Shown here piece after piece: positions 1 through 64,000 of a stretch of 64,000 bases of DNA. This stretch comes from Lytechinus variegatus. Its lineage: Eukaryota; Echinodermata; Echinoidea; Temnopleuroida; Toxopneustidae. The notes beneath the pieces are model-generated. The model saw nothing but the letters and a program-made list of their open reading frames with translations. It had not been told where the DNA came from and did no database searches. A program made the translations under genes and the position numbers. The stretch is from positions 13,701,736 through 13,765,735 of the forward strand of contig NC_054741.1 of the NCBI RefSeq assembly GCF_018143015.1, written 5' to 3'. How positions within the stretch are numbered: position 1 is the first letter of the stretch; each line of letters starts with the position of its first letter.

Positions 1-2639
1 CTACATCTGGATTTTGTCTTCCTTCTCCCCTTGTGAGTTACGTGGAATATGATGGTGACAGCGTTCAAGTTGAATGTTGACTCAAGTCTAGCCTATTTCC
101 ATGCTCTAACTGGATGTATATAACGATACGTCATTTGTTATATCGGATCTCACTTCCTTGATGATATTCATAGATTTTTTGTTCATTGTCAAGATCTAAT
201 ACTAAAGTACACACTGTCCTATGGGCAAACAGCTGAATCAATGACAGAGAATTGCACAGGCCTTCAAAATGTCTTCAACTCTGTCCACATCTTATCGGGG
301 GTACGGCCACGATTCTAGTCTAATCTATAAATTGCTCTTTGAACCCCAGGCTAAAAACCTGACTCCAAACTAAAACCAATGATCTGTACCTACAGACTAT
401 CTCTATCCTCCTGAAGCAAATTTAGGAAAAAGGGTTATTCTTTGACAAAAAATGTTTATAATAGTCGGCGGAGCTCCATTCAGAGGGAAGGGGATGGGGA
501 TCTTCAGTGGCGTAACAGGCGGGAGGACAAGGGCGCAAGCTGCCCCCCCCCCGCGGATTTCACCGGGAAAAAAAAACCGGGAAAAGATAAAAGGGAGAAA
601 GAAAGAAAATAGGGAAAGGGGAAGAAAAGGAGGAAGGAGGGGAAGGAAAACAAGTGAAAAAGAAAACTAAGAAAAGGCATTAAAGGAAAAACTGAAGGAA
701 GACGGGAAAGGACTATATTATGCAATTTGTTGCCACACGCCCCATACTGTGTCCCCTCTTTATTTCTAAGGGCAAAGCATAGAGTCTTGCCCTAATGCTC
801 GCGCATAATCATTTTCACAGTGCCGTACAGACCAAGAAAAAAAAGAGAGCAAAGGAAAGAGAGAAGGGTGAAATATGATATTATTTTCTGAATATCATAC
901 GTCAAAGTCTATCACAAAATTGAATTTTTGTAATAAAAATGTCGAAATTTTTGCTCGCTCGCTTGTTACTTATAAAATAGTTTTCGCCCGATACGCCATA
1001 GCTGGCCCCCCTTATTTTTTTTTTCCTCATTACGCCATTGCCTGTTAATGCCATCATGACCGGGAATTTTTAGCTCTTGCCCCCCCCCCCCCGCCGACCG
1101 AACCCTGTTACGCCCCTAGGTGGGACTATTTAATTAGATTTAGATTCATTCATTTTCCGTTCACAAAGCACAACAAAATCAAACAATACATAGTCAAATA
1201 TAAATATATTACATAGTCAAATATAAAGTACGAAGTACATAATTTTGGTCAGAGCAGTTTGGATTTTAGACGAGAGTCGTTCGTTCGAAGAAAAAAACAG
1301 GAGATAATAATAAGAGGGCGCTTTATCTCCATACGATTCAGAGCCACGATTGAGAAAGCATTCAATAACACTGAAAATTTCATCAAACATTGATGTAAAA
1401 TAAAAAGGTTATGACATTTTAATGTTTCGCTTTATATATCACAAAACAGTTACATGTGTACAACTCGGCGACATGTAAATAAGAGAGTAGATGATGTCTC
1501 ACACTCACTATCTATTTTTTTTTATTGTTACTTCTACAATATTTCAATTTTTACAGATTTGACAAAAAATAAACCTCTTTTTTTTAATCGCAAAATGTGA
1601 AAACAATGATAATTACACATGTTCAGGGAGGAATAAAACTTCGTTTTACATGGTAACGAGGAGGCAATAATTTATTTCATATTTAATGTAATGAAATACA
1701 AAAGAAATAGTGAGTGGAGGATGTCATCAGTCTCATCTTGCGTACTGACCAGGATGTGAATAATTATTTTGTGAAAATAAGTAATATTTTAAAATGTCGT
1801 AACTCTCCTATTTTACATCCGATTTAATGATTTTTTTAGTGTTTTTCCTGTTTGATTTTCTTCTTATTAAACCACCCTTTTCTGGGGTGGACTTGTCCTT
1901 TCACGGACCGCAAGCGTAGGCCTATAGAGTAACCCTACCTTGTACATTCTAACGTGCTAATAAAATATTCAGCCCTGCAAGGCTATTTTTTCAACTTTGC
2001 ATGAGGGTATTTGGATAAACCATGGAGATAGAAAGTAAGGACTAAAGGCCAATTTGTTATGATATTGATAATTTTAATAATGTAATAATGTTGGTGACAC
2101 TACTAATACTAGAACAATTACTTCTACAGCTGATGTTGCTTACCGGTATTATTGATCATCACTGCGATAGAAAACAAAACACAACAATTATCAAACCATA
2201 TAAAATTCATAAATAAAAACAACAAAAAGTGCAAAATACAGAATGCCTTGAAATTTCAAAGCTCGAAATCCTCAAGACCAAGTATTGAAAGTCCACGGCA
2301 AAAGCATTGAAAACGTTGGCCTCAAGGCCAAGAGCGAGCATCAAGGCACTTAAACACTGACAAAAATATATCAAAAGTTATAACAGTGCAAACAAAATTA
2401 AAAGCAATAAAATCATACTCCAAAATTTTGAGAATCTCAAAATCGAAGATGAATGCAGAAAAAAATATACAAGTAAACAAATATTTCAAAGAAAATAGAG
2501 ATAACTTCAGAATGGAAGACAGCCCGCAAATCAAATATAGGCCTACCATATGCCTACCGACTTATAGTTTATGGCGTAAATGCATCACGGCAAGAACATG
2601 AAGAACATCATGCGTTTTCAGAAATTTTAAACAAGTCGT

Positions 2640-2775
2640 TCTTATAAACAAAGGATTACAGAAATAGGTATATTTTCGGAAACAAACGTTTACAGAAACA
2701 GGTAGGCTTTCAGAAACAAACGTTTACAGAAATATGCATGTTTTCAGAAACGGACGCTTTTAGAAACAGATGTGA
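2640..2775. repeat. Degenerate tandem repeat, unit about 34 bp
   Basis: Three to four imperfect units each contain a 'cagaaacaaacg'-like block followed by 'tttacagaaa'. The repeat lies downstream of the arrestin gene and shows no coding potential. Confidence 0.5.
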
Positions 2776-3289
2776 GTGCAAGAACAGGCCTTATATTTGG
2801 AAATAGATTGCATTTAAGAGGGCAATTATACTTTAAATACAAATATGGCATAATAATGAAAATAAAGGTCGTTTTGAAGTTGAACACTAATATCCCACAA
2901 AGTAGTTCCGCATACAGGCCTAACGCATATCACGTTAAAGCTGAATGTTTCAACTGTCTATTTTTGTTATCAGTTAAGCATAATTATGAAATGTTTTGGT
3001 TTCAAGCATATATTTGGAATTTTTTCCAATCTTTCTTCCTTGGCGAGCGTCTTTCAATAGGACGAGCGTATTAAACGTAGGTCCCTTATCAAAGGAAAAA
3101 AAGGTAATTAAGAATAAATTGTCAGGAAATGTCCAACATGACCTTTCGTTTAATTTGATTTGTTTGAGGTCCCTTTAGATCCTGCTGTCATGTCATCCCG
3201 AGGTCATGTTTAATTCGGCAGCAACGTTGTTCAAACAAGTCACAATTTATCATTTTTTAAAATTTATTTTCATTGATTAAACAGGCAAA

Positions 3290-3330
3290 CAAGTGGAACG
3301 CCTCTGGCGGTCACAAAGCTGAGAAAATCA
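3290..3330 (+). repeat. Fragment of the 0.9-kb DR1-containing repeat
   Basis: The start 'caagtggaacgcctctggc' matches the left ends of the larger elements at 30554 and 55671, then the match fades. It is probably a truncated or decayed copy. Confidence 0.4.
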
Positions 3331-3645
3331 ATGCGGTTAGATATAAAAGAAAGCTGCACTAAAATATGAAGCGGTTAAACATGGCAAAAAATGGTCCAGG
3401 AGAGTCAATCAATTTATGCAGGAAATATTTTCCATATCTTCATCACACTGATAATAGTAAAGACAATATGATGCGTAATCTAAAAACAGATTAAAAAAAA
3501 CAAATTTACAACCCTTAATTGTCATTATGAACTTCAAACCTATAATTAAGAAGCACAATAAAATTCGACTGGCAAGCAATAAAAAACAAACAAAACTTGC
3601 ATTATTGTGTTTGTTGCTGAAAGGCTCTGCGTTGTACATGATTAG

Positions 3646-3651
3646 TTTATT
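3646..3651 (-). terminator. Candidate polyadenylation signal of the arrestin gene
   Basis: An AATAAA hexamer reads on the minus strand about 77 bases after the arrestin stop codon. Other hexamers lie further downstream, so this is only the nearest candidate. Confidence 0.35.
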
Positions 3652-3727
3652 TCACTTTTTTTGCTTCAGTTAGATCATTTCAATCGAACTTTGCGATTTT
3701 GGACCAAAATGTTGGTATTCTTTTTGT

Positions 3728-3945
3728 TTAGGGAGGATGATGGATGCTTTTAGGTTGGTTCACTACTGTTGCGTGATCGTCTTCTTGAACAGATGCTTCT
3801 CCTGAAAGACCCATAGTGGCATATAGATCATCTGCGTTGTAGTACGGGTATTGAGGTGCATAAATGATAGAGGAAAATGAACCTTCGGTTCTTTCAATTT
3901 TGTGAGGACCTTCTACGGCCGTTTGATATGATGGAGGTGGAGCAG
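3728..3945 (-). CDS. Arrestin gene, coding exon 7 (last)
   Basis: This exon encodes residues 383-454 and the TAA stop. It opens right at the PPSY motif and continues with an acidic, tyrosine-rich tail ('YPYYNADDLY'). The acceptor is 'tatatacag'. It has only one PPxY; many relatives have a second one near the C-terminus. Confidence 0.85.
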
Positions 3946-6900
3946 CTGTATATAATAAAAGAAAGTTTATCAAAAACTAAAAATAGTGTTTATTATAATT
4001 CTTTATTTCGTCATGACTCCTGGATCGATGTGAAGAGAAAGTTAGAGGAAGCTGTTGTTCCAGAGGAAAAGTGGTTCGGTTTATAAATCTGTAGACATAT
4101 TGGTATGCTTATTACTTGAGAAATTATTATATTCTTTGTGCGTTATTCATTGTAAAATGGCCTATAATCTATCTCGACATTCATCAGTCATTTTACGGAT
4201 CAAGTGAAAGTTTGCCAGTACTAATCCATCAGCGTATAGATGGGGCGGAGGCTATGCATAAACATAAACGGGAAAGAGGATGTCTTTTTTCTGGGATTTT
4301 TATTCCTGTTTGTTGCTCTTTTTTCTATTTTAGAATATAAGTGGCTTCATTATACTGAAATAATTACAACTTTAAAGGGAAAGGACTAAATGCATAAGGA
4401 TCATTGATATTATTATACCCATTCCTTTTAGCTTGTTAAATTCCTTTCTCTGATTTCAGCATTCATGGTATAAATTTACGTTCAGTTCGAGACAGACACA
4501 ATGGCCTCTAAAATGATTCGTGATATACTATTAAAACATTTACCAACACGTTTACTTACTTGCATCATTTTCAAGCATCATTGGATTTTGCGATGTTTGT
4601 GCTAGGGGAACTTCTGGTTGTAGCGGGACTCCCGTCCGCTCTGGGGTAGGATACTCTGACCGGACTTGTCCTCCTGGTTGGGGTGGCCCTCTTGCTGAAG
4701 GTATATCTGGAAAAGTTCCGTGACCTGGAGTCGGAAGAGTCTTTCGGGTTTGCGGGAATGCAGGGATAGTACCGATCGTAATGATATTCTCCATGCTGGC
4801 GTCCATCATTGTCCCGCGAATTCCCGCTTCAATCTGATCAAATCATGGACAGGCAAAAAGAGGAAGAAATTACTTAGAAATCATCTAAGCATGTCATTCA
4901 TGAAACCCCTCAAAAGGCAAATCAGACGAAATCTATGTGAGCTTTCATTAGCAAGCGCTTGTGAACACTTTGTTGGATCAGTTGGAAAATAAGAGCTGAA
5001 AGTCGTATGGCAAGTAGATAAAAAGTTATTTGTAATTCTTGCAGCTTTATTTATTTGACAATTTAATTAACATAGACGTGATTATGCCATAGAGCTATAA
5101 TAACCATACTTGGCTATAATTTAAAAATACAAATTGATGTTTGGTTTTTATATTTAAATATTTGGGAATAGTAGTAAGGAATGCTCTGTCATCAGGGTAG
5201 GAAATGAATGTTACTAGGGAAGAGGTTGCTCATTGATCATCGAATGGTAATGCAATAAGATCAAGTATATATATAACAGAAAATAGGAAGTTTTGGTAAT
5301 GGTAACAGTGATATTAAAGCATGCTGTATATAATAAACATTTTTTAAATAAAATGATCTGCACTTGGGGATAGATTAATTGTTTAGTATATCTAGGAGCT
5401 ATATCATTTTCAACTCGTGCTCAAATAAAACTGCAATGCCAGTCTCATCCGGCTAAGCTTATCCCGAATTAATGTAATTCCAATTATTAGGACACAACTT
5501 AATGTGGTTTGCAATCAGGGCCGATTGCACGAAAGGGTCTTTGCAAGGACCGTCGCCCATCTTTTATGATGCGCCATGTGAAACGCATTTTAAATAGGGC
5601 CTAAATCATCTGCAAACATAATCATTCGTCCGTCAAAATAAACAAAATATTTATTTATAAAATGATGTGATATATCATGAAATTGTATAAAATTTCATTT
5701 AAAAGCAAGCTAACGAATATTATTCTTTATCATAAATTTCAGAAACACCCCGCTTATAGCGTATCATAAAAGATGGGCGACATGAAAGACGGTCCTTGGA
5801 AAGACCCTTTCGTGCAATCGGCCCCAGTTTCTTTGGAGTGAATGTAGTATAATTGATGCATAATAATTACCTTGACATGATACATAATGCTGATATTTGG
5901 GCAAGTATCGAAGCTACAGGGAGGTACAGGTGGAACAAGCATTCTTTTTCTATCGTAGTTGATCGATCCCCTGGCTTCACATCCATGTAAATTCAGCTCA
6001 GCCACCTGCTTCGTATGAAATGTACGTTTAGTTCTCCGTGGTACGCCGAAGCCGTAACTTTCTCCGATGTAGTATGAAGTCTAAAATATTACAGGAAAAT
6101 GAACCATTTTGAAAAAAAAGAGTTGGTCTTTAAGCCTTAAGTTTTTTACTGTCTTGTTTAGCTTTTTTGATCCGACGGTGCAAGAGGTCTGAAATAGCAG
6201 CCTAGTTTAGGCGTCATGCACAAATCTTGCTTGATGCCGCTCATCTTGTCAAGACTGTCTCTGATTGGCTGGAAGTTTGAGCAGGCCTTGCGCAGGCGCG
6301 TATTTAGCATCAGATCGGTGTTTTGTTTTGTGTTTTTTTTTTCATCGATAAAAGGCCCTTTATTTTTTGTTTACAGATTTCAAATTCGAGTTCATTTTTT
6401 TACAGTCATGCATCACAAAATGACACAATATTTAGTGCTTAAATTGATGTAAACTGAAAGCTCTTAAAATATTTCTTTGACTTTCTTTGCTTGTATCTGA
6501 AATGTTGCTATATCTGACAAAACGGATGCAGACAAACGGAATGTAGTGAAATTGTATGCTAAATAATCATATTGCCCAGTGCTGAAGTTTTTAATTAAGC
6601 TGGCGATACGTTCTTGTAACTATGATAATATTTCCAAGTGATGATAGTAAAAAAAAGAGAAAACAGCAACCAAACAAAAACAATGGTAAGCATAATCTCA
6701 AAACACACTCAACATATTTATTTCTTATTTTTGTCTACTTTCCAATATCAAAATCACATACCGGTACTAATAAAAATCATGACTTCAACGAAATAGGCCG
6801 GTAAGAAGCATATTCCTGAAGCAAACTATTCTGTTGGCAACTTGGGTGAAAATGCATGAAACTACTGTGTCTTGTAGCTTATAACAACAATTCGAATAGC

Positions 6901-9900
6901 TCGGGTGGGGTATTTAAGTATAAGGCATACCTGTTGCAATGTTACAGTGATGCGATTGATTTTCCTCGAGCTGTTATTGCGAAGAGCCACCGAAACAAAG
7001 ATATACTCTCCTGGAACGTACCCCCTCTTGTCAATGATCCCTTTAAGAATGATGGGTCCGGAGGCACAACAAAGGCAACACACTGTCTGTTCAACTTGGT
7101 TGCTCAGCGGAACCTAAAAAAATACAGCAATAATCATTGAAACAATATCATCAGTCATCATACTGCTTGCCTTTGTTTATTGTGTTAACAGGGAGCTTAG
7201 GGACCATGCCCGACCCCCCCCCCAAAAAAAAGTTCCACGTCCCAGAAAAATGGCGAAAAAGAAAGAAAAGAAAATGAAAAGTGTATAAGATGTGATGTTC
7301 GTATCTGAATATTATGTCTAAACCTCTCACAAAGTTACATTTTAATGTTGTAAGGTTAACAAGTGTTCTCGTTCGCTTCGCTAGCTCGGAACGGTTATTT
7401 TATTTTATCACTTTTTTAATCGCAGACGAAACGTTGCTTCCCCCTCAAGTTTATAGTTAACTAGGTCACTAAAGAGGCCGAAGTCAGGAGCGTCGCCACT
7501 GCAGGCCGGTCATCCTTTTATTTGTTTTTTAAATGACACATTAATGAAAAAGGGAAGGAAATAAAAGAGGAAAAATGAGTAATGAAAAGCAAATGATGAT
7601 TCGGTTCTTGCTTATTGGGTTATGCTTTTTTAAAGTCACTTTCAAGTCGCAAAGTTGACCGGGATTGACGCCGCTTCTCGCTAAATCACAGCATATATAT
7701 ATAAAGCCATATTTCCGGAGGGATCCTGAAAGGGCAAGTCCACCCCAAACAAAAAGACAAGCAGTGGCTTTGAATAAGAAGAACCATTAATAAAAGCATA
7801 ACACTAAAATACATGTGAAAAAATGGATGTGAAATAAAAAAAAATGATCACACTTAAAGTTTCCTTTAACATGTTTATTTTCATAAAACAGTTATATGCA
7901 TGACATGCATTTAATAAAACTGAATTGCATGGCAATTGTAATTTCTTCCTCAACACATTTACATTCATGACCTTGGGAGCGAAGTATAAAATGTAATATA
8001 GATATTATACTGCATGTCTTCATAAGAGAAAAAAAAGACATTCATTCCGATTTTGAAAAAAAGACGACACAAGTCATTACTTATTGTATTGGAGAAAATG
8101 GGGTTTCTTATAACATTTACTATGATGACATTAATTTATACCAAACCAGCCTATTTAAAAAAAAGATATACTTATGGAGACGATATCTTTTACAACTTTA
8201 AATAAAAAAAGATATAACTTTCTTACTTTGTCCGACTTCATAAAAAAAATCTTTCTGCTATACTCTGATTATTTTTTCCTCTCTTTTTTCCCCCAGAGTA
8301 CAACAGAAAGTTAATATGTTATTTAAACTCTGGAGAGTAAGCTTACCAATACATCGGGCTCATAATTGAGATCTTTAACGGTTAAGATGCTGAAGAGCTT
8401 CTCAGTATGTTGGTCAAACTTCCACGGTCTATCGAGAGTAACTTTGACAAAGTATCTCACGTAGCCATAATATCCTTCGAATGGAGGAGGGAGTGATGCG
8501 TTCGGGATTTGAAATTGGAATGGTATTACGTGTTCTCCATCTAATGTGATTCGGTCTGCAGCAGGGGCATCCTTGCCTGAATTCATTGAAAAATATTAAC
8601 ATTGAGGTCTTTTTGCGAAGAGTTTCATTCCTGAATGAGCTAAATCTGGTAAATTTAGCGTATGTACATATTTTTTTCATAAATTACCACTTTCCCTTAT
8701 CCTCTGTAACTGACATGTGCAAACATAATTGTGTTTTTTACAATCCAATTTAAATTTTGATGACTTTGATTTCCATGAATATACACTCTTAAAAAGAATC
8801 AGTCAAATTGACTAGACAAGTAGTCAGCTGAGTGCAACTGATATGCTAGTCACATTTCTGACATATATTCTAGTTAGAAATAACTCTGTTCTAGTAAAAT
8901 ACGACTAGAAAAACAGTTGCACCCAGCAGACCCTGTCAACTGATCATTTTTGACTGATTTGTTTTTAGAGTGTAGCTCCGTTTTTAAATGAATCTTTTGT
9001 TTAACGTTATTAGAATTTAACATGGAACTCAATTTTGTTGCTATATAGAACAATATATTTCACATCTTTTAATTATTTAATTCTTTAAAGGCGGGGTTCT
9101 AAATTCAGTCTGAAAAGCAAGAAATGCATTACTTTAGATGGCGTGAGTAAAATGAAAAAAAAAATCCTATTTGTCCATAGTGAATTTAGCTCCTTCTAAG
9201 ATGAAACCATTTGGAATTTTCAAAGATAAAGGGTAGGAAATGAAGAAAAGGAGAGGCTGCTTTTTCATTATAACACTTTTTTATAAAGCGGGACATATCA
9301 AGTTCCATTCGAATTCACGAAGATAATGTGTGTCAAACCTGGGGTGTCAAACAACGAAATGTATATCTCTAAGATGCCAAAACTGATCACCAAACAAAAT
9401 TAACAATGCGAGCGCAAATCTTAAGGTCATACCTGAAAAATTGACATTTTAAGCAGCGTTTCAATAAATGAACAGAAGATATGGATCACTAAACAAATAA
9501 TGCGAGCGTGAAACATTAATCAAGTTTTATATAATGACTTGATGTCAATGGATATATCTATTCCATCCGTTTGATTTCATGAGCAGGAAAACTAAATTAC
9601 GAAAAAGAATAATTATGCGAGCGCATTAAACTGATGTATGTTTTGATTCATCCATGGAGAAAAACAAATTATATCTGATCATTTGGATTTACTGGTTTGA
9701 AACGGAGAATAGCTTCACACTCGATCCGGGACGCTTCTGCAGCTCGTCTGCGTGTGACAGAAATGGATGAAGAGAACAAAGATAGGCGTAGCTTAATCAA
9801 GGTTCCCCAGAGTTAGCTACCCTTTTGGAAAAATTGGTGATGCCGAAAAAATGTCTCTGCCTGGATTCAAACCCGGGCCCCCAGCTTTGAACGCCGGTGC

Positions 9901-12168
9901 CTTAACCACAAGACCACAGAGACGGGTTAGTGGCTAGGGCGACCCCGATCCGATTGACCGTCAGATAGACAATTTTTCGACACCATACCAATTATAATTT
10001 CCTTTGTCGGGTGAAGTTGGGTTTTGAACAATGACAAGCCGCTATGTCTCAGCTGGATCAAAGCTATTGCGTTGATAAAGTACACGTATGGGAGAAAGTA
10101 TGCAAATGTGTGAAGTTATACACGTACTACAGCTTTGGCAACTCTTTTTTATTTAAATATTGTGTGACAGAAATTGATGAAGAGAATAAATATACCTTTT
10201 TCCAAAAGGGTAGATAGCTCTGGGGAACCTTGATTTAAGTTACGCCTACCTTTGTTTTCTTCATCCATTTCTGTCACTTGTCACACAATATTTAAATTAA
10301 AAGAGTTGCCAAAGCTGTAGTACGTGTATAACTTCACGCACACACACACACACACCCCCCACACACAATACATATATTTTTTTTTCCGAAATGAATCACA
10401 ATCATTATTAAATCCCTAACAGTTGAAAATTAACTGATTGATTTGATTGTGTTCAGGAATGTTGTCTGCCAAGGACTTACCGGCTCCTCTCACTATCATT
10501 TCTTCATTGAAGAAGTAATGATCCCAGGTATATCGGACTGTTTCCCTATTTTCACCTGTACCCTCTGATTCAGTCCAAGTGCACAAAGATCGCCCAGAAA
10601 AATTGAGTCTTATACCTGAAAGGAAATAATATTTCCCTCTCAAATTGAATTAAACGGCAATTAACCCGTTGATATTCACCCCACCCCTCATATCCTAGAG
10701 ATGATAAGATAAAATATGAACAGAAGTAAATCTGGGCCCCGTCTTATATACAAAGAGTTATGATTGATCAAATCAATCGTAACTCTATGGAAATCTATCA
10801 TCAGTGTCATATTTTTTCTACAGAAAATTTGCACAATGTCCATTGTAAACAAAGAGAAGCATAGTGAATTTTCAAAAAATACAATGAATGCATGGACATA
10901 CATCATAGAAAATATTATTAACAGACATGCATAATAAATGTTAAGTTGCTGGCCGTCCATAGTTACGATTGATCGGATCAGTCGTAACTCTTTGTAAGTC
11001 GGGGCCCCGATCATCTGGTGGGTGTTTCATAAAGCTGTTCGTAAGTTAAGAGCGACTTTAAGAACGACTGGTGATCCTTTCTTGTGGTAAAGAATATATT
11101 CATTGGCGATTGTTAAGAGAGTAAGAAAGGTTTACCAGTCGTTCTTAAAGTTGCTCTTAACTTACGAACAGCTTTATGAAACGGCCCGTGAAATTGCTGT
11201 TTGAAATGGGGACGCTCCTTTATCTACGTATGGTCAGTTCCCCCATGTCTGCGCGGTCTCCCAAGTCTGCGCACCCGCGTATCTGCGCGATTCTAGTAAG
11301 AGAAGATACGCAACGAGTACGAACTTTACACATGCATACATAGACAGGTATTCATAAAAAATCTGACTCAAAATGATGGGAAAATAACGAATTTCGGGCA
11401 TTTCATGTGACGGCCTCAAAATGCAGCCTGAATCCCTGAATCGTGTGCAAAGTGAATGAGTGCGCAGACATGGGGTACCATTTTTTTTTCAATCTGAAAA
11501 TGACAGCCCGAGGTTTTTTCAAGAAAATCCTATATTTTCTTTCATTTTTTCATGAGAAATTTGGTACACTTACTCATAATAATATAAGGAACATTATTAA
11601 TTGAAAGATTTTGTGAAATAAGAAGGACTTCATATTAAATCTTAATTCAAATTGTTTGGTGCGCAGACTTGGGCCCACCATCATATAGAGATGACAAATG
11701 AATATGTTTCAATAACATAAATAGTTAAAATCGATAGAATCATATTAAAATGAAATCACAGTAAAACTGTCTTATTTCACCTCTTGGTGCGAGTCCTTCT
11801 TCGTGTTTCCCTTCATTCTTTTTCCTTCTCCTCCACTCCCCCCTTCTCGTCATTCATTTTCCATTTCTTCCCTTCTCCCCTTCTGAGTTCTCCCTCCCCT
11901 TTCGCCCCTTTCTGACAATGAAAAAAGGACGACGAAGATGGGGAGAGATCAAATTAAATGGAAAAACATGATGATGAAGATGGGGATGCTGATGAAGAAG
12001 AAAAGGTAGAAGAGGAAGGAATAATAGATCTACCTGATTAGGGTGATACTCACAACGAATTTCTTCCCTTTTATCACACGCAATTCGCACTTCACCCGTC
12101 AGAATTTCTCCCGGCTTGTAAACACTTTCATTGCCTGCAAAGAGAACTTCAAATATCTTTATGCCCAT
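3728..12168 (-). CDS. Arrestin-domain-containing protein (alpha-arrestin, ARRDC2/3/4-like), 7 coding exons, 454 aa
   Basis: The coding sequence joins, 5' to 3' on the minus strand, 12054-12168, 10481-10615, 8347-8576, 6931-7113, 5871-6080, 4560-4833 and 3728-3945; all introns are GT-AG and every phase matches. The product opens with MGIKIFEVLFAG and has the arrestin N fold to about residue 160, with family hallmarks such as 'WTES', 'HVIPFQFQIP' and 'GYVRYFVKVTLDRPW'. The arrestin C fold follows ('CCLCCASGPI', 'KRGYVPGE', 'IGTIP'). A proline-rich tail carries PPSY at residues 386-389. Known family members recruit NEDD4-type HECT ubiquitin ligases through PPxY and drive trafficking of membrane proteins; that role here is inferred. 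The ATG at 12168 was chosen because it gives the family N-terminus and has A at -3 and G at +4; the same frame stays open upstream. Vertebrate relatives are usually about 410-420 aa, so this tail is slightly long. Confidence 0.88.
4560..4833 (-). CDS. Arrestin gene, coding exon 6
   Basis: This exon encodes the end of the arrestin C domain, including 'ITIGTIPAF', and then a proline-, glutamine- and threonine-rich linker to about residue 382. The acceptor is 'ttgatcag' and the donor GTAAGT, ending in phase 1. Confidence 0.85.
5518..5825. mobile_element. MITE-like element with terminal inverted repeats, about 0.3 kb
   Basis: The left end 'gggccgattgcacgaaaggg' is mirrored by the right end '...ccctttcgtgcaatcggcccc', and the match runs about 55 bases inward ('gaccgtcgcccatcttttatgat'). 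There is no coding capacity. It lies in an intron of the arrestin gene, about 45 bases beyond the donor of exon 5. Confidence 0.7.
5871..6080 (-). CDS. Arrestin gene, coding exon 5
   Basis: These 70 codons in phase 0 belong to the arrestin C domain, from 'TSYYIGESYGFGVPRR' to 'MYHVK'. The acceptor is 'atattttag' and the donor GTAATT. The segment 'VPPVPPCSFDTCPNISIMYHV' matches the conserved 'PP.SPSI..C.II.V.Y.' pattern of the family. Confidence 0.87.
6931..7113 (-). CDS. Arrestin gene, coding exon 4
   Basis: These 61 codons in phase 0 start the arrestin C domain: 'CCLCCASGPIILKGIIDKRG' followed by 'YVPGEYIFVSVALRNNSSRK'. They are preceded by the acceptor 'tttttttag' and followed by the donor GTATGC. 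Confidence 0.88.
7195..7480. repeat. Probable interspersed repeat fragment
   Basis: A C-run next to an A-run and the phrase 'ctcgttcgcttcgctagctc' resemble sequence near 950 ('gctcgctcgcttgtta') and 61390 ('gctcactcgctttg'). This suggests pieces of one dispersed family. No ends could be defined. Confidence 0.3.
8347..8576 (-). CDS. Arrestin gene, coding exon 3
   Basis: This exon encodes residues 84-160 of the arrestin N domain, including 'LDGEHVIPFQFQIPNASLPP', the 'YGYVRYFVKVTLDRPWKF' strand and 'FSILTVKDLNYEPDVL'. The acceptor is 'tgaattcag' and the donor GTAAGC, ending in phase 0. Confidence 0.88.
8782..8974. mobile_element. Short MITE with TA-flanked inverted ends
   Basis: The left end 'tacactcttaaaaagaatca' pairs with the right end '...tgatttgtttttagagtgta', and both continue into 'gtcaaa'/'tttgac'. 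At about 190 bp it is non-coding and sits in an intron of the arrestin gene. The TA borders suggest a mariner-type mobiliser, which is inference. Confidence 0.65.
9853..9923 (-). tRNA. tRNA-like sequence, probable SINE head or tRNA pseudogene (anticodon position reads TCA)
   Basis: Read on the minus strand, 71 bases fold as a tRNA. There is a perfect 7-bp acceptor stem (GTCTCTG/CAGAGAC), a 4-bp D stem with loop 'TGTGGTTA', and an anticodon stem CCGGC/GCTGG with loop GTTCAAA. The T arm CCGGG/CCAGG has one mismatch and loop TTTGAAT. The B box has a T where a C is usual. A run of six T follows the acceptor stem at once, as at a Pol III terminator. The B-box change, T-stem mismatch and repeat neighbourhood argue for a SINE or pseudogene rather than a working tRNA. 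Confidence 0.5.
10108..10346. repeat. Fold-back palindrome with arms of about 105 bp
   Basis: The left arm, from 'gtgtgaagttatacacgtac' through 'tttggcaactctttt' to 'gtgacagaaattgatgaaga', is mirrored by the right arm ending 'gtacgtgtataacttcacgc'. The centre contains 'tccaaaagggtag' and 'ctctggggaaccttgatt', which are repeated once more at about 9750-9837 next to the tRNA-like sequence. A (CA)n run adjoins the right arm. Confidence 0.65.
10481..10615 (-). CDS. Arrestin gene, coding exon 2
   Basis: This exon encodes residues 39-83 of the arrestin N domain ('CIRLNFSGRSLCTWTES' followed by 'GTGENRETVRYTWDHYFFNE'), which matches the family's '.H.RG.A...WTES' strand. The acceptor is 'cctttcag' and the donor GTAAGT; the phase is 1 at both borders. 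Confidence 0.87.
10734..11009 (+). mobile_element. MITE family A, copy 1
   Basis: A 0.27-kb element is bounded by 'gggccccgtctta' and its mirror '...taagtcggggcccc', with a sub-terminal 'gattgatc' palindrome. Three further copies lie at 15377, 46971 and 53754. It lies in intron 1 of the arrestin gene. A 108-codon open frame across it is a chance by-product. Confidence 0.75.
11018..11188. mobile_element. MITE family B, copy 1
   Basis: Long inverted arms start 'ggtgggtgtttcataaagct' and end '...agctttatgaaacggcccg', with inner pairs 'gttaagagcgacttt' and 'aaagttgctcttaac'. A related copy is at 39171. It abuts family A copy 1. Confidence 0.75.
11240..11680. mobile_element. Inverted-repeat element, about 0.44 kb
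   Basis: The left end carries 'cccaagtctgcgcacc' close to a second 'ccatgtctgcgcgg'. The right end carries 'ggtgcgcagacttgggccc', its inverse. It is non-coding and lies in intron 1 of the arrestin gene. Confidence 0.55.
12054..12168 (-). CDS. Arrestin gene, coding exon 1
   Basis: This exon encodes residues 1-38, MGIKIFEVLFAG followed by 'NESVYKPGEILTGEVRIA', the first strands of the arrestin N fold ('VY.PGE...G.V'). The donor GTGAGT ends it in phase 1. Open reading in the same frame continues upstream past 12168 to another ATG, but that stretch does not resemble the family. Confidence 0.86.
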
Positions 12169-12391
12169 CCTGAGATATCCCTCTCTAGCTCTAACATTAC
12201 AACTTCGGATAGAAAAGTTGACGAAATTACCAAAATAAAGAGGAACAATGAAATATAGGCGCACATGTCTTTTCAAAGAACGCGCAGATAGACAATGGCC
12301 TAATGGCGTGTGGTCTATATTGCGCGTACGCGCTTAGCTTTTTGGGAATTTATGAAGGATCAGGAGGCCGAGGGTAGGTGTCGATGGGATC

Positions 12392-12551
12392 TGGGGAGGG
12401 TTTTATGAAAGGACTTGTCAGACGTTTATCCGACAAGTCCTGTTTTATCAGACAGTTCCTATAGTAACAATGCATATCAACCAATCAGAATCCAGGAAAG
12501 TTGTCAGATCTGACAACTTGTCGGACGAAAATATTGATGAAACACCCCCCT
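12392..12551 (+). mobile_element. MITE family D, copy 1
   Basis: A 160-bp element contains 'aaaggacttgtcagacg', 'ccgacaagtcctgttttatc' and 'gttgtcagatctgacaactt', ending in 'gaaacacccccc'. The ends are imperfect inverses (ggggaggg-tttat and atgaaacacccccc). A second copy with the same layout is at 27067. This copy lies about 220 bp upstream of the arrestin start codon, in the likely promoter region. Confidence 0.7.
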
Positions 12552-12930
12552 GATCGATCGATATTATGGAACAAAAATGTCGGATGAAACACTTCTCAGA
12601 GATATAGAATAAAAAAAAAAATTGTGTAAGCTAAATAATCTATGAAATATAGTTTGCAAAATTACTAAAATTACAATCTCATCAGCAATTGCAACCTGTC
12701 TGGGGTGGACAAATTTTAACGAAAAGGAAAATCTCTATTTGAAAGAAATAGTGAAGAGTAAAATGAAATAAAAAGACTGATGGAATGAATGTAACCAGGA
12801 ACGACTGTGTGGATTAGTCTGCTTTTTCTGGTGCAGATATGATTCTATTACAGATTTTATTCAATTCTGTTACAAAATAAACATTGAAATGTAATGATTC
12901 ACTTAATAATCTTAGCTTAATGTGCTTTTC

Positions 12931-14175
12931 TTAAAGGGAAAGTTCACCCAATCCTAAAACGAAATGATATGAATAAAAAGAAATTAAAACATATAAATAT
13001 GAAGCTTTCGCCACAATTGGAAGTCTTTAAGAAAGTACTGATATTTTCACAGAACATTTACAGATTGCACAACTGTGATATGCACAAGGGAGTGCTAATG
13101 ACTTTGCACACTTACTATTCCTTTGGACTTTTTTGTATGAATGATACAAAATGATATAATATTAAAATTTATGCAAAGTTGAAAAGGAAACTTTATTATA
13201 TCACAATGTTACAGCAATGGTAATTTCATATGAATAGGTAGGAATCAAACATTGTTTTATGTTATGTATATGGCAGTGAGTCCAAACTTCGCGCGTGTCC
13301 AATCTTCGCGGACGGTCATTATCTCCAAAACTTGCCAATATCCTTAAAATCTGACATCATCAATGTGAAAAGCGACCTAAAATTACCCTTCGCTGAAAGT
13401 TTCTTTAGGATTAGTCCAGTATTCATGAAAATATTGGCAAAAGATCGGCAAATTTGTCACCGTTAGCGCCCGTTTTGAAGAAAGCAACAAGCATCACGAT
13501 ATCACCATTTTACAAGCAGAAATCATAAAAAATGTGAGTTAAATGTGGTACTAACCAATTCCATAGCATTTTGTCATCAATCTGATATAAATATTTCACT
13601 TTTTGAGCTTGAGTCTTTGTTTAAATCTCCACAAAAGCTTTGGTGCGCGAAGTTAGGTCACACTTTTTCTGAACGGTTTTCCAGCACAGCCCGCATTCGC
13701 CGATCGGAATAGAATTTTGAGATCGCGATACCGGCGCGAAACCCCGTGACCTACCTTACATTTTCGTCCATGATTTTATAGTTAATGATCTTGCCGTCAA
13801 TGTGGTAACTATTTCTTGAATTGGTTTTGTATAAATTATGAATAATTTGTGGACAAAATTAAGCCTGATGAATATTTTTGAAAAGTGCGCGAAGTTTGGA
13901 CACCCCATCATACTAAGCGAGGTGTGCATATAACTGATTTATGAATTATATTGGTGATATATGTAATATTGTTTATCATGTTATGTTTTATTAGAAATTT
14001 CATAATTTCTTGTTTGATTGTCTTCTTTGTAGTCAATAAAAATAATAATAATAATAACGCAATTCTTGTATAGCGCATATCACATTATGTCATAACGTCC
14101 CTATGCACTTCAAAAGGTCTTGGATATGAAATAAGCATTAAATCTTTGTTGTGTCTGGGTGAACTTTCCCTTTAA
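12931..14175. mobile_element. Inverted-repeat element, about 1.24 kb, with a second element inside
   Basis: The left end 'ttaaagggaaagttcaccca' is mirrored by the right end 'tgggtgaactttccctttaa'. The interior has no transposase frame. A smaller inverted-repeat element lies within at 13277-13911, and an (AAT)n run is near 14040. The same terminal signature occurs at 20248-20754. Confidence 0.75.
13277..13911. mobile_element. Nested inverted-repeat element, about 0.63 kb
   Basis: The left end 'gagtccaaacttcgcgc' and right end 'gcgcgaagtttggacacc' are inverses. The element is relatively CpG-rich in places and non-coding. It lies wholly inside the 12931-14175 element, so it probably inserted later. 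Confidence 0.6.
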
Positions 14176-17100
14176 TGATGGGTGATGTTTGTTATATAAA
14201 TCGATGCCCATATTCAATTTGTTATTACTAACTGTTAGTGAGAAAAACAAGAATCAAACATCTCATATATGTTATCATATAGAATGAAAGTTTAAATCAC
14301 AACATGAAAATTCTACAAGATAATAAAAATTGCCGAATGTTAGTACTAGTAACAATTGGTACAAGAATAATATATAAGAAATCACACACTGTTTCTGTAA
14401 AACTATACTTAAATATTTGAAAAGCCAGTGAATTAAGTGAAACAATGCAGAGTTAATTATTGTAATCATTTCCTCTAAGTACTGTACCTTCTAAATGCTA
14501 CGTAATGCCAATTCTTTATACTCTTTTCATCATTATAATATGACTAAAATTATTTGATTGAAAGTTTCATCATTCCATATAAGATTTATTGTACAAGTAG
14601 GTTATCCAATGTCATCATCATATTAATAAAAAATCAAATCCACTTGAACCATACTGATATTTTTTATCAAGGTGCATCTACAATGAGATAATATCAACAA
14701 AAGATTGTGAATTTACGTGACTTACTATTTTCATTTGCTTCACCAAAACTGAAAATTGTTCTTAGAGTCTATCATAGATTTGATAATTAGAGCCTATAAA
14801 AGCTATTATGTGTCACAAAGGTTTTGTCATAAATTAAATAAGTATATTCTTCACTTGCTTTGTCATAACATTTTCCAAGATCTTGTTGTAATCAAAGTGA
14901 TATAATTATGAATGGCATTAGCTAACCTTTGCTATAAATCTACAGATCAATGCAAAAAAAAAATCACAAACTTAATATCATTCATATGAAATATTACTAT
15001 CGTCTAACATATTAATGGATAAAATCTTAATATACACTTGAAAACATTTACACAAACTCTATCACAATGAATTCCACTAAAATAATACATGAACAACATT
15101 AATGCAATATGTGACATCATACCGTAGACAGAGACAAAATATAAATATATATATAATCAACAGCGTGCATTTTTGACTTGTGATTGATTTTTTGATTTGC
15201 GTTTAAACGCAACTCTTTCTGCAACGGGCCCCTGACCTCCATCATTGCAGTCATAGGGACGGAAGAAGTAAATGAGAAAATCTCCTCCAATTATGTACTC
15301 ATTTAATTTAGAGTATTTGGTCACACCGAGTTCAGCAGACAATGAAAGACGCAAAATACCACTCATTATATTTCTAGGGCTCCATCTTACAAAGAGTTAC
15401 GATTGATCCGATCAATCATAACTCTATGGAAATCCATCAGTGTCATAATTTTGTCTACAGGAAATTTACACAATGTCTTTTTTTTAAGAGAAGCACAGTG
15501 AATTTTCAAGCAAGCATAAAATGCATGAATGAACATCATATCTAGAAAATGATTTGAACAAACATGTAAAATAGATGTTGACGTTGCTGGCCGTCCGAAG
15601 TTGCGATTGATCGGACCAATCGTAACTCTTTGCAAGACGGGGCCCAGATATCATCAAATAATTATCTGATTTCACCAATCATCAAGATAGATTTGTAACT
15701 GAAATAAAAAAAATTTCAGATAACAAAATACCTAGTATTCAAACTAATCAGTACAAGATGTTAATCATCAGATTCCATCCTCAAAACACTTCAAATATAT
15801 TCTCTCTTGAGATAAAAGAAATCATCAAATATATTATCAACATTTACCCTCTGCATGCTCACAAGTTACAGGGTGGTACACAGTCAACAAGAGAGATGAA
15901 ATCTTTAAATAATCTTCTAATTTCAAGAAGACTAAACAAGCATTGTCATCAATACTAACAAACAATTTTGTCTCACATTATTCACTAATTGACTTTGTTC
16001 AAATTCACAAATTTCAAAATCTTATCATTTGGCTTTTAAATAAAACTTCAAGGTGGCAAATAAAATTTGGTATACAAAAAATTCTATTGGAACAAAGTTT
16101 TTATTCATAAGGCTTGCAAATACTCTTAAAATTATTTTCAACAAATACACATCTCCTTATCAAATTCCCTCTGTACATATTGACACATTATAAATGTCAC
16201 AAACTTGTACAAAATGTTGAATAATTGCACTAATTTTTAAGATTGTGATGATCCAGCACTATTACACTTTTCAAACATGAATTCCATTATTCGATGGTAT
16301 CTATGATCCCTAGGGCTATATAAATTTATATAAAAACCAAAGATACAAAATGAGAATAAAAATAGATTTTCTACAGACCAATGAAAGACATCTAAAAATA
16401 CTTATAATGGCTTGTCTAAGTTTCAGAATTCCAAGTATTAAAGTATCAACAACAACAAAATGATAACAAATAATTTCCCCAATTATCACTTCAGACAGAT
16501 TAATTCATGAATAAAACAAAGCTTGAAAATAAAATGTCCCCAATATCACATTTAAATGTCATTATTTGGTTCCAAACTTTCAAGGTGATAAACAACTTAG
16601 TACTTGTAAGGTTCTTTACAAGAACTTACATTTGTCCTCAATACTTGATCTGTGAATATTTGTCAAGGTTTATCCTGAGTGAATTCACAAATATCAAGGT
16701 GCGGTAACCACAAAAATTAAAAATTAAAATTAAACAAGGTGGTTCACGAATCACGAATCTGACCTGATTTGCGATCAAGAAAATATGCAATATGATATTT
16801 TGACCCCTAGATGACCTTTGACCTTATCATCCTCATGAACCTGTAATGGCATGTCTGTTTCCAAACTGTCTGTAAGTGGTATTACCAAGAAACCAAGTGT
16901 GATCAAAAGCGATGTAGAAAGAAATGAGAGCAAGGTGAACAAAAACTTGGCCTTTTGACATCTACATGACTGTTAACATTATCATCCTGACCTCAAGGGC
17001 ACACAAAACTAAGAAGAATACATTCTACCTTGCTCTATAATCAAAATGTAAATATTTGGTACAACAAATTGACATGTTAAAAGTCTGTCCTCACTCTTCC

Positions 17101-17913
17101 ACAATTTAGAAAGTCTTCACGTATAAGACATAATCTATAAAAATACATGTAATACAACTAAACATGTTCCATTCAACAAAGATGGTATTAATACACTAAC
17201 ATTCAACATCGAGAGGAAAATATACAGGTATATTGAATGTACAAGAATCACTTTTAAATCTTGTCCACATGGTCTCATGAAGTTCAAGGTGACACGAAAT
17301 AGAATGTTCTCTTCACAATTTTACCCTGATTTGTTCCTGAAAGATTACTTCTATATATATTTAGTTACATGAAGATGAAAGACATGATCTAAAAAATATA
17401 CATCTAAGTTGAACTATGCTATTTCACAACTTTTTTCTACAATTTCACAAATTGTTATGAGCAAAAGTACATGAAATATTTTTAACATCAAGAACAATAT
17501 TACCCGGTACGAGAATAAACTTTATAATACTTTGGAACACTTAGTTTTATACAGAATACAAAACACTTTTACCCTGATAAATTCTCATGAAAGACAGGTA
17601 GTACAAAATTCTACATTTTTGTTCTGAATACAAATTCATTTGGCTTCGCAATTCAAGGTGATAACGAAAGACTTAACAAAATACCATGGATCAAAATTTC
17701 TTTGTTTTAAACATCTACCTATTGTACATTCACCCCATCACACAGTAGACTGAAAATGTGTCAAGATTGAAGGTGCTCATATCATAAGAACCTTCAATCA
17801 GGTATTGTGGGAAATATTTGGCAACTAGCAACAGTCTCATGACTCCTTCAACACGGACCAAACAAATATAAATATTTCATGATTTGTACATTACTCGGTG
17901 ACAAAGACATTAT
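14176..17913. other. Spacer between the two genes, including the probable 3' UTR of the large gene
   Basis: No coding exon is recognisable. The part next to 17914 presumably contains the 3' UTR of the large minus-strand gene, but no single polyadenylation signal stands out. MITE family A copy 2 lies at 15377-15645. Around 16800-17000 there is DR1-like 'tgacctttgacct' sequence. The rest is AT-rich and plain. Confidence 0.5.
15377..15645 (+). mobile_element. MITE family A, copy 2
   Basis: It has the same ends and interior as copy 1: 'cttacaaagagttacgattg', 'tatggaaatccatcagtgtc', 'gctggccgtcc' and the right end 'tgcaagacggggccc'. It has the same orientation as copy 1. Confidence 0.75.
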
Positions 17914-18067
17914 TCACAATTTATTGACCATATCAACAGCTTTCTTTGCTGCCTTAGCGCTTGGATGATCCCCAAGGAATAGATCAAAGACACGGTGGGC
18001 TTCTTCAAACTGGAACTTGGCACGTTGGTACATCTTATTTCCAAAGAACTGCGCTCCAAGGTTGTAT
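17914..18067 (-). CDS. Large gene, coding exon 35 (last)
   Basis: This exon encodes the last residues (to 1912), a TPR-like helix pair ('LGAQFFGNKMYQRAKFQFEE' and 'AKAAKKAVDMVNKL'), and the TGA stop. The acceptor is 'aattcatag' and the entering phase is 2. Confidence 0.88.
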
Positions 18068-21000
18068 CTATGAATTGAACCAAATAAATTATTATTAAAC
18101 AACTTGAATGTTTTCATAATTATCTTTCACAACCTCTAAGATGTTTTGTAGCTGATAAAAACCTTTCTGAACATTAAACAATGTTTTCAAAAACTTCAGA
18201 TTAATTGACAACATTTTGTTTTGTTGAGATTGTACTTAACAAAAGCAACATCTTTATTTTAGTAATTCCATAATATCATCAACCATTTTGTATGTCGCTG
18301 CTCATTTTCTCAACACCAGCTTCACAAATTTTCATACATATTAATACAAGACTGATTAAAAAAAAATCCCCACATATGGGAAAGGATATTGTATATTTTA
18401 TGGCATTTCCCAGTCACTTGAAAAGTCTTCATGCAAAACTGCCAATGTTTACAAATTTCATTACCTAACAGTCGCTACATCCACATGATCCTTGCCATAT
18501 GCCTCAAGTAAGATTCCTAAAGCCAACTTGAAAGTCTTCTCTGTACCATTATCATTCATATCATCCTGCACCAATCCAATATTGTTCAAGATGGCTGCTA
18601 TGTGAGGATGATCAGATCCGCCTTCTTTGAGGGTCTCGTTGAAATCAAAGGTATGGCAGGCGATGGCCTCCTCCAGCCGACTTTGGTCGTACAGTATTTC
18701 TCCAAGCTGTCAAAAGGAATTCATGTCAATTTACTTCCTGTGGATATTAAGAGGCAACCCCCATGCTTTAGCAGTTTCTAGCACTATCTTTACTTGATAT
18801 CCAAAGTGTTTTAATATCAATGGCCAATTTACACCTTGCAAAAATTGTATCAGGAGGAAATATTTCTTGTTAATTATTCATTCCTCTTTCTGTCAAGTAA
18901 GAAAGTCATTCTAGGTTGCACACATACAAGCCATTTAGGATGCATTCATATGATTCACATGATTTCATACCAAACAACACCCACATGCTATAGCATAGTC
19001 CCCAAACCTGATTTGATTTTTTTTTTCAGTTTGAAATGATCAATAAATAATACTTTTTTTCAAATCCATGTCCTGCATTATAAACATGGTATATAATGCA
19101 GGACAAGGTTTTACATTCGAACCTGCTCAGTGGTTCTCGTATAGAAGGACCACCTGTAAACATGTTTGGCTTCACTTGAAACATTGTAACAAGTATAACA
19201 GGATAAAACAGGAACATGTTCATAAAGACCACAATAAAGGCTCTAGGGGCTTGTTGCTGAAAGAGTTGCAATCAAACACAACTCCAAGAATCAAATGCAA
19301 CTGTATTTTCAACCAATGAAACATGCATATTGGGGCTTGTGCTTGATTTTAAAAATTTAAATGCAACTAGAAAGACTGCTTTCGTTTTAAATCTTTGGCA
19401 GCATTCATAACAGCTTTCACTGTATCTTACAAATAACTATTATACAATGACCTTGCACTTAGCATTTGTAATTACTGAACACAAATACTGTGATCATATA
19501 CAAGGTAAACTACCTGTCCAACCAGAGCAGCTGTATAATGATGATCAGGACCAACAACCTCTTTGCTCACACCAAAGGCTCGCATCAGTACCTTCTTGGC
19601 AAAATCCACATTCCCTTGCCGACGTTTGACGGATCTATATGCATAATAAAAAAACAATCAAAACTCTTGGAGTTATAAACATCTGAATGAAAACTTGACA
19701 TTCTGTCCAAATTTAATTTGTATAAAATCTGGGGGTGTTTCACGAAGATTTAAGTATGACTTAGAGTCGCACTTTAATACCGAGTTGTGTACGTTATGAA
19801 AGGCTTGACCGTATTGGTCAGAACGTGTCATGAGGGCGTGCACTTCTCTCAATAACATCGTGCGTTGCATATCATGTATGTGACGGCACTTAAGTGCGAC
19901 TTAAGTCATACTTAAATCTTTGTGAAACACCCCCCGGATCCCACTATGTTCAAACAAAACAAGAAAAAAAATGCACAGTGTCTCATTAAGCACAAGTACC
20001 GATTGTCAAATCAGATCAGGGGGATGTTTCACAAAGATTAAGTGCGACTACAAGTTGCACTTGAATTCATAGTTGTGTTCTGTATAAAACGCACCACAAC
20101 ATTGGTTGAATCATGCTCTGTGGACACATGCTATTGCACATTAATCAATGAGATTATGTGTTAAATATCATGTGCATGACTGCACTAAACATGACTATAA
20201 GTTACACATAAATCTTGTGACCCCCCCTCCCTCCATCACATTTCAAACTTAAAGGGGAAGTTCACCCTTAAGAAAACTTTGTTGCAAATATAGTAGAAAA
20301 AATAGTAAACAATATTGGTGAAGGTTTGAGGAAAATCCGTTAAAGAGTAAGAAAGTTATTAGAGTTCAAAGTTTTGGATTTGTGACGTCATAAACGAGCA
20401 GCTGCCCCATGTGTTATATAATAGAAAATGCATAAATTTCAAATTTTGCATTGTTCCTGATGACTTAATTTTGTTTTCTATTCATGATCGGGTTTGAAAT
20501 GATTTGTCTATTGATATACAAAAGGTACAGTGAAAACTATTTTCAATTTTCTGAGAAAATTACATTTCATTTATTTTTTACCATTCGCTATGTAGGAATG
20601 CTGCTCGCATATGACGTCACAAATCAAATAATTGAAATTCTAATAACTTTCTAATTATTTGATGAATTTTTCTCAAACCTTCGGCAATATTTTTAATTAT
20701 TTTTTCTGCTATTTTTACAATAAAGTTTTTGTCAGGGTGACTTTCGCCTTTAAGCTATATGATTAAGTAACCAAGAACATGTCCCCATGGTGTACATACC
20801 TCACAGCTAATTATGTAATGATATAAGCATCAATGAAAATGCATACTCACACTAAGGTTATGACGGCCTTGACTAACTGGAGTTTCTGCTGTGGAGTCCT
20901 GACCTTGTTCAGCCTAGAGAGGGCGTCCTCCAGGTGTGCCTCAGCAGGGTCAAACTTGCCTTGCTTTAGACACACATTTCCGAGTTCTATTAACACCTGG

Positions 21001-24000
21001 GGTTTTACGCAAAGAGATAAGGATGATATTCACAATCAGGGGAAAATACATGGGGGCTTGGGGCAAATTCCCCCCTCCCCCAACAAAAAATGCCCTTGAA
21101 TCCCTGCAAAAAGAAAAAAAAAGAGCCTCTAAAATTCTCACAGGGTCCAATGTAACTGTAGTGAATTGAACAGGTAAGCACAAAAGTAGCCCTGCATGTT
21201 TTGGTTTTTTTTTCATTTCCATTTTTGATTGATTGTAACTTTATGGATTGCCATAGATTTACTGTCATTGAGGTATTAATGTTGAGCAGATTAATGGGAT
21301 ATTAACAAGTATTGTAGTGAGTATATTATAAGAATGCCTATCAAAATATTGCATCCTGGATAAGGATTGAGGAAAAAATTCTATCCAGTAAAATATATTT
21401 CTGTTGGATATTCTCCACATTGTAACTGTCTTGCAGCATAATCAGTCATTTAATCTAGCAATGAACTAAAATGGTGGTATGCATTAATAAATTTTTATCA
21501 CTATCCAATTCATAATACATTCTCTATTTCTTATTCTTTATATGATGGATTTTTTTTTACAAACAGGTAATGAAATAAATAAACTTACATCAATGACGGT
21601 CGGATAGTTGCATTTGTGTTTCATGCTGTAGTTGAAATGATGTTGTACAATGGTAGAATGTTCAGCAAGGTACCTCAGCTCAAGCTCCTTCAACAGACGT
21701 TCATTCAAGACTCTAAAGAAAGAGAGAAATCAACCAAATTGGTTGATAGAAATTACTAGACAGCCAAATCTCGAACACGGTGGGGTGTTTAAAAAACAGT
21801 AAAGTCTGACATAAACTCATGCTCGAGTACTAGCAGCACAATCTGAGCATAATCTGACCAATGTGGTGAAATCTTGTTAGTGTGATTCAGAGTTTAATCT
21901 TTATTATTTATCCTCAAGTTTTTCCTATTTATTAATTTAGATATAGAAAATTGTCATGAGTGTGTTGGTACAAGATTTTGAAAAAAATGATATGTGTAGG
22001 TACTCTTATCAACGAGGCATAGTCGAGTTGAATGGAGCGTGTCTCTTTCAACGAATGTGAAATATTGTATCTTTGCATGAATAGGCATATTCGCCATTTG
22101 TGTTGTCAAATAAGAAGTGCTGCGGAGGATATTTTATTTTTCTTACAAAGGGTGCTTGTTATAGGTCAACATTATTCATATGGCAATTAAGTATGTTCTG
22201 TGTATTGTATTGAGAACAAAAAATTGATTTGAATTCCAAACATCTTTACGAAGCACCATCAAGGTATGGTACTGACCTGGCCCCTCGCAGTAACCCAAGC
22301 TGCATAAAGAACACAGCCATGGACTTGATCAGTTCAACCTTGTCCCTTGATTCTTCCCAGATTTCAGACCGAGAGAGGACGTCAAGATAGGCTTGCTCCA
22401 CTGGTTCAAAACCTCCCAACTATAAGGAGATTTTAAAAATATACAAAATAATAATAGGAATGTAAAATGAAAATTTGAAACAAATAATAATAATTGGCAA
22501 GATGTTAGTTAACATAAGATACTATTAAACTGGCTTTAGCATGGTTACCCTGATCAGACACTTGAGCATTCAAGAAATTTCTTCCTACTGGGTACCCTTT
22601 AAGTACATCATGGTGGATCATTACAAATGTAGATAACTGCCTTGCTTAAGGTAGCAAGTGCTGCGGTAGGATTTGAACCCCGGACCTTGAGGTTCAAAGT
22701 CCGGAGACTTATTCACTAAGCCACAAGACAATGTAAGTTTTACAGGCAGTGGGATATCTGGAAAAATCTTGCCTGTTTTATGCTTACAAATAATAATTGA
22801 GAGTACAGCAATACTGACAATATGTCACTGAAATGTCCAACAATTTTTTCCCCCCTTTTCAATAACCTTTATGTTGAAAGTTCGATCGATTTCCCATTCG
22901 GAAACATATACCTCATATGTATTTTTTTAAGGGGGGGGGAGGGCTTTGTGTGTGCTCATGGTCCTGAACTAAAGAAGTTGAACCTTCCCAGCAAACATTC
23001 TAAAAATAACTAAAGGTTTTCTGAAGGTTGACTGATGAATAAAAGGATTATGAAATATCACTGTTGGCTGGGATCTTACTGTTCTCCAAGCTTTGATGAG
23101 CTGGAAGTTTCCGTCTTCTGTTTTCATCAGGATCTGGAACACGTTGATATTGAGGATGGTTGCCCTGAGACGTGACAGCTCCCTCGCTTGACATAATAGG
23201 TAAGGGACCTCATCAGCCTAAAGAGAAGAGAGTAAACAGTTGAGATGTGTGAAATTCTGAGCAGAAGTAGGATTTCAGATGGTCAGAACATCTTCATGCA
23301 AATTGTCTTACAAACTCTTCTGGTTTTGTTTCCAAATTCTACCAAATTTTCAAAATTAATTTCTACACAGATATGTCAGACACAAAAGTTGAAGTCAAAG
23401 TTTGTACCCTTTCAAATGACACCAAATTTTCATTGATTCAAAGTCAAGGATGAAAATCATTTTGAAATACATGTAGGAATAAGCTTCCCTTTTTACCTTT
23501 TCTGTTATCATTTCTCAAATATGTTTGCAAAGATTTAATGATAGCATGAGAATGAATCCTTTCCGCAATCTGAAATTTTCTTTCATGTAATCAATGGCAG
23601 CATATAGTAAGTTAAATATATTTTGAATACTGTATTGTTCCTATTAACTTTGAACAACAGTCATGACCATATCCAGCTTCCTAATGCTATCTTATAAATT
23701 AAAAGTCTCTTCAGCAATTATAACTGCCATGTCAACTGTAAGAATTAATGATCACTGTATGTCCATATTTTTTGGGGGGATGCAACAATTTTTTTATGGA
23801 AATGAATAAAGCTAAATTGAATTGAATCAAATATAACCTTGATTTCACAACCGAAGTCCAGCAGGTCAAGGATAACTTACATATCGATCATCAATATCTT
23901 GTGCATTGAAGAAATTTGCCAGCTCCAAGTACCTCTTGCGTTTGTCCTCCTCTGTGGGGAGGTAGCGACTCTCAACGGCTTGCCTGAGGTGATCATGGAA

Positions 24001-27000
24001 GAAATTCACCAGTCCATTCCGATTGATGAGATTTTCCTCGAGTGAGAGGTAGAAAGGAGACCAGACTGCACTTGGTACCTATGAAAGTGATAGATTAATA
24101 ATTAAAAAACTGTTGAGCGGCAGCTCTAACTTGGCAGCCTTGGGATGTTTGCCTAAGGTGCTAGAGAAACTCCAACAGTTTTTAACAATAAAAACCTGAG
24201 GGCAATTCATGCTGAATCTACACTACAAGTGCAAGAGGTGGGGACACACACACTCCTCTATATTTTGCCCATTATACATATCAAAATAGCTGAACATAAG
24301 AAAATTTGTTCTCCGCACCCACTCTATTTATAAAATGGTGTATGTAACCCTTCTGTTTAAGATCCTTGACCTGCCATACCTCATGCTAGAGTTCATGCAC
24401 ATCAATCCAACTCATATTGATCAATACAATAATCACTGTAGACAATGGAAGGATAACATCCTTTCTTCTTATCCCCCAGGAATGAATGTAGTTGGTTCAG
24501 ATGGAATTTCATACTCCAAACTTTCCTTAACAGTAACAGTTGGTAGTTGTGATCATTGCATACTGGGCATGCACTCACCTTGAGCAACATCAGGAGTTCA
24601 TTCTCACCCATTCATCGATGTGAAACTACCTGCAATCTGTGGGAGTGGCAGCTTCAAAATCTATTACTTGATTATCCCCAATGTATGAGAAGTTTTCTGT
24701 GTTATCTCGGTTCATCATTATCACTCAATAATATCTCACCTTGAGCATCGTCAAGAGTTCATTTTCACTCATTCCTCGATGTGAACACCAGATAGCTGTA
24801 GTTGTATCCTTCACAAGATTAGGTCTGAGTATGGATATAGCAAAACAATTATTTTTTATATAGAAATATGAACGAGTATAGTATATTAAGAGCAGAGATA
24901 TATTAGAAGAGACAAATAACTAAAAAAGACAAACACCAAGCTTTGTCTTGCATATTTCTGAAGTGATCTAAACTGGTAATACCCTACAAGTTTAAAATTA
25001 CTTTTTTGAAGGCTTATGATGCAGTATAGGAACCTGGCAAGATTAATTCTGTAAATGTACTGAATGCTGGGAGGAGTGAAAGCCGGTTTAATAATAATCA
25101 TTTTCGTACTTCATCGAACCATCATAGACTATATGTGTTAGACCAAGAGGATATTAGACAAAATGGATAGAGCCTATTCTGAAAATCCAACATAACAGTA
25201 AATGGGCAAAATGGCAAACAAACCAAATGGTGAACAGCTAAATGTTTAGATGAAGTGGTTGTAGACGGACTTAGGTTAGACCATATGGGGTGAAACAAAG
25301 TGGAAAGTGGGAAAAGTTGGTGTAGACCAAGCAGCATATTAACTTCTCAATAATCATATTCCTAATGCTTGAATTTTGGATTCCCCAAAATATATAAAAG
25401 ATACCATGATTAATGCTTGGTGTTGAGTACTCTCAGGATTAAAGTATAGGTGTGATGACACAATAAGGGTGCAACGAACATGCATGTAATGTGAAACATA
25501 CAAATTAATCCTTTGTCAACATTCTGTTATTTCCATGATAGTCAATAATTACCTTGACACAGCTCCCGTCTCAAAATCGTTTTCCAGCCTCTGGAGGATC
25601 TTGACAAAGAGGGCGCCAGGGTCATCCGCTGCTAAGTAACTCTTGATGGCGGTGGTGAGCTGGGAGAAACTGCCGTACATCCGAACCTTATCAGGAAAGA
25701 GGAGTAAACAAGTCACTCATGAGTCAAATGTATTACACCCTCCAACCTACACCAACCCTCCTACTTTCCTCCTTCATTTACTTCTTTCACATCTTCTTTA
25801 GATGTCCCCACTTCATCATACCACCCAATTCAAGCTCAAAAGCATTTCTCAAGGCATACCTCTCATCCCTCCTCAGAACATACCCTTACAATGCCCACAC
25901 CAACATACCCCTTTTTGCTTTCGGCAAACGGTCCACTGCTTAGAAATCTGTGTTACCATGAAAACAAAATTATTTAACTGAAAAAAAAAGTCAATCTACC
26001 TCATCCAGCAGAGCCTTGAGGTATAGAGGATTTGAGCTCTGTTTTGAGGTGAGGATAAGATCCATCTGTTCCTGATTGAGAGTCTTCCCATAAAGATCCA
26101 TGTATCCTGTGATAATGTCCAGCTTCTCTTTCTCCTGCAGGGCTTCAACCTTGTAGGTTGGCCATCCGGACGTTGTAACAGCATCATGGCACTAGATCAA
26201 GAGTAGGAAGATTGGATTACTCTCTGAAGTAGGCCCCACTATTGCCTTTATACTACTAAAAAAGCATGTTAAATTGTTGATTCAAAGATATATAGTGCTT
26301 AACAGTTTATCAGAAGTATCTAAGTACTTTACAAAAATACAGCATATTAGGTGTAAAATAGTTGGATATTTGTTATAAATCTATCTTTAAGGTCCTTTCA
26401 TTTTTCATCCGGAATGAAAACAAGAAAAAGAAAAGACACATTCCCACATGGTGCAATAAAGCTCAATAAAATGGAGAAAAATTGGGGTTGAATGTACAAA
26501 ATTGATAATTTTATAGAATTGCTCATACATGCTATGTGTGATTGTCATGGGTGGTATTCACTCAAAACAAACTTGGTGTTAAGTCCAGACTAAAAACAAA
26601 ATTTAGTCTCAACTTCTATTGAATGCTAATATTTACACCAAAGAAAATCTATTTTTTTCAACAGAAATTTGCTCAAACTTGCATTTATGTTTGCCGTCTC
26701 ATTTCATTCCTATATCATTTTTGTACATGTCTCCTGGTAGGATTAAATAGGCAAGCAGAAATAATCTGAACTGGGTGAATGAGATTGCAACAGGCCCTAC
26801 ATGAAAGTATGGCTTCAGTTAACATAGGGTTAATTCATGCAGTGCTTTGAGAGTACCACCCACTGAAATCAAAATGAATGAAAAAAATTGAAATATACAA
26901 TAAGGTAGACAGTTACATACATACCCTTCCAGGAAGAGTAGATAGAAGCATTTGCAAGTTAGGAGGTAAATTCTTTGGCAACCATGTCAAGCTCTTCTCA

Positions 27001-30000
27001 TCCCCTGAACAGAACAAAAACAAAAAACAAAAACTACAGACATGACAAAATAATTTGGTTCGTGATCTGGGGAGCGTTTCACGAAAGGACTTGTCAGACG
27101 TTTTATCCGACAAGTCCTGTTTTATCCGACAGTTACTACAGTAACAGTGCTTCTCAACCAATCATAATCCAGGAAAGTTGTCAGATCTGACAACTTGTCA
27201 GACAAAAATATTAATGAAACACCCCCCAGGTGAAAATTAAATCTTATGCTCATGTTTCCTCTCTTCTTTATTTGATTCTTCTCATTATCTACCTGACACT
27301 CTTAGTTTTATCTGTCTCCGCCTCTTTCCTTTCCTCCTTCTCTCCCACAGGTTCTCCTCTTCCACCTCATCCTTCCCCTTTTTTCTCCATGTTCTCATTA
27401 TTTTTCTTCCATGTAGAAGGATATGTGTTTATCTAGCTCCTCGTGATTGTAGCCATTTTTGCATGTATGCTGTATGAATAAAGTTTTCTTTCTTGTATTT
27501 CTCTTATTCGACTTCTGTATAGGGTGTAATCAAAGTGCCCTTTTTCTTTCAAAAGTGCATTTGCAAAGGCTGTCAATTATTGGAAGTATTGCATTCTCTT
27601 TCTAAAGAACCTTATATTCATAAATTAGATATCAATATGTTTTCTTCATGTTTTAGCTTACCTCATAAAAATAAGACTATTTCTATAATGTAACATATCA
27701 GACAATATATGTTATTATTAGTATTAGTATAAAAAACATGTTATGAAAAAGAAGACATACCGTTTCCTCCCGCTCCACTGTCCAGCTGATTCAATGCATC
27801 CAGGACGATCATGACCTTTGACCTATTGCTCACGATACTTAGCCATGATGGAAGGTCAATAACCAAGTTTCTGTCAGATGTTGGTATTTCAAGGTCAAGG
27901 TTGAAGAACTGCTTCATCTCACCATACAGTCTAAATAAAAACAATTAGAACAACAATCATGACCTTTGACCTAATGCTAGTGATACTGAGCCATGTAGGG
28001 TTAACCAGAACAGGCTTTGAAAGCTTTGTGAAATTTGGATACAACAAGAGGTACTGGTACATTGTATCTCTTCCAAGTACATGATCAAACATGCCTGAAC
28101 TTCTTAGACAAAAAAAATGCCAGTCATTAATTATCAAATATGCAAATAAAGCATTAGAATTGGCCATCCATTGTGCCTGAAAGAATCCAGCGGGCAGACC
28201 ACATGGTTGGAACAGTGCAGTGGGATGCAAACCATCGAGACCTTGCCTCAATGTTTGCCTCCATGACCTTGCCTGTTGGTAGAATTCTTAACCATGTGAT
28301 GGCACCCGTATTGGAAAATTGTGAATGGACTACATGGCTGGTAAAGCTCTGGCCATTCCTCTTTGACCTTGATGATTGTAGTTATATTGAATAAGTTTCT
28401 GAATAGGAGATTTTGATTTTCAATCCTGGGCTCGGTAACAAAAAGCTTATCAATTGATCATCGAGCTGATTTCTACAATTGATTGCATTGTGGATGATTG
28501 TGTAAATCAGCCCAAATATCAATCGCAGGATCCTGGACAATGTTACTAATTGCATCTACTGGTCCAGTCAAATATTCTAGAAGTGAATCTTACCTCCTCA
28601 AGAGATTCAAATGAGAGGCACTTTCGGCTGAGCTCCCAATGAAATGTTTGAAGAGAAAAGTTCCAGGGTTTTGCTTTTCAAAACGACCGCACCAGTTGGC
28701 GATGAGGGCAGATTTACCAGATCCAGATTCCCCAATGATTGTCAGTGGATTCTGGGAATGAAGCAAAAAATCAAAGAAACCTTGCAAAGAACGTCTGAAA
28801 TTAGGGCAATGGGCATTGTTCATGTAAATGGTGACATCTTTCAGATTTGGTGATATGGAGAAAAAAGGGTAAAATAAAGATGCATCAATGTTACATTTTC
28901 TTCTAAGACCTTTTGATATTTCTTCTTACCTTAGGTTTCTTGGAAAAGTAGTTGTCGATGTAATCAAAGTATTCCTGTCGTCCGATGTATACGCGTCGTC
29001 TCGCGTTTGCGAAGGCATCATGGGCTTCTGATTCTCTCTGTAGAGCTGTCAGGTTGGTACCGGGCGGGAAATCCTCATTGATACACTTCACCAAATCCTA
29101 AGATTAAAAAATAAGTACATAATGAAAACAAGCAAGATATACTCACACATGTTTTGCCTGGTGGGCATTTCATAAAGCTGTTCTTTGCGCAAAACTTGAG
29201 GCACAACTGGTAAATTTGTTTTGTTTAAGAACAGTGGTACTGAAATTCCTAAAGAAGAAATTTATCCTACAAAATTTGATTTCAACTTTAGTTGTATATA
29301 AAAATAGTTAAGAATATTTTATCTGACACAAAGATCTTAAATCAACTGCAGCTGGTAAATAACAATAATTAATGACCTGATTTACATGTAGCGCCACATA
29401 AAAGGTCACCAGTTTTGCATAAGTTTGTGTCTAACTTACAAACTCATCATTTTCATGAATACTTGTTATACTGCACAATATCAACAACAGTCAATCAAAT
29501 TGAATGATTTTGGAACCTTTAAAATGTTATTGCAAATCTTTTATCGTAACAAGTTTTAGGAAACATTAAAAACAAACCTCTCTGATCATTGCTGCAGCAT
29601 CGATAGCTTCTTTGAAATTTCTGCATGTGTGTCCAGACTCAATGACAGACTCTCTTAACTTCTGTTGCAAATCAAAGTGCCACTGAGTTTCTCCTTTCAA
29701 TTCTTTTTTCTCTGCCTGCAACATGGTAAACAAGAAAAATCTTTGAATAGAACAAAGACCACTTTCTCTAAACTTCCTGCATTTTTTTTCAACAATTATT
29801 TTCAAACTTTTTTTCTTATATAGTTCTTTCATAAACTATGTTATTATTCTAAAATACAACTTTGTCTGAGCTACCGCAATAATTTTTTTAAAATAGATTT
29901 TGAGATACATCGCTTCAACCCCCGTGATAATATTCTTGTCGTACATTTGCATATTGCAACAACAGGGGTAGCATGGATTAAAGCTGATCATTTCAACCCA

Positions 30001-33000
30001 TTACAACATATCATTATGACCTTTTGGAGACTGAATCATTTCCCTGTAACTCAGGTTTATCATATACTCCACCTCACATACATGCAAGCTCAGTCCTCCA
30101 ATGGGCTTAAGCATTGAAACTGCTTTTTTAAACCAAACTGTAAATTCAAAATTTTGGCCAACTTAATATAGGTGCTTTGTTAGAGAATGACTTTCCATTC
30201 TAGAGCTTAGGATCTCCCTTTTTAAATTACAAACTAAGAAAAATATCAACTTTCACTGACTTGTGGATTTTGATCATGATACGGACACATGTAATACTTT
30301 AATCCAATTTCAATTCAATGTAAATTTCAATTAATCCATTTCGATTTTCTTATAACCAACACGATAACAAAAATATTTAGAGAATAAACAAAGAGATCAC
30401 GGACAGTTTTGTAGAAAAAAGATCAGTATATAATAGAGAATTGTTACAAAATTGATAAATGACCACCGTGCATTAACAATAATATTTTTCAAGTGTTGTT
30501 AATGTTGAATCACATGTAGATGTCAGAGAAAATGAGAGTGAAGGGCATAATAAACAAGTGGAATGCCTCTGGCCGTCTCACCTGCATCACGCGATTCAAC
30601 ATAGCAGCAGTGCTGACTTTGAAAACTACTATAACTCGCACAAGATGTTCAGTGATACTACTCTTATTTCCATGTTTTATGAACTAGACCAATACACATT
30701 ACAGAGATAGGATGGTAATTCTACAAATTTCCCCCAATTTGGCCAAAGTTCATTGACCTCACATGACCTTTGACCTTGATCATGTGACCTGAAACTTGCA
30801 CAGGATATTCAGTGATACTTGATTACTCTTATGTCCAAGTTTCAAAAGTCAGATCAATAAACTAGCAAAGTTATGATGGTAATTCAACAGATACCGCCAT
30901 TATGGCCAAAGTTCATTGACCTTTGACCTTGGTCATGTGACCTGAAACTTGCACAGGATGTTCAGTGATACTTGATTACTATTATGTCCAAGTTTCATGA
31001 ATCAGATCCAAAAACTTTTAAAGTTTTGATTGTAATTCAACAGATACCCCCAAATCGGCCAAAGTTCATTGACCCTAAATGACCTTTGACCTTGGTCATG
31101 TGACGTGAAACTCATGCAGGATGTTTGGTGATACTTGATTAACCTTATGTCCAAGTTTAATGAACTAGGTCCATATATTTTCTAAGTTATGATGACATTT
31201 CAAAAACTTAACCTCAGGTTAAGATTTTGATGTTGATTCCCCCAACATGGTCTAAGTTCATTGACCCTAAATGACCTTTGACCTTGGTCATGTGACATGA
31301 AACTCTAATAGGATGTTCAGTAATACTTGATTAACCTTATGGCCAAGTTTCATGAACTAGGTCCATATACTTTCTAAGTTATGATGTCATTTCAAAAACT
31401 TAACCTTAGGTTAAGATTTGATGTTGACGCCGCCGCCGTCGGAAAAGCGGTGCCTATAGTCTCACTCTGCTATGCAGGTGAGGCAAAAACTAAGCTTGCA
31501 ATTATTAATTGTAGTGATTGTAATCATCATTAAAGTAAAACAGGACTGTGTGTTTTTTTTAGTTTAAATGAAAAAATATAAAAGAATAGCAAATACATGA
31601 ATTAAAAGAGTCATAAAGGAAGGAGAATGAATGCTTACTTCAGTCTTCACTGGGGGCGGAAGGTCTTCTCTCTTTACTCTATGCTCTCGAAGATAGAAAA
31701 AGATCTTGTCCTTCTTCAGCTCATCGTGGGGTCTGATTGCTCCATGTACAACCTCCAGCTAAATATCAGTATGGATAATTAAAAAAAGGCAATTCAATGA
31801 CAAAGTATACATTACTACAACTTTAGCTCCATCCGCTAAAGGTGCTTGGTATATTCAAGGAATCAATCTTGCCAGGTACCCTTTTTTCCCATGTGGGAAA
31901 ATTTCTTGCTGTCCAAGGAAAACATGCCATCACTGGGATCTTTACCCTTGACTCTATGCTTTAATTAAGAACCGTATCTTGAAAAATTTCAGCAACTGAT
32001 CGAATGACTGATTTTCATTGTTGTCCATGCAATCAATCATGAAAATTAGCCCTTTCAAACAATACTGTACATTGTATGATATGGAGTGCTAAACAAGTCA
32101 ACTATAAATATATATCAATTTAATTTGGACAAAACCTAAAATCAATAAGAAAATCAGGATTGTTTCTTTTCGTTTAATCTGGTGAATCTTTTGAGAATAA
32201 ATTTGCAATGCCCAGGTATGGGGTTTATAAATCTATGCAATATTTCATATTTGCCTAAAAATACACAATTTCATCTGCAAATCCAATGCAAATTAAATTT
32301 TCAGAAAAAAACTTGATTACTGTATGATTATTTCAACGTGAATGATTCAAATAGTCATTTCACACTATTAAGCTGACTTTTATGGAAATAGATTTTATGT
32401 TTATTTTCATTAAAATCCTGGAAAAATACCCTTGAGGATAAAGGACAAAGATATTGACTGTGAATTAAGAATTTAATTATCAATAATATTGATTAACAAT
32501 GTAACAAAGCAGAAAAGGCAAATGATTTCCAAGCGGGATCACTGGGGTACAATTCTAGTCACCTGGTCTATGCCATGTCTTTCTATCTTGGAAGTTAAAT
32601 ACCACAAGATGCTATGTCAAGAAAGCTTATGCATTTGGAAGTGATAGTGCTCATCCAACAATGAACGACAGGAAAGATAATTGAGAAAAGGTTATAAAGT
32701 GAGCTAACTGTGAATAGGGTAATTAAACTTACCTGTGTAACACTAGAGTCAAATCGGTATCCATCTACCCACTTAAACTGCTTGAATTCTTCTATCGCGG
32801 TGTCAAAGCTCAGATCCAGGAGTTCATCTTTGATCTCTTTGGATTGGCTCCAGCCAAACCTATCTCCCATCAGGCAAATGAAGTATGGACGACACTTGTC
32901 AATCTGTGAGGTAAAAAAATATAGACAGTGAAATGGTTCATGAGGTAACAAGATGTGTCGCTACGGCGAGCACATAATACGCCCGCCCAGGAAATGGAGT

Positions 33001-36000
33001 TATTGGTCAAGCAAGAAATATGGAAGGTGGTGACTTCACTTTGACTGTCTGACCTCAAAATTGATAGCATTCCTGGGATATAAGTTAGTATCATACACAC
33101 CAAATTAAATGAGCCTAAAGGTTAAGTTAAACTAAAGTTATCATGTTAGCAAGGACTTCAGAAAGGTAAGATGAAAACATGTCACTGTGATCTTGACCTA
33201 CAATGTATGACCCTTTGACCTCAAAATCAATAGGCATGCTGGGATCCATGCTAGTACCATACACACCAAATTATATGAGTTAATGGACGAACGGACACCG
33301 AGCATGATAACATAATAGGTCCCGTCTAGACGGGTGTTTAACAATATATGCATGACTTTAAAATGAAATATCCAAATTTTGCCAGGTATTTTAAGTGGGA
33401 CTGAATTTCCCATAACATTTTCTTAATCTTGGACATACAATACTAAACTTTGAAATGACATGAAATTAAATCTACAAAGATCGTCAACTTCAGTTGATGT
33501 GCATTTAAGTGAATGATGATCTGATTTAGGACAAAAACATCTTCAGGTCACTTTCAAATTCATTTGCAACTTACATTTTATGAAACAGCTCCATGTACAA
33601 TATTTTAAAGACTGATGGGGGGGTATGTTACTTGCACTTATTTACTAGAATACTATCACATTCATAATTATTCTAACCATGAACACATCATCTCATCATT
33701 TAAATTCTCATTTTTTATGTTCAGATGTCAATTATTTACTTCATAAGATTATTACATCCAACTATAAAGAATCTGAAACGACCCATTTCCTTCATATTTC
33801 TTTGCAATACTATTTGTTTATCACATGTGAATGGTTGTTTCCAATGTTGACTGTTATAAACCTCTCATTCTCATGACTTCGATCTTTCCCCCTTTCATAC
33901 GCCTCTCCCCTTAGACTTCCTCCTACTACTTCTCCTTTCCATCCTCCTCCTTCTTCTTCTACTTCCTCCTCCTCCCTCTCCTAAACATATTATTTCAATG
34001 TACATATAATTTATCATTCCCTTGCTACATCATTCATTTTGTTGCTATCATTCACATTTCACAAGTTTGATATGATGTTATCTGTATTTCAAACCCATGG
34101 CTCCATATCTTACAAAAATTGCAATAGATTAACATCCAACTCATATTGCTATTGATCTAAATTTGTGTATTTCACACATAGGAATAGGAATATTAGATCA
34201 ATCAACATTTGAATTTGGATCCACTACAACTCTTTGTAAGATAGGTCTGTAATGATTTCATACTAATTCATTATCAAATAGTGTGACTACTTACCTCTCT
34301 TAGGCATATCTCAATGGTTCTTCCACTTTTAGTCTGCTCCTCTGTGATACCCCAACGAAGGTCAACATAGGTAAAGAAGGCTCCTCGATCTAGACAAAGC
34401 CGATTGATCTCACGGAAGACCTTCTTGATGATAATCTCTCTTTCTTCCTCAAAGTCTCGGAACGTGCTCGATACAAAGACTCTGATTTCACGCTTGGATG
34501 ATGGCTTCCTTGTATTAAGGGTTATTTCCGCACTTTGTGGATTGGCTGTTACGTTTACGGCAGCTTTGAAATTTGGAGGGAGTGGGACAAAAAGAATAAA
34601 CACAATATTACATTATACTAAGATTGATCATGTCAGACATGTATCATATTGAGAAGTTGTAGGTAATCCTATAAGAAAAACGGTTAGAGGTTCCAAGAAG
34701 TTAAGAAAGGCATACTGGTATGAAAATGTGAGGGAACTTTGTATATTACTGAAAAAACTGACAATTAAAAAACTTTGCTCTTAAATGCATGTGAACTTCA
34801 TGTAGATATGACTTCAACTTAAGATGATGGAACACAAAGTACTGAGAATTGGAATGAGTGCAGTCACAAGAATTCATAAAGTTATACATAAAATAAAGCC
34901 TCTGTTCCACTGCGCCGATTTGGCTACAATTTAACGAACCTTCAAATCGGGCAGGATCCGGGAAAAATGAACCATTTTACCGGGAGTCAGCGAAAAATAA
35001 TTTGCAGTAATATAAGTTTTCCCAAGGAACGGGGGATTCATTACGTGCTGCTGTTAGTATGCCAGGAAATACCTGACTACGCTTATTTCATGACTGTGCG
35101 TCGTGTTGCTTACGCTTTTTCAACTTCCCACGCTTTTCAAAATGGGCGTTTTCTGATTGGGAAGAGCAGCATGAAATTTTGAACATGTTTAAATTTTTTA
35201 GCCAATCACGATGATCTGAATAAAATGCTCGCTGTTACCCCGTCTTCACAACGTTGTTATTACGCTGCTCCCGATTTCATCAGATCCCTATCCCGCTCTC
35301 CGGCGATCCGGCGATCTAATGATTGGGATAGATGGGGGTTTCAGATCGTGATAGTGGAATGGTCTCTTAAAACACCACCTTGACCCCTTGTTCTTTTATC
35401 CATGAATAACATGTGCAAGAAGATTGATTGTATTATGGAACTGCAATTCTTCTGTTACCCTATTCAAAATGATATCATTCACGAAATAAGAAATCTATGC
35501 ATGATTTCAAAATATTGAATGCGATTATTTCAACAAAGAAAATTGAATGTACAGTGTAGACTTGCTGTTCCCCATACACGTATTACATTATTACCTTTTT
35601 GTTTACTGGCAGAGGGTTTCATAAGCATAAACTTCAGAGTATCTCGATAGTCCTCTTGCAGCTGATTCAAGAAAGAAGAGATTTCATGTTTGCGATCTTC
35701 AGGTGTAATTGTCTCAACGTCTGAATACTCATCTCCACTTGCTGGGCTGACTTCACTCATCACACGCACCACAGCGGCAGACATACGGATTCCAAAGTGA
35801 CCTGCCCAACCTTTATCATCGTGACCTAGTTCCGACAAGATTCAAGTAATTTGAAAACAAAGTTTAAACATTTCATAAATTTTGACATTTGTTTATAAAC
35901 TATGCGAGCAGTGGTAAAACTGAGGTTAATTCTTCTTATTCATACAGTCATGTTCAATGTAATGATTTAAATAATTAAAACTCACTGGTATATGTACAGC

Positions 36001-39000
36001 ATACCAAAAACTGCTTTGAATCTTTTGAGCTGCCTATTGGGTTGTGCTAGGAGTAGCATTTTCTACTTGACAGAATTCTGCCTTTAATCATATTTTCCAA
36101 ATCTTGAGTGATTCCTCTAACCCTAATAGCCCCAATAATGAAGTCTATTGATGAGTATTCTGAACTTAGGTTCAATCTAAACTCTGGTATAAAGTAGTAG
36201 AAGAAAGATAAATTAACAATTGTAGCACAATTCCATAACCAAAATAGTAAACATTAGAGACATGAAATATCAACAAAAAGTTGACATTTTTGGCTTACTA
36301 TAATTTAGGCACAGAGTAAGAACATGGTCTAAATTAAACTAAACTATTCAGAATACAGACAATAAGGACAATGAAAAAGTCATGTTCAATAAAATCAGTA
36401 TTCTGAACATTGTCTGTTCTTTATATCTTTTTTTCTCAGAGATATGACAGAATTTATATTCTCTCATTAAAATTGTCAAAAAAATTTTGTCATACATTTA
36501 GCTAACACAAAAAGTATGCTTTAACAAATACGCATAATCCCAGTATACAAGCAAAGAATATGATAAAATTTATGACAGGGTCTCGCAGTTTTGTCATTTC
36601 TTTAGTACCATAATATCCTGATACCATACCGACTACATGTCAAGCATACAGTGATATTATTCAAATTAGATTGTTGTATTAATTTCACTCATCTTATGTG
36701 AATATTTTCAAAAATATTTTTCATGCTACAAGCAGTCAGGCCCTAATTATCAATTGCTCTTTTTTCTCTGTTATTCCCTTTTTTCTGTCGTTTTCTACAA
36801 TTCTACTCAGCTCCATCTCTCTCTCTGTAACTAAGCGCATCACATGCCCCACTGCCTTTCTGTTGGTTAGAGTGGCTACCACTCAGAACTAATAGTGATT
36901 TTGATTGGTTTGCCTCTGAAAAGATGGGAGAGAGATATATGACAGGAAAATTTACAGTTTCCTAGAAAAAACATCCCTGAACGTTTGATGTGTTTTGTAT
37001 TCACTATAATGTTCATATGGATAATAAAATAGAAAGAACAAAATTCATGCGGACATTTTCAAGATGTCTGCAACTGAGCATTTTAATCCATCAGAGACTG
37101 AACATAAATTCAATTTGGTTACCATGAATTCTGCTTTGCTGCTTGCTTGCCTTGTGGTCAGATTAAATTCTAAATCGGCTTCACATTGCAGCCAATGATG
37201 ACGTCATAACGATTTGGAATTGAATATGACATTATCCTTACAGGGAGGTTTGGAATAGACTGAAACTTTTATTATAGTATTCATACAACTATTCAGAACT
37301 TCGGTCCTTTAGTTAACTAGTTGGATTGTTCATATCAAAAGCTTTTACAAATTATTTGAAAATCTTATCACAGCCGATATTGAAGTGTGTGCCAGGTTTA
37401 ATTTCTCTAACCTCTAATTAATGTGGTTTATCTCACCAACGCTTGTAAAATTGATCGTTCTGAGGCCTCGTCCGTAATCCTTGAAAGTAAAGGCTTCTTT
37501 GATCCATCCCGGAGTCACAATACTGCCCTTTTTTCCAGTCGTCTTTTTAACGATGACCTGGTCATTTTTGTCCATTAGGGTCACAGTGAGATTATAGTAG
37601 CCTCCTTTACATGTACCTTCATGGAATGATTCCGATGCCTGATGGGATATGGTCAAAGTTCAATTATGTACTTATTTTTGATGGGGTTGAATGGTATTGT
37701 TTAATGTTGGAAATGATCAAGTTGCATGAATAAAATAATAACGATAGTAAGAAACATGTAATGGTGGCAGTAACAATAATGAAATGATAATGATGCTTAT
37801 AATAATAAGAATGTAATGACAACAATACCTGAATCTCTGGGGCTGTGTCAAGATGTTCCTCTGAGAAATGTTGAGTCAGAACAATGTCTTGTGATTTGGT
37901 ACAGGGTAAATGCGAAGTTAAAAACTCTGCAAAGGAAAGTTAATATGAAAGCACAAAATAAGTTGCATCATCTAAACTGGTTTACTGACCTGTGTCCTAT
38001 TTCTTAAGAGTTACAACTATAATGATGACTTTTCCAACTACCCATCAGGACTCGGCAGCCAATCACAATCAAGAACTCCATGGCATGTACAATAATTGCA
38101 ATGTAACAATCATGGTTACATTTCATGAAATGAGACATAAGATTTTATTTATTAATTACTTATTTGTTTATTTCTTTATTTACTTACTTATTTATTCATT
38201 TATTTATTTATATATTTATTCATTTATTTATTTACTTACTTATTTATTCATTTATTTATTCATATATTTATTTATTTATTCATCTATTTACTTATTTATT
38301 CTCTTGATTATTTTTTCATTCATTTATTTATTCAATCATTTGTTTATTTATTTATTCATTCATTTATTCTTTAATCAATAATTCATTCTAATTGAGATTT
38401 TTTAAAGTCTAAGGTTACATTTGATCAGGTATTCTTCCTTATACACACATTGGTGCTACAGATCTAAAACAAAATAGGATGGATTTCACAATAACAAGGT
38501 CCAGGATTAAGAATGTGTATCAGAAATCAATGTGATGTGCTGCGTAACAAAAACTGAGGGAAGGAGAAAGGAAAAGAAGAAGCAAGATTAAAATGGAGTT
38601 GACGAACGAAAATCAAATTATGAATCATGACATGATGGAATGAATCATTGTGATTCCATGCATTTTTCATTAATGTTAAGTTTAGACTTGAAGCGTATAT
38701 CAATTACTGTATGTGCAGCAAATGTGTCACAATTTCCACCCATTTACACATCTACAAAAAAATGCTGAGCTTTATTCCACCATTCAAACAAAGCTTTACA
38801 AAAAGTCCCCTATACTCACGCTTCTCCGTGCCATCACCACCGTCAACAATTTTGAATTCCCCACCATAGTTCCAGCGTGTCATATCACCGTTCTATCAAA
38901 CCAAAATTCAACAGCGAATACAGACATGACACTTCAATCTGAAAATTCCTTGATTTATTCAACAAGATCCTGGGTCCTGTTCATGAGGACTTGTTATTAT

Positions 39001-42000
39001 ACCAAATTCAAAATTTCTCTAACAAGATTACTATCAGCCAATCAAATTGAATGATTTCAGTAGCTTCAAACTGTTTCTGCGTATTGATAATATATCAAGA
39101 TTTATGGAATAGGGCCCAGAAAACCCACATCGTGCAGCAGTAAACATCACCCATTTAAGCACCTCACCAGGTGGGTTTCATAAAGCTGTTCGTTCGTAAG
39201 ATACGGATGACTTAACGCACGACTGGTGATCCTTTCTTGTGCTATGTGATATCCCTATGTAAATGAGTTAAAACCCAAGAACATGTTCCAGTCGTGCATA
39301 AAGCTGTTCGTAACTTTACAAACAGCTTTATGAAACACCCATCTTTCTGATGTAAAAATCCTCCAGCTACATTGAGACTACATTGCTTTGAAATATACTC
39401 TGCATCTTTACATAGGGATTCATACTACATGTAATAATATCATTTTACCCAATTTTTACTCAAATCAGACCTATGCACACACACTATTAAAATGTTTTGT
39501 CAGTGATTTGCACTAAATTTACCTTATTTATTATTTATTTATTTCATTTATTTATTTATTTGTTTCTGCATGTCATTCAGCCAATCAAGTAAAAGAATTT
39601 TATTAGCTTATAACGAGCTCTCATTAAAAATCACAGATCATTTCATAGCGTGCTCCCCATGTATTGTAGCCTGCATATGATTGTTAAATGCAAAAATGCA
39701 AATGAAAGTTTTCCCCTATTTTTGTGCTAAATCTAAAAAGATGAGTTACTGCCAAAATAATTAATTGCAAACAGCAAAAAAAAAATCTAAAAGGCACAAT
39801 TTTTATCTATAGATGAACTGCACAGTATGCTGATCAAGCTTGAACCCATACTGCAAACAGGTATGATCAGAGAAGATTTTCCACTAATGAACAGTTCTGT
39901 TTCAATGGATTTCGATTCATGACTCTCACCGTTATTTTCTTTTAATATTTCAACTGCTTTAATCCAAGTTTTTCGTGAAATTTTGTTAATTCCTGTTTAT
40001 CTGGAAATCTGTGAGATTTCGCACAGCAAAACCTTACCTCTTGTGACGCAATCCTAAAATATTTATTTAGAATGGACCAACCAGCCAACAGACAAAGTCC
40101 TGATTACTATGAACCCCCTTCTTTAAACTACTCAGGGTTATATAACTTACAGTACGGACCTAACGTCTCTTAGTGCAATCATTAAATTAGCAATATTTAC
40201 AATGGACCAACCACCCAACAGACTATGGGTTTAGTCTCCAGTTCACAAAACAATCATAACTGGCAATTCATTGCAAATTCCTACTTTACAGCTGGTTTGT
40301 TTCTTGCAACAGGTAAAAAGCAATTTTTTCATATTTGAAATTGATATCTCAATCATAAATTAGCAACGGAAATCTGATTGCAAATGTTTTCTTGCAATAC
40401 CTCCCCCCCCCCCCGGTCCTAATTCCCATAAACCCCATTCTTCAAACTACTTTGTGTTATAGAAATAACAGTAAAATCCCTACCTCTCCGGATGCATTTT
40501 CAAGGAGGTTTTGAGACCAGCCTGCGATCTTCATTTCTTTCAAAGAGAACGTTCGGTTCAATGGTAGTAATTTATCAGCAAGCTGAATAAATAGAAAGAG
40601 AGAATCACAGTATACAAACAAAGTTAATTCAAAGAATAGCCAAAAGATCACTTTCAATTACACCTAAACAAAGTAAAAACTCTTTTTTCAAGGTGAACTA
40701 CTGAAGATTTCTTGGAGTACCTCAACTGTTTGTGATCATACTGTTGATATCTGTATAAGTCATCTCTATGCCAATAATGTAATATATCTCTAATTTGGGA
40801 AAATGAATTAGTTTGACCTTATTTGATTAGCATTATATCTTTGTAATGGAAACACTTTTTTTCCATTGCTGTCTTTCCTTTTATTTTTTAGGTTTTGGAA
40901 TCAAATTATTGAGAAGGTAATTAGAATTCTATGAATTACTTATCTGTATGTCTAGATGAAAATTTAATATTCCTATTTGTTGTCAATATAAGAAATTTGG
41001 TTATTATTTGTCTTCAATTTTTTTGGAAAAAAAATTAAATACCTCTTGTTTGGTCTTGGTTTCCTTTTCTTGCTCTTCTGGTGTGAGAGTTGGTTCCTTG
41101 AAATTCTTGTCATATACCAATATTCCTGACACACAAACATCACCGCCAACTAGTGATAAAAAAAAATAAGAATTTGTAAGATTTGATTTTGCTCTATACC
41201 AATTATAAAATTTCAAATATTCATTGGAGGAGAAGAAGAAGAGAAAAAGAAGGAGGAGGGCAGATAGAGGAGAGCTGTTGGTTCAAATCCTAGCCATAGC
41301 ATTCATTTTCCTAAGCACGAAATTCATCATGCTGCACTTGATCCAGATAGGATCACGCAAGGAGCCGACTGGCAGGAAAAAAAATGCCAAAGCAGCTGTA
41401 AGCACCAAAATTGGTAGCCAAATTCTAGTAAGATCCATGGCTGGGTTAATATATGAGCGCCTTAGGCACGTTGAGCAGTTTGGGCATTCACAAAATAAAT
41501 ACCCTATGGCCCAAGTCTGGTTTAACTTAATAGGCCATGATTAAACTCTGTGTTAAAATTATGGGAAGCCCCAATTTCAAAATTGTACTTGCCTGTAATG
41601 TTTCCCATCTCTTTCCTCATGTTTCAACGATGAAGAGACGTATTTCAGTAATTATTCCCAGTCAAATATGAATGAATATAGTGTCAAAATAAGCTGATAA
41701 GTTGCACTTGTAATTTTAGAGATATATATAGATAGGATGCAAATTGAACCAAAGTTCAGATATGGACTCATGTATTTATTACTCATGAAAATTAATGGCT
41801 GGAAAGAATGTTAAAACGTTATAATAGCGTAGAGCCCACCTGTTTGAAAGGTCAGTGTAGTGCCTTCATCACCTACTGTGATTGGGACCTCACATGTCTT
41901 AGCTGTGGTTCCTACTGCGTGGATATGGCCTTTTGTCTCCAACTGTTTCAGGAGCTACAACAAAAATTAAATAATCCAATAAAAATATATAAGTCTACAG

Positions 42001-45000
42001 AAAAATATGTCCTGCGAGAGGCTTGTGTGGGGGCACCTACCTCTGGGCAACAGTTTTTAGTTTCACTTTTGCGAGCCCTTTAATACCCACTTGTTTGTCA
42101 CTTCAATATATATTTGCATTTTTTAATATCCTGCTATCATTTCTCTGTACCGTATTTATGTTTTTATATTGCTATAACAAATGATGATTATAATAACAAT
42201 TATAAAAATCGTAAAATCATGATTTTTATCAAGAACTCTAATGATACGTGTATGTATTCACTCCTTTACCAAGAAAACAAATTGCCCACAGCCCCTATAG
42301 ATTTCAATTCTTACAACTACTTCTAATACTACCCCTCTTCTGTGTTTTTCTTTTCTCTTTCATTTGTCAGATTAACATATTATAAGACTCATGCAGACAA
42401 ATTTCAATTGAATAGCAAAATTCAATTTGGTGTTTCCAACTGTAAGAACTGAACAAGACAAGTAACATCAGCAGCATTTTATCAAAGGTAGTCTGAATAA
42501 GGCTGTACAATATTGCATATTTAATTATTCCATTATCAACAGATGTAAAAACCATGATATATTTGAATAGATCACTCCAATGAATATAAATGTATCATGT
42601 AATGTCAAGTAATGATATTCACCTACCACTTTTTCTTGACTTGAATTATTGTGGGGTTCGGGAATAATATATTGGTAAGGAAAATGTCATTTTTATGATC
42701 CTCTGCCTGAGATGCTATGGTGAGTTTTTGGCTTGGTAATGGGAATAATGTCTGTGTTTCATAGTACTAGTATTCCAAGGAAGATTTTTTTTGCCTGAAA
42801 TACACGATACGTCAATTCTTCACAATTCCATTTAAGATATGTCACAAGCCCGACTGAAGTTTCAGTGTCACAGTATTTTTAAATTATTATCCTATATGCC
42901 ACCTTTATAGAAATTGATCGATTCTACACAGGTGTTGGTGTTTTAATAAAAAGCTTTGTCATGAGTTGTATTTAGTATTGCTCACATGGAATATAACAAA
43001 ACACCAAAAGAAAAAAAAATGATGCAGACACTTTAAAGACTAAAAAAATATCATCATTGGACTTTTCTGCTGAAGATAATAATTGTAACACACATACACG
43101 TAGTAGAATGAAATGAGGATGGTGTTTGGTTCACTTATACATTTTCCATTTTTTGATCAACTAAATAACAATTTTCAGTTGCAATTTTTTTTAGGGCTTC
43201 AATGTTACAACATGCACAGGCGCAGGTAAGAAACAGGACCTTACAGCTCAAAACTTTAAAATCAACTAAAAATTAAAGAATTTGAAGACCTACTTGACTC
43301 GTGTAGTCTGAAGAATTGTCATAAATACGACTCTTTGTCAAATCTGCTCCTACAGCATGAAGACGTAGCATGTAGTCTCCAGCTTGTAATGGTAACTGTG
43401 AATGGTAATAATAAAAAGAACACATCTACTTTAAAAATAATTCTCTATATTTCAATTGCATAATGGGGATGAAGCCCGAGAGAGGGGGGGGGGGGGGGCC
43501 ACTTCCACTGACGAGTGGATACCATGCATGACCACAGGGTTTCGAAAAGCACCCTAAACAAGTACTTTCCATGTTCTGAAAATGCACCCCTTAATAAGTA
43601 TTGGCATGTGAAACCCTACCCTCAACAAGTCTATCAGTTGGAAACAAAAAGGTACCCTTGACAAGTATTCCCTGGATTGACCCCCTATACAAGTACAATG
43701 ATATCTTAATTGTAATGTCACGGACGTAATTATGGGCGTTGGCTTTATTTTCATTAGGTTAACCCTAAAAAGACTGGGCTATTTTGGAGGCTAGAAAAAC
43801 TGGGGGGGGGGCCTTTTGGGCCCCCCCCTAAGATCTCGGCCGTTGGTCATCCGATCGCAACCAAATTTGGCACAGACATCCTTTGTCATGTCCTCTAAAA
43901 GAAAACATAGTCAAAATACTGATATTCATTGTATTTTTTAATATATGCATAATTAATTATGCGAATATGCAAATTTTTATCAAAAAATTGAATTTTTCAT
44001 ACTTTGGTACCTATTGCGGTCCATAAATTCCCGTTTCAAGGTTTTCAGCTGTAAGAAGAGGTTGTTTATCATGGAATTGTGTTATTTCGTGCTTGAATTA
44101 TTAGATATGCTTATGCAAATTAGTAATTACTAAATATGCAAATAAGTACTCCGCATGCGTTATGTAGAGAAATACAACATTTGGCATGTTTTATTGCATT
44201 ACACTCTCTTGCAATGAGCCAAAGCAATCTTGGAAGATAAACAAGTGATGTGTTACATGTACACTAGCTGGTGAAAACAAAGCATAAGAGATATCACATA
44301 ATTTATGCAAATTATATTCATAATTATGTGAATATGCAAATTTTTATCAAAAAATTGAATTTTTCATATTTTGGTACTTATTGCGGTCCATAAATTCCTG
44401 TTTCAAGGTTTTCAGCTGTAAGAAGAGGTTGTTTATCATGGAATTGTGTTGTTTCATGCTTGAATTATTAGATATGCTTATGCAAATTAGTAATTACTAA
44501 ATATGCAAATAAGTACTCCGCATGCGTTATGTAGAGAAATACAATAATTGGCATGTTTTATTGCAAGCGATTCTGGTATTTTGCACTACTTTTCTTATGT
44601 TTTTCTTTGATTTTAATTTCTTATGTATTTCTTTATTTTGCATTTCTTATGTATTTCTTTATTTTTTTATGCAATGTTTTTCATTATTTTCATATCCTAG
44701 AACTGCTACTTGAATTCACAAGTGACATAATATAGAAAGAAACAAATAAAAATGTAGTTAGAAAACAATGTGTATAACATTCATTCAAATACCATACACT
44801 TTACACACAAACGAATACAAATTTCAATTTCTTACGTGACATGTGATACGAAAATGTTACGTAACTCCGCAACCGCGGCACGGGGGTATACAAATTTGGT
44901 ATCAAAAGTTGCGCAAAACTCAAGAGAAAAAAGTCATGAAATGGCGGCGCGAACGCTTCATGCGCAAAAAAGTTATCGCGATTTATGTACAGGGGGGGGG

Positions 45001-48000
45001 CCTAAAAGGCCCCCCCCCAGTCTTTTTAGGGTTAAGTACCACCCCATACATCTTGCTCAAATCGGACCCTTAACACCTAGGGCCCGTTGCATAAAACTTT
45101 TTACCTGAGAAAACTCACGTTGTTTTTACCAGAGTTTTTGCCCTGTCAATGGCAGAAATCAGACTAACCTTAGTTTTCAGTTTTTACCACAGTTTTCTCT
45201 TTTTACCACAGTTTTCTCAGCTAAAAAGTTTTAATCAACAGGTCCTAGTGTTGGGGCAAAAAGTACATCTTTTATAAAATATTTTAGTTTTTTTATACCC
45301 TCGCAAAGTGGACAAACGCATAGTTTCCTAGCGAAATATCTACCCTTTATTCATTATTTCAGCGTTTTTGACATCCTTATTACATTACGCACGTCGTAAC
45401 GTGCCCTTGAAATTTTTTTTTTTTGTCACCCATGGTATCCACTCGTCAAGGGAAGTGCCCCCCCCAGGATGATGTTGATGATGCTGGAGGGGTGGCGATG
45501 ATGATGATGTTAACAAGCTACATTAAAAATGCCACCATGTCACTGAACCATTAACTCACATTAACGTTAGATTGACATTCAATAATTGCACTCACCGGAA
45601 ATTTCATGGTATCCACAAAACCATTGTGTGTTCGGTTGTGTGTGCTGAAGAGATAAGGATCATATGTATTTCCCAACAGCGCATAAAGGTTGCGATTTTG
45701 TGGGGTGTGACAACCAAACTTGTTGATGCACTTGAGACCTAGAGGAGAAAGAGAAAGACATAGCTTCTTGTTTATCATTATTCCCTAGACGTTGGATTTT
45801 TTTTGTTTTTTATATATCATCATGCAAATATTAGTGAGTTATCAAAAGTTGGGTAAATATCCCAACACTACAACCTCCTCCCCCCCAAAAAAAGAGTCAT
45901 ATAATAATAATAATAATGGATTGAAGCAGTTCCACAACCTAGAAAAGAGAAGGTGAAAAAGAAAGAGAATTAACAGTAAAATATGATATCATTTTTTTAA
46001 ATACTAGTATTATGTAAAAATTCATCACTGCATCAGACTTCTCCAACTGCTTGTTGCGTTTGATTGTGACATTTTGCCCCATAGGTCATGTAGTGCCTTC
46101 AAATTTTCGGCAGCAATTATTTCCTGACCCAAAGTTTATAACAATGGAACCGATAATCTATAGCTGATACTTGGTGGATTGGCATTGCTCTGTTTCTCTA
46201 GATGAAGTATCCATATTTTAGTCCTTTAAGCTTGAATATCTCTTTGAATGAATACAATGCACACTGAAATGTTTATACTAAATCTTTGTCTGTCATTCTA
46301 ATACTTATTTATTGTTCCATACCAACATATGGGATGAATTCATTACAGACTATATGCCATATTTCGTCGATGAAAGATATATATTATCATGAATATTGTA
46401 AATTGAAAGTTAAATTCTCTGGCATTTTTTTTCTTATTTCTAATTCCTAAAAAATATACTGTCATAAATGGGAGAGCAATGGAAGCCGTACATATTCAAG
46501 ACATAGACTCACCCCCAAATTCATTGGGTTTAAACTGCATCTGAGTGTTATTGAAGACGACTCCATTGAGTGCTTCATATGCCGGTCCACCGCAATTCAA
46601 AGCATAGGCTACCCCAGGAGGCTCCTTGATCACCTGATGAGGGGAATCCCCTAGTTCTATTGATACATCAGCTCCATCTAATAGTAACAAGAAACATAGC
46701 ATAGAAATAAGAGGAATCCCCTAGTTCTATTGATACATCAGCTCCATCTAATAGTAACAAGAAACATAACATAGAAATAAGGGAAATCCAGATACAGAAC
46801 ACAGAAATAATGAAAATGCCCTAGTTTGATAGATACATCAGCTTCATCCAATAGAACATGAGATATATAGAACACGCAATTTAAGGGGAGACCCCTAGTT
46901 CAGAAGATATATCAGCTCGATCTGTTAGTAATATGAAATATAGAGAACATTAGTTCTATGGATACATCAGTGCCCCGTCTTATAAAGAGTTACGACTGAT
47001 CCATTCAATCGTAACTCAATGGAAATCCATCAGTGTCGTAATTTCTACGGGAAATTTGCACAATGTCTGTAGTAAACAAAGAGAAGCACCGCAAATTTTC
47101 AAGAAAACAATGACTGCATGAATATACATTATAGTTAGAAAATATTTTAATAATCATGCTTAATAGATGTTGATGTTACTGGCTTTCCATAGTAACAATT
47201 GATCGGATCAATCGCAAATCTTTGTAATTTAAATTTACATAATTGGTAGTTGAAAAAAATGTGGCTATTGCACTTCTGTAAGACTGGCATGTTAGGAGGA
47301 TGACACACAAGTTTGATTCCCATTTTTTACGCTCTACCAAAGCTTTAGCTGGGCTTTGATCAATGCCATCGGAATACCAGACATGAAATTATTGCTTTGG
47401 AGTCCACATATTTGAAATCAGTATCATCAATTATAAGATACAGGGGCACAATTTCATCGGATCATTAACATTTTTCATGTTCCAACATTCTGAAATGCAT
47501 CAGACTCACTAATATCTTTCACAACAGCAAACGCTCGATAAAACTTCAGTCCAGTGCTCCTCTCCTTCTCAGTCAACTCCCTCTGGAATGCCAATCTACC
47601 GTCTGGCTGTTCCAACCAGTTTCCTCCCTCCACCTCCTGGATAGTGACCCCATCACAAGTGACCAAGACCTTGGTCATACTGTCCACCCAGACGGTCAAG
47701 TTATCATCATCTATGATCAGGCCACCCTCTATGGTTTCTGAATCCCCTGTTGCGAGGCAGAATCGAGGTAAACACCTGCATCCAAGGACAAGCATATATA
47801 TATTTTATCAGTTGGTATTACAACCAAGGCATGAGCATGTAATTTTCTGATTATGAACATGTTCAAAAATACCTGTTTAAGTAACGAACCAAATATTGTC
47901 AACAGTAGGTCTTCTATGACTGACATCTGAGTGCCTGATTAGATATGGACTGAATATCCATACTAGACTATGTGAAAATATCAACAAGGGATTCTATCAT

Positions 48001-51000
48001 TTTGTCATTTTTGACCTAAGATGAGTATTGCCCAAGCCTAATCTTAGACTTTCATGTATACACAACAAAAAAAGTAAGTCCCCCCTAAACAAACATCAAT
48101 AATTTCCGAACCAATGCGAGTTTCTGATATATTTTTACATGAGCGTGTAGGAAATTTTATAAGCTACCCTCTGAGTAAATGTTGTGGATGTATCTTACGT
48201 CATGCTTCAGTGAGCACCGTCATAAGGCAAAATTGTCACTTTTCAAAAGTCACAAGCAAAATATCATGACTTCCGCGGCCCCTGCAATACATCGTGCTCA
48301 CTCAACCATGAACATACGATATCAAATTTTGGTCTGAAGTGGTTAAATGATGGATAGTAAAAAAGCATAACACCATAAAATTCACCTAAAAACAAGTTTT
48401 GCCCAACTTTGTATTTGCACAATCTGAAAAACGACTCTTGTGACTTTCAAAAATGGTCATTTTTAATTCAATCTTTAATTACTCATGCATGACTCAACCG
48501 ATCAATCTCATTTTTCCCCAGGAATCGCTTAATGAGTGTAGAAAACCACCCATGAAATATCATATCTTAAAATAATTCAGTTCAAAAGTTACAGCAATTT
48601 GATTTAGGGGGGACTTACTTATTTTGTTGTGTATATATGTACATATACATACATGTACATACAAACATGATGAAAATCTCATTCTTTATCGTATTTTCAC
48701 AAAGTTAGCATCCAATATTTTTACAAACTTCCAAGTGCCTATGATCGATACATGGATCTACATCATGTAGGCAAGTTTTTGCAAGGTTCAGTTTGAGGTG
48801 GGGACACAACCTGACTCAACACTTTGCATTACTACCACGCATAAAAGCATCCCTACTTAATAACTGACTCGTAGTGCCTCTCCAACTTAAAGTCACTAAA
48901 TTATTTATTTGAAAACTAATAGATTGGTCATATTCTTCTAAGGGTACTTTGAGAAACCAAAGGATATTGTTCTTGATGTGCAAATGCCATGGATATTACA
49001 AAAGTCTCTCTAAAAGATGAGAAGCAGCATTTTACAGGACAGACAGGACAATGATTACCTATCGTTTGGGTCTAGAACATCTTCTGGAATGTTTGAGAAT
49101 AGTGAATAGCGGCATGGCCCTTTAGGTCCAACAATCTGAAGGGCTTTCTTGTCGGTCATAGTGATGGTCCACACGTCTGCAGATTGCAGGACACCGGACA
49201 TTCCAGCAATGTAAGCAACACCAGCTTGACCTTTCATCAGGGTCACCTGAAAGTCCATAACAATAAAACATGACATCTTCTTGCATACTACTACTACCAT
49301 TTAATTGGTCGCCAGGGTATAACGACAATAGTTTAAATAATTTTCATCAAGTTTCCTGGATTATTAGAAAAAGAAAAAAAACTTATTTACATGGCCAACC
49401 ACTGGTCACAAATAATGAGCGCACTGACTCAGTCGAGTGTCCAAGTAGAGCACCTATGACGTGCATATCAACAGAGCTGAATGATGCACTGTCACCGGCA
49501 TGGCCGTATTTGTCATGTCTTGAGAGACAATGTTTAGAATTCATTAAATTTGAGCATACGGTAAATATAATTAGTTATCATGCACTTAGTTTTTAAACAT
49601 CAAAGATTAATTTTACTCCCAGGCATAATGAAATCTAACATCTAAAGAGGGGAAGATGAAATAAAAGACTGCTATGGGTAGGTGGCCTTTAAAAAGACAA
49701 GTGTTCATACCAACATCTTGATACCTGATAAAGAGCTGATGTTGTTGAGTCTTCGTCCTGTAAGCTATGAGAACACATGACCAGCATGGACCGGCCTACA
49801 AAGTTAGAGGTATCCTCAAGGAGAGTGGTTGGGTTGATCCCGCTAAACTCCTGGAGATGGACAACCTTTCCTCTAGGTTTGTCATGGTGATCCTCTGCAA
49901 AGGCAGCGCTCTTGCTGTGAAACACTACAAAGTGACTGTAAGATGGCCCACAGAGTTCGAGTGTTTTTCCATCGTAGGTCCTCATGGTAAAACTGTCACT
50001 TCCATCAGGCACCAAGGGAACCTTGACATGGGAATAAACTTTTTATTTTTCTTTATTGTCCAATTCAAATAATGATTAAATTTACCTGAATTGTTGGAAA
50101 ATATAATAAAGGTAAAAGTATTTGGTGGTAGGTGAGTATTCTGTAGAGCTTCTACAAACTGACAATTTACAACCTAAATGATATACTGTACATACAATTT
50201 TTTTGTATTATTATATTTTGTTATAATTTTGATGATTCAAATCAATCTATGTCATGGTCCAATCACATCATTATTAAAGAACCTTAACATTCAATGGTAA
50301 CTACCATAGTTTACAATGATCAATAGCCAATCAAACTCAAAGATTTCATGGACGTTACCATAGGATGGGAAAGTTACCATAATAGCAACTCATATGGAAA
50401 CAGGCCCATGTCTATAATTTCATGCATATATTAGGGTAACTGATTCAAAATTGATCAAAGTTTAATTTCTTCAGAGATTGACTACAAAAATTATAGATTA
50501 TGTAATATACGACAAGTGTGCCAATGTTGTCAAGTACTGCCCTATTATTAGAAACCAGGGGGGGGGGGGGTATTCTGAAAAGTCTCGTAAGTTTCCACTT
50601 AAATATCCTTTTAAGTTACCCATTTAATGGAGCGCTAATGTACCTCCAAATTCGTATTCTGAAAACTCTATTAGCGCTCAATTAAGTCCCTTTAGGCCAC
50701 TCCCCTACTGAGCCGAATTAACCAATCAAATGCGCTCTTACAACGTAAATTTTTCTCCTAGCGCGCAGTGTCTCTTCACTTTGCTGCCTTGCAGCGCACC
50801 GCCCGGCTGCTGCAGGTGCACTGCACCACGATCTTGATACAAAGAATTTTTGCTGAAAAATAATGCTTAAGCATATTTGCATCGGAGATTAGAGGTTCGT
50901 TATGTTGTTGAAATTAACTGTTGTCTTTTCCCTTTCTCTCTCATTTATTGTACCTTTGTGCTTTTCTCTTTTTTTCGAACGCGTTCTGATTTTCACAACC

Positions 51001-54000
51001 CCCTATCCATTGAATCCATTTGTAGCTTTCTTTCTTTTTCTTTTCTTTTTTTTTTACAATATTTTATTTGCCTCTGTCTCGGGGCCATGATAGGGGGAGG
51101 GTCTTCTTTAACTTAATTCCTACTTATTCTAAAAACTACATACTTTTCATTTATATGAGAAATCTTCTCCAACAAAATTTGAATAAACATATTTTAAAAA
51201 TCAAACAATCATAATTTTAAAAAAGCCGAAATTTTATTGAAATTTGATGTACAAACATTATGACATAGGTTTTTATAGGTGGAGAAAACGATGGCATCAC
51301 TTCACTATTTTTTCTTTTGTATTTTATTCTATATTCGTTTAAATACTAAAGGGGTCTATGCTTATTTTTTCATTGTCAGAAACAAGGTTTAATTCACTCC
51401 TGCACATTGCTGCATCTGCCGTGATTTGGCAATTTCATTATTGTCAAAAAAGTGTGCAAAAACAAAATAGTTTATGATGCTAATAATAAAAGAAAATATA
51501 GAAAAATAATAGTCATGTTTTCCCTATAAGTACACAAATATTTCTGTCTCCTTTTTCCCCCTTTTCTAATTTATTTATTACCAAATATAGTCCCTAGGCC
51601 CTATTCCTTATTTTACTTGTTTCTATACACCACCTTTTCCCCCTTTATTCTATTCCCTTTTTAGCTCTCTCCTTTATTCTCTTCCTTCCTCCTAGTATTA
51701 AACCGATTTGATATTTATACGAAATGAAAGCAACATTTAGCAAGATATGGTGAGACTTAAGGGACCTCTTATCACCATTATCTTTCTCCACTTGAAAATC
51801 CGCTAATTGAGCGCTATGAGACTTTTCAGAATACCAAGTCTCGTAACTACTCAATTAAGTCTTCGCGCGGTCATAACGCGTATAGTATTGCAAGTGCGCG
51901 CAACGCAACCCTGCCAAATAAGGAAAGGGGCACTTAAGTGACTTTTCAGAATACCAAAAATGCTAATTGAGCGCTAACTGACCGCTAATTGAGCTTTCAG
52001 AATACCGCCCCAGGGTGAGGGCTAAGATTGTGCCCTTCCAACTTTTGCCACTGAGGCAAAATGCTACAATCGTTCGATTTCAAATGTTGACATCGCTAAC
52101 TGTGTTTGTTGTTCAGCAGATTAAATCTTCCTCTTCCCCTCCCCTTTTATTCCTTCAAATGTCTTTCATTTGCATCCCTTTGAATGTGGTGCCTATGACA
52201 AGGGCATTGTTTGCCACAAAGTCCTTGATACTATGTTACATCATACTCACCGGTTTGACATGGCCATCTCGCTGAAAATGAACAAGGTATGTCTGACTCT
52301 GTACTGCTCCTGACTTATTAGGCTGGGCGCTGCATATCACCAAAGCACACGAGCCGTCTGCGTCAGATACTGAACTGATGGGAGGCGTCGGGACAATGCT
52401 GGCAGATGAATTTAAGATTCCGGCCTTGGGCCCTTCGAACAAAACCCCGCAACCGCCATGGCCAAACTGCACCAAGTTGGAGAGGACAGTGGCATGGGAT
52501 TTCCCAAAGAGCAACTTTGGTTGGAGGAATCCTTGAGGGTCGGTGAAGACCTCGTTCCAATTGTAGATACTGTGTTCACCACCTTGAGCCAATGACTTGA
52601 TGGAATAGTGGTTGCCATCAAAACCGCATCTAAGCAAAGTGATTTCAGATGAATCGCTGTCTTTCTTGCCTCTTGTGAGCATAAGTAAGGCAGTTCCCCC
52701 ACCATGTTTTGCATTGACATTAAACTTGGCGTCGATGAGGGACGGTAGAGGAAACCCACAAAGAGTAGAAGCTTCAACACAAGCATGATTGGCTGAGAAG
52801 TGCATATAAAAAAGAGTGCAAGACATTTGATTTACTTTAAAGACATTAGGCAACTATATCCTTTTTTACTTACTTCCCCAAGTTTGCACCTTCTCTTTCC
52901 ATAAAAATTATTTAAAAAATATTAGTATTTCAACTAAATCTGATTATAGATGCTAGAAAAATCACAAAGTTAAGATATATTACAGGCTCTTAATTTCCTC
53001 CATAATTCCACACACTTTTATGTCAATAATTATGTTTTAATCTTTGAATCTTCAATATCTTCCAACTTTAGCTTTATACTAAATCAATATATGAAAATTT
53101 ATATCTCAAGTGGATGAGATCTGTATCCACTTTTAGTATAATGAACAGTAGGTCAGACTCCATGAAGGTCTAACTACAGTTTGTATAAAACTAGTTTGTC
53201 TCCTAATAGCCATATAGTCTAAAGTCCAATTGGTTCCAAAAACAACTCTTCTAATATGCTGTTTGGCTAACCTCATTTAGTCTAATCAAGTCCATGGTTA
53301 ATTTGCACCTTGGCAAAGATGTATTGGTAATTAGACCAAGTGATTAATATGAACAGGAAGCCATTAAACCTTGTGGCAACTAGACCAAGAGCCAGTTAGA
53401 CAAAATGCAATGGAGCAAATTGTTCAGCCCGAATGAAGACAGCACATATCTGGAAATTAGACCAAGAATATCTATTAAGGCATGCATGACCGCCCTTTCT
53501 TTGATTCTAAATGCATTTCTTCATCATTTTTACCCCTCAGCTACAGTTAAATTTGATCTTTTTAGATAAAATTCTCATTTCCAACAAGTATCTGAATGGA
53601 CATTCATTATATTCAAAACTCTGTTAATAGGCTCATATATGAACCGTACTCTCATTATCTTAAAACAGAGCAACATTAGATTATCCCACTGAGTACTAGA
53701 GAGGGACACCAGTCATGTATGTCCTACAAACAGCTTTATGAAGTAGGCTCCATGGCCCTGTCTTACAAAGAGTTGCAATTGATCCAATCAACAACTATGG
53801 ACGGCCAGCAAAGTCAATATCTAAAATGCAAATTTGTTAAAAATATTTTCTACATAACATCGTTCCCTTGAAGATTCAGTGTTCATCTCAGTCTTTGTTA
53901 TCTATTGTGCAAATTTCCTGGAGAAAAAAATTATGGTATTGATGGATTTCCATACAGTTGAGATTGATTGGATCGATTGTAACTCTTTTTTAGATGGGGG

Positions 54001-55559
54001 CCCAGGTTATTCAGGAGCAAGCATGCATGAATTGGATATTACTCACCAACAGCAGGAGAGGATGGCGGTTTGGGAGGAAGATTCAGATCTACTTTCTTAA
54101 CATCAACTTTTGCAGCTAAAACAATACAAAGAAAGGCAGAAGAAAGTAATTACCATTTTCAAAGAAAGAGTACAATAGCACCACACTACACATTCATCCA
54201 GCTAAAAGTTTCAACACAGAAATTCTATCACATTGAATAGAAATCAGAATTGTATGAGTGGATATTATAAAACTAAATAAAACAAAATGAAAAGTTTATT
54301 ACATTCCGTTTGAATTTACCAATATTTAGCATTTAAAAATGTAGCATTTGTGCTCTGGAAATATCATGATTACATCAGGTTACAATCAATTTAAATGATT
54401 ACAATATCATACCGGAACTTTAATTCACTTTTTACTTGACCAGGTCATTGTCTATATCATTTTCATGTTTGTATGTATGATTGTATTGCATCCTTGTATC
54501 TAAAAAAAAAAAAATTTTTGAGATTGTACATTTCCCTTATTTCTCATAATAACTCTGTAAACCAGAGATAAATGAGTGATGAAAAACAGGAGAGATTTAA
54601 TCTAATGGGTAACTCAGAAAAAGATTAAGTAAATTAAGTAGTAATCATCTACTAATCTAACAGGTGTTGTTAGAAAATCACTATTCCAAGTCAGCTTTAC
54701 ATCATAAAATAAGTCATAAGTGTTGTCAATCAATAAGTATTGAAATTTTTTATTAGAAATAGACAACATCTAGCTTAGTATCCTGTAGGTAAAATGTGAC
54801 CAGCCACCCCTGAACCAAGAAAACACCTAAAATAATTTTTAGAATGATATATAACTTCTTAAAGTTGATCAACAATAAACAAACAATCACAAGTACTGAT
54901 TGAATTAAAAAAAAAATCAAAGAGGTTAATTAAGGAGAAAGCACAGTTTGAAGTTGGGGTTCAAGCATGAGATGTGCACACTATGCAATCTCTGTGAAAC
55001 TTCCAAGCAGTACACCAAAAATGGGGTCTAAGAAATTATTGTATATTGTGCTTGAATTATTCATTAATACAATGTCAAAATATTACAGTATTAAGAAGAC
55101 TTACTCTTTCAGAAAAAGAGCCAATGTTCTTTTTTTAACATCAAGTTACTTTTTTTTAGCTATATTTACAGACAATCTTCCCTGGCAACTTAATGTTGAT
55201 TTTGGGATGACTGATCATAATTGGTCTAAAGATTCATAAAAATTTGCAATTCAAATGGCAAATGGTTGCGAATAAGATCCTTAGGACCTTTATCCTGATC
55301 AAGCCAAGATATTAAGCATATGAAGTCTGGAACAAGGAAGTTTCCTCTCCAACAAAAATTTGATAATCAGCAAACATAAATCACTTCTTACTATTATCAT
55401 GGACATGAATGATATCATAGTGTACTCACAGGCTGTAACTTTTGCAAGCTGAGCTGCTCTCTTTAGCTTGGTGTTCTGTCCTGCAAGTTGGAAAGCAGCA
55501 ACGGCTTTTACTTTCTTGGAGGCTGTGTCCCCTTGGTTCTTGGAGACCTTGGTTCCCAT
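17914..55559 (-). CDS. Malectin / FBA / DUF4062 / NACHT / TPR multidomain STAND protein, 35 coding exons, 1912 aa
   Basis: Thirty-five GT-AG exons (listed separately) join without a frame break to 5739 coding bases. The layout is as follows. Residues 1-43 are basic, with MGTKVSK at the start. Residues 44-66 are proline-rich. Residues about 67-410 are an unclassified beta-rich region with internal repeats, and 410-515 a further unclassified stretch. A malectin-like domain spans about 519-690 ('YALNCGGPAY', 'DYMLRLHAVG'). A charged linker leads to an FBA domain at about 727-876 ('WSQNLLENASGE', 'DGGDGTEK', 'FKDYGRGLRTINF'). DUF4062 begins at about 956 ('RVFVSSTFRDFEEERE'). The NACHT P-loop is GESGSGKS at 1225-1232 and Walker B VMIVLD at 1310-1315; helical NACHT-associated segments follow to about 1560, then TPR-like helices to the end. 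No signal peptide or membrane segment is seen, so a cytosolic location is inferred. The DUF4062-NACHT-TPR order is that of nephrocystin-3-like proteins. Function is unknown; glycan sensing by a STAND switch is my inference. The ATG at 55559 has a GCCATGG context. Confidence 0.85.
18465..18706 (-). CDS. Large gene, coding exon 34
   Basis: These 80 codons are TPR-like: 'LGEILYDQSRLEEAIACH', 'HPHIAAILNNIGLVQDDMND' and 'KTFKLALGILLEAYGKDH'. The last two match the kinesin-light-chain/nephrocystin type of TPR ('HP.vA..LNNIG'). The acceptor is 'ttttgacag' and the donor GTAATG. Confidence 0.88.
19514..19634 (-). CDS. Large gene, coding exon 33
   Basis: This exon encodes 'SVKRRQGNVDFAKKVLMRAF' and 'GVSKEVVGPDHHYTAALVGQ', a TPR-like unit. 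It enters in phase 2 and leaves in phase 0 with the donor GTAGTT. Confidence 0.87.
19731..19936. mobile_element. MITE family C, copy 1
   Basis: The inverted arms start 'gggggtgtttcacgaagatt' and end 'aaatctttgtgaaacacccc', and continue through 'taagtatgactta'. It is about 205 bp, in intron 32 of the large gene, with a related copy 80 bp away. Confidence 0.75.
20019..20228. mobile_element. MITE family C, copy 2 (diverged)
   Basis: It resembles copy 1 in its ends ('gggggatgtttcacaaagat' and 'aatcttgtgaccccccc') and in its interior ('cttaagtcgcac'-like arms, 'tcatgtgcatgactgcac'). The right arm has lost several bases. It has the same orientation as copy 1. Confidence 0.65.
20248..20754. mobile_element. 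Inverted-repeat element, about 0.5 kb
   Basis: The left end 'cttaaaggggaagttcaccc' and right end 'agggtgactttcgcctttaag' are imperfect inverses. The termini resemble those of the 12931-14175 element. An inner inverted pair surrounds 'tgacgtca'. It is non-coding and in an intron. Confidence 0.65.
20851..20996 (-). CDS. Large gene, coding exon 32
   Basis: These 48 codons, 'VLIELGNVCLKQGKFDPAEA' then 'HLEDALSRLNKVRTPQQKLQ', start the clear TPR-like array ('LG......G.f..Ae..le.AL'). The acceptor is 'aaaccccag'. GTGAGT is the better of two overlapping donors and is the one that keeps phase 2 into exon 33. Confidence 0.87.
21589..21712 (-). CDS. Large gene, coding exon 31
   Basis: This exon encodes 'RVLNERLLKELELRYLAEHS' and then 'TIVQHHFNYSMKHKCNYPTV'. 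It is helical and links the NACHT-associated region to the TPR-like array. It enters in phase 2 and leaves in phase 0 with the donor GTAAGT. Confidence 0.86.
22277..22419 (-). CDS. Large gene, coding exon 30
   Basis: This exon encodes 'LGGFEPVEQAYLDVLSRSEI' followed by 'WEESRDKVELIKSMAVFFMQ', a predicted helical repeat unit. The acceptor is 'ccttatag' and the donor GTCAGT, which is less common but in phase. Confidence 0.85.
22505..22735 (-). repeat. tRNA-derived SINE
   Basis: Read on the minus strand, the head 'gtcttgtggcttagtg...' ends in a B-box-like 'ggggttcaaatcctacc', with the stem 'ctccggac'/'gtccggg'. The body continues towards 22510 with 'gggtacccagtaggaagaa'. The layout of a tRNA-like head with an unrelated tail is typical of SINEs. 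It lies in an intron of the large gene. Confidence 0.55.
23080..23217 (-). CDS. Large gene, coding exon 29
   Basis: These 46 codons in phase 0 read 'ADEVPYLLCQARELSRLRAT' and 'ILNINVFQILMKTEDGNFQL', a helical post-NACHT segment. The acceptor is 'tctctttag' and the donor GTAAGA. Confidence 0.87.
23881..24078 (-). CDS. Large gene, coding exon 28
   Basis: These 66 codons include 'WSPFYLSLEENLINRNGLVN' and 'FFHDHLRQAVESRYLPTEED'. The 'W.P....LE..L..R.GL..FFHDHLRQAVE.RYL' pattern is characteristic of the region after NACHT in nephrocystin-3 and TEP1-type proteins. Phase is 0 on both sides. Confidence 0.9.
24574..24624 (-). pseudogene. Decayed partial copy of exon 27
   Basis: These 51 bases match the 3' part of exon 27 and its donor with 6 mismatches (about 88%). 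Read in the exon frame, the GGA codon after 'SHR' has become TGA, so inclusion would stop translation. It lies in intron 27, 116 bp beyond the real exon. Confidence 0.75.
24740..24824 (-). CDS. Large gene, coding exon 27
   Basis: This exon encodes 'RPNLVKDTTTAIWCSHRGMS' and 'ENELLTMLK', the 'WcS.rGmsE.ELL..L' winged-helix-like segment that follows NACHT in this family. It enters in phase 2; the donor is GTGAGA. Confidence 0.88.
25100..25340. repeat. Diffuse 'tagacca' interspersed sequence
   Basis: Short phrases such as 'ttagaccaagaggatattag', 'ttagacaaaatgg' and 'tagaccaagcagc' recur, and they also occur at 53150-53470. This suggests two old copies of one dispersed repeat. Ends are not definable. 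Confidence 0.35.
25553..25686 (-). CDS. Large gene, coding exon 26
   Basis: This exon encodes 'VRMYGSFSQLTTAIKSYLAA' and 'DDPGALFVKILQRLENDFET', a NACHT-associated helical segment ('elf..il.RLE.dfe'). The acceptor 'cctgataag' is weak in pyrimidines, but phase and homology fit. Confidence 0.85.
26000..26191 (-). CDS. Large gene, coding exon 25
   Basis: These 64 codons in phase 0 include 'EALQEKEKLDIITGYMDLYG', 'KTLNQEQMDLILTS' and 'SSNPLYLKALLDE'. The last matches 'nPLyLk.lleELR' in related NACHT proteins. The real frame differs from a longer ATG-started frame in the same place. Confidence 0.88.
26925..27004 (-). CDS. Large gene, coding exon 24
   Basis: This exon encodes 'GDEKSLTWLPKNLPPNLQML' and 'LSTLPGR', the conserved 'L.WLP..LP.n...i.St.pg' strand after Walker B. 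The acceptor is 'ctgttcag', and it leaves in phase 0 at 'agg|gtatgt'. Confidence 0.88.
27067..27229 (+). mobile_element. MITE family D, copy 2
   Basis: It shares layout and most bases with the copy at 12392 ('aaaggacttgtcagacg', 'ttgtcagatctgacaact', 'aatgaaacacccccc'). It sits in the intron just upstream of exon 24's acceptor. Confidence 0.72.
27761..27930 (-). CDS. Large gene, coding exon 23 (Walker B)
   Basis: This exon encodes residues from R1271, including 'LEIPTSDRNLVIDLPSWLSI' and Walker B 'KVMIVLDALNQL' (VMIVLD 1310-1315). That is the NACHT hallmark of nephrocystin-3-like proteins. It enters in phase 2 and leaves in phase 1. Confidence 0.9.
27952..28010 (-). pseudogene. Decayed partial copy of exon 23
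   Basis: In the minus-strand frame it reads 'NPTWLSITSIRSKVMIVV', against 'LPSWLSIVSNRSKVMIVLD' in exon 23. The catalytic aspartate position and splice sites are lost. It lies in intron 22, about 20 bp upstream (in transcription) of the true exon. Confidence 0.7.
28594..28751 (-). CDS. Large gene, coding exon 22 (Walker A)
   Basis: This exon encodes 'NPLTIIGESGSGKSALIANW', with the P-loop GESGSGKS at 1225-1232, then 'FLFKHFIGSSAESASHLNLL'. Lysine 1231 and serine 1232 of the P-loop are present, so nucleotide binding is expected. The acceptor is 'cattcccag' and it leaves in phase 2. Confidence 0.9.
28930..29097 (-). CDS. Large gene, coding exon 21
   Basis: These 56 codons in phase 0, with 'EAHDAFANARRRVYIGRQEY' and 'FDYIDNYFSKKPK', make up the pre-NACHT 'H..f...R...YiGR...' segment known from this family. 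The donor is GTAAGA. Confidence 0.89.
29578..29715 (-). CDS. Large gene, coding exon 20
   Basis: These 46 codons in phase 0, 'AEKKELKGETQWHFDLQQKL' and on to 'AAAMIRE', link DUF4062 and NACHT. The acceptor is 'catgttgcag' and the donor GTTTGT. Confidence 0.85.
30554..31488 (+). mobile_element. 0.93-kb element with inverted ends and internal repeats carrying DR1 sites, copy 1
   Basis: The start has 'gtctcacctgcat' and the end has the inverse 'atgcaggtgaggc'. In between are about four degenerate units of 155-190 bp. Each has 'tgacctttgacct' (30764, 30917, 31080, 31272) followed by 'gtgacctgaaac', 'ttcagtgatacttgattac' and 'ttatgatggtaattcaaca'. A GC block 'gacgccgccgccgtcgg' precedes the right end. 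No transposase frame is seen. It lies in intron 19 of the large gene; copy 2 is at 55671. Confidence 0.75.
31639..31758 (-). CDS. Large gene, coding exon 19
   Basis: These 40 codons, 'LEVVHGAIRPHDELKKDKIF' then 'FYLREHRVKREDLPPPVKTE', form the end of the DUF4062 region ('LEi.hG.l......FY.R'). Phase is 0 on both sides; the donor is GTAAGC. Confidence 0.88.
32733..32903 (-). CDS. Large gene, coding exon 18
   Basis: These 57 codons continue DUF4062: 'IDKCRPYFICLMGDRFGWSQ' matches the conserved 'id..rPyFi.llGdRyGW' strand. Phase is 0 on both sides; the donor is GTAAGT. Confidence 0.9.
32941..33325. repeat. Interspersed repeat, about 0.38 kb
   Basis: The left side has 'gtgtcgctacggcgagcaca' and 'taatacgcccgcc'. 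The right side has 'gacaccgagcatgataacat' and 'cccgtctagacggg'. Two 'gacctcaaaat' phrases occur within. I recognise the style of a dispersed marine-invertebrate repeat; the family name is unknown to me. Confidence 0.45.
34295..34563 (-). CDS. Large gene, coding exon 17 (DUF4062 start)
   Basis: This exon encodes residues 930-1019, including 'REIRVFVSSTFRDFEEEREI', 'RLCLDRGAFFTYVDLRWGIT' and 'CLRE'. The 'vFvSSTf.Dm..ER..l' and 'vDlRWGit' motifs define DUF4062, which precedes NACHT in NPHP3, TEP1 and NWD1-like proteins. The acceptor 'atttcaaag' fits the required phase. Confidence 0.92.
34895..35370. repeat. Possible inverted-repeat element
   Basis: 'ctgttccactgcgccgattt' on the left and 'gtgatagtggaatggtctc' on the right are loosely inverse. 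The interior is more GC-rich than the intron ('ggcgatccggcgatc'). Ends are uncertain. Confidence 0.35.
35595..35825 (-). CDS. Large gene, coding exon 16 (end of FBA)
   Basis: This exon encodes residues 853-929. 'GHDDKGWAGHFGIRMSAAVV' matches the last strand of FBA domains ('.YWKGWfGarV...sV'). An acidic linker 'SGDEYSDVETITPEDRKHEI' follows, and a helix. At the place where sugar-binding FBA proteins have Tyr-Trp before KGW, this protein has Asp-Asp (855-856). Confidence 0.88.
37437..37638 (-). CDS. Large gene, coding exon 15 (FBA)
   Basis: These 67 codons include 'GTCKGGYYNLTVTLMDKNDQ', 'VTPGWIKEAFTFKDYGRGLR' and 'TINFTSV'. They match FBA strands ('.gc.Yel.v.Ll', 'W.e.shtF.dYGpGvR.v.F'). It enters in phase 0 and leaves in phase 1. 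Confidence 0.89.
37829..37887 (-). CDS. Large gene, coding exon 14 (FBA)
   Basis: This small 59-base exon encodes 'HIVLTQHFSEEHLDTAPEIQ', matching the FBA segment '...eelLD...P.I'. The acceptor 'aaatcacaag' is modest and was chosen because it gives both phase and homology. Confidence 0.78.
38138..38395. repeat. (TTTA)n-rich low-complexity tract
   Basis: About 250 bases are dominated by 'tttatttatt' with 'cttac' and 'ttcat' interruptions. A related short tract is at 39520-39562. It yields a long aromatic open frame that is not a gene. Confidence 0.85.
38820..38892 (-). CDS. Large gene, coding exon 13 (FBA)
   Basis: These 24 codons, 'NGDMTRWNYGGEFKIVDGGD' and 'GTEK', carry the FBA signature '..GG.DGW' region. 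The acceptor is 'gtttgatag' and the donor GTGAGT, in phase 1. Confidence 0.86.
39171..39341. mobile_element. MITE family B, copy 2
   Basis: The left arm 'gtttcataaagctgttcgtt' and right arm 'acagctttatgaaacaccc' are inverse. The interior shares 'gactggtgatcctttcttgt' with the copy at 11018. Confidence 0.72.
40484..40582 (-). CDS. Large gene, coding exon 12 (FBA start)
   Basis: These 33 codons, 'LADKLLPLNRTFSLKEMKIA' then 'GWSQNLLENASGE', match the opening of FBA domains ('.r.NLL.NP.GE..'). Phase is 0 on both sides. The upstream position, where F-box proteins of this type carry an F-box, is occupied by a charged helical linker. Confidence 0.88.
41043..41149 (-). CDS. Large gene, coding exon 11 (end of malectin-like domain, linker)
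   Basis: This exon encodes 'VGGDVCVSGILVYDKNFKEP', like the last malectin strand, then the charged 'TPEEQEKETKTKQE', probably helical. It enters in phase 1 and leaves in phase 0. Confidence 0.85.
41840..41954 (-). CDS. Large gene, coding exon 10 (malectin-like domain)
   Basis: This exon encodes 'LLKQLETKGHIHAVGTTAKT' and 'CEVPITVGDEGTTLTFQT'. It has no internal ATG and is easily missed, but it restores the phase between exons 9 and 11 exactly. The acceptor is 'ttttgttgtag' and the donor GTGGGC. Confidence 0.84.
43294..43395 (-). CDS. Large gene, coding exon 9 (malectin-like domain)
   Basis: These 34 codons, 'LPLQAGDYMLRLHAVGADLT' and 'KSRIYDNSSDYTSQ', match the malectin core 'v..G.Y.v.LhFaE...'. 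Phase is 0 on both sides; the acceptor is 'ccattcacag'. Confidence 0.87.
43759..45035. mobile_element. TTAA-flanked element (piggyBac-like non-autonomous), 1.28 kb
   Basis: TTAA at 43759 and 45032 flank the perfect termini 'ccctaaaaagactggg' and 'cccagtctttttaggg', followed by G/C runs and 'ggccttttgggcc' versus 'ggcctaaaaggcc'. TTAA target duplication with CCC-type ends is the piggyBac hallmark. No transposase frame remains. A direct repeat of about 230 bp lies inside (about 43955-44185 and 44319-44550). Confidence 0.82.
45081..45243. mobile_element. 163-bp insertion with 5-bp target duplication
   Basis: CCTAG at 45076-45080 and 45244-45248 flanks a segment with inverse ends ('cataaaactttttacctgag' and 'ctcagctaaaaagttttaat'). 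The intact relative at 58038 lacks this block. Confidence 0.75.
45596..45738 (-). CDS. Large gene, coding exon 8 (malectin-like domain)
   Basis: This exon encodes 'GLKCINKFGCHTPQNRNLYA', 'LLGNTYDPYLFSTHNRTHNG' and 'FVDTMKFP', matching the malectin pattern 'i.nT.D..Ly.t.R....Y..pv'. The acceptor is 'tctcctctag' and the donor GTGAGT. Confidence 0.87.
46513..46677 (-). CDS. Large gene, coding exon 7 (malectin-like start)
   Basis: This exon encodes 'NGADVSIELGDSPHQVIKEP' and 'GVAYALNCGGPAYEALNGVV'. The '.A.NCGGpAY....g..f..D' pattern is the malectin opening. It enters in phase 1 and leaves in phase 1. Its 5' edge is part of a 70-bp tandem duplication that continues into the intron. Confidence 0.88.
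46641..46950. repeat. 70-bp tandem duplication spanning the exon 7 acceptor, with decayed extra copies
   Basis: 'ggaatcccctagttctattg' through 'ccatctaatagtaacaag' occurs at 46644 and again 70 bp later almost unchanged. Two or three weaker copies follow to about 46950 ('gccctagtttgatagataca', 'cccctagttcagaagatata'). Each near-perfect copy carries exon sequence plus its 3' splice site. Confidence 0.85.
46971..47230 (+). mobile_element. MITE family A, copy 3
   Basis: 'tgccccgtcttataaagagt', 'aatggaaatccatcagtgtc' and the terminal 'gattgatcggatcaatcgca' match copies 1 and 2; the right end is eroded. It lies in intron 6 of the large gene. Confidence 0.72.
47510..47775 (-). CDS. Large gene, coding exon 6
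   Basis: This exon encodes residues 409-497, including 'CLATGDSETIEGGLIIDDDN', 'LTVWVDSMTKVLVTCDGVTI' and 'ERSTGLKFYRAFAVVKDI'. It is beta-rich and I do not recognise it as a known domain. The acceptor 'ggatgcag' completes the AG of exon 5 in phase 2. Confidence 0.85.
48061..48631. mobile_element. 571-bp element with TA target and near-perfect 26-bp inverted ends
   Basis: The left end 'cacaacaaaaaaagtaagtc' and right end 'gacttacttattttgttgtg' are inverse with one or two mismatches, then 'cccccctaaa' and 'tttagggggg'. TA flanks both sides (48059 and 48632). There is no transposase frame. This fits a mariner/Tc1-mobilised MITE, which is inference from TA. Confidence 0.82.
49059..49246 (-). 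CDS. Large gene, coding exon 5
   Basis: This exon encodes residues 347-408: 'VTLMKGQAGVAYIAGMSGVL', 'WTITMTDKKALQIVGPKGPC' and 'RYSLFSNIPEDVLDPND'. It is the back half of the third internal repeat of the N-terminal region. It enters in phase 0 after the acceptor 'ggactttcag'. Confidence 0.86.
49725..50021 (-). CDS. Large gene, coding exon 4
   Basis: These 99 codons in phase 0 include 'FTMRTYDGKTLELCGPSYSH', 'FVVFHSK' and 'FVGRSMLVMCSHSLQDEDST'. They hold the end of repeat 2 and the start of repeat 3. The acceptor is 'cccatgtcaag'. Confidence 0.85.
50558..52012. mobile_element. Inverted-repeat element, about 1.45 kb
   Basis: The left end 'ggtattctgaaaagtctcgt' and right end 'gagctttcagaataccgccc' are inverse. 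The sub-terminal phrases 'ctattagcgctcaattaagt' and 'gctaattgagcgct' recur on the two sides, with up to three inner 'ttcagaatacca' copies at the right. No coding frame is recognised. It lies in intron 3 of the large gene. Confidence 0.75.
52251..52792 (-). CDS. Large gene, coding exon 3
   Basis: This is the largest exon (542 bases) and encodes residues 67-247: 'GGGTALLMLTRGKKDSDSSE', 'ITLLRCGFDGNHYSIKSLAQ', 'GSCALVICSAQPNKSGAVQS' and 'YLVHFQRDGHVKP'. It is beta-rich with no recognised family. A repeating '[GC]xALLxL/ALVIC ... YLVxF' pattern starts here. It enters in phase 1 after 'acttctcag'; the donor is GTGAGT. Confidence 0.88.
53150..53470. repeat. Diffuse 'tagacca' interspersed sequence, second copy
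   Basis: 'attagaccaagtgattaata', 'actagaccaagagccagtta' and 'ttagaccaagaatatc' echo the stretch at 25100-25340. It is non-coding and lies in intron 2 of the large gene. Confidence 0.35.
53754..54004 (-). mobile_element. MITE family A, copy 4 (inverted)
   Basis: It has the same ends and interior as copies 1-3 but in opposite orientation: 'atggacggccagcaaag' lies at the left and 'tgatggatttccatac' at the right. It lies in intron 2, about 40 bp past the donor of exon 2. Confidence 0.72.
54047..54115 (-). CDS. Large gene, coding exon 2
   Basis: This 69-base exon encodes 'AKVDVKKVDLNLPPKPPSSP', a basic then proline-rich linker with a PxxP-type stretch. It enters in phase 1 and leaves in phase 1 with the donor GTGAGT. 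Confidence 0.84.
55430..55559 (-). CDS. Large gene, coding exon 1
   Basis: This exon encodes residues 1-43, MGTKVSKNQGDTASKK and on to 'LKRAAQLAKVTA'. It is strongly basic with alanine-rich helical potential. Gly2 with Ser5 fits the N-myristoylation consensus. The ATG sits in GCCATGG. An AG (at about 55596) upstream could be the acceptor of a 5' UTR intron. The donor is GTGAGT. Confidence 0.84.
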
Positions 55560-55670
55560 GGCACCCCTCGGTTCAGATGGTCATTAGGAATACTAAATTT
55601 CCATTACTTCACAAAGAAGGTAACTATAGGTCTGTTGATTCATATTTGTAAAGACAAAAATAATAAATTA

Positions 55671-56516
55671 CAAGTGGAATGCCTCTGGCCGTCTCACCTG
55701 CATCACGCGGTTCAATATAGCAGCAGTGCTGACTTTGAATACTACTCTAACTCGCACAAGATGTTCAGTGATACATGGTTACTCTTACATGTATGTCCAC
55801 TTTTTATGAACTAGACCAATAAACTTACAGAGATATGATGGTTATTCAACAAAAAACCCCAACATGGCCAAAGTTCATTGACCTTACATGACCTTTGACC
55901 TTGATCATGTGACCTGAAACTCGAACAGGATGTTCAGTGATACTTGATTACTCTTATGTACAAGTTTCATGAATCAGATCCATAAACTTTCATGTGACCT
56001 GAAACGCGCACAGGATGTTCAGTGATACTTGATTACTCTAATGTCCAAGTTTAATGAACTAGACCAATAAACTTTCAAAGTTATGATGGTAATTCAACAG
56101 ATACCCCCGATTCGGCCAAAGTTCATTGACCCTAAATGACCTTTGACCTTAATCATGAGACCTGAAACTTGCACAAAATTTTCAGTGATGCTTGATTACT
56201 ATTATGTCCAAGTTTCATGAATCAGATCCATAAACTTTCAAAGTTATGATGGGAATTCAACAGATATCCCCAATTCGGCCAAAGTTCATTGACCCTAAAT
56301 GACCTTTGACCTTGGTCATGTAACGTGAAACTCATGTAGGATGTTCAGTGATACTTGATTAACCTTATGGCCAAGTTTTATTAACTAGGTCCATATACTC
56401 TCTAAGTTATGACGTCATTTCAAAAACTTAACCTCAGGTTAAGATTTGATGTTGACGCCGCCGCCGTCGGAAAAGCGGCGCCTATAGTCTCACTTTGCTT
56501 CGCAGGTGAGACAAAA
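55671..56516 (+). mobile_element. 0.85-kb element with inverted ends and DR1 sites, copy 2
   Basis: It is the same family as 30554-31488 and in the same orientation: start 'caagtggaatgcctctggcc', inverted end motif 'gtctcacctgc', internal units with 'tgacctttgacct' at 55889, 56137 and 56300, and 'gttgacgccgccgccgtcgg' before the right end. It begins only 112 bp upstream of the start codon of the large gene. Confidence 0.75.
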
Positions 56517-58037
56517 AGTGACTGGGTTATTTTGATTCATGCCCCCTCTTAACAGAACACAATGGATATCAAACATCTTTCTTGCAATACCGTATGAAAC
56601 AAGTCTGTTTACATACAAAGCAGGCATTTTTGTGCCCTTATTTTTTTTTTAATAAACCCATCAGAATGTAATATACTATGTTCCTCAAAGTCATGTACAA
56701 GGATATAATGTAACCTTGTCCTCGGTTTAATAGCAACCACTGTGTGATGAATATACTTTCATTAATATTACCCCTCTTGTCCTTTATGTAGCTTTGTTGG
56801 GTTGATATTTGGCTATTCGTAACTATTTATTTTTGAATTATTTTTTATTCTGTTTTCATTGAAAAATCATATCAAAGATATGTTCAACTATAGTTTGTTA
56901 TGTTTTTTGCAAGATTTCAACTTTTCACAATACAAAGTTTGGTATTCAATTTGATTCCAAATGAATATGCCTCTGTCTTCTCTTAAAATTTAAGTAACGG
57001 TAGGCTATATACTTGTTGGTTCTTTCCTCAATATTATTCCCATTTTAGTGTGTTCAAAATATTTTTTAAATCAAAGTTTCTTAACCACAGCAAAGTCAAC
57101 TGAGTTTGAGCTGGTGAACATATTAGAGACAAAAGAGATCAGAGATGTCTTTTTTATGCAAATTTTATGAAACATCAAAGCTTTGATTTGTGCCAGAGGA
57201 AGGGGTAGAGTAGACAGCTGAAATTTGTTTGTTTGGAGGACTTTTTAATCATTTTTTTACTATCTTCATTCACTGCTGACTAAAACACATGGCATATGCA
57301 TGGACATCAGCCATGGTGATATTTGTGACTGCAGAAGCGAAGTTTTTTAATCACCATTGAGTTCATAACGTGCAAAGATATTATGCGAGGGCTTTAAATC
57401 ACCAATTTTGATACTGATGAACAAAGAGTGAAACAGTTTCTGAACACTAGACACATCTAAACAAGACTTACAATTTTCCTGCTAAGTTCATGTTTTGCAT
57501 TTGATCGATTCAACTATACCCAAAACACCCAACCCTTTCTGAATAGCTGGCAGCCGTCTGTTTTGAGGGTTTTTTTTACACTTTTAATTTTTTTTTTAAT
57601 ATCTAAAAAGAACTGGACTAAATAAAGATTATTATTCTGTTTTGGCCTGAAATGCACCAAAACAGGGGGAAAATTTAAACTTAAAAGGGAAAAAACAGTG
57701 ACTTACTTCGGCTGTCACGCAACACTGCCCTGGTTTAGATCTATCCAAATTAAATACATAAACATATGTATTTGAGTCCCTGTACAGATCGAGTTAGAAC
57801 TTTGGTCTCTTTAATGGGCGAGTGAAGCCAACGCAGTTCAGCGTAACAACCAATAATAATATAACAGAGATCGAAAATTTGGGTCTAAGATCTATTTTTG
57901 ATACAATTTTTCCAGAATTGTCGTTAAACCACTCTACTACTAGTCTTTGAGTCTGAGTCCTGAATCACTGGATGCCGATGTCAGAAAGGTGTTGTGAATT
58001 CAAGTACCGGTAGTTTAGTTATAAAATGGCATATTAT
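56517..58037. other. Non-coding upstream region of the large gene
   Basis: No supportable gene is seen. The sequence is AT-rich with T runs near 56641 and 57590. It may be promoter or 5' intron of the large gene. Confidence 0.4.
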
Positions 58038-58570
58038 CCCGGGGGGGCCACTTCCATTCACGAGTGGATACCATGCGCGACCATGGGGTCTCTAAAAGCA
58101 CCCTTAACACGTAATTTCCAAATTCTGAAAATGCACCCCTTAACAAGTATTGGAAACAAAACGATACTCTTGGCAAATATTCCCTCGTGAAACGAACCCC
58201 TAAACAAGTACAGGAATGTTTTATTGTTACGGGTCCTTCGGTCGTCGGCTTTACCTTATTTGGTATACGACCCCACCTTCTACACCTTGCCCAAATCGGA
58301 CTCTAAACACGAAGTGTTGGGGCAAAAAGGACATCCTTTATAAAACATTTTAATTTTGTTTTATCATCCCCGTAAATTCGACCCTAAACACGTAATTTTC
58401 CTAGCGAAATAGATACCCTTTTTTCATTATTTTTGTGTTTTGGACACCCTTATCACGTTACGTACGTAACATGCCCAATCGTGAAAAAGACATCCTTTTT
58501 ACGTGTTTTATTTTTGGTCGCGCATGGTAATGGTATCCACTCGTCAATGTACATGTAAGTGGCCCCCCAG
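58038..58570. mobile_element. Intact 0.53-kb inverted-repeat element (relative of 43479-45468)
   Basis: The left end 'ggggggccacttccattcac' and 'gagtggataccatg' is mirrored by the right end 'tggtatccactcgtcaatg' and 'aagtggcccccca'. Shared interior phrases include 'gtgttggggcaaaaag', 'cccaaatcgga' and 'cacccttatca'. It shows what the outer element at 43479 looked like before its insertions. Confidence 0.8.
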
Positions 58571-58639
58571 GCATATTATTCTATTACAATATAGTTAATC
58601 CTGGAGTATCACTGACCAAAAAAAACCACAAATGTATGA

Positions 58640-58830
58640 TGTACGAAGAGGTCGCTAGTCGAAGGTACATCATATGTACACCTCACTTATCACGGCCGCA
58701 CAGACATGACAGAAGTGCAGCTCAGCGACAGCGGTACGCTACCCGAGCCTTCGCCCCCGAGACTCGGGGCGCGTTGTGAGACGGTAGGCTTGCTTGGCTT
58801 GCAACCCCGCTTGCAACACAGAGTCAAACG
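58640..58830 (-). promoter_or_regulatory. CpG-rich island-like stretch, candidate 5' end of the large gene
   Basis: This is the most GC- and CpG-rich non-repeat stretch in the right third ('cgagccttcgcccccgagac', 'tcggggcgcgttgtgagacg'). It lies about 3.1 kb upstream of the start codon of the large gene. No TATA box is obvious. The role is inference from composition and position only. Confidence 0.25.
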
Positions 58831-61719
58831 TTAAACTCACAAAATACATGCAACCAGCACCATCACGACAACACAAATACGAAATGATATAATTTCAGAA
58901 GCATGCAACTAACAATAACAACTACATAAATACTCACTAATACTCAGCTTGTAGGCAAAGTACACCTGTATACTACGCTTTTTCAATACCCTTGTGACTC
59001 TTTAAGCCGGTGGATTAAAGCCCATATCTTGTTCACAACTACTAGCCTCGCCTCTGTATTCACTTGAAACTTCTTTTTTTTTAATTTCATTGACAACCGT
59101 TTGTATAATAGAGATTTGAAAACCCTAATTAGATATACATTCAAATAATTCCTTATCAAAGTTGTTTTTAATTCATTAATCGACCATTAATTAATCATTA
59201 ATAGCTGATGCACTCTTGCACAAGACTTGAAACAGACTAGTCAATCCCAATCGAGAGAAAAAAAGACAAAGAAAATAACAGAAAAGAAAAGGAAGAAAAA
59301 AAAAAAATTAGAGAGAGAAGGAAAAAAGGAATGGAAAAAAATATATAATAAGCTACTGAAAATGAACAAAAGCTGTGGCAAAAATAGTCAATCCTGACTG
59401 GTTGCCAACCAAGGAAAGAAGAAGAAGAAGAAGATGTGTACGTTACCATAGTGCGGTGTCATTGGTCGGTGCGATAAGTTGAGGTTTATATAACTCTATG
59501 GTTGGGACATTCACGAACTTCAGAGTCACCATGATTGAGGGCATGACAGTTCGACAGGGCGGCTGAACGTTTTTCCGTTTGGGTTGCAAAACCAAAAAGG
59601 ATCACACTTCACAGTCACATGTCGAAATTTGCATTTTTGTGCAAACATGTATTTTCACCATCAGATTGCGTTTCTGCGTGAAGTAGCTGTGTGTTTCGTG
59701 TTCATTTGGTTAAACAAATCCTTTTTGAAAATGATATGTGATAAGATTGATTTTTTTAAATAAATATTTTTAGTCTATAGTATTTTCGCGCGCAAGCGTA
59801 TTAAGCGAGCGGCTGGAAAAAAAATGAAATTGGGAGATGAAGAACTCGCTTTTGGGGCATCATTGTGTGATTTTGTTTGTTGAATAGATACTAGTGACCG
59901 ACGACCATTATAAGAGAACGTACAGCAGTTTTCGCTATCACGAAAAAGATACATAAGTGATTAAAAAATAATGCGAGTTCAAAGCTCGAGCTGAAAAAAC
60001 ATCTAAGCACTTTTTGTAAAAATGAGCAGCATTATGCAGGTGTCTTACCAAACGATTGACCCGAGCAAGAAGCTCGAGTTAAGTTTGTGGTTTTCTTACC
60101 TACTATTGGGTCAAGCCTACTTCAGAAAAGGTATTTCATTTTGAAAAAAGGCCATTTCATCTTGAAAAAGGGGAAACTTTCATTAAAAAAACTTTCATTT
60201 TGATTTTTTTTTTTGGGGGGGTGCCCCGAATCCTCACCGCGGCAATGAGTATGTCAATTGAAGTCCAGTTTAAGATCTGCATTTCAATTAAACAGCCAAC
60301 ATGACATGGGCCGTGGAAAAACAAAACGTGGGAAATATTTCTCCTTTTACTGATTAAACTCAATCTAATTTTATATTGTTTATGGTCAGAAAGTCCTTGA
60401 CGATTTTCATCGGAAAAAAAAATAAAAACAATGCTGCAAAGTCGAAAAAAAGGATAAAATGCATTAAAAGACAATAAAATTCATAAGAAAGTAATTTTTA
60501 TATTGATTTTTTTCAATTAATACATATTGATCAGAATCTCATAGTCTGTGAAAAAAAATCATTTTAGATGCCTTATTTAGCAGCAGAGCACAATTTTGTT
60601 TTACGCATAAATAGTTTGCATAATTAATTAGCAATGAGATTTTTTTTCAGAATTTGATTTTATACTTTGCCATGGATAATGCATGCGCGTTTTCGATTTT
60701 CGGCGCAATATAACGCAATCGGTGGCCGAGTCTGCGTCGAAATAGTCCAGCCTTTTTAGGATATTCATCGCTTATGATTAGATATGATGTCCTTCTTTCA
60801 GATTCTTTCTGACCTTTCTTTTTCTCTTTCTCCCTCCTCTCTCTTCTCCCTGTTGCTCTTTCCCACTCTCTCGTCTTGTGATCGCTCATGATGTCACTTT
60901 TTTGTGGTTGTTATAGACATAATTCTTATATTTTTAATCTGCAATTTATTGTTTACTTATGGGTCTTTTTCCCCTCGTTCACTCACTTTTTCCCGCTTTT
61001 CTTCTTTTTGCTACATCCCCTGTCTATTTTCACCTTTTCACATGCTTACTCTTGCCATTCTTGCTCCCCTTTCTTGCTAATCACCTGCTTTTTTCTTATA
61101 TTTATACATATATAAATTAAACATGTCTTATAACATGCATTTGCTCGTTCTATTTCTTTTTATACTATTATTGCATTTTAAACATAATGTATATATATCT
61201 TTTCTTCTTTAATGGTCATTGCATGATGTGTATTTATTTATTTCTTTATGTATTTTTAAAAATGTAAACTCACATTGTTAGTCTTCGGACTTTTTGATGA
61301 GTATCATTTAATAAGACCGAACTGAATTTGAATTTGAATTAATGTCAAAATCTATCATAAACTTTATTTTTTATTCAATAAAAAAATCAATTTATTGCTC
61401 ACTCGCTTTGTTCACTCTACATCTCATCATTTCATAAAGTATGCCCAAAACATGTCTGGCCCCTCAAATTGTTATGGTTTACTACACCATTGATTTATTC
61501 AACATTAGTCGTAGAAATTTTGATAGAATAGAGGGAAAAACTTTGGAAATTTCATATGAACAGGAGGAATTGAACCTTGCTTCGCATGGTAGTGAGGAGA
61601 AAATTGATATAGGTCTATTTAATATTTCTTATGATGAAATAAAAACAAACAACAACCGTGATCGATCCTCATTGTCCTCCTCCTACTCCTCCATACTATT
61701 ATCACCCCGTCACTATCAC

Positions 61720-61753
61720 CTTTATCATCATCACCATCATCATCACTATCATC

Positions 61754-61812
<59 letters not shown>

Positions 61813-61845
61813 CATCATAATCATCATCTCATCATCATCATAATC

Positions 61846-61877
<32 letters not shown>

Positions 61878-61945
61878 TATCACCATCATCACCATCATCA
61901 TCATCATTATCACCATCATCATCATCATCATCACCACCACCATCC
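61720..61945. repeat. (CAT)n / (ATC)n microsatellite
   Basis: About 225 bases consist almost only of 'cat' units with scattered 'cac' and 'aat' changes. It produces histidine, isoleucine, serine or methionine/aspartate runs in the various frames, which are not proteins. Confidence 0.95.
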
Positions 61946-62804
61946 ATAGAATAGGTAATCTGAAACCCTACAATAAAGCAGATCTAGGTGTTGAATTTCC
62001 AGTATGCACTATTTGAAGAGCAAGTGACAGAAATAAAGATTCCTTTGTTAAATCATGGTTTAAAATTTGATATAATTTATTGCAATATATAAACCATAAA
62101 TAGCTTTGGTATGATAGGAGAAAGTATATACAATCTGCAATATATAAACTATGCACGTACATCGAATATGGAATATTAATTTGCTCCACATTTCAAAGTT
62201 ATAAATCATTATTTTTACTGAATAAAACTATATACAATTCACTTTGGTTTGAAGACAATATTGCTCCCATGCATGGGCGGAAAATAGTAGGGGTACCCAA
62301 TAGCAAATGTCCCCTCTACTATTTGTGGTCTTTTATGATGAAAAGAAATACACCATTCAAAGTCGAAATAAAACATGTCTTTTGACGAGATGACCTTACT
62401 TTTGGGGTGATAACTTTTTTTTTCTTGTCAAATTTATTTTGGTCGAAACTACCTTTCATTTGGGGCGATATACTTCTTTTTTCTGCTTGTCAAATTTATT
62501 TTGTTCGAAATGACCTTACATTTGCTTGTCAAATTTTCCAACCCCTTGTCCCCCCTACCTTTTGGGAGAGATTTCTACCCCTGCTCACATGTCATATTAG
62601 TCCTATACTTTACTGCCTAATGATGAATGGGACCATATCAAGGATCATGACCAAGAATAGATGGTCTTATTTATGTAAGTGTGGATCCAACATTTTTATA
62701 GATAGATGGGGCACCAAAGAAATAAATTAAGTTTATTATGTATTCCGGATAATGGGACATTGAGAATAGGGGAGGTAATAAAAAATTTTTTCAAATAATT
62801 ATCA

Positions 62805-62831
62805 GTATTAGTATTATTATTATCATTATTA

Positions 62832-62880
<49 letters not shown>

Positions 62881-62895
62881 CATTATTATTATTAC
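62805..62895. repeat. (ATT)n microsatellite
   Basis: About 90 bases of 'att' with interspersed 'atc' units. Confidence 0.9.
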
Positions 62896-64000
62896 TACAA
62901 TTATCTCTTACAATACATTAGTAACAGCCATCAACTTGGGTCATTTGATCGATGAAATTGCTGCCTCTCTTCGCTCGAATGTGGACTAGTTGAGGCCAGT
63001 AATAGACGGTCCTGCATTTATTATCTTTCTCATGACGGTTATGGATTGGAATCCTAGTTTCATCAGGGAGGGTACTGGACATTTCATCTCGGACCTGTGA
63101 AATTTGAAGAAGGGGAGAGAACAAAAAAAACTTGCTCGCTCGGGGTAATTGCTAAACATTGATTGGCAGTTGAGGCATGATGGAATTGATATTTCCAGAT
63201 ATAAATTATCCTTTAAAAGGAATCGAACATAAAATAAGTCCATGCGTTCAAGATACAATTACGAGAATGGTTTATGTTACATCCAAGCACTTGTTAGATA
63301 TTCACGCTTTGAATTTCCAAATAGATATTTAATTTATACTCATATGCCTGACTTTATTTGTCATTAGAACTTCAGGTTGGTGTGCACTGCTGCAGAACAA
63401 TAATTATGAACGCTATCAATGGCGAAAAGTCACTACGGCGTTATCACGTCTATATTATATCAGATATATATTTTTTTAAATTGTGAAATTAGATCATAGA
63501 GGCTGATATGTGCCTCTTTATAGGAATGTTTTGGGGGAGAGCCAGCGTTCACTGTCAAAAATAAGGATCGACATTTGCATCCTCAAGAATTTGACAGGCA
63601 AAAAACATAAACACACACAAAAAAACAAGTTTTTGGGGGTAGGGGCATGGAGCTATGGTACAAAAAAAATGGTAGGGGGTGCGTGTTCCCATGCCTATAC
63701 AGGTCGATGCCTTATTACGTAATCTATTTACACAATGCACATATAGACTCCCATGTGACCAAAGGTTGAATGATGAGTGGACAGTTTTGGTTGTGTGCAT
63801 ATAGCGAACGAAAAAGTGTATTGGTTTTTTTTTCAATCACCACAAACTTAGGGGTCGGACGAATTGACCTACAGAATGAAAGTAGAATAGGTCAACAAGA
63901 ATTTTTCAAGCTTAGTGAAAAAAATACTTTAGGAACTTTTTTAACAATTATTTTCATTGACCAAATTCCATGTGGTAATATTTTGATATTTTCATAGCGT

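Follow-up and report, generated by a model that had tools for sequence, protein, structure and literature searches.

The minus strand of a 64,000-nucleotide stretch of Lytechinus variegatus DNA (the window) carries a gene of 35 exons that is predicted to encode, in one polypeptide of 1925 amino acids, three beta-sandwich repeats, an Ig-like domain, a malectin-like domain, an FBA domain, a TIR-like DUF4062 domain, a NACHT ATPase, and a TPR region behind a myristoylation-type start (Table 1). The reading that we place just on the probable side, drawn from sequence comparison, is that of a membrane-tethered cytosolic STAND receptor whose NACHT would cluster a TIR-like NADase, with the lectin-like array, the TPRs, or both acting as sensor. 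In such a receptor, myristate would anchor the protein to a membrane from the cytosolic side, a ligand would bind the N-terminal array, the C-terminal TPRs, or both, and ATP-dependent clustering of NACHT would bring the TIR-like domains together. The initial annotation had proposed a new STAND receptor or scaffold made of malectin, FBA, DUF4062, NACHT, and TPR modules. A single multi-module STAND protein was indeed found, with a malectin-like part beside the other four modules, but that reading was incomplete: it did not include the three repeats, the Ig-like domain, or the start of myristoylation type, it did not recognize DUF4062 as TIR-like, and the protein has relatives across phyla.

Table 1. 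Positions of the STAND gene, its parts, and neighboring features in the window
Feature	Position	Strand	Description
Whole gene	55559-17914	minus	35 exons, 34 GT..AG introns, one open frame
Start and stop of gene	ATG at 55559; stop codon ends at 17914	minus
Exon 1	55559-55430	minus	Start codon, MGTKVSK..., N-myristoylation-type motif; identical in second copy
Exon 2	54115-54047	minus	Basic/proline-rich tail; AG/GT, phase 1-1
Exons 3-5	52792-52251, 50021-49725, 49246-49059	minus	Three related beta-sandwich repeats (predicted)
Exon 6	47775-47510	minus	Ig-like domain (predicted), residues about 415-498
Exons 7-11	46677-46513, 45738-45596, 43395-43294, 41954-41840, 41149-41043	minus	Malectin-like domain
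Exons 12-16	40582-40484, 38892-38820, 37926-37829, 37638-37437, 35825-35595	minus	FBA domain, then linker
Exons 17-19	34563-34295, 32903-32733, 31758-31639	minus	DUF4062, TIR-like, catalytic-type Glu1091
Exons 20-21	29715-28930	minus	Helical link from DUF4062 to NACHT (AF2 model of P0030)
Exons 22-28	28751-23881	minus	NACHT ATPase with the helical stretch behind it; Walker A GESGSGKS (K1244)
Exon 26, corrected start	25686-25553	minus	27 nt more, encoding VRMYGSFSQ; same residues in P0001
Exons 29-35	23217-17914	minus	TPR region to stop
Arrestin-domain gene exons	6865-8595	minus	Arrestin_C E 2.9e-9, Arrestin_N E 6.4e-18
tRNA-like sequence	9852-9923	minus	72 nt, anticodon TCA; ARAGORN, SeC; Rfam tRNA, 47 bits

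The exon chain was built from stop-to-stop frames, a splice-site search, and inspection of doubtful gaps. The genome comprises 869,567,369 bases in 33 contigs, and the window lies on contig C2 (84,614,468 bases). Exon penalties of -14, -18, and -22 gave 49, 38, and 32 exons, respectively, and searches with too low a penalty, which gave 192-207 exons, were discarded. The final chain was chosen by visual judgement of its splice sites and of the continuity of its domains, with one later correction from homologues. This correction came from comparison with a predicted protein of L. pictus (P0001), which is equal in length to the 1925-residue product and 97% identical to it over 100%: nine residues were missing from the first chain and were located in the DNA as a longer exon 26, starting at 25686, not 25659. 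The 35 minus-strand exons joined in phase at 34 junctions, as originally described, were thus reproduced in a chain predicted from genomic DNA, with a single stop, but the 1912 codons counted at the time became 1925. The Pfam scan of the joined product used a 1916-residue form.

Because the introns are long and the gene model was read from genomic DNA, adjoining lectin-like and STAND genes might have been joined in error, an artefact that we consider hardly credible. The same domain order, which the initial annotation had suggested seeking in other genomes, is present in long proteins from echinoderms, hemichordates, amphioxus, molluscs, and a nemertean. Several long relatives lie on contigs that barely exceed the open reading frame (P0003, 1937 amino acids on 5965 nt; likewise P0025, P0026, and P0028), which we infer to be cDNA contigs. 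A second copy of the gene, also on C2 and about 2.08 Mb off, retains 35 of 35 exons and 34 of 34 AG/GT junctions, its only stop is the last codon, and its one length difference is of 3 nt, in exon 27. A further paralog, hereafter paralog B (LOC121407396, C2:14.39-14.43 Mb), has 34 of the 35 exons in order, 30 of these 34 being of the same length; the mapped starts of its exons 4, 17, and 20 are without AG, and the end of its exon 16 is without GT. On the evidence of the long relatives of the same order and of the second genomic copy, separate genes were rejected. Because the second copy keeps all exons, paralog B is mostly collinear, and relatives occur on contigs of open reading frame length, comparison of the predicted sequences confirmed the chain from the lectin-like part to the TPRs as one real, single, and conserved gene.

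Between the gene and its second copy, 35 synonymous and 9 non-synonymous changes were counted in 1896 codons of the 34 same-length exons (dN/dS 0.07), a value that would describe polymorphism and not divergence if the second copy is the other haplotype; per-region counts are small, the FBA domain having 0 synonymous and 2 non-synonymous changes. The pooled frame of paralog B is broken, and therefore only same-length exons were compared, giving dN/dS 0.20 over 1588 codons (0.07 to 0.65 by region). The two values point to purifying selection on the protein overall. Identity to paralog B is patchy, with exons 5, 23, 28, and 31 at 95-98%, many others at about 65-80%, and dS between 0.28 and 1.48 by region, a pattern that looks like gene conversion between neighbors. 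Positions 10368-58532 of the window are collinear with C2:11630206-11676303, flanks included as far as fetched; this second-copy region is mostly 87-99% identical, introns included, with a few pieces at 76-82% and with insertions. Elsewhere in the genome, two DUF4062 places on C3 score equally, and a relative on C8 occurs twice with near-equal scores. Such doubled loci would be either uncollapsed haplotypes in the assembly or a segmental duplication. Exons of an arrestin-domain gene lie about 9 kb downstream of the STAND gene. The tRNA-like sequence, at 72 nt shorter than the usual selenocysteine tRNA, could represent a pseudogene, a SINE piece, or a tRNA that reads UGA.

The first residues of the product, MGTKVSK, fit MGxxx[ST], the usual N-myristoylation pattern. 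An MG start was found in 16 of the 32 aligned proteins, this protein included, all 16 having Ser or Thr at position 6; in 8 of these the start is MGC, with which palmitoylation would be feasible as well. Starts of the myristoylation type occur in echinoderms, amphioxus, a hemichordate, and molluscs. Some of the 16 proteins without an MG start look truncated and others do not, paralog B starting with METNESQ. The protein is thus probably N-myristoylated, and since a myristoylated protein stays cytosolic, its malectin-like domain should not sit in the lumen of the ER. Exon 2 is identical in the second copy and present in the L. pictus protein, but no counterpart of it was found in paralog B. In front of the malectin-like part, an Ig-like domain and, before it, three related beta-sandwich repeats (residues about 62-177, 179-292, and 294-409) are predicted from the model of a relative. 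The repeats were recognized from an AF2 model of the homologous protein P0045, from VIA matches (best, T4 gp9, with its C-terminal-type beta-sandwich as candidate fold), and from profile comparison of the repeats with one another; at E <= 0.001, Foldseek of the N-terminal model returned a single match, and its TM was low. When residues 67-692 of the N-terminal part were used as query, two shorter proteins only were returned, the length range having left out the full-length relatives.

The malectin-like domain covers residues about 519-690. Pfam Malectin scored 12.0 bits on the joined product (cut-off 23, E 0.21) and 16.1 bits on this protein's own malectin-region fragment (cut-off 23, E 0.011); four single stretches of the region gave no Malectin, and the sole hit of this model in the genome lay elsewhere on the contig (C2:81.1 Mb), away from the window exons. 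Ten fragments were drawn from the 32 aligned proteins, of which nine matched Pfam Malectin at E <= 1, four of these above the cut-off, and one had no match. A profile of eight fragments, chosen from the ten after the Pfam result had been seen and including that of the window, ranked malectin structures in the top four places (2jwp leading, E 1.6e-4), ahead of unrelated matches that came next at E 0.22. On the strength of the fragment and profile results the domain is called malectin-like: the malectin part of the initial annotation is favored by the profile and by four of the ten family fragments, but this protein itself remains below the Pfam cut-off.

The FBA domain that had also been named was borne out by the HMM search of the joined product, in which residues about 731-887 scored 70.2 bits (cut-off 32.4, E 2.4e-19, profile 7-175 of 175). 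With the family profile, structures of FBXO2 (Fbs1) match the domain at E 3.1e-27, and comparison of the FBA domain in the model of P0030, a brittle-star relative (pLDDT 79.3, pTM 0.59), with 1umh (FBXO2) gave TMt 0.80 and rmsd 2.0. The N-glycan-binding domain of FBXO2 being its closest solved structure, the protein might serve glycoprotein quality control, with the malectin-like and FBA domains binding cytosolic N-glycoproteins that are misfolded or exposed, and with the STAND part working as an ATP-driven assembly or chaperone with no NAD+ chemistry. Y279 and W280 are reported to be important for substrate binding by FBXO2 (PMC12904710). Among the 28 FBA-bearing rows of the alignment, the W280-equivalent is kept in every one and Tyr or Phe stands at the Y279-equivalent in 18, as this reading would have it; P0003 and P0020, for example, carry the aromatic pair at both positions. 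Agreement does not extend, however, to F177 and K281, which we take to be further residues of the Fbs1 sugar pocket: the K281-equivalent is kept in 1 row and lost in 27, and the F177-equivalent position is occupied by His (15 rows), by Tyr or Phe (12 rows), or by Cys (1 row). The residues of this protein at the F177-, Y279-, W280-, and K281-equivalents are H, G, W, and A, and no F-box is among the 22 Pfam families listed for it at E <= 1, so it was rejected as an F-box protein. Because these residues depart from the Fbs1 pocket, its FBA domain was not filed as sugar-binding; to judge from the alignment, members of the family may bind glycans, although this one doubtfully does so, and a role in quality control is unlikely.

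DUF4062 scored 53.2 bits in Pfam (cut-off 24.7, E 3.6e-14), its best solved relative is the human TEP1 TIR structure 11gz (E 2.6e-17), and in the P0030 model the TIR-like domain has five strands alternating with helices. According to a 2026 preprint, the DUF4062 domains of bacterial Swarozyc (E97) and human TEP1 (E1008) are TIR-like NADases, with an activity that depends on this Glu and, for TEP1, rises with concentration (PMC13174449). When residue equivalence was counted along the 11gz alignment with the numbering of that preprint, R908, R954, R976, and E1008 of TEP1 aligned to identical R978, R1024, R1047, and E1091 in this protein. The Glu and the R976-equivalent, an Arg of the substrate site, are each found in 32 of 32 aligned family proteins, and the R908- and R954-equivalents vary (Arg in 17/32 and 9/32, respectively). 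The Glu is also present in all 8 DUF4062-NACHT-TPR relatives outside the family and in turtle TEP1 (P0040); it therefore signals that the active site is intact and does not set this family apart, and because it is common outside the family, the NADase receptor was weighed slightly lower and a scaffold slightly higher. A scan for the motif SVT..E found 5 of the 8 outside relatives and not P0040; as the alignment shows the Glu in all, the motif was set aside as too strict.

In the assay described in the same preprint, no NADase activity was seen for three purified human proteins with the same pairing of DUF4062 and NACHT, namely NWD1, NWD2, and NPHP3 (PMC13174449), and so architecture does not prove catalysis. 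The protein could instead be a scaffold and not an enzyme, that is, an NPHP3-like myristoylated, possibly ciliary or membrane protein with an inert DUF4062, whose NACHT and TPR parts would assemble partners, a possibility that deserves weight but is clearly the less probable one. It would fit the report of NPHP3 as a myristoylated UNC119 cargo (PMC9266639) and the match to TPR_NPHP3 (PF24885), although the latter, at 54 bits, is under its cut-off of 100, and the other Pfam NPHP3 model (PF25022) also stays below its cut-off, with 16 against 33 on the exon 17 stretch. Orthology to NPHP3 was rejected on these scores, and the nephrocystin-3 layout of the initial annotation is loosely right, but the active-site Glu of TEP1 is kept. 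The invariance of this Glu and of the R976-equivalent across the 32 family proteins also argues against an inert domain, though it would lose force if NWD1 and NWD2 keep these residues too; that TEP1 is the best solved relative is a weaker point, no NPHP3 structure being among those listed. The one trace of expression, which concerns paralog B, leans toward the scaffold: the mRNA of LOC121407396, listed as Unknown, is reported to be enriched in embryonic skeletogenic cells and to fall under treatment with axitinib and K02288 (PMC13200730). This enrichment, in a non-immune setting, counts against the NADase receptor, and a developmental or scaffold role is possible.

If the domain is catalytic, it might make a signal, for example cyclised or base-exchanged ADP-ribose, and not deplete NAD+. 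DUF4062 resembles both TIR and nucleoside deoxyribosyltransferase domains, and SARM1, AbTIR, and HopAM1 yield further ADP-ribose derivatives, whereas the only products reported for the TEP1 TIR are ADP-ribose (or its phosphate) and nicotinamide (PMC13174449), which makes a signal-producing enzyme quite improbable here. SARM1 and TEP1 are the human TIR domains counted as known to be catalytic in that preprint (PMC13174449).

The NACHT domain supports the STAND assignment, and TPR repeats are present behind it. Pfam NACHT scored 28.5 bits (cut-off 26.7, E 1.7e-6) and TPR_12 78.2 bits (cut-off 30.1, E 5.4e-22), with TPR_1 at E 5e-9; DUF4062, NACHT, and TPR, all proposed from the outset, are thus over their Pfam cut-offs in the joined product. 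The Walker A sequence follows GxxxxGK[ST], and its Lys and Ser are kept in 32 of 32 aligned proteins. Foldseek of the P0030 model found the STAND proteins Apaf-1, CED-4, Avs3, and EfAvs5 at low TM, and the TPR region matches kinesin light chain TPR structures.

Database searches were carried out to place the protein among its relatives. Scoring of 7983 candidates, preselected by shared words, returned 43 proteins at E <= 0.001, 31 of which (P0001-P0031) make up the family, from sea urchins, sea stars, brittle stars, crinoids, hemichordates, amphioxus, molluscs, a nemertean, and four more. No named vertebrate, insect, or cnidarian protein was among the matches at this threshold except turtle TEP1. 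A profile search with the family alignment (7990 candidates scored) gave 16 matches at E <= 1e-30 and brought in no further proteins than P0046-P0050, with coverage of the query between 23 and 49%. DUF4062-NACHT-TPR proteins with no N-terminal array are P0032 (named as bacterial), P0033-P0038, and P0046. A tree of the DUF4062-NACHT core, made by a quick method with 10 of 37 inner branches open and the long outgroup branches flagged, follows animal phylogeny in outline. Pfam FBA is found in 27 of the 31 family members. The four with no such match (P0025, P0027, P0029, and P0031) form one clade, three of them being from named sea urchins; all four have lost the FBA loop with the conserved Trp and kept the DUF4062 Glu, and the three of these paralogs with untruncated starts have no MG start.

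The initial annotation knew of no described protein with this combination. None was found in full-text searches of the open-access literature, although a description may exist elsewhere, but public databases from several animal phyla already list proteins built in this way, labeled as uncharacterised, as FBA-domain proteins, or with transferred names. The NCBI entry for the family member from Branchiostoma lanceolatum (P0019) bears the name TEP1, and further members carry names taken from Dictyostelium DDB_G0287407, on which nothing was found in full-text searches of the open-access literature; these names are probably misleading transfers. Work on the family would correct the names TEP1 and DDB_G0287407-like given to its members. 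If active, the protein would add a further branch of TIR-like execution in animals, link cytosolic glycan sensing to loss of NAD+, and offer a tractable model, in the sea urchin embryo and with expressed domains, for what animal DUF4062-NACHT proteins sense.

The family may be an old animal danger sensor. By analogy, a more specific and rather doubtful proposal is a bilaterian alarm for membrane rupture, in which the myristoylated receptor would patrol the cytosolic face of endomembranes. A broken vacuole, lysosome, or ER membrane, or a misplaced glycoprotein, would expose glycans; the malectin-like and FBA modules would meet them, as FBXO27 and galectins do; NACHT would cluster; and the TIR-like domain would then destroy NAD+. 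Were this true, cytosolic lectin danger sensing and NADase execution would be combined in one polypeptide, a link that full-text searches of the open-access literature did not bring up.

Parts of the protein can be compared with several known systems. Malectin, an ER-luminal lectin, is collinear with the family profile over most of the domain, whereas the domain here should face the cytosol and scores below the Pfam cut-off in this protein. The FBA domain is shared with Fbs1/FBXO2, FBXO6, and Fbs3/FBXO27, of which FBXO27 is reported to be N-myristoylated and to gather on ruptured lysosomes and endosomes (PMC6389600); these three are F-box ubiquitin-ligase subunits, whereas no F-box is listed for this protein and the sugar pocket is partly kept. 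The DUF4062-NACHT-TPR proteins outside the family (P0032-P0038 and P0046) share the core domains, the Glu (8/8), and the R976-equivalent (8/8), but in them the DUF4062 motif is located no more than about 21 residues from the N-terminus, so that they have no N-terminal array. NPHP3 carries TPRs, and the human protein starts MGT.., but it has a coiled coil where this protein has a long lectin-like array. DUF4062 and NACHT are likewise shared with NPHP3 (PMC13174449). Swarozyc (KpSwz) is a DUF4062 effector with a weak sequence match (E 0.012) and differs in pairing DUF4062 with an HTH/winged auxiliary domain that binds the phage portal (PMC13174449). TEP1 likewise has DUF4062 beside NACHT and is identical at R908, R954, R976, and E1008, but it also contains TROVE, vWA, and WD40 parts and has its role in the vault (PMC13174449), whereas this protein has a lectin-like array before the shared core, TPRs after it, and a myristoylation-type start.
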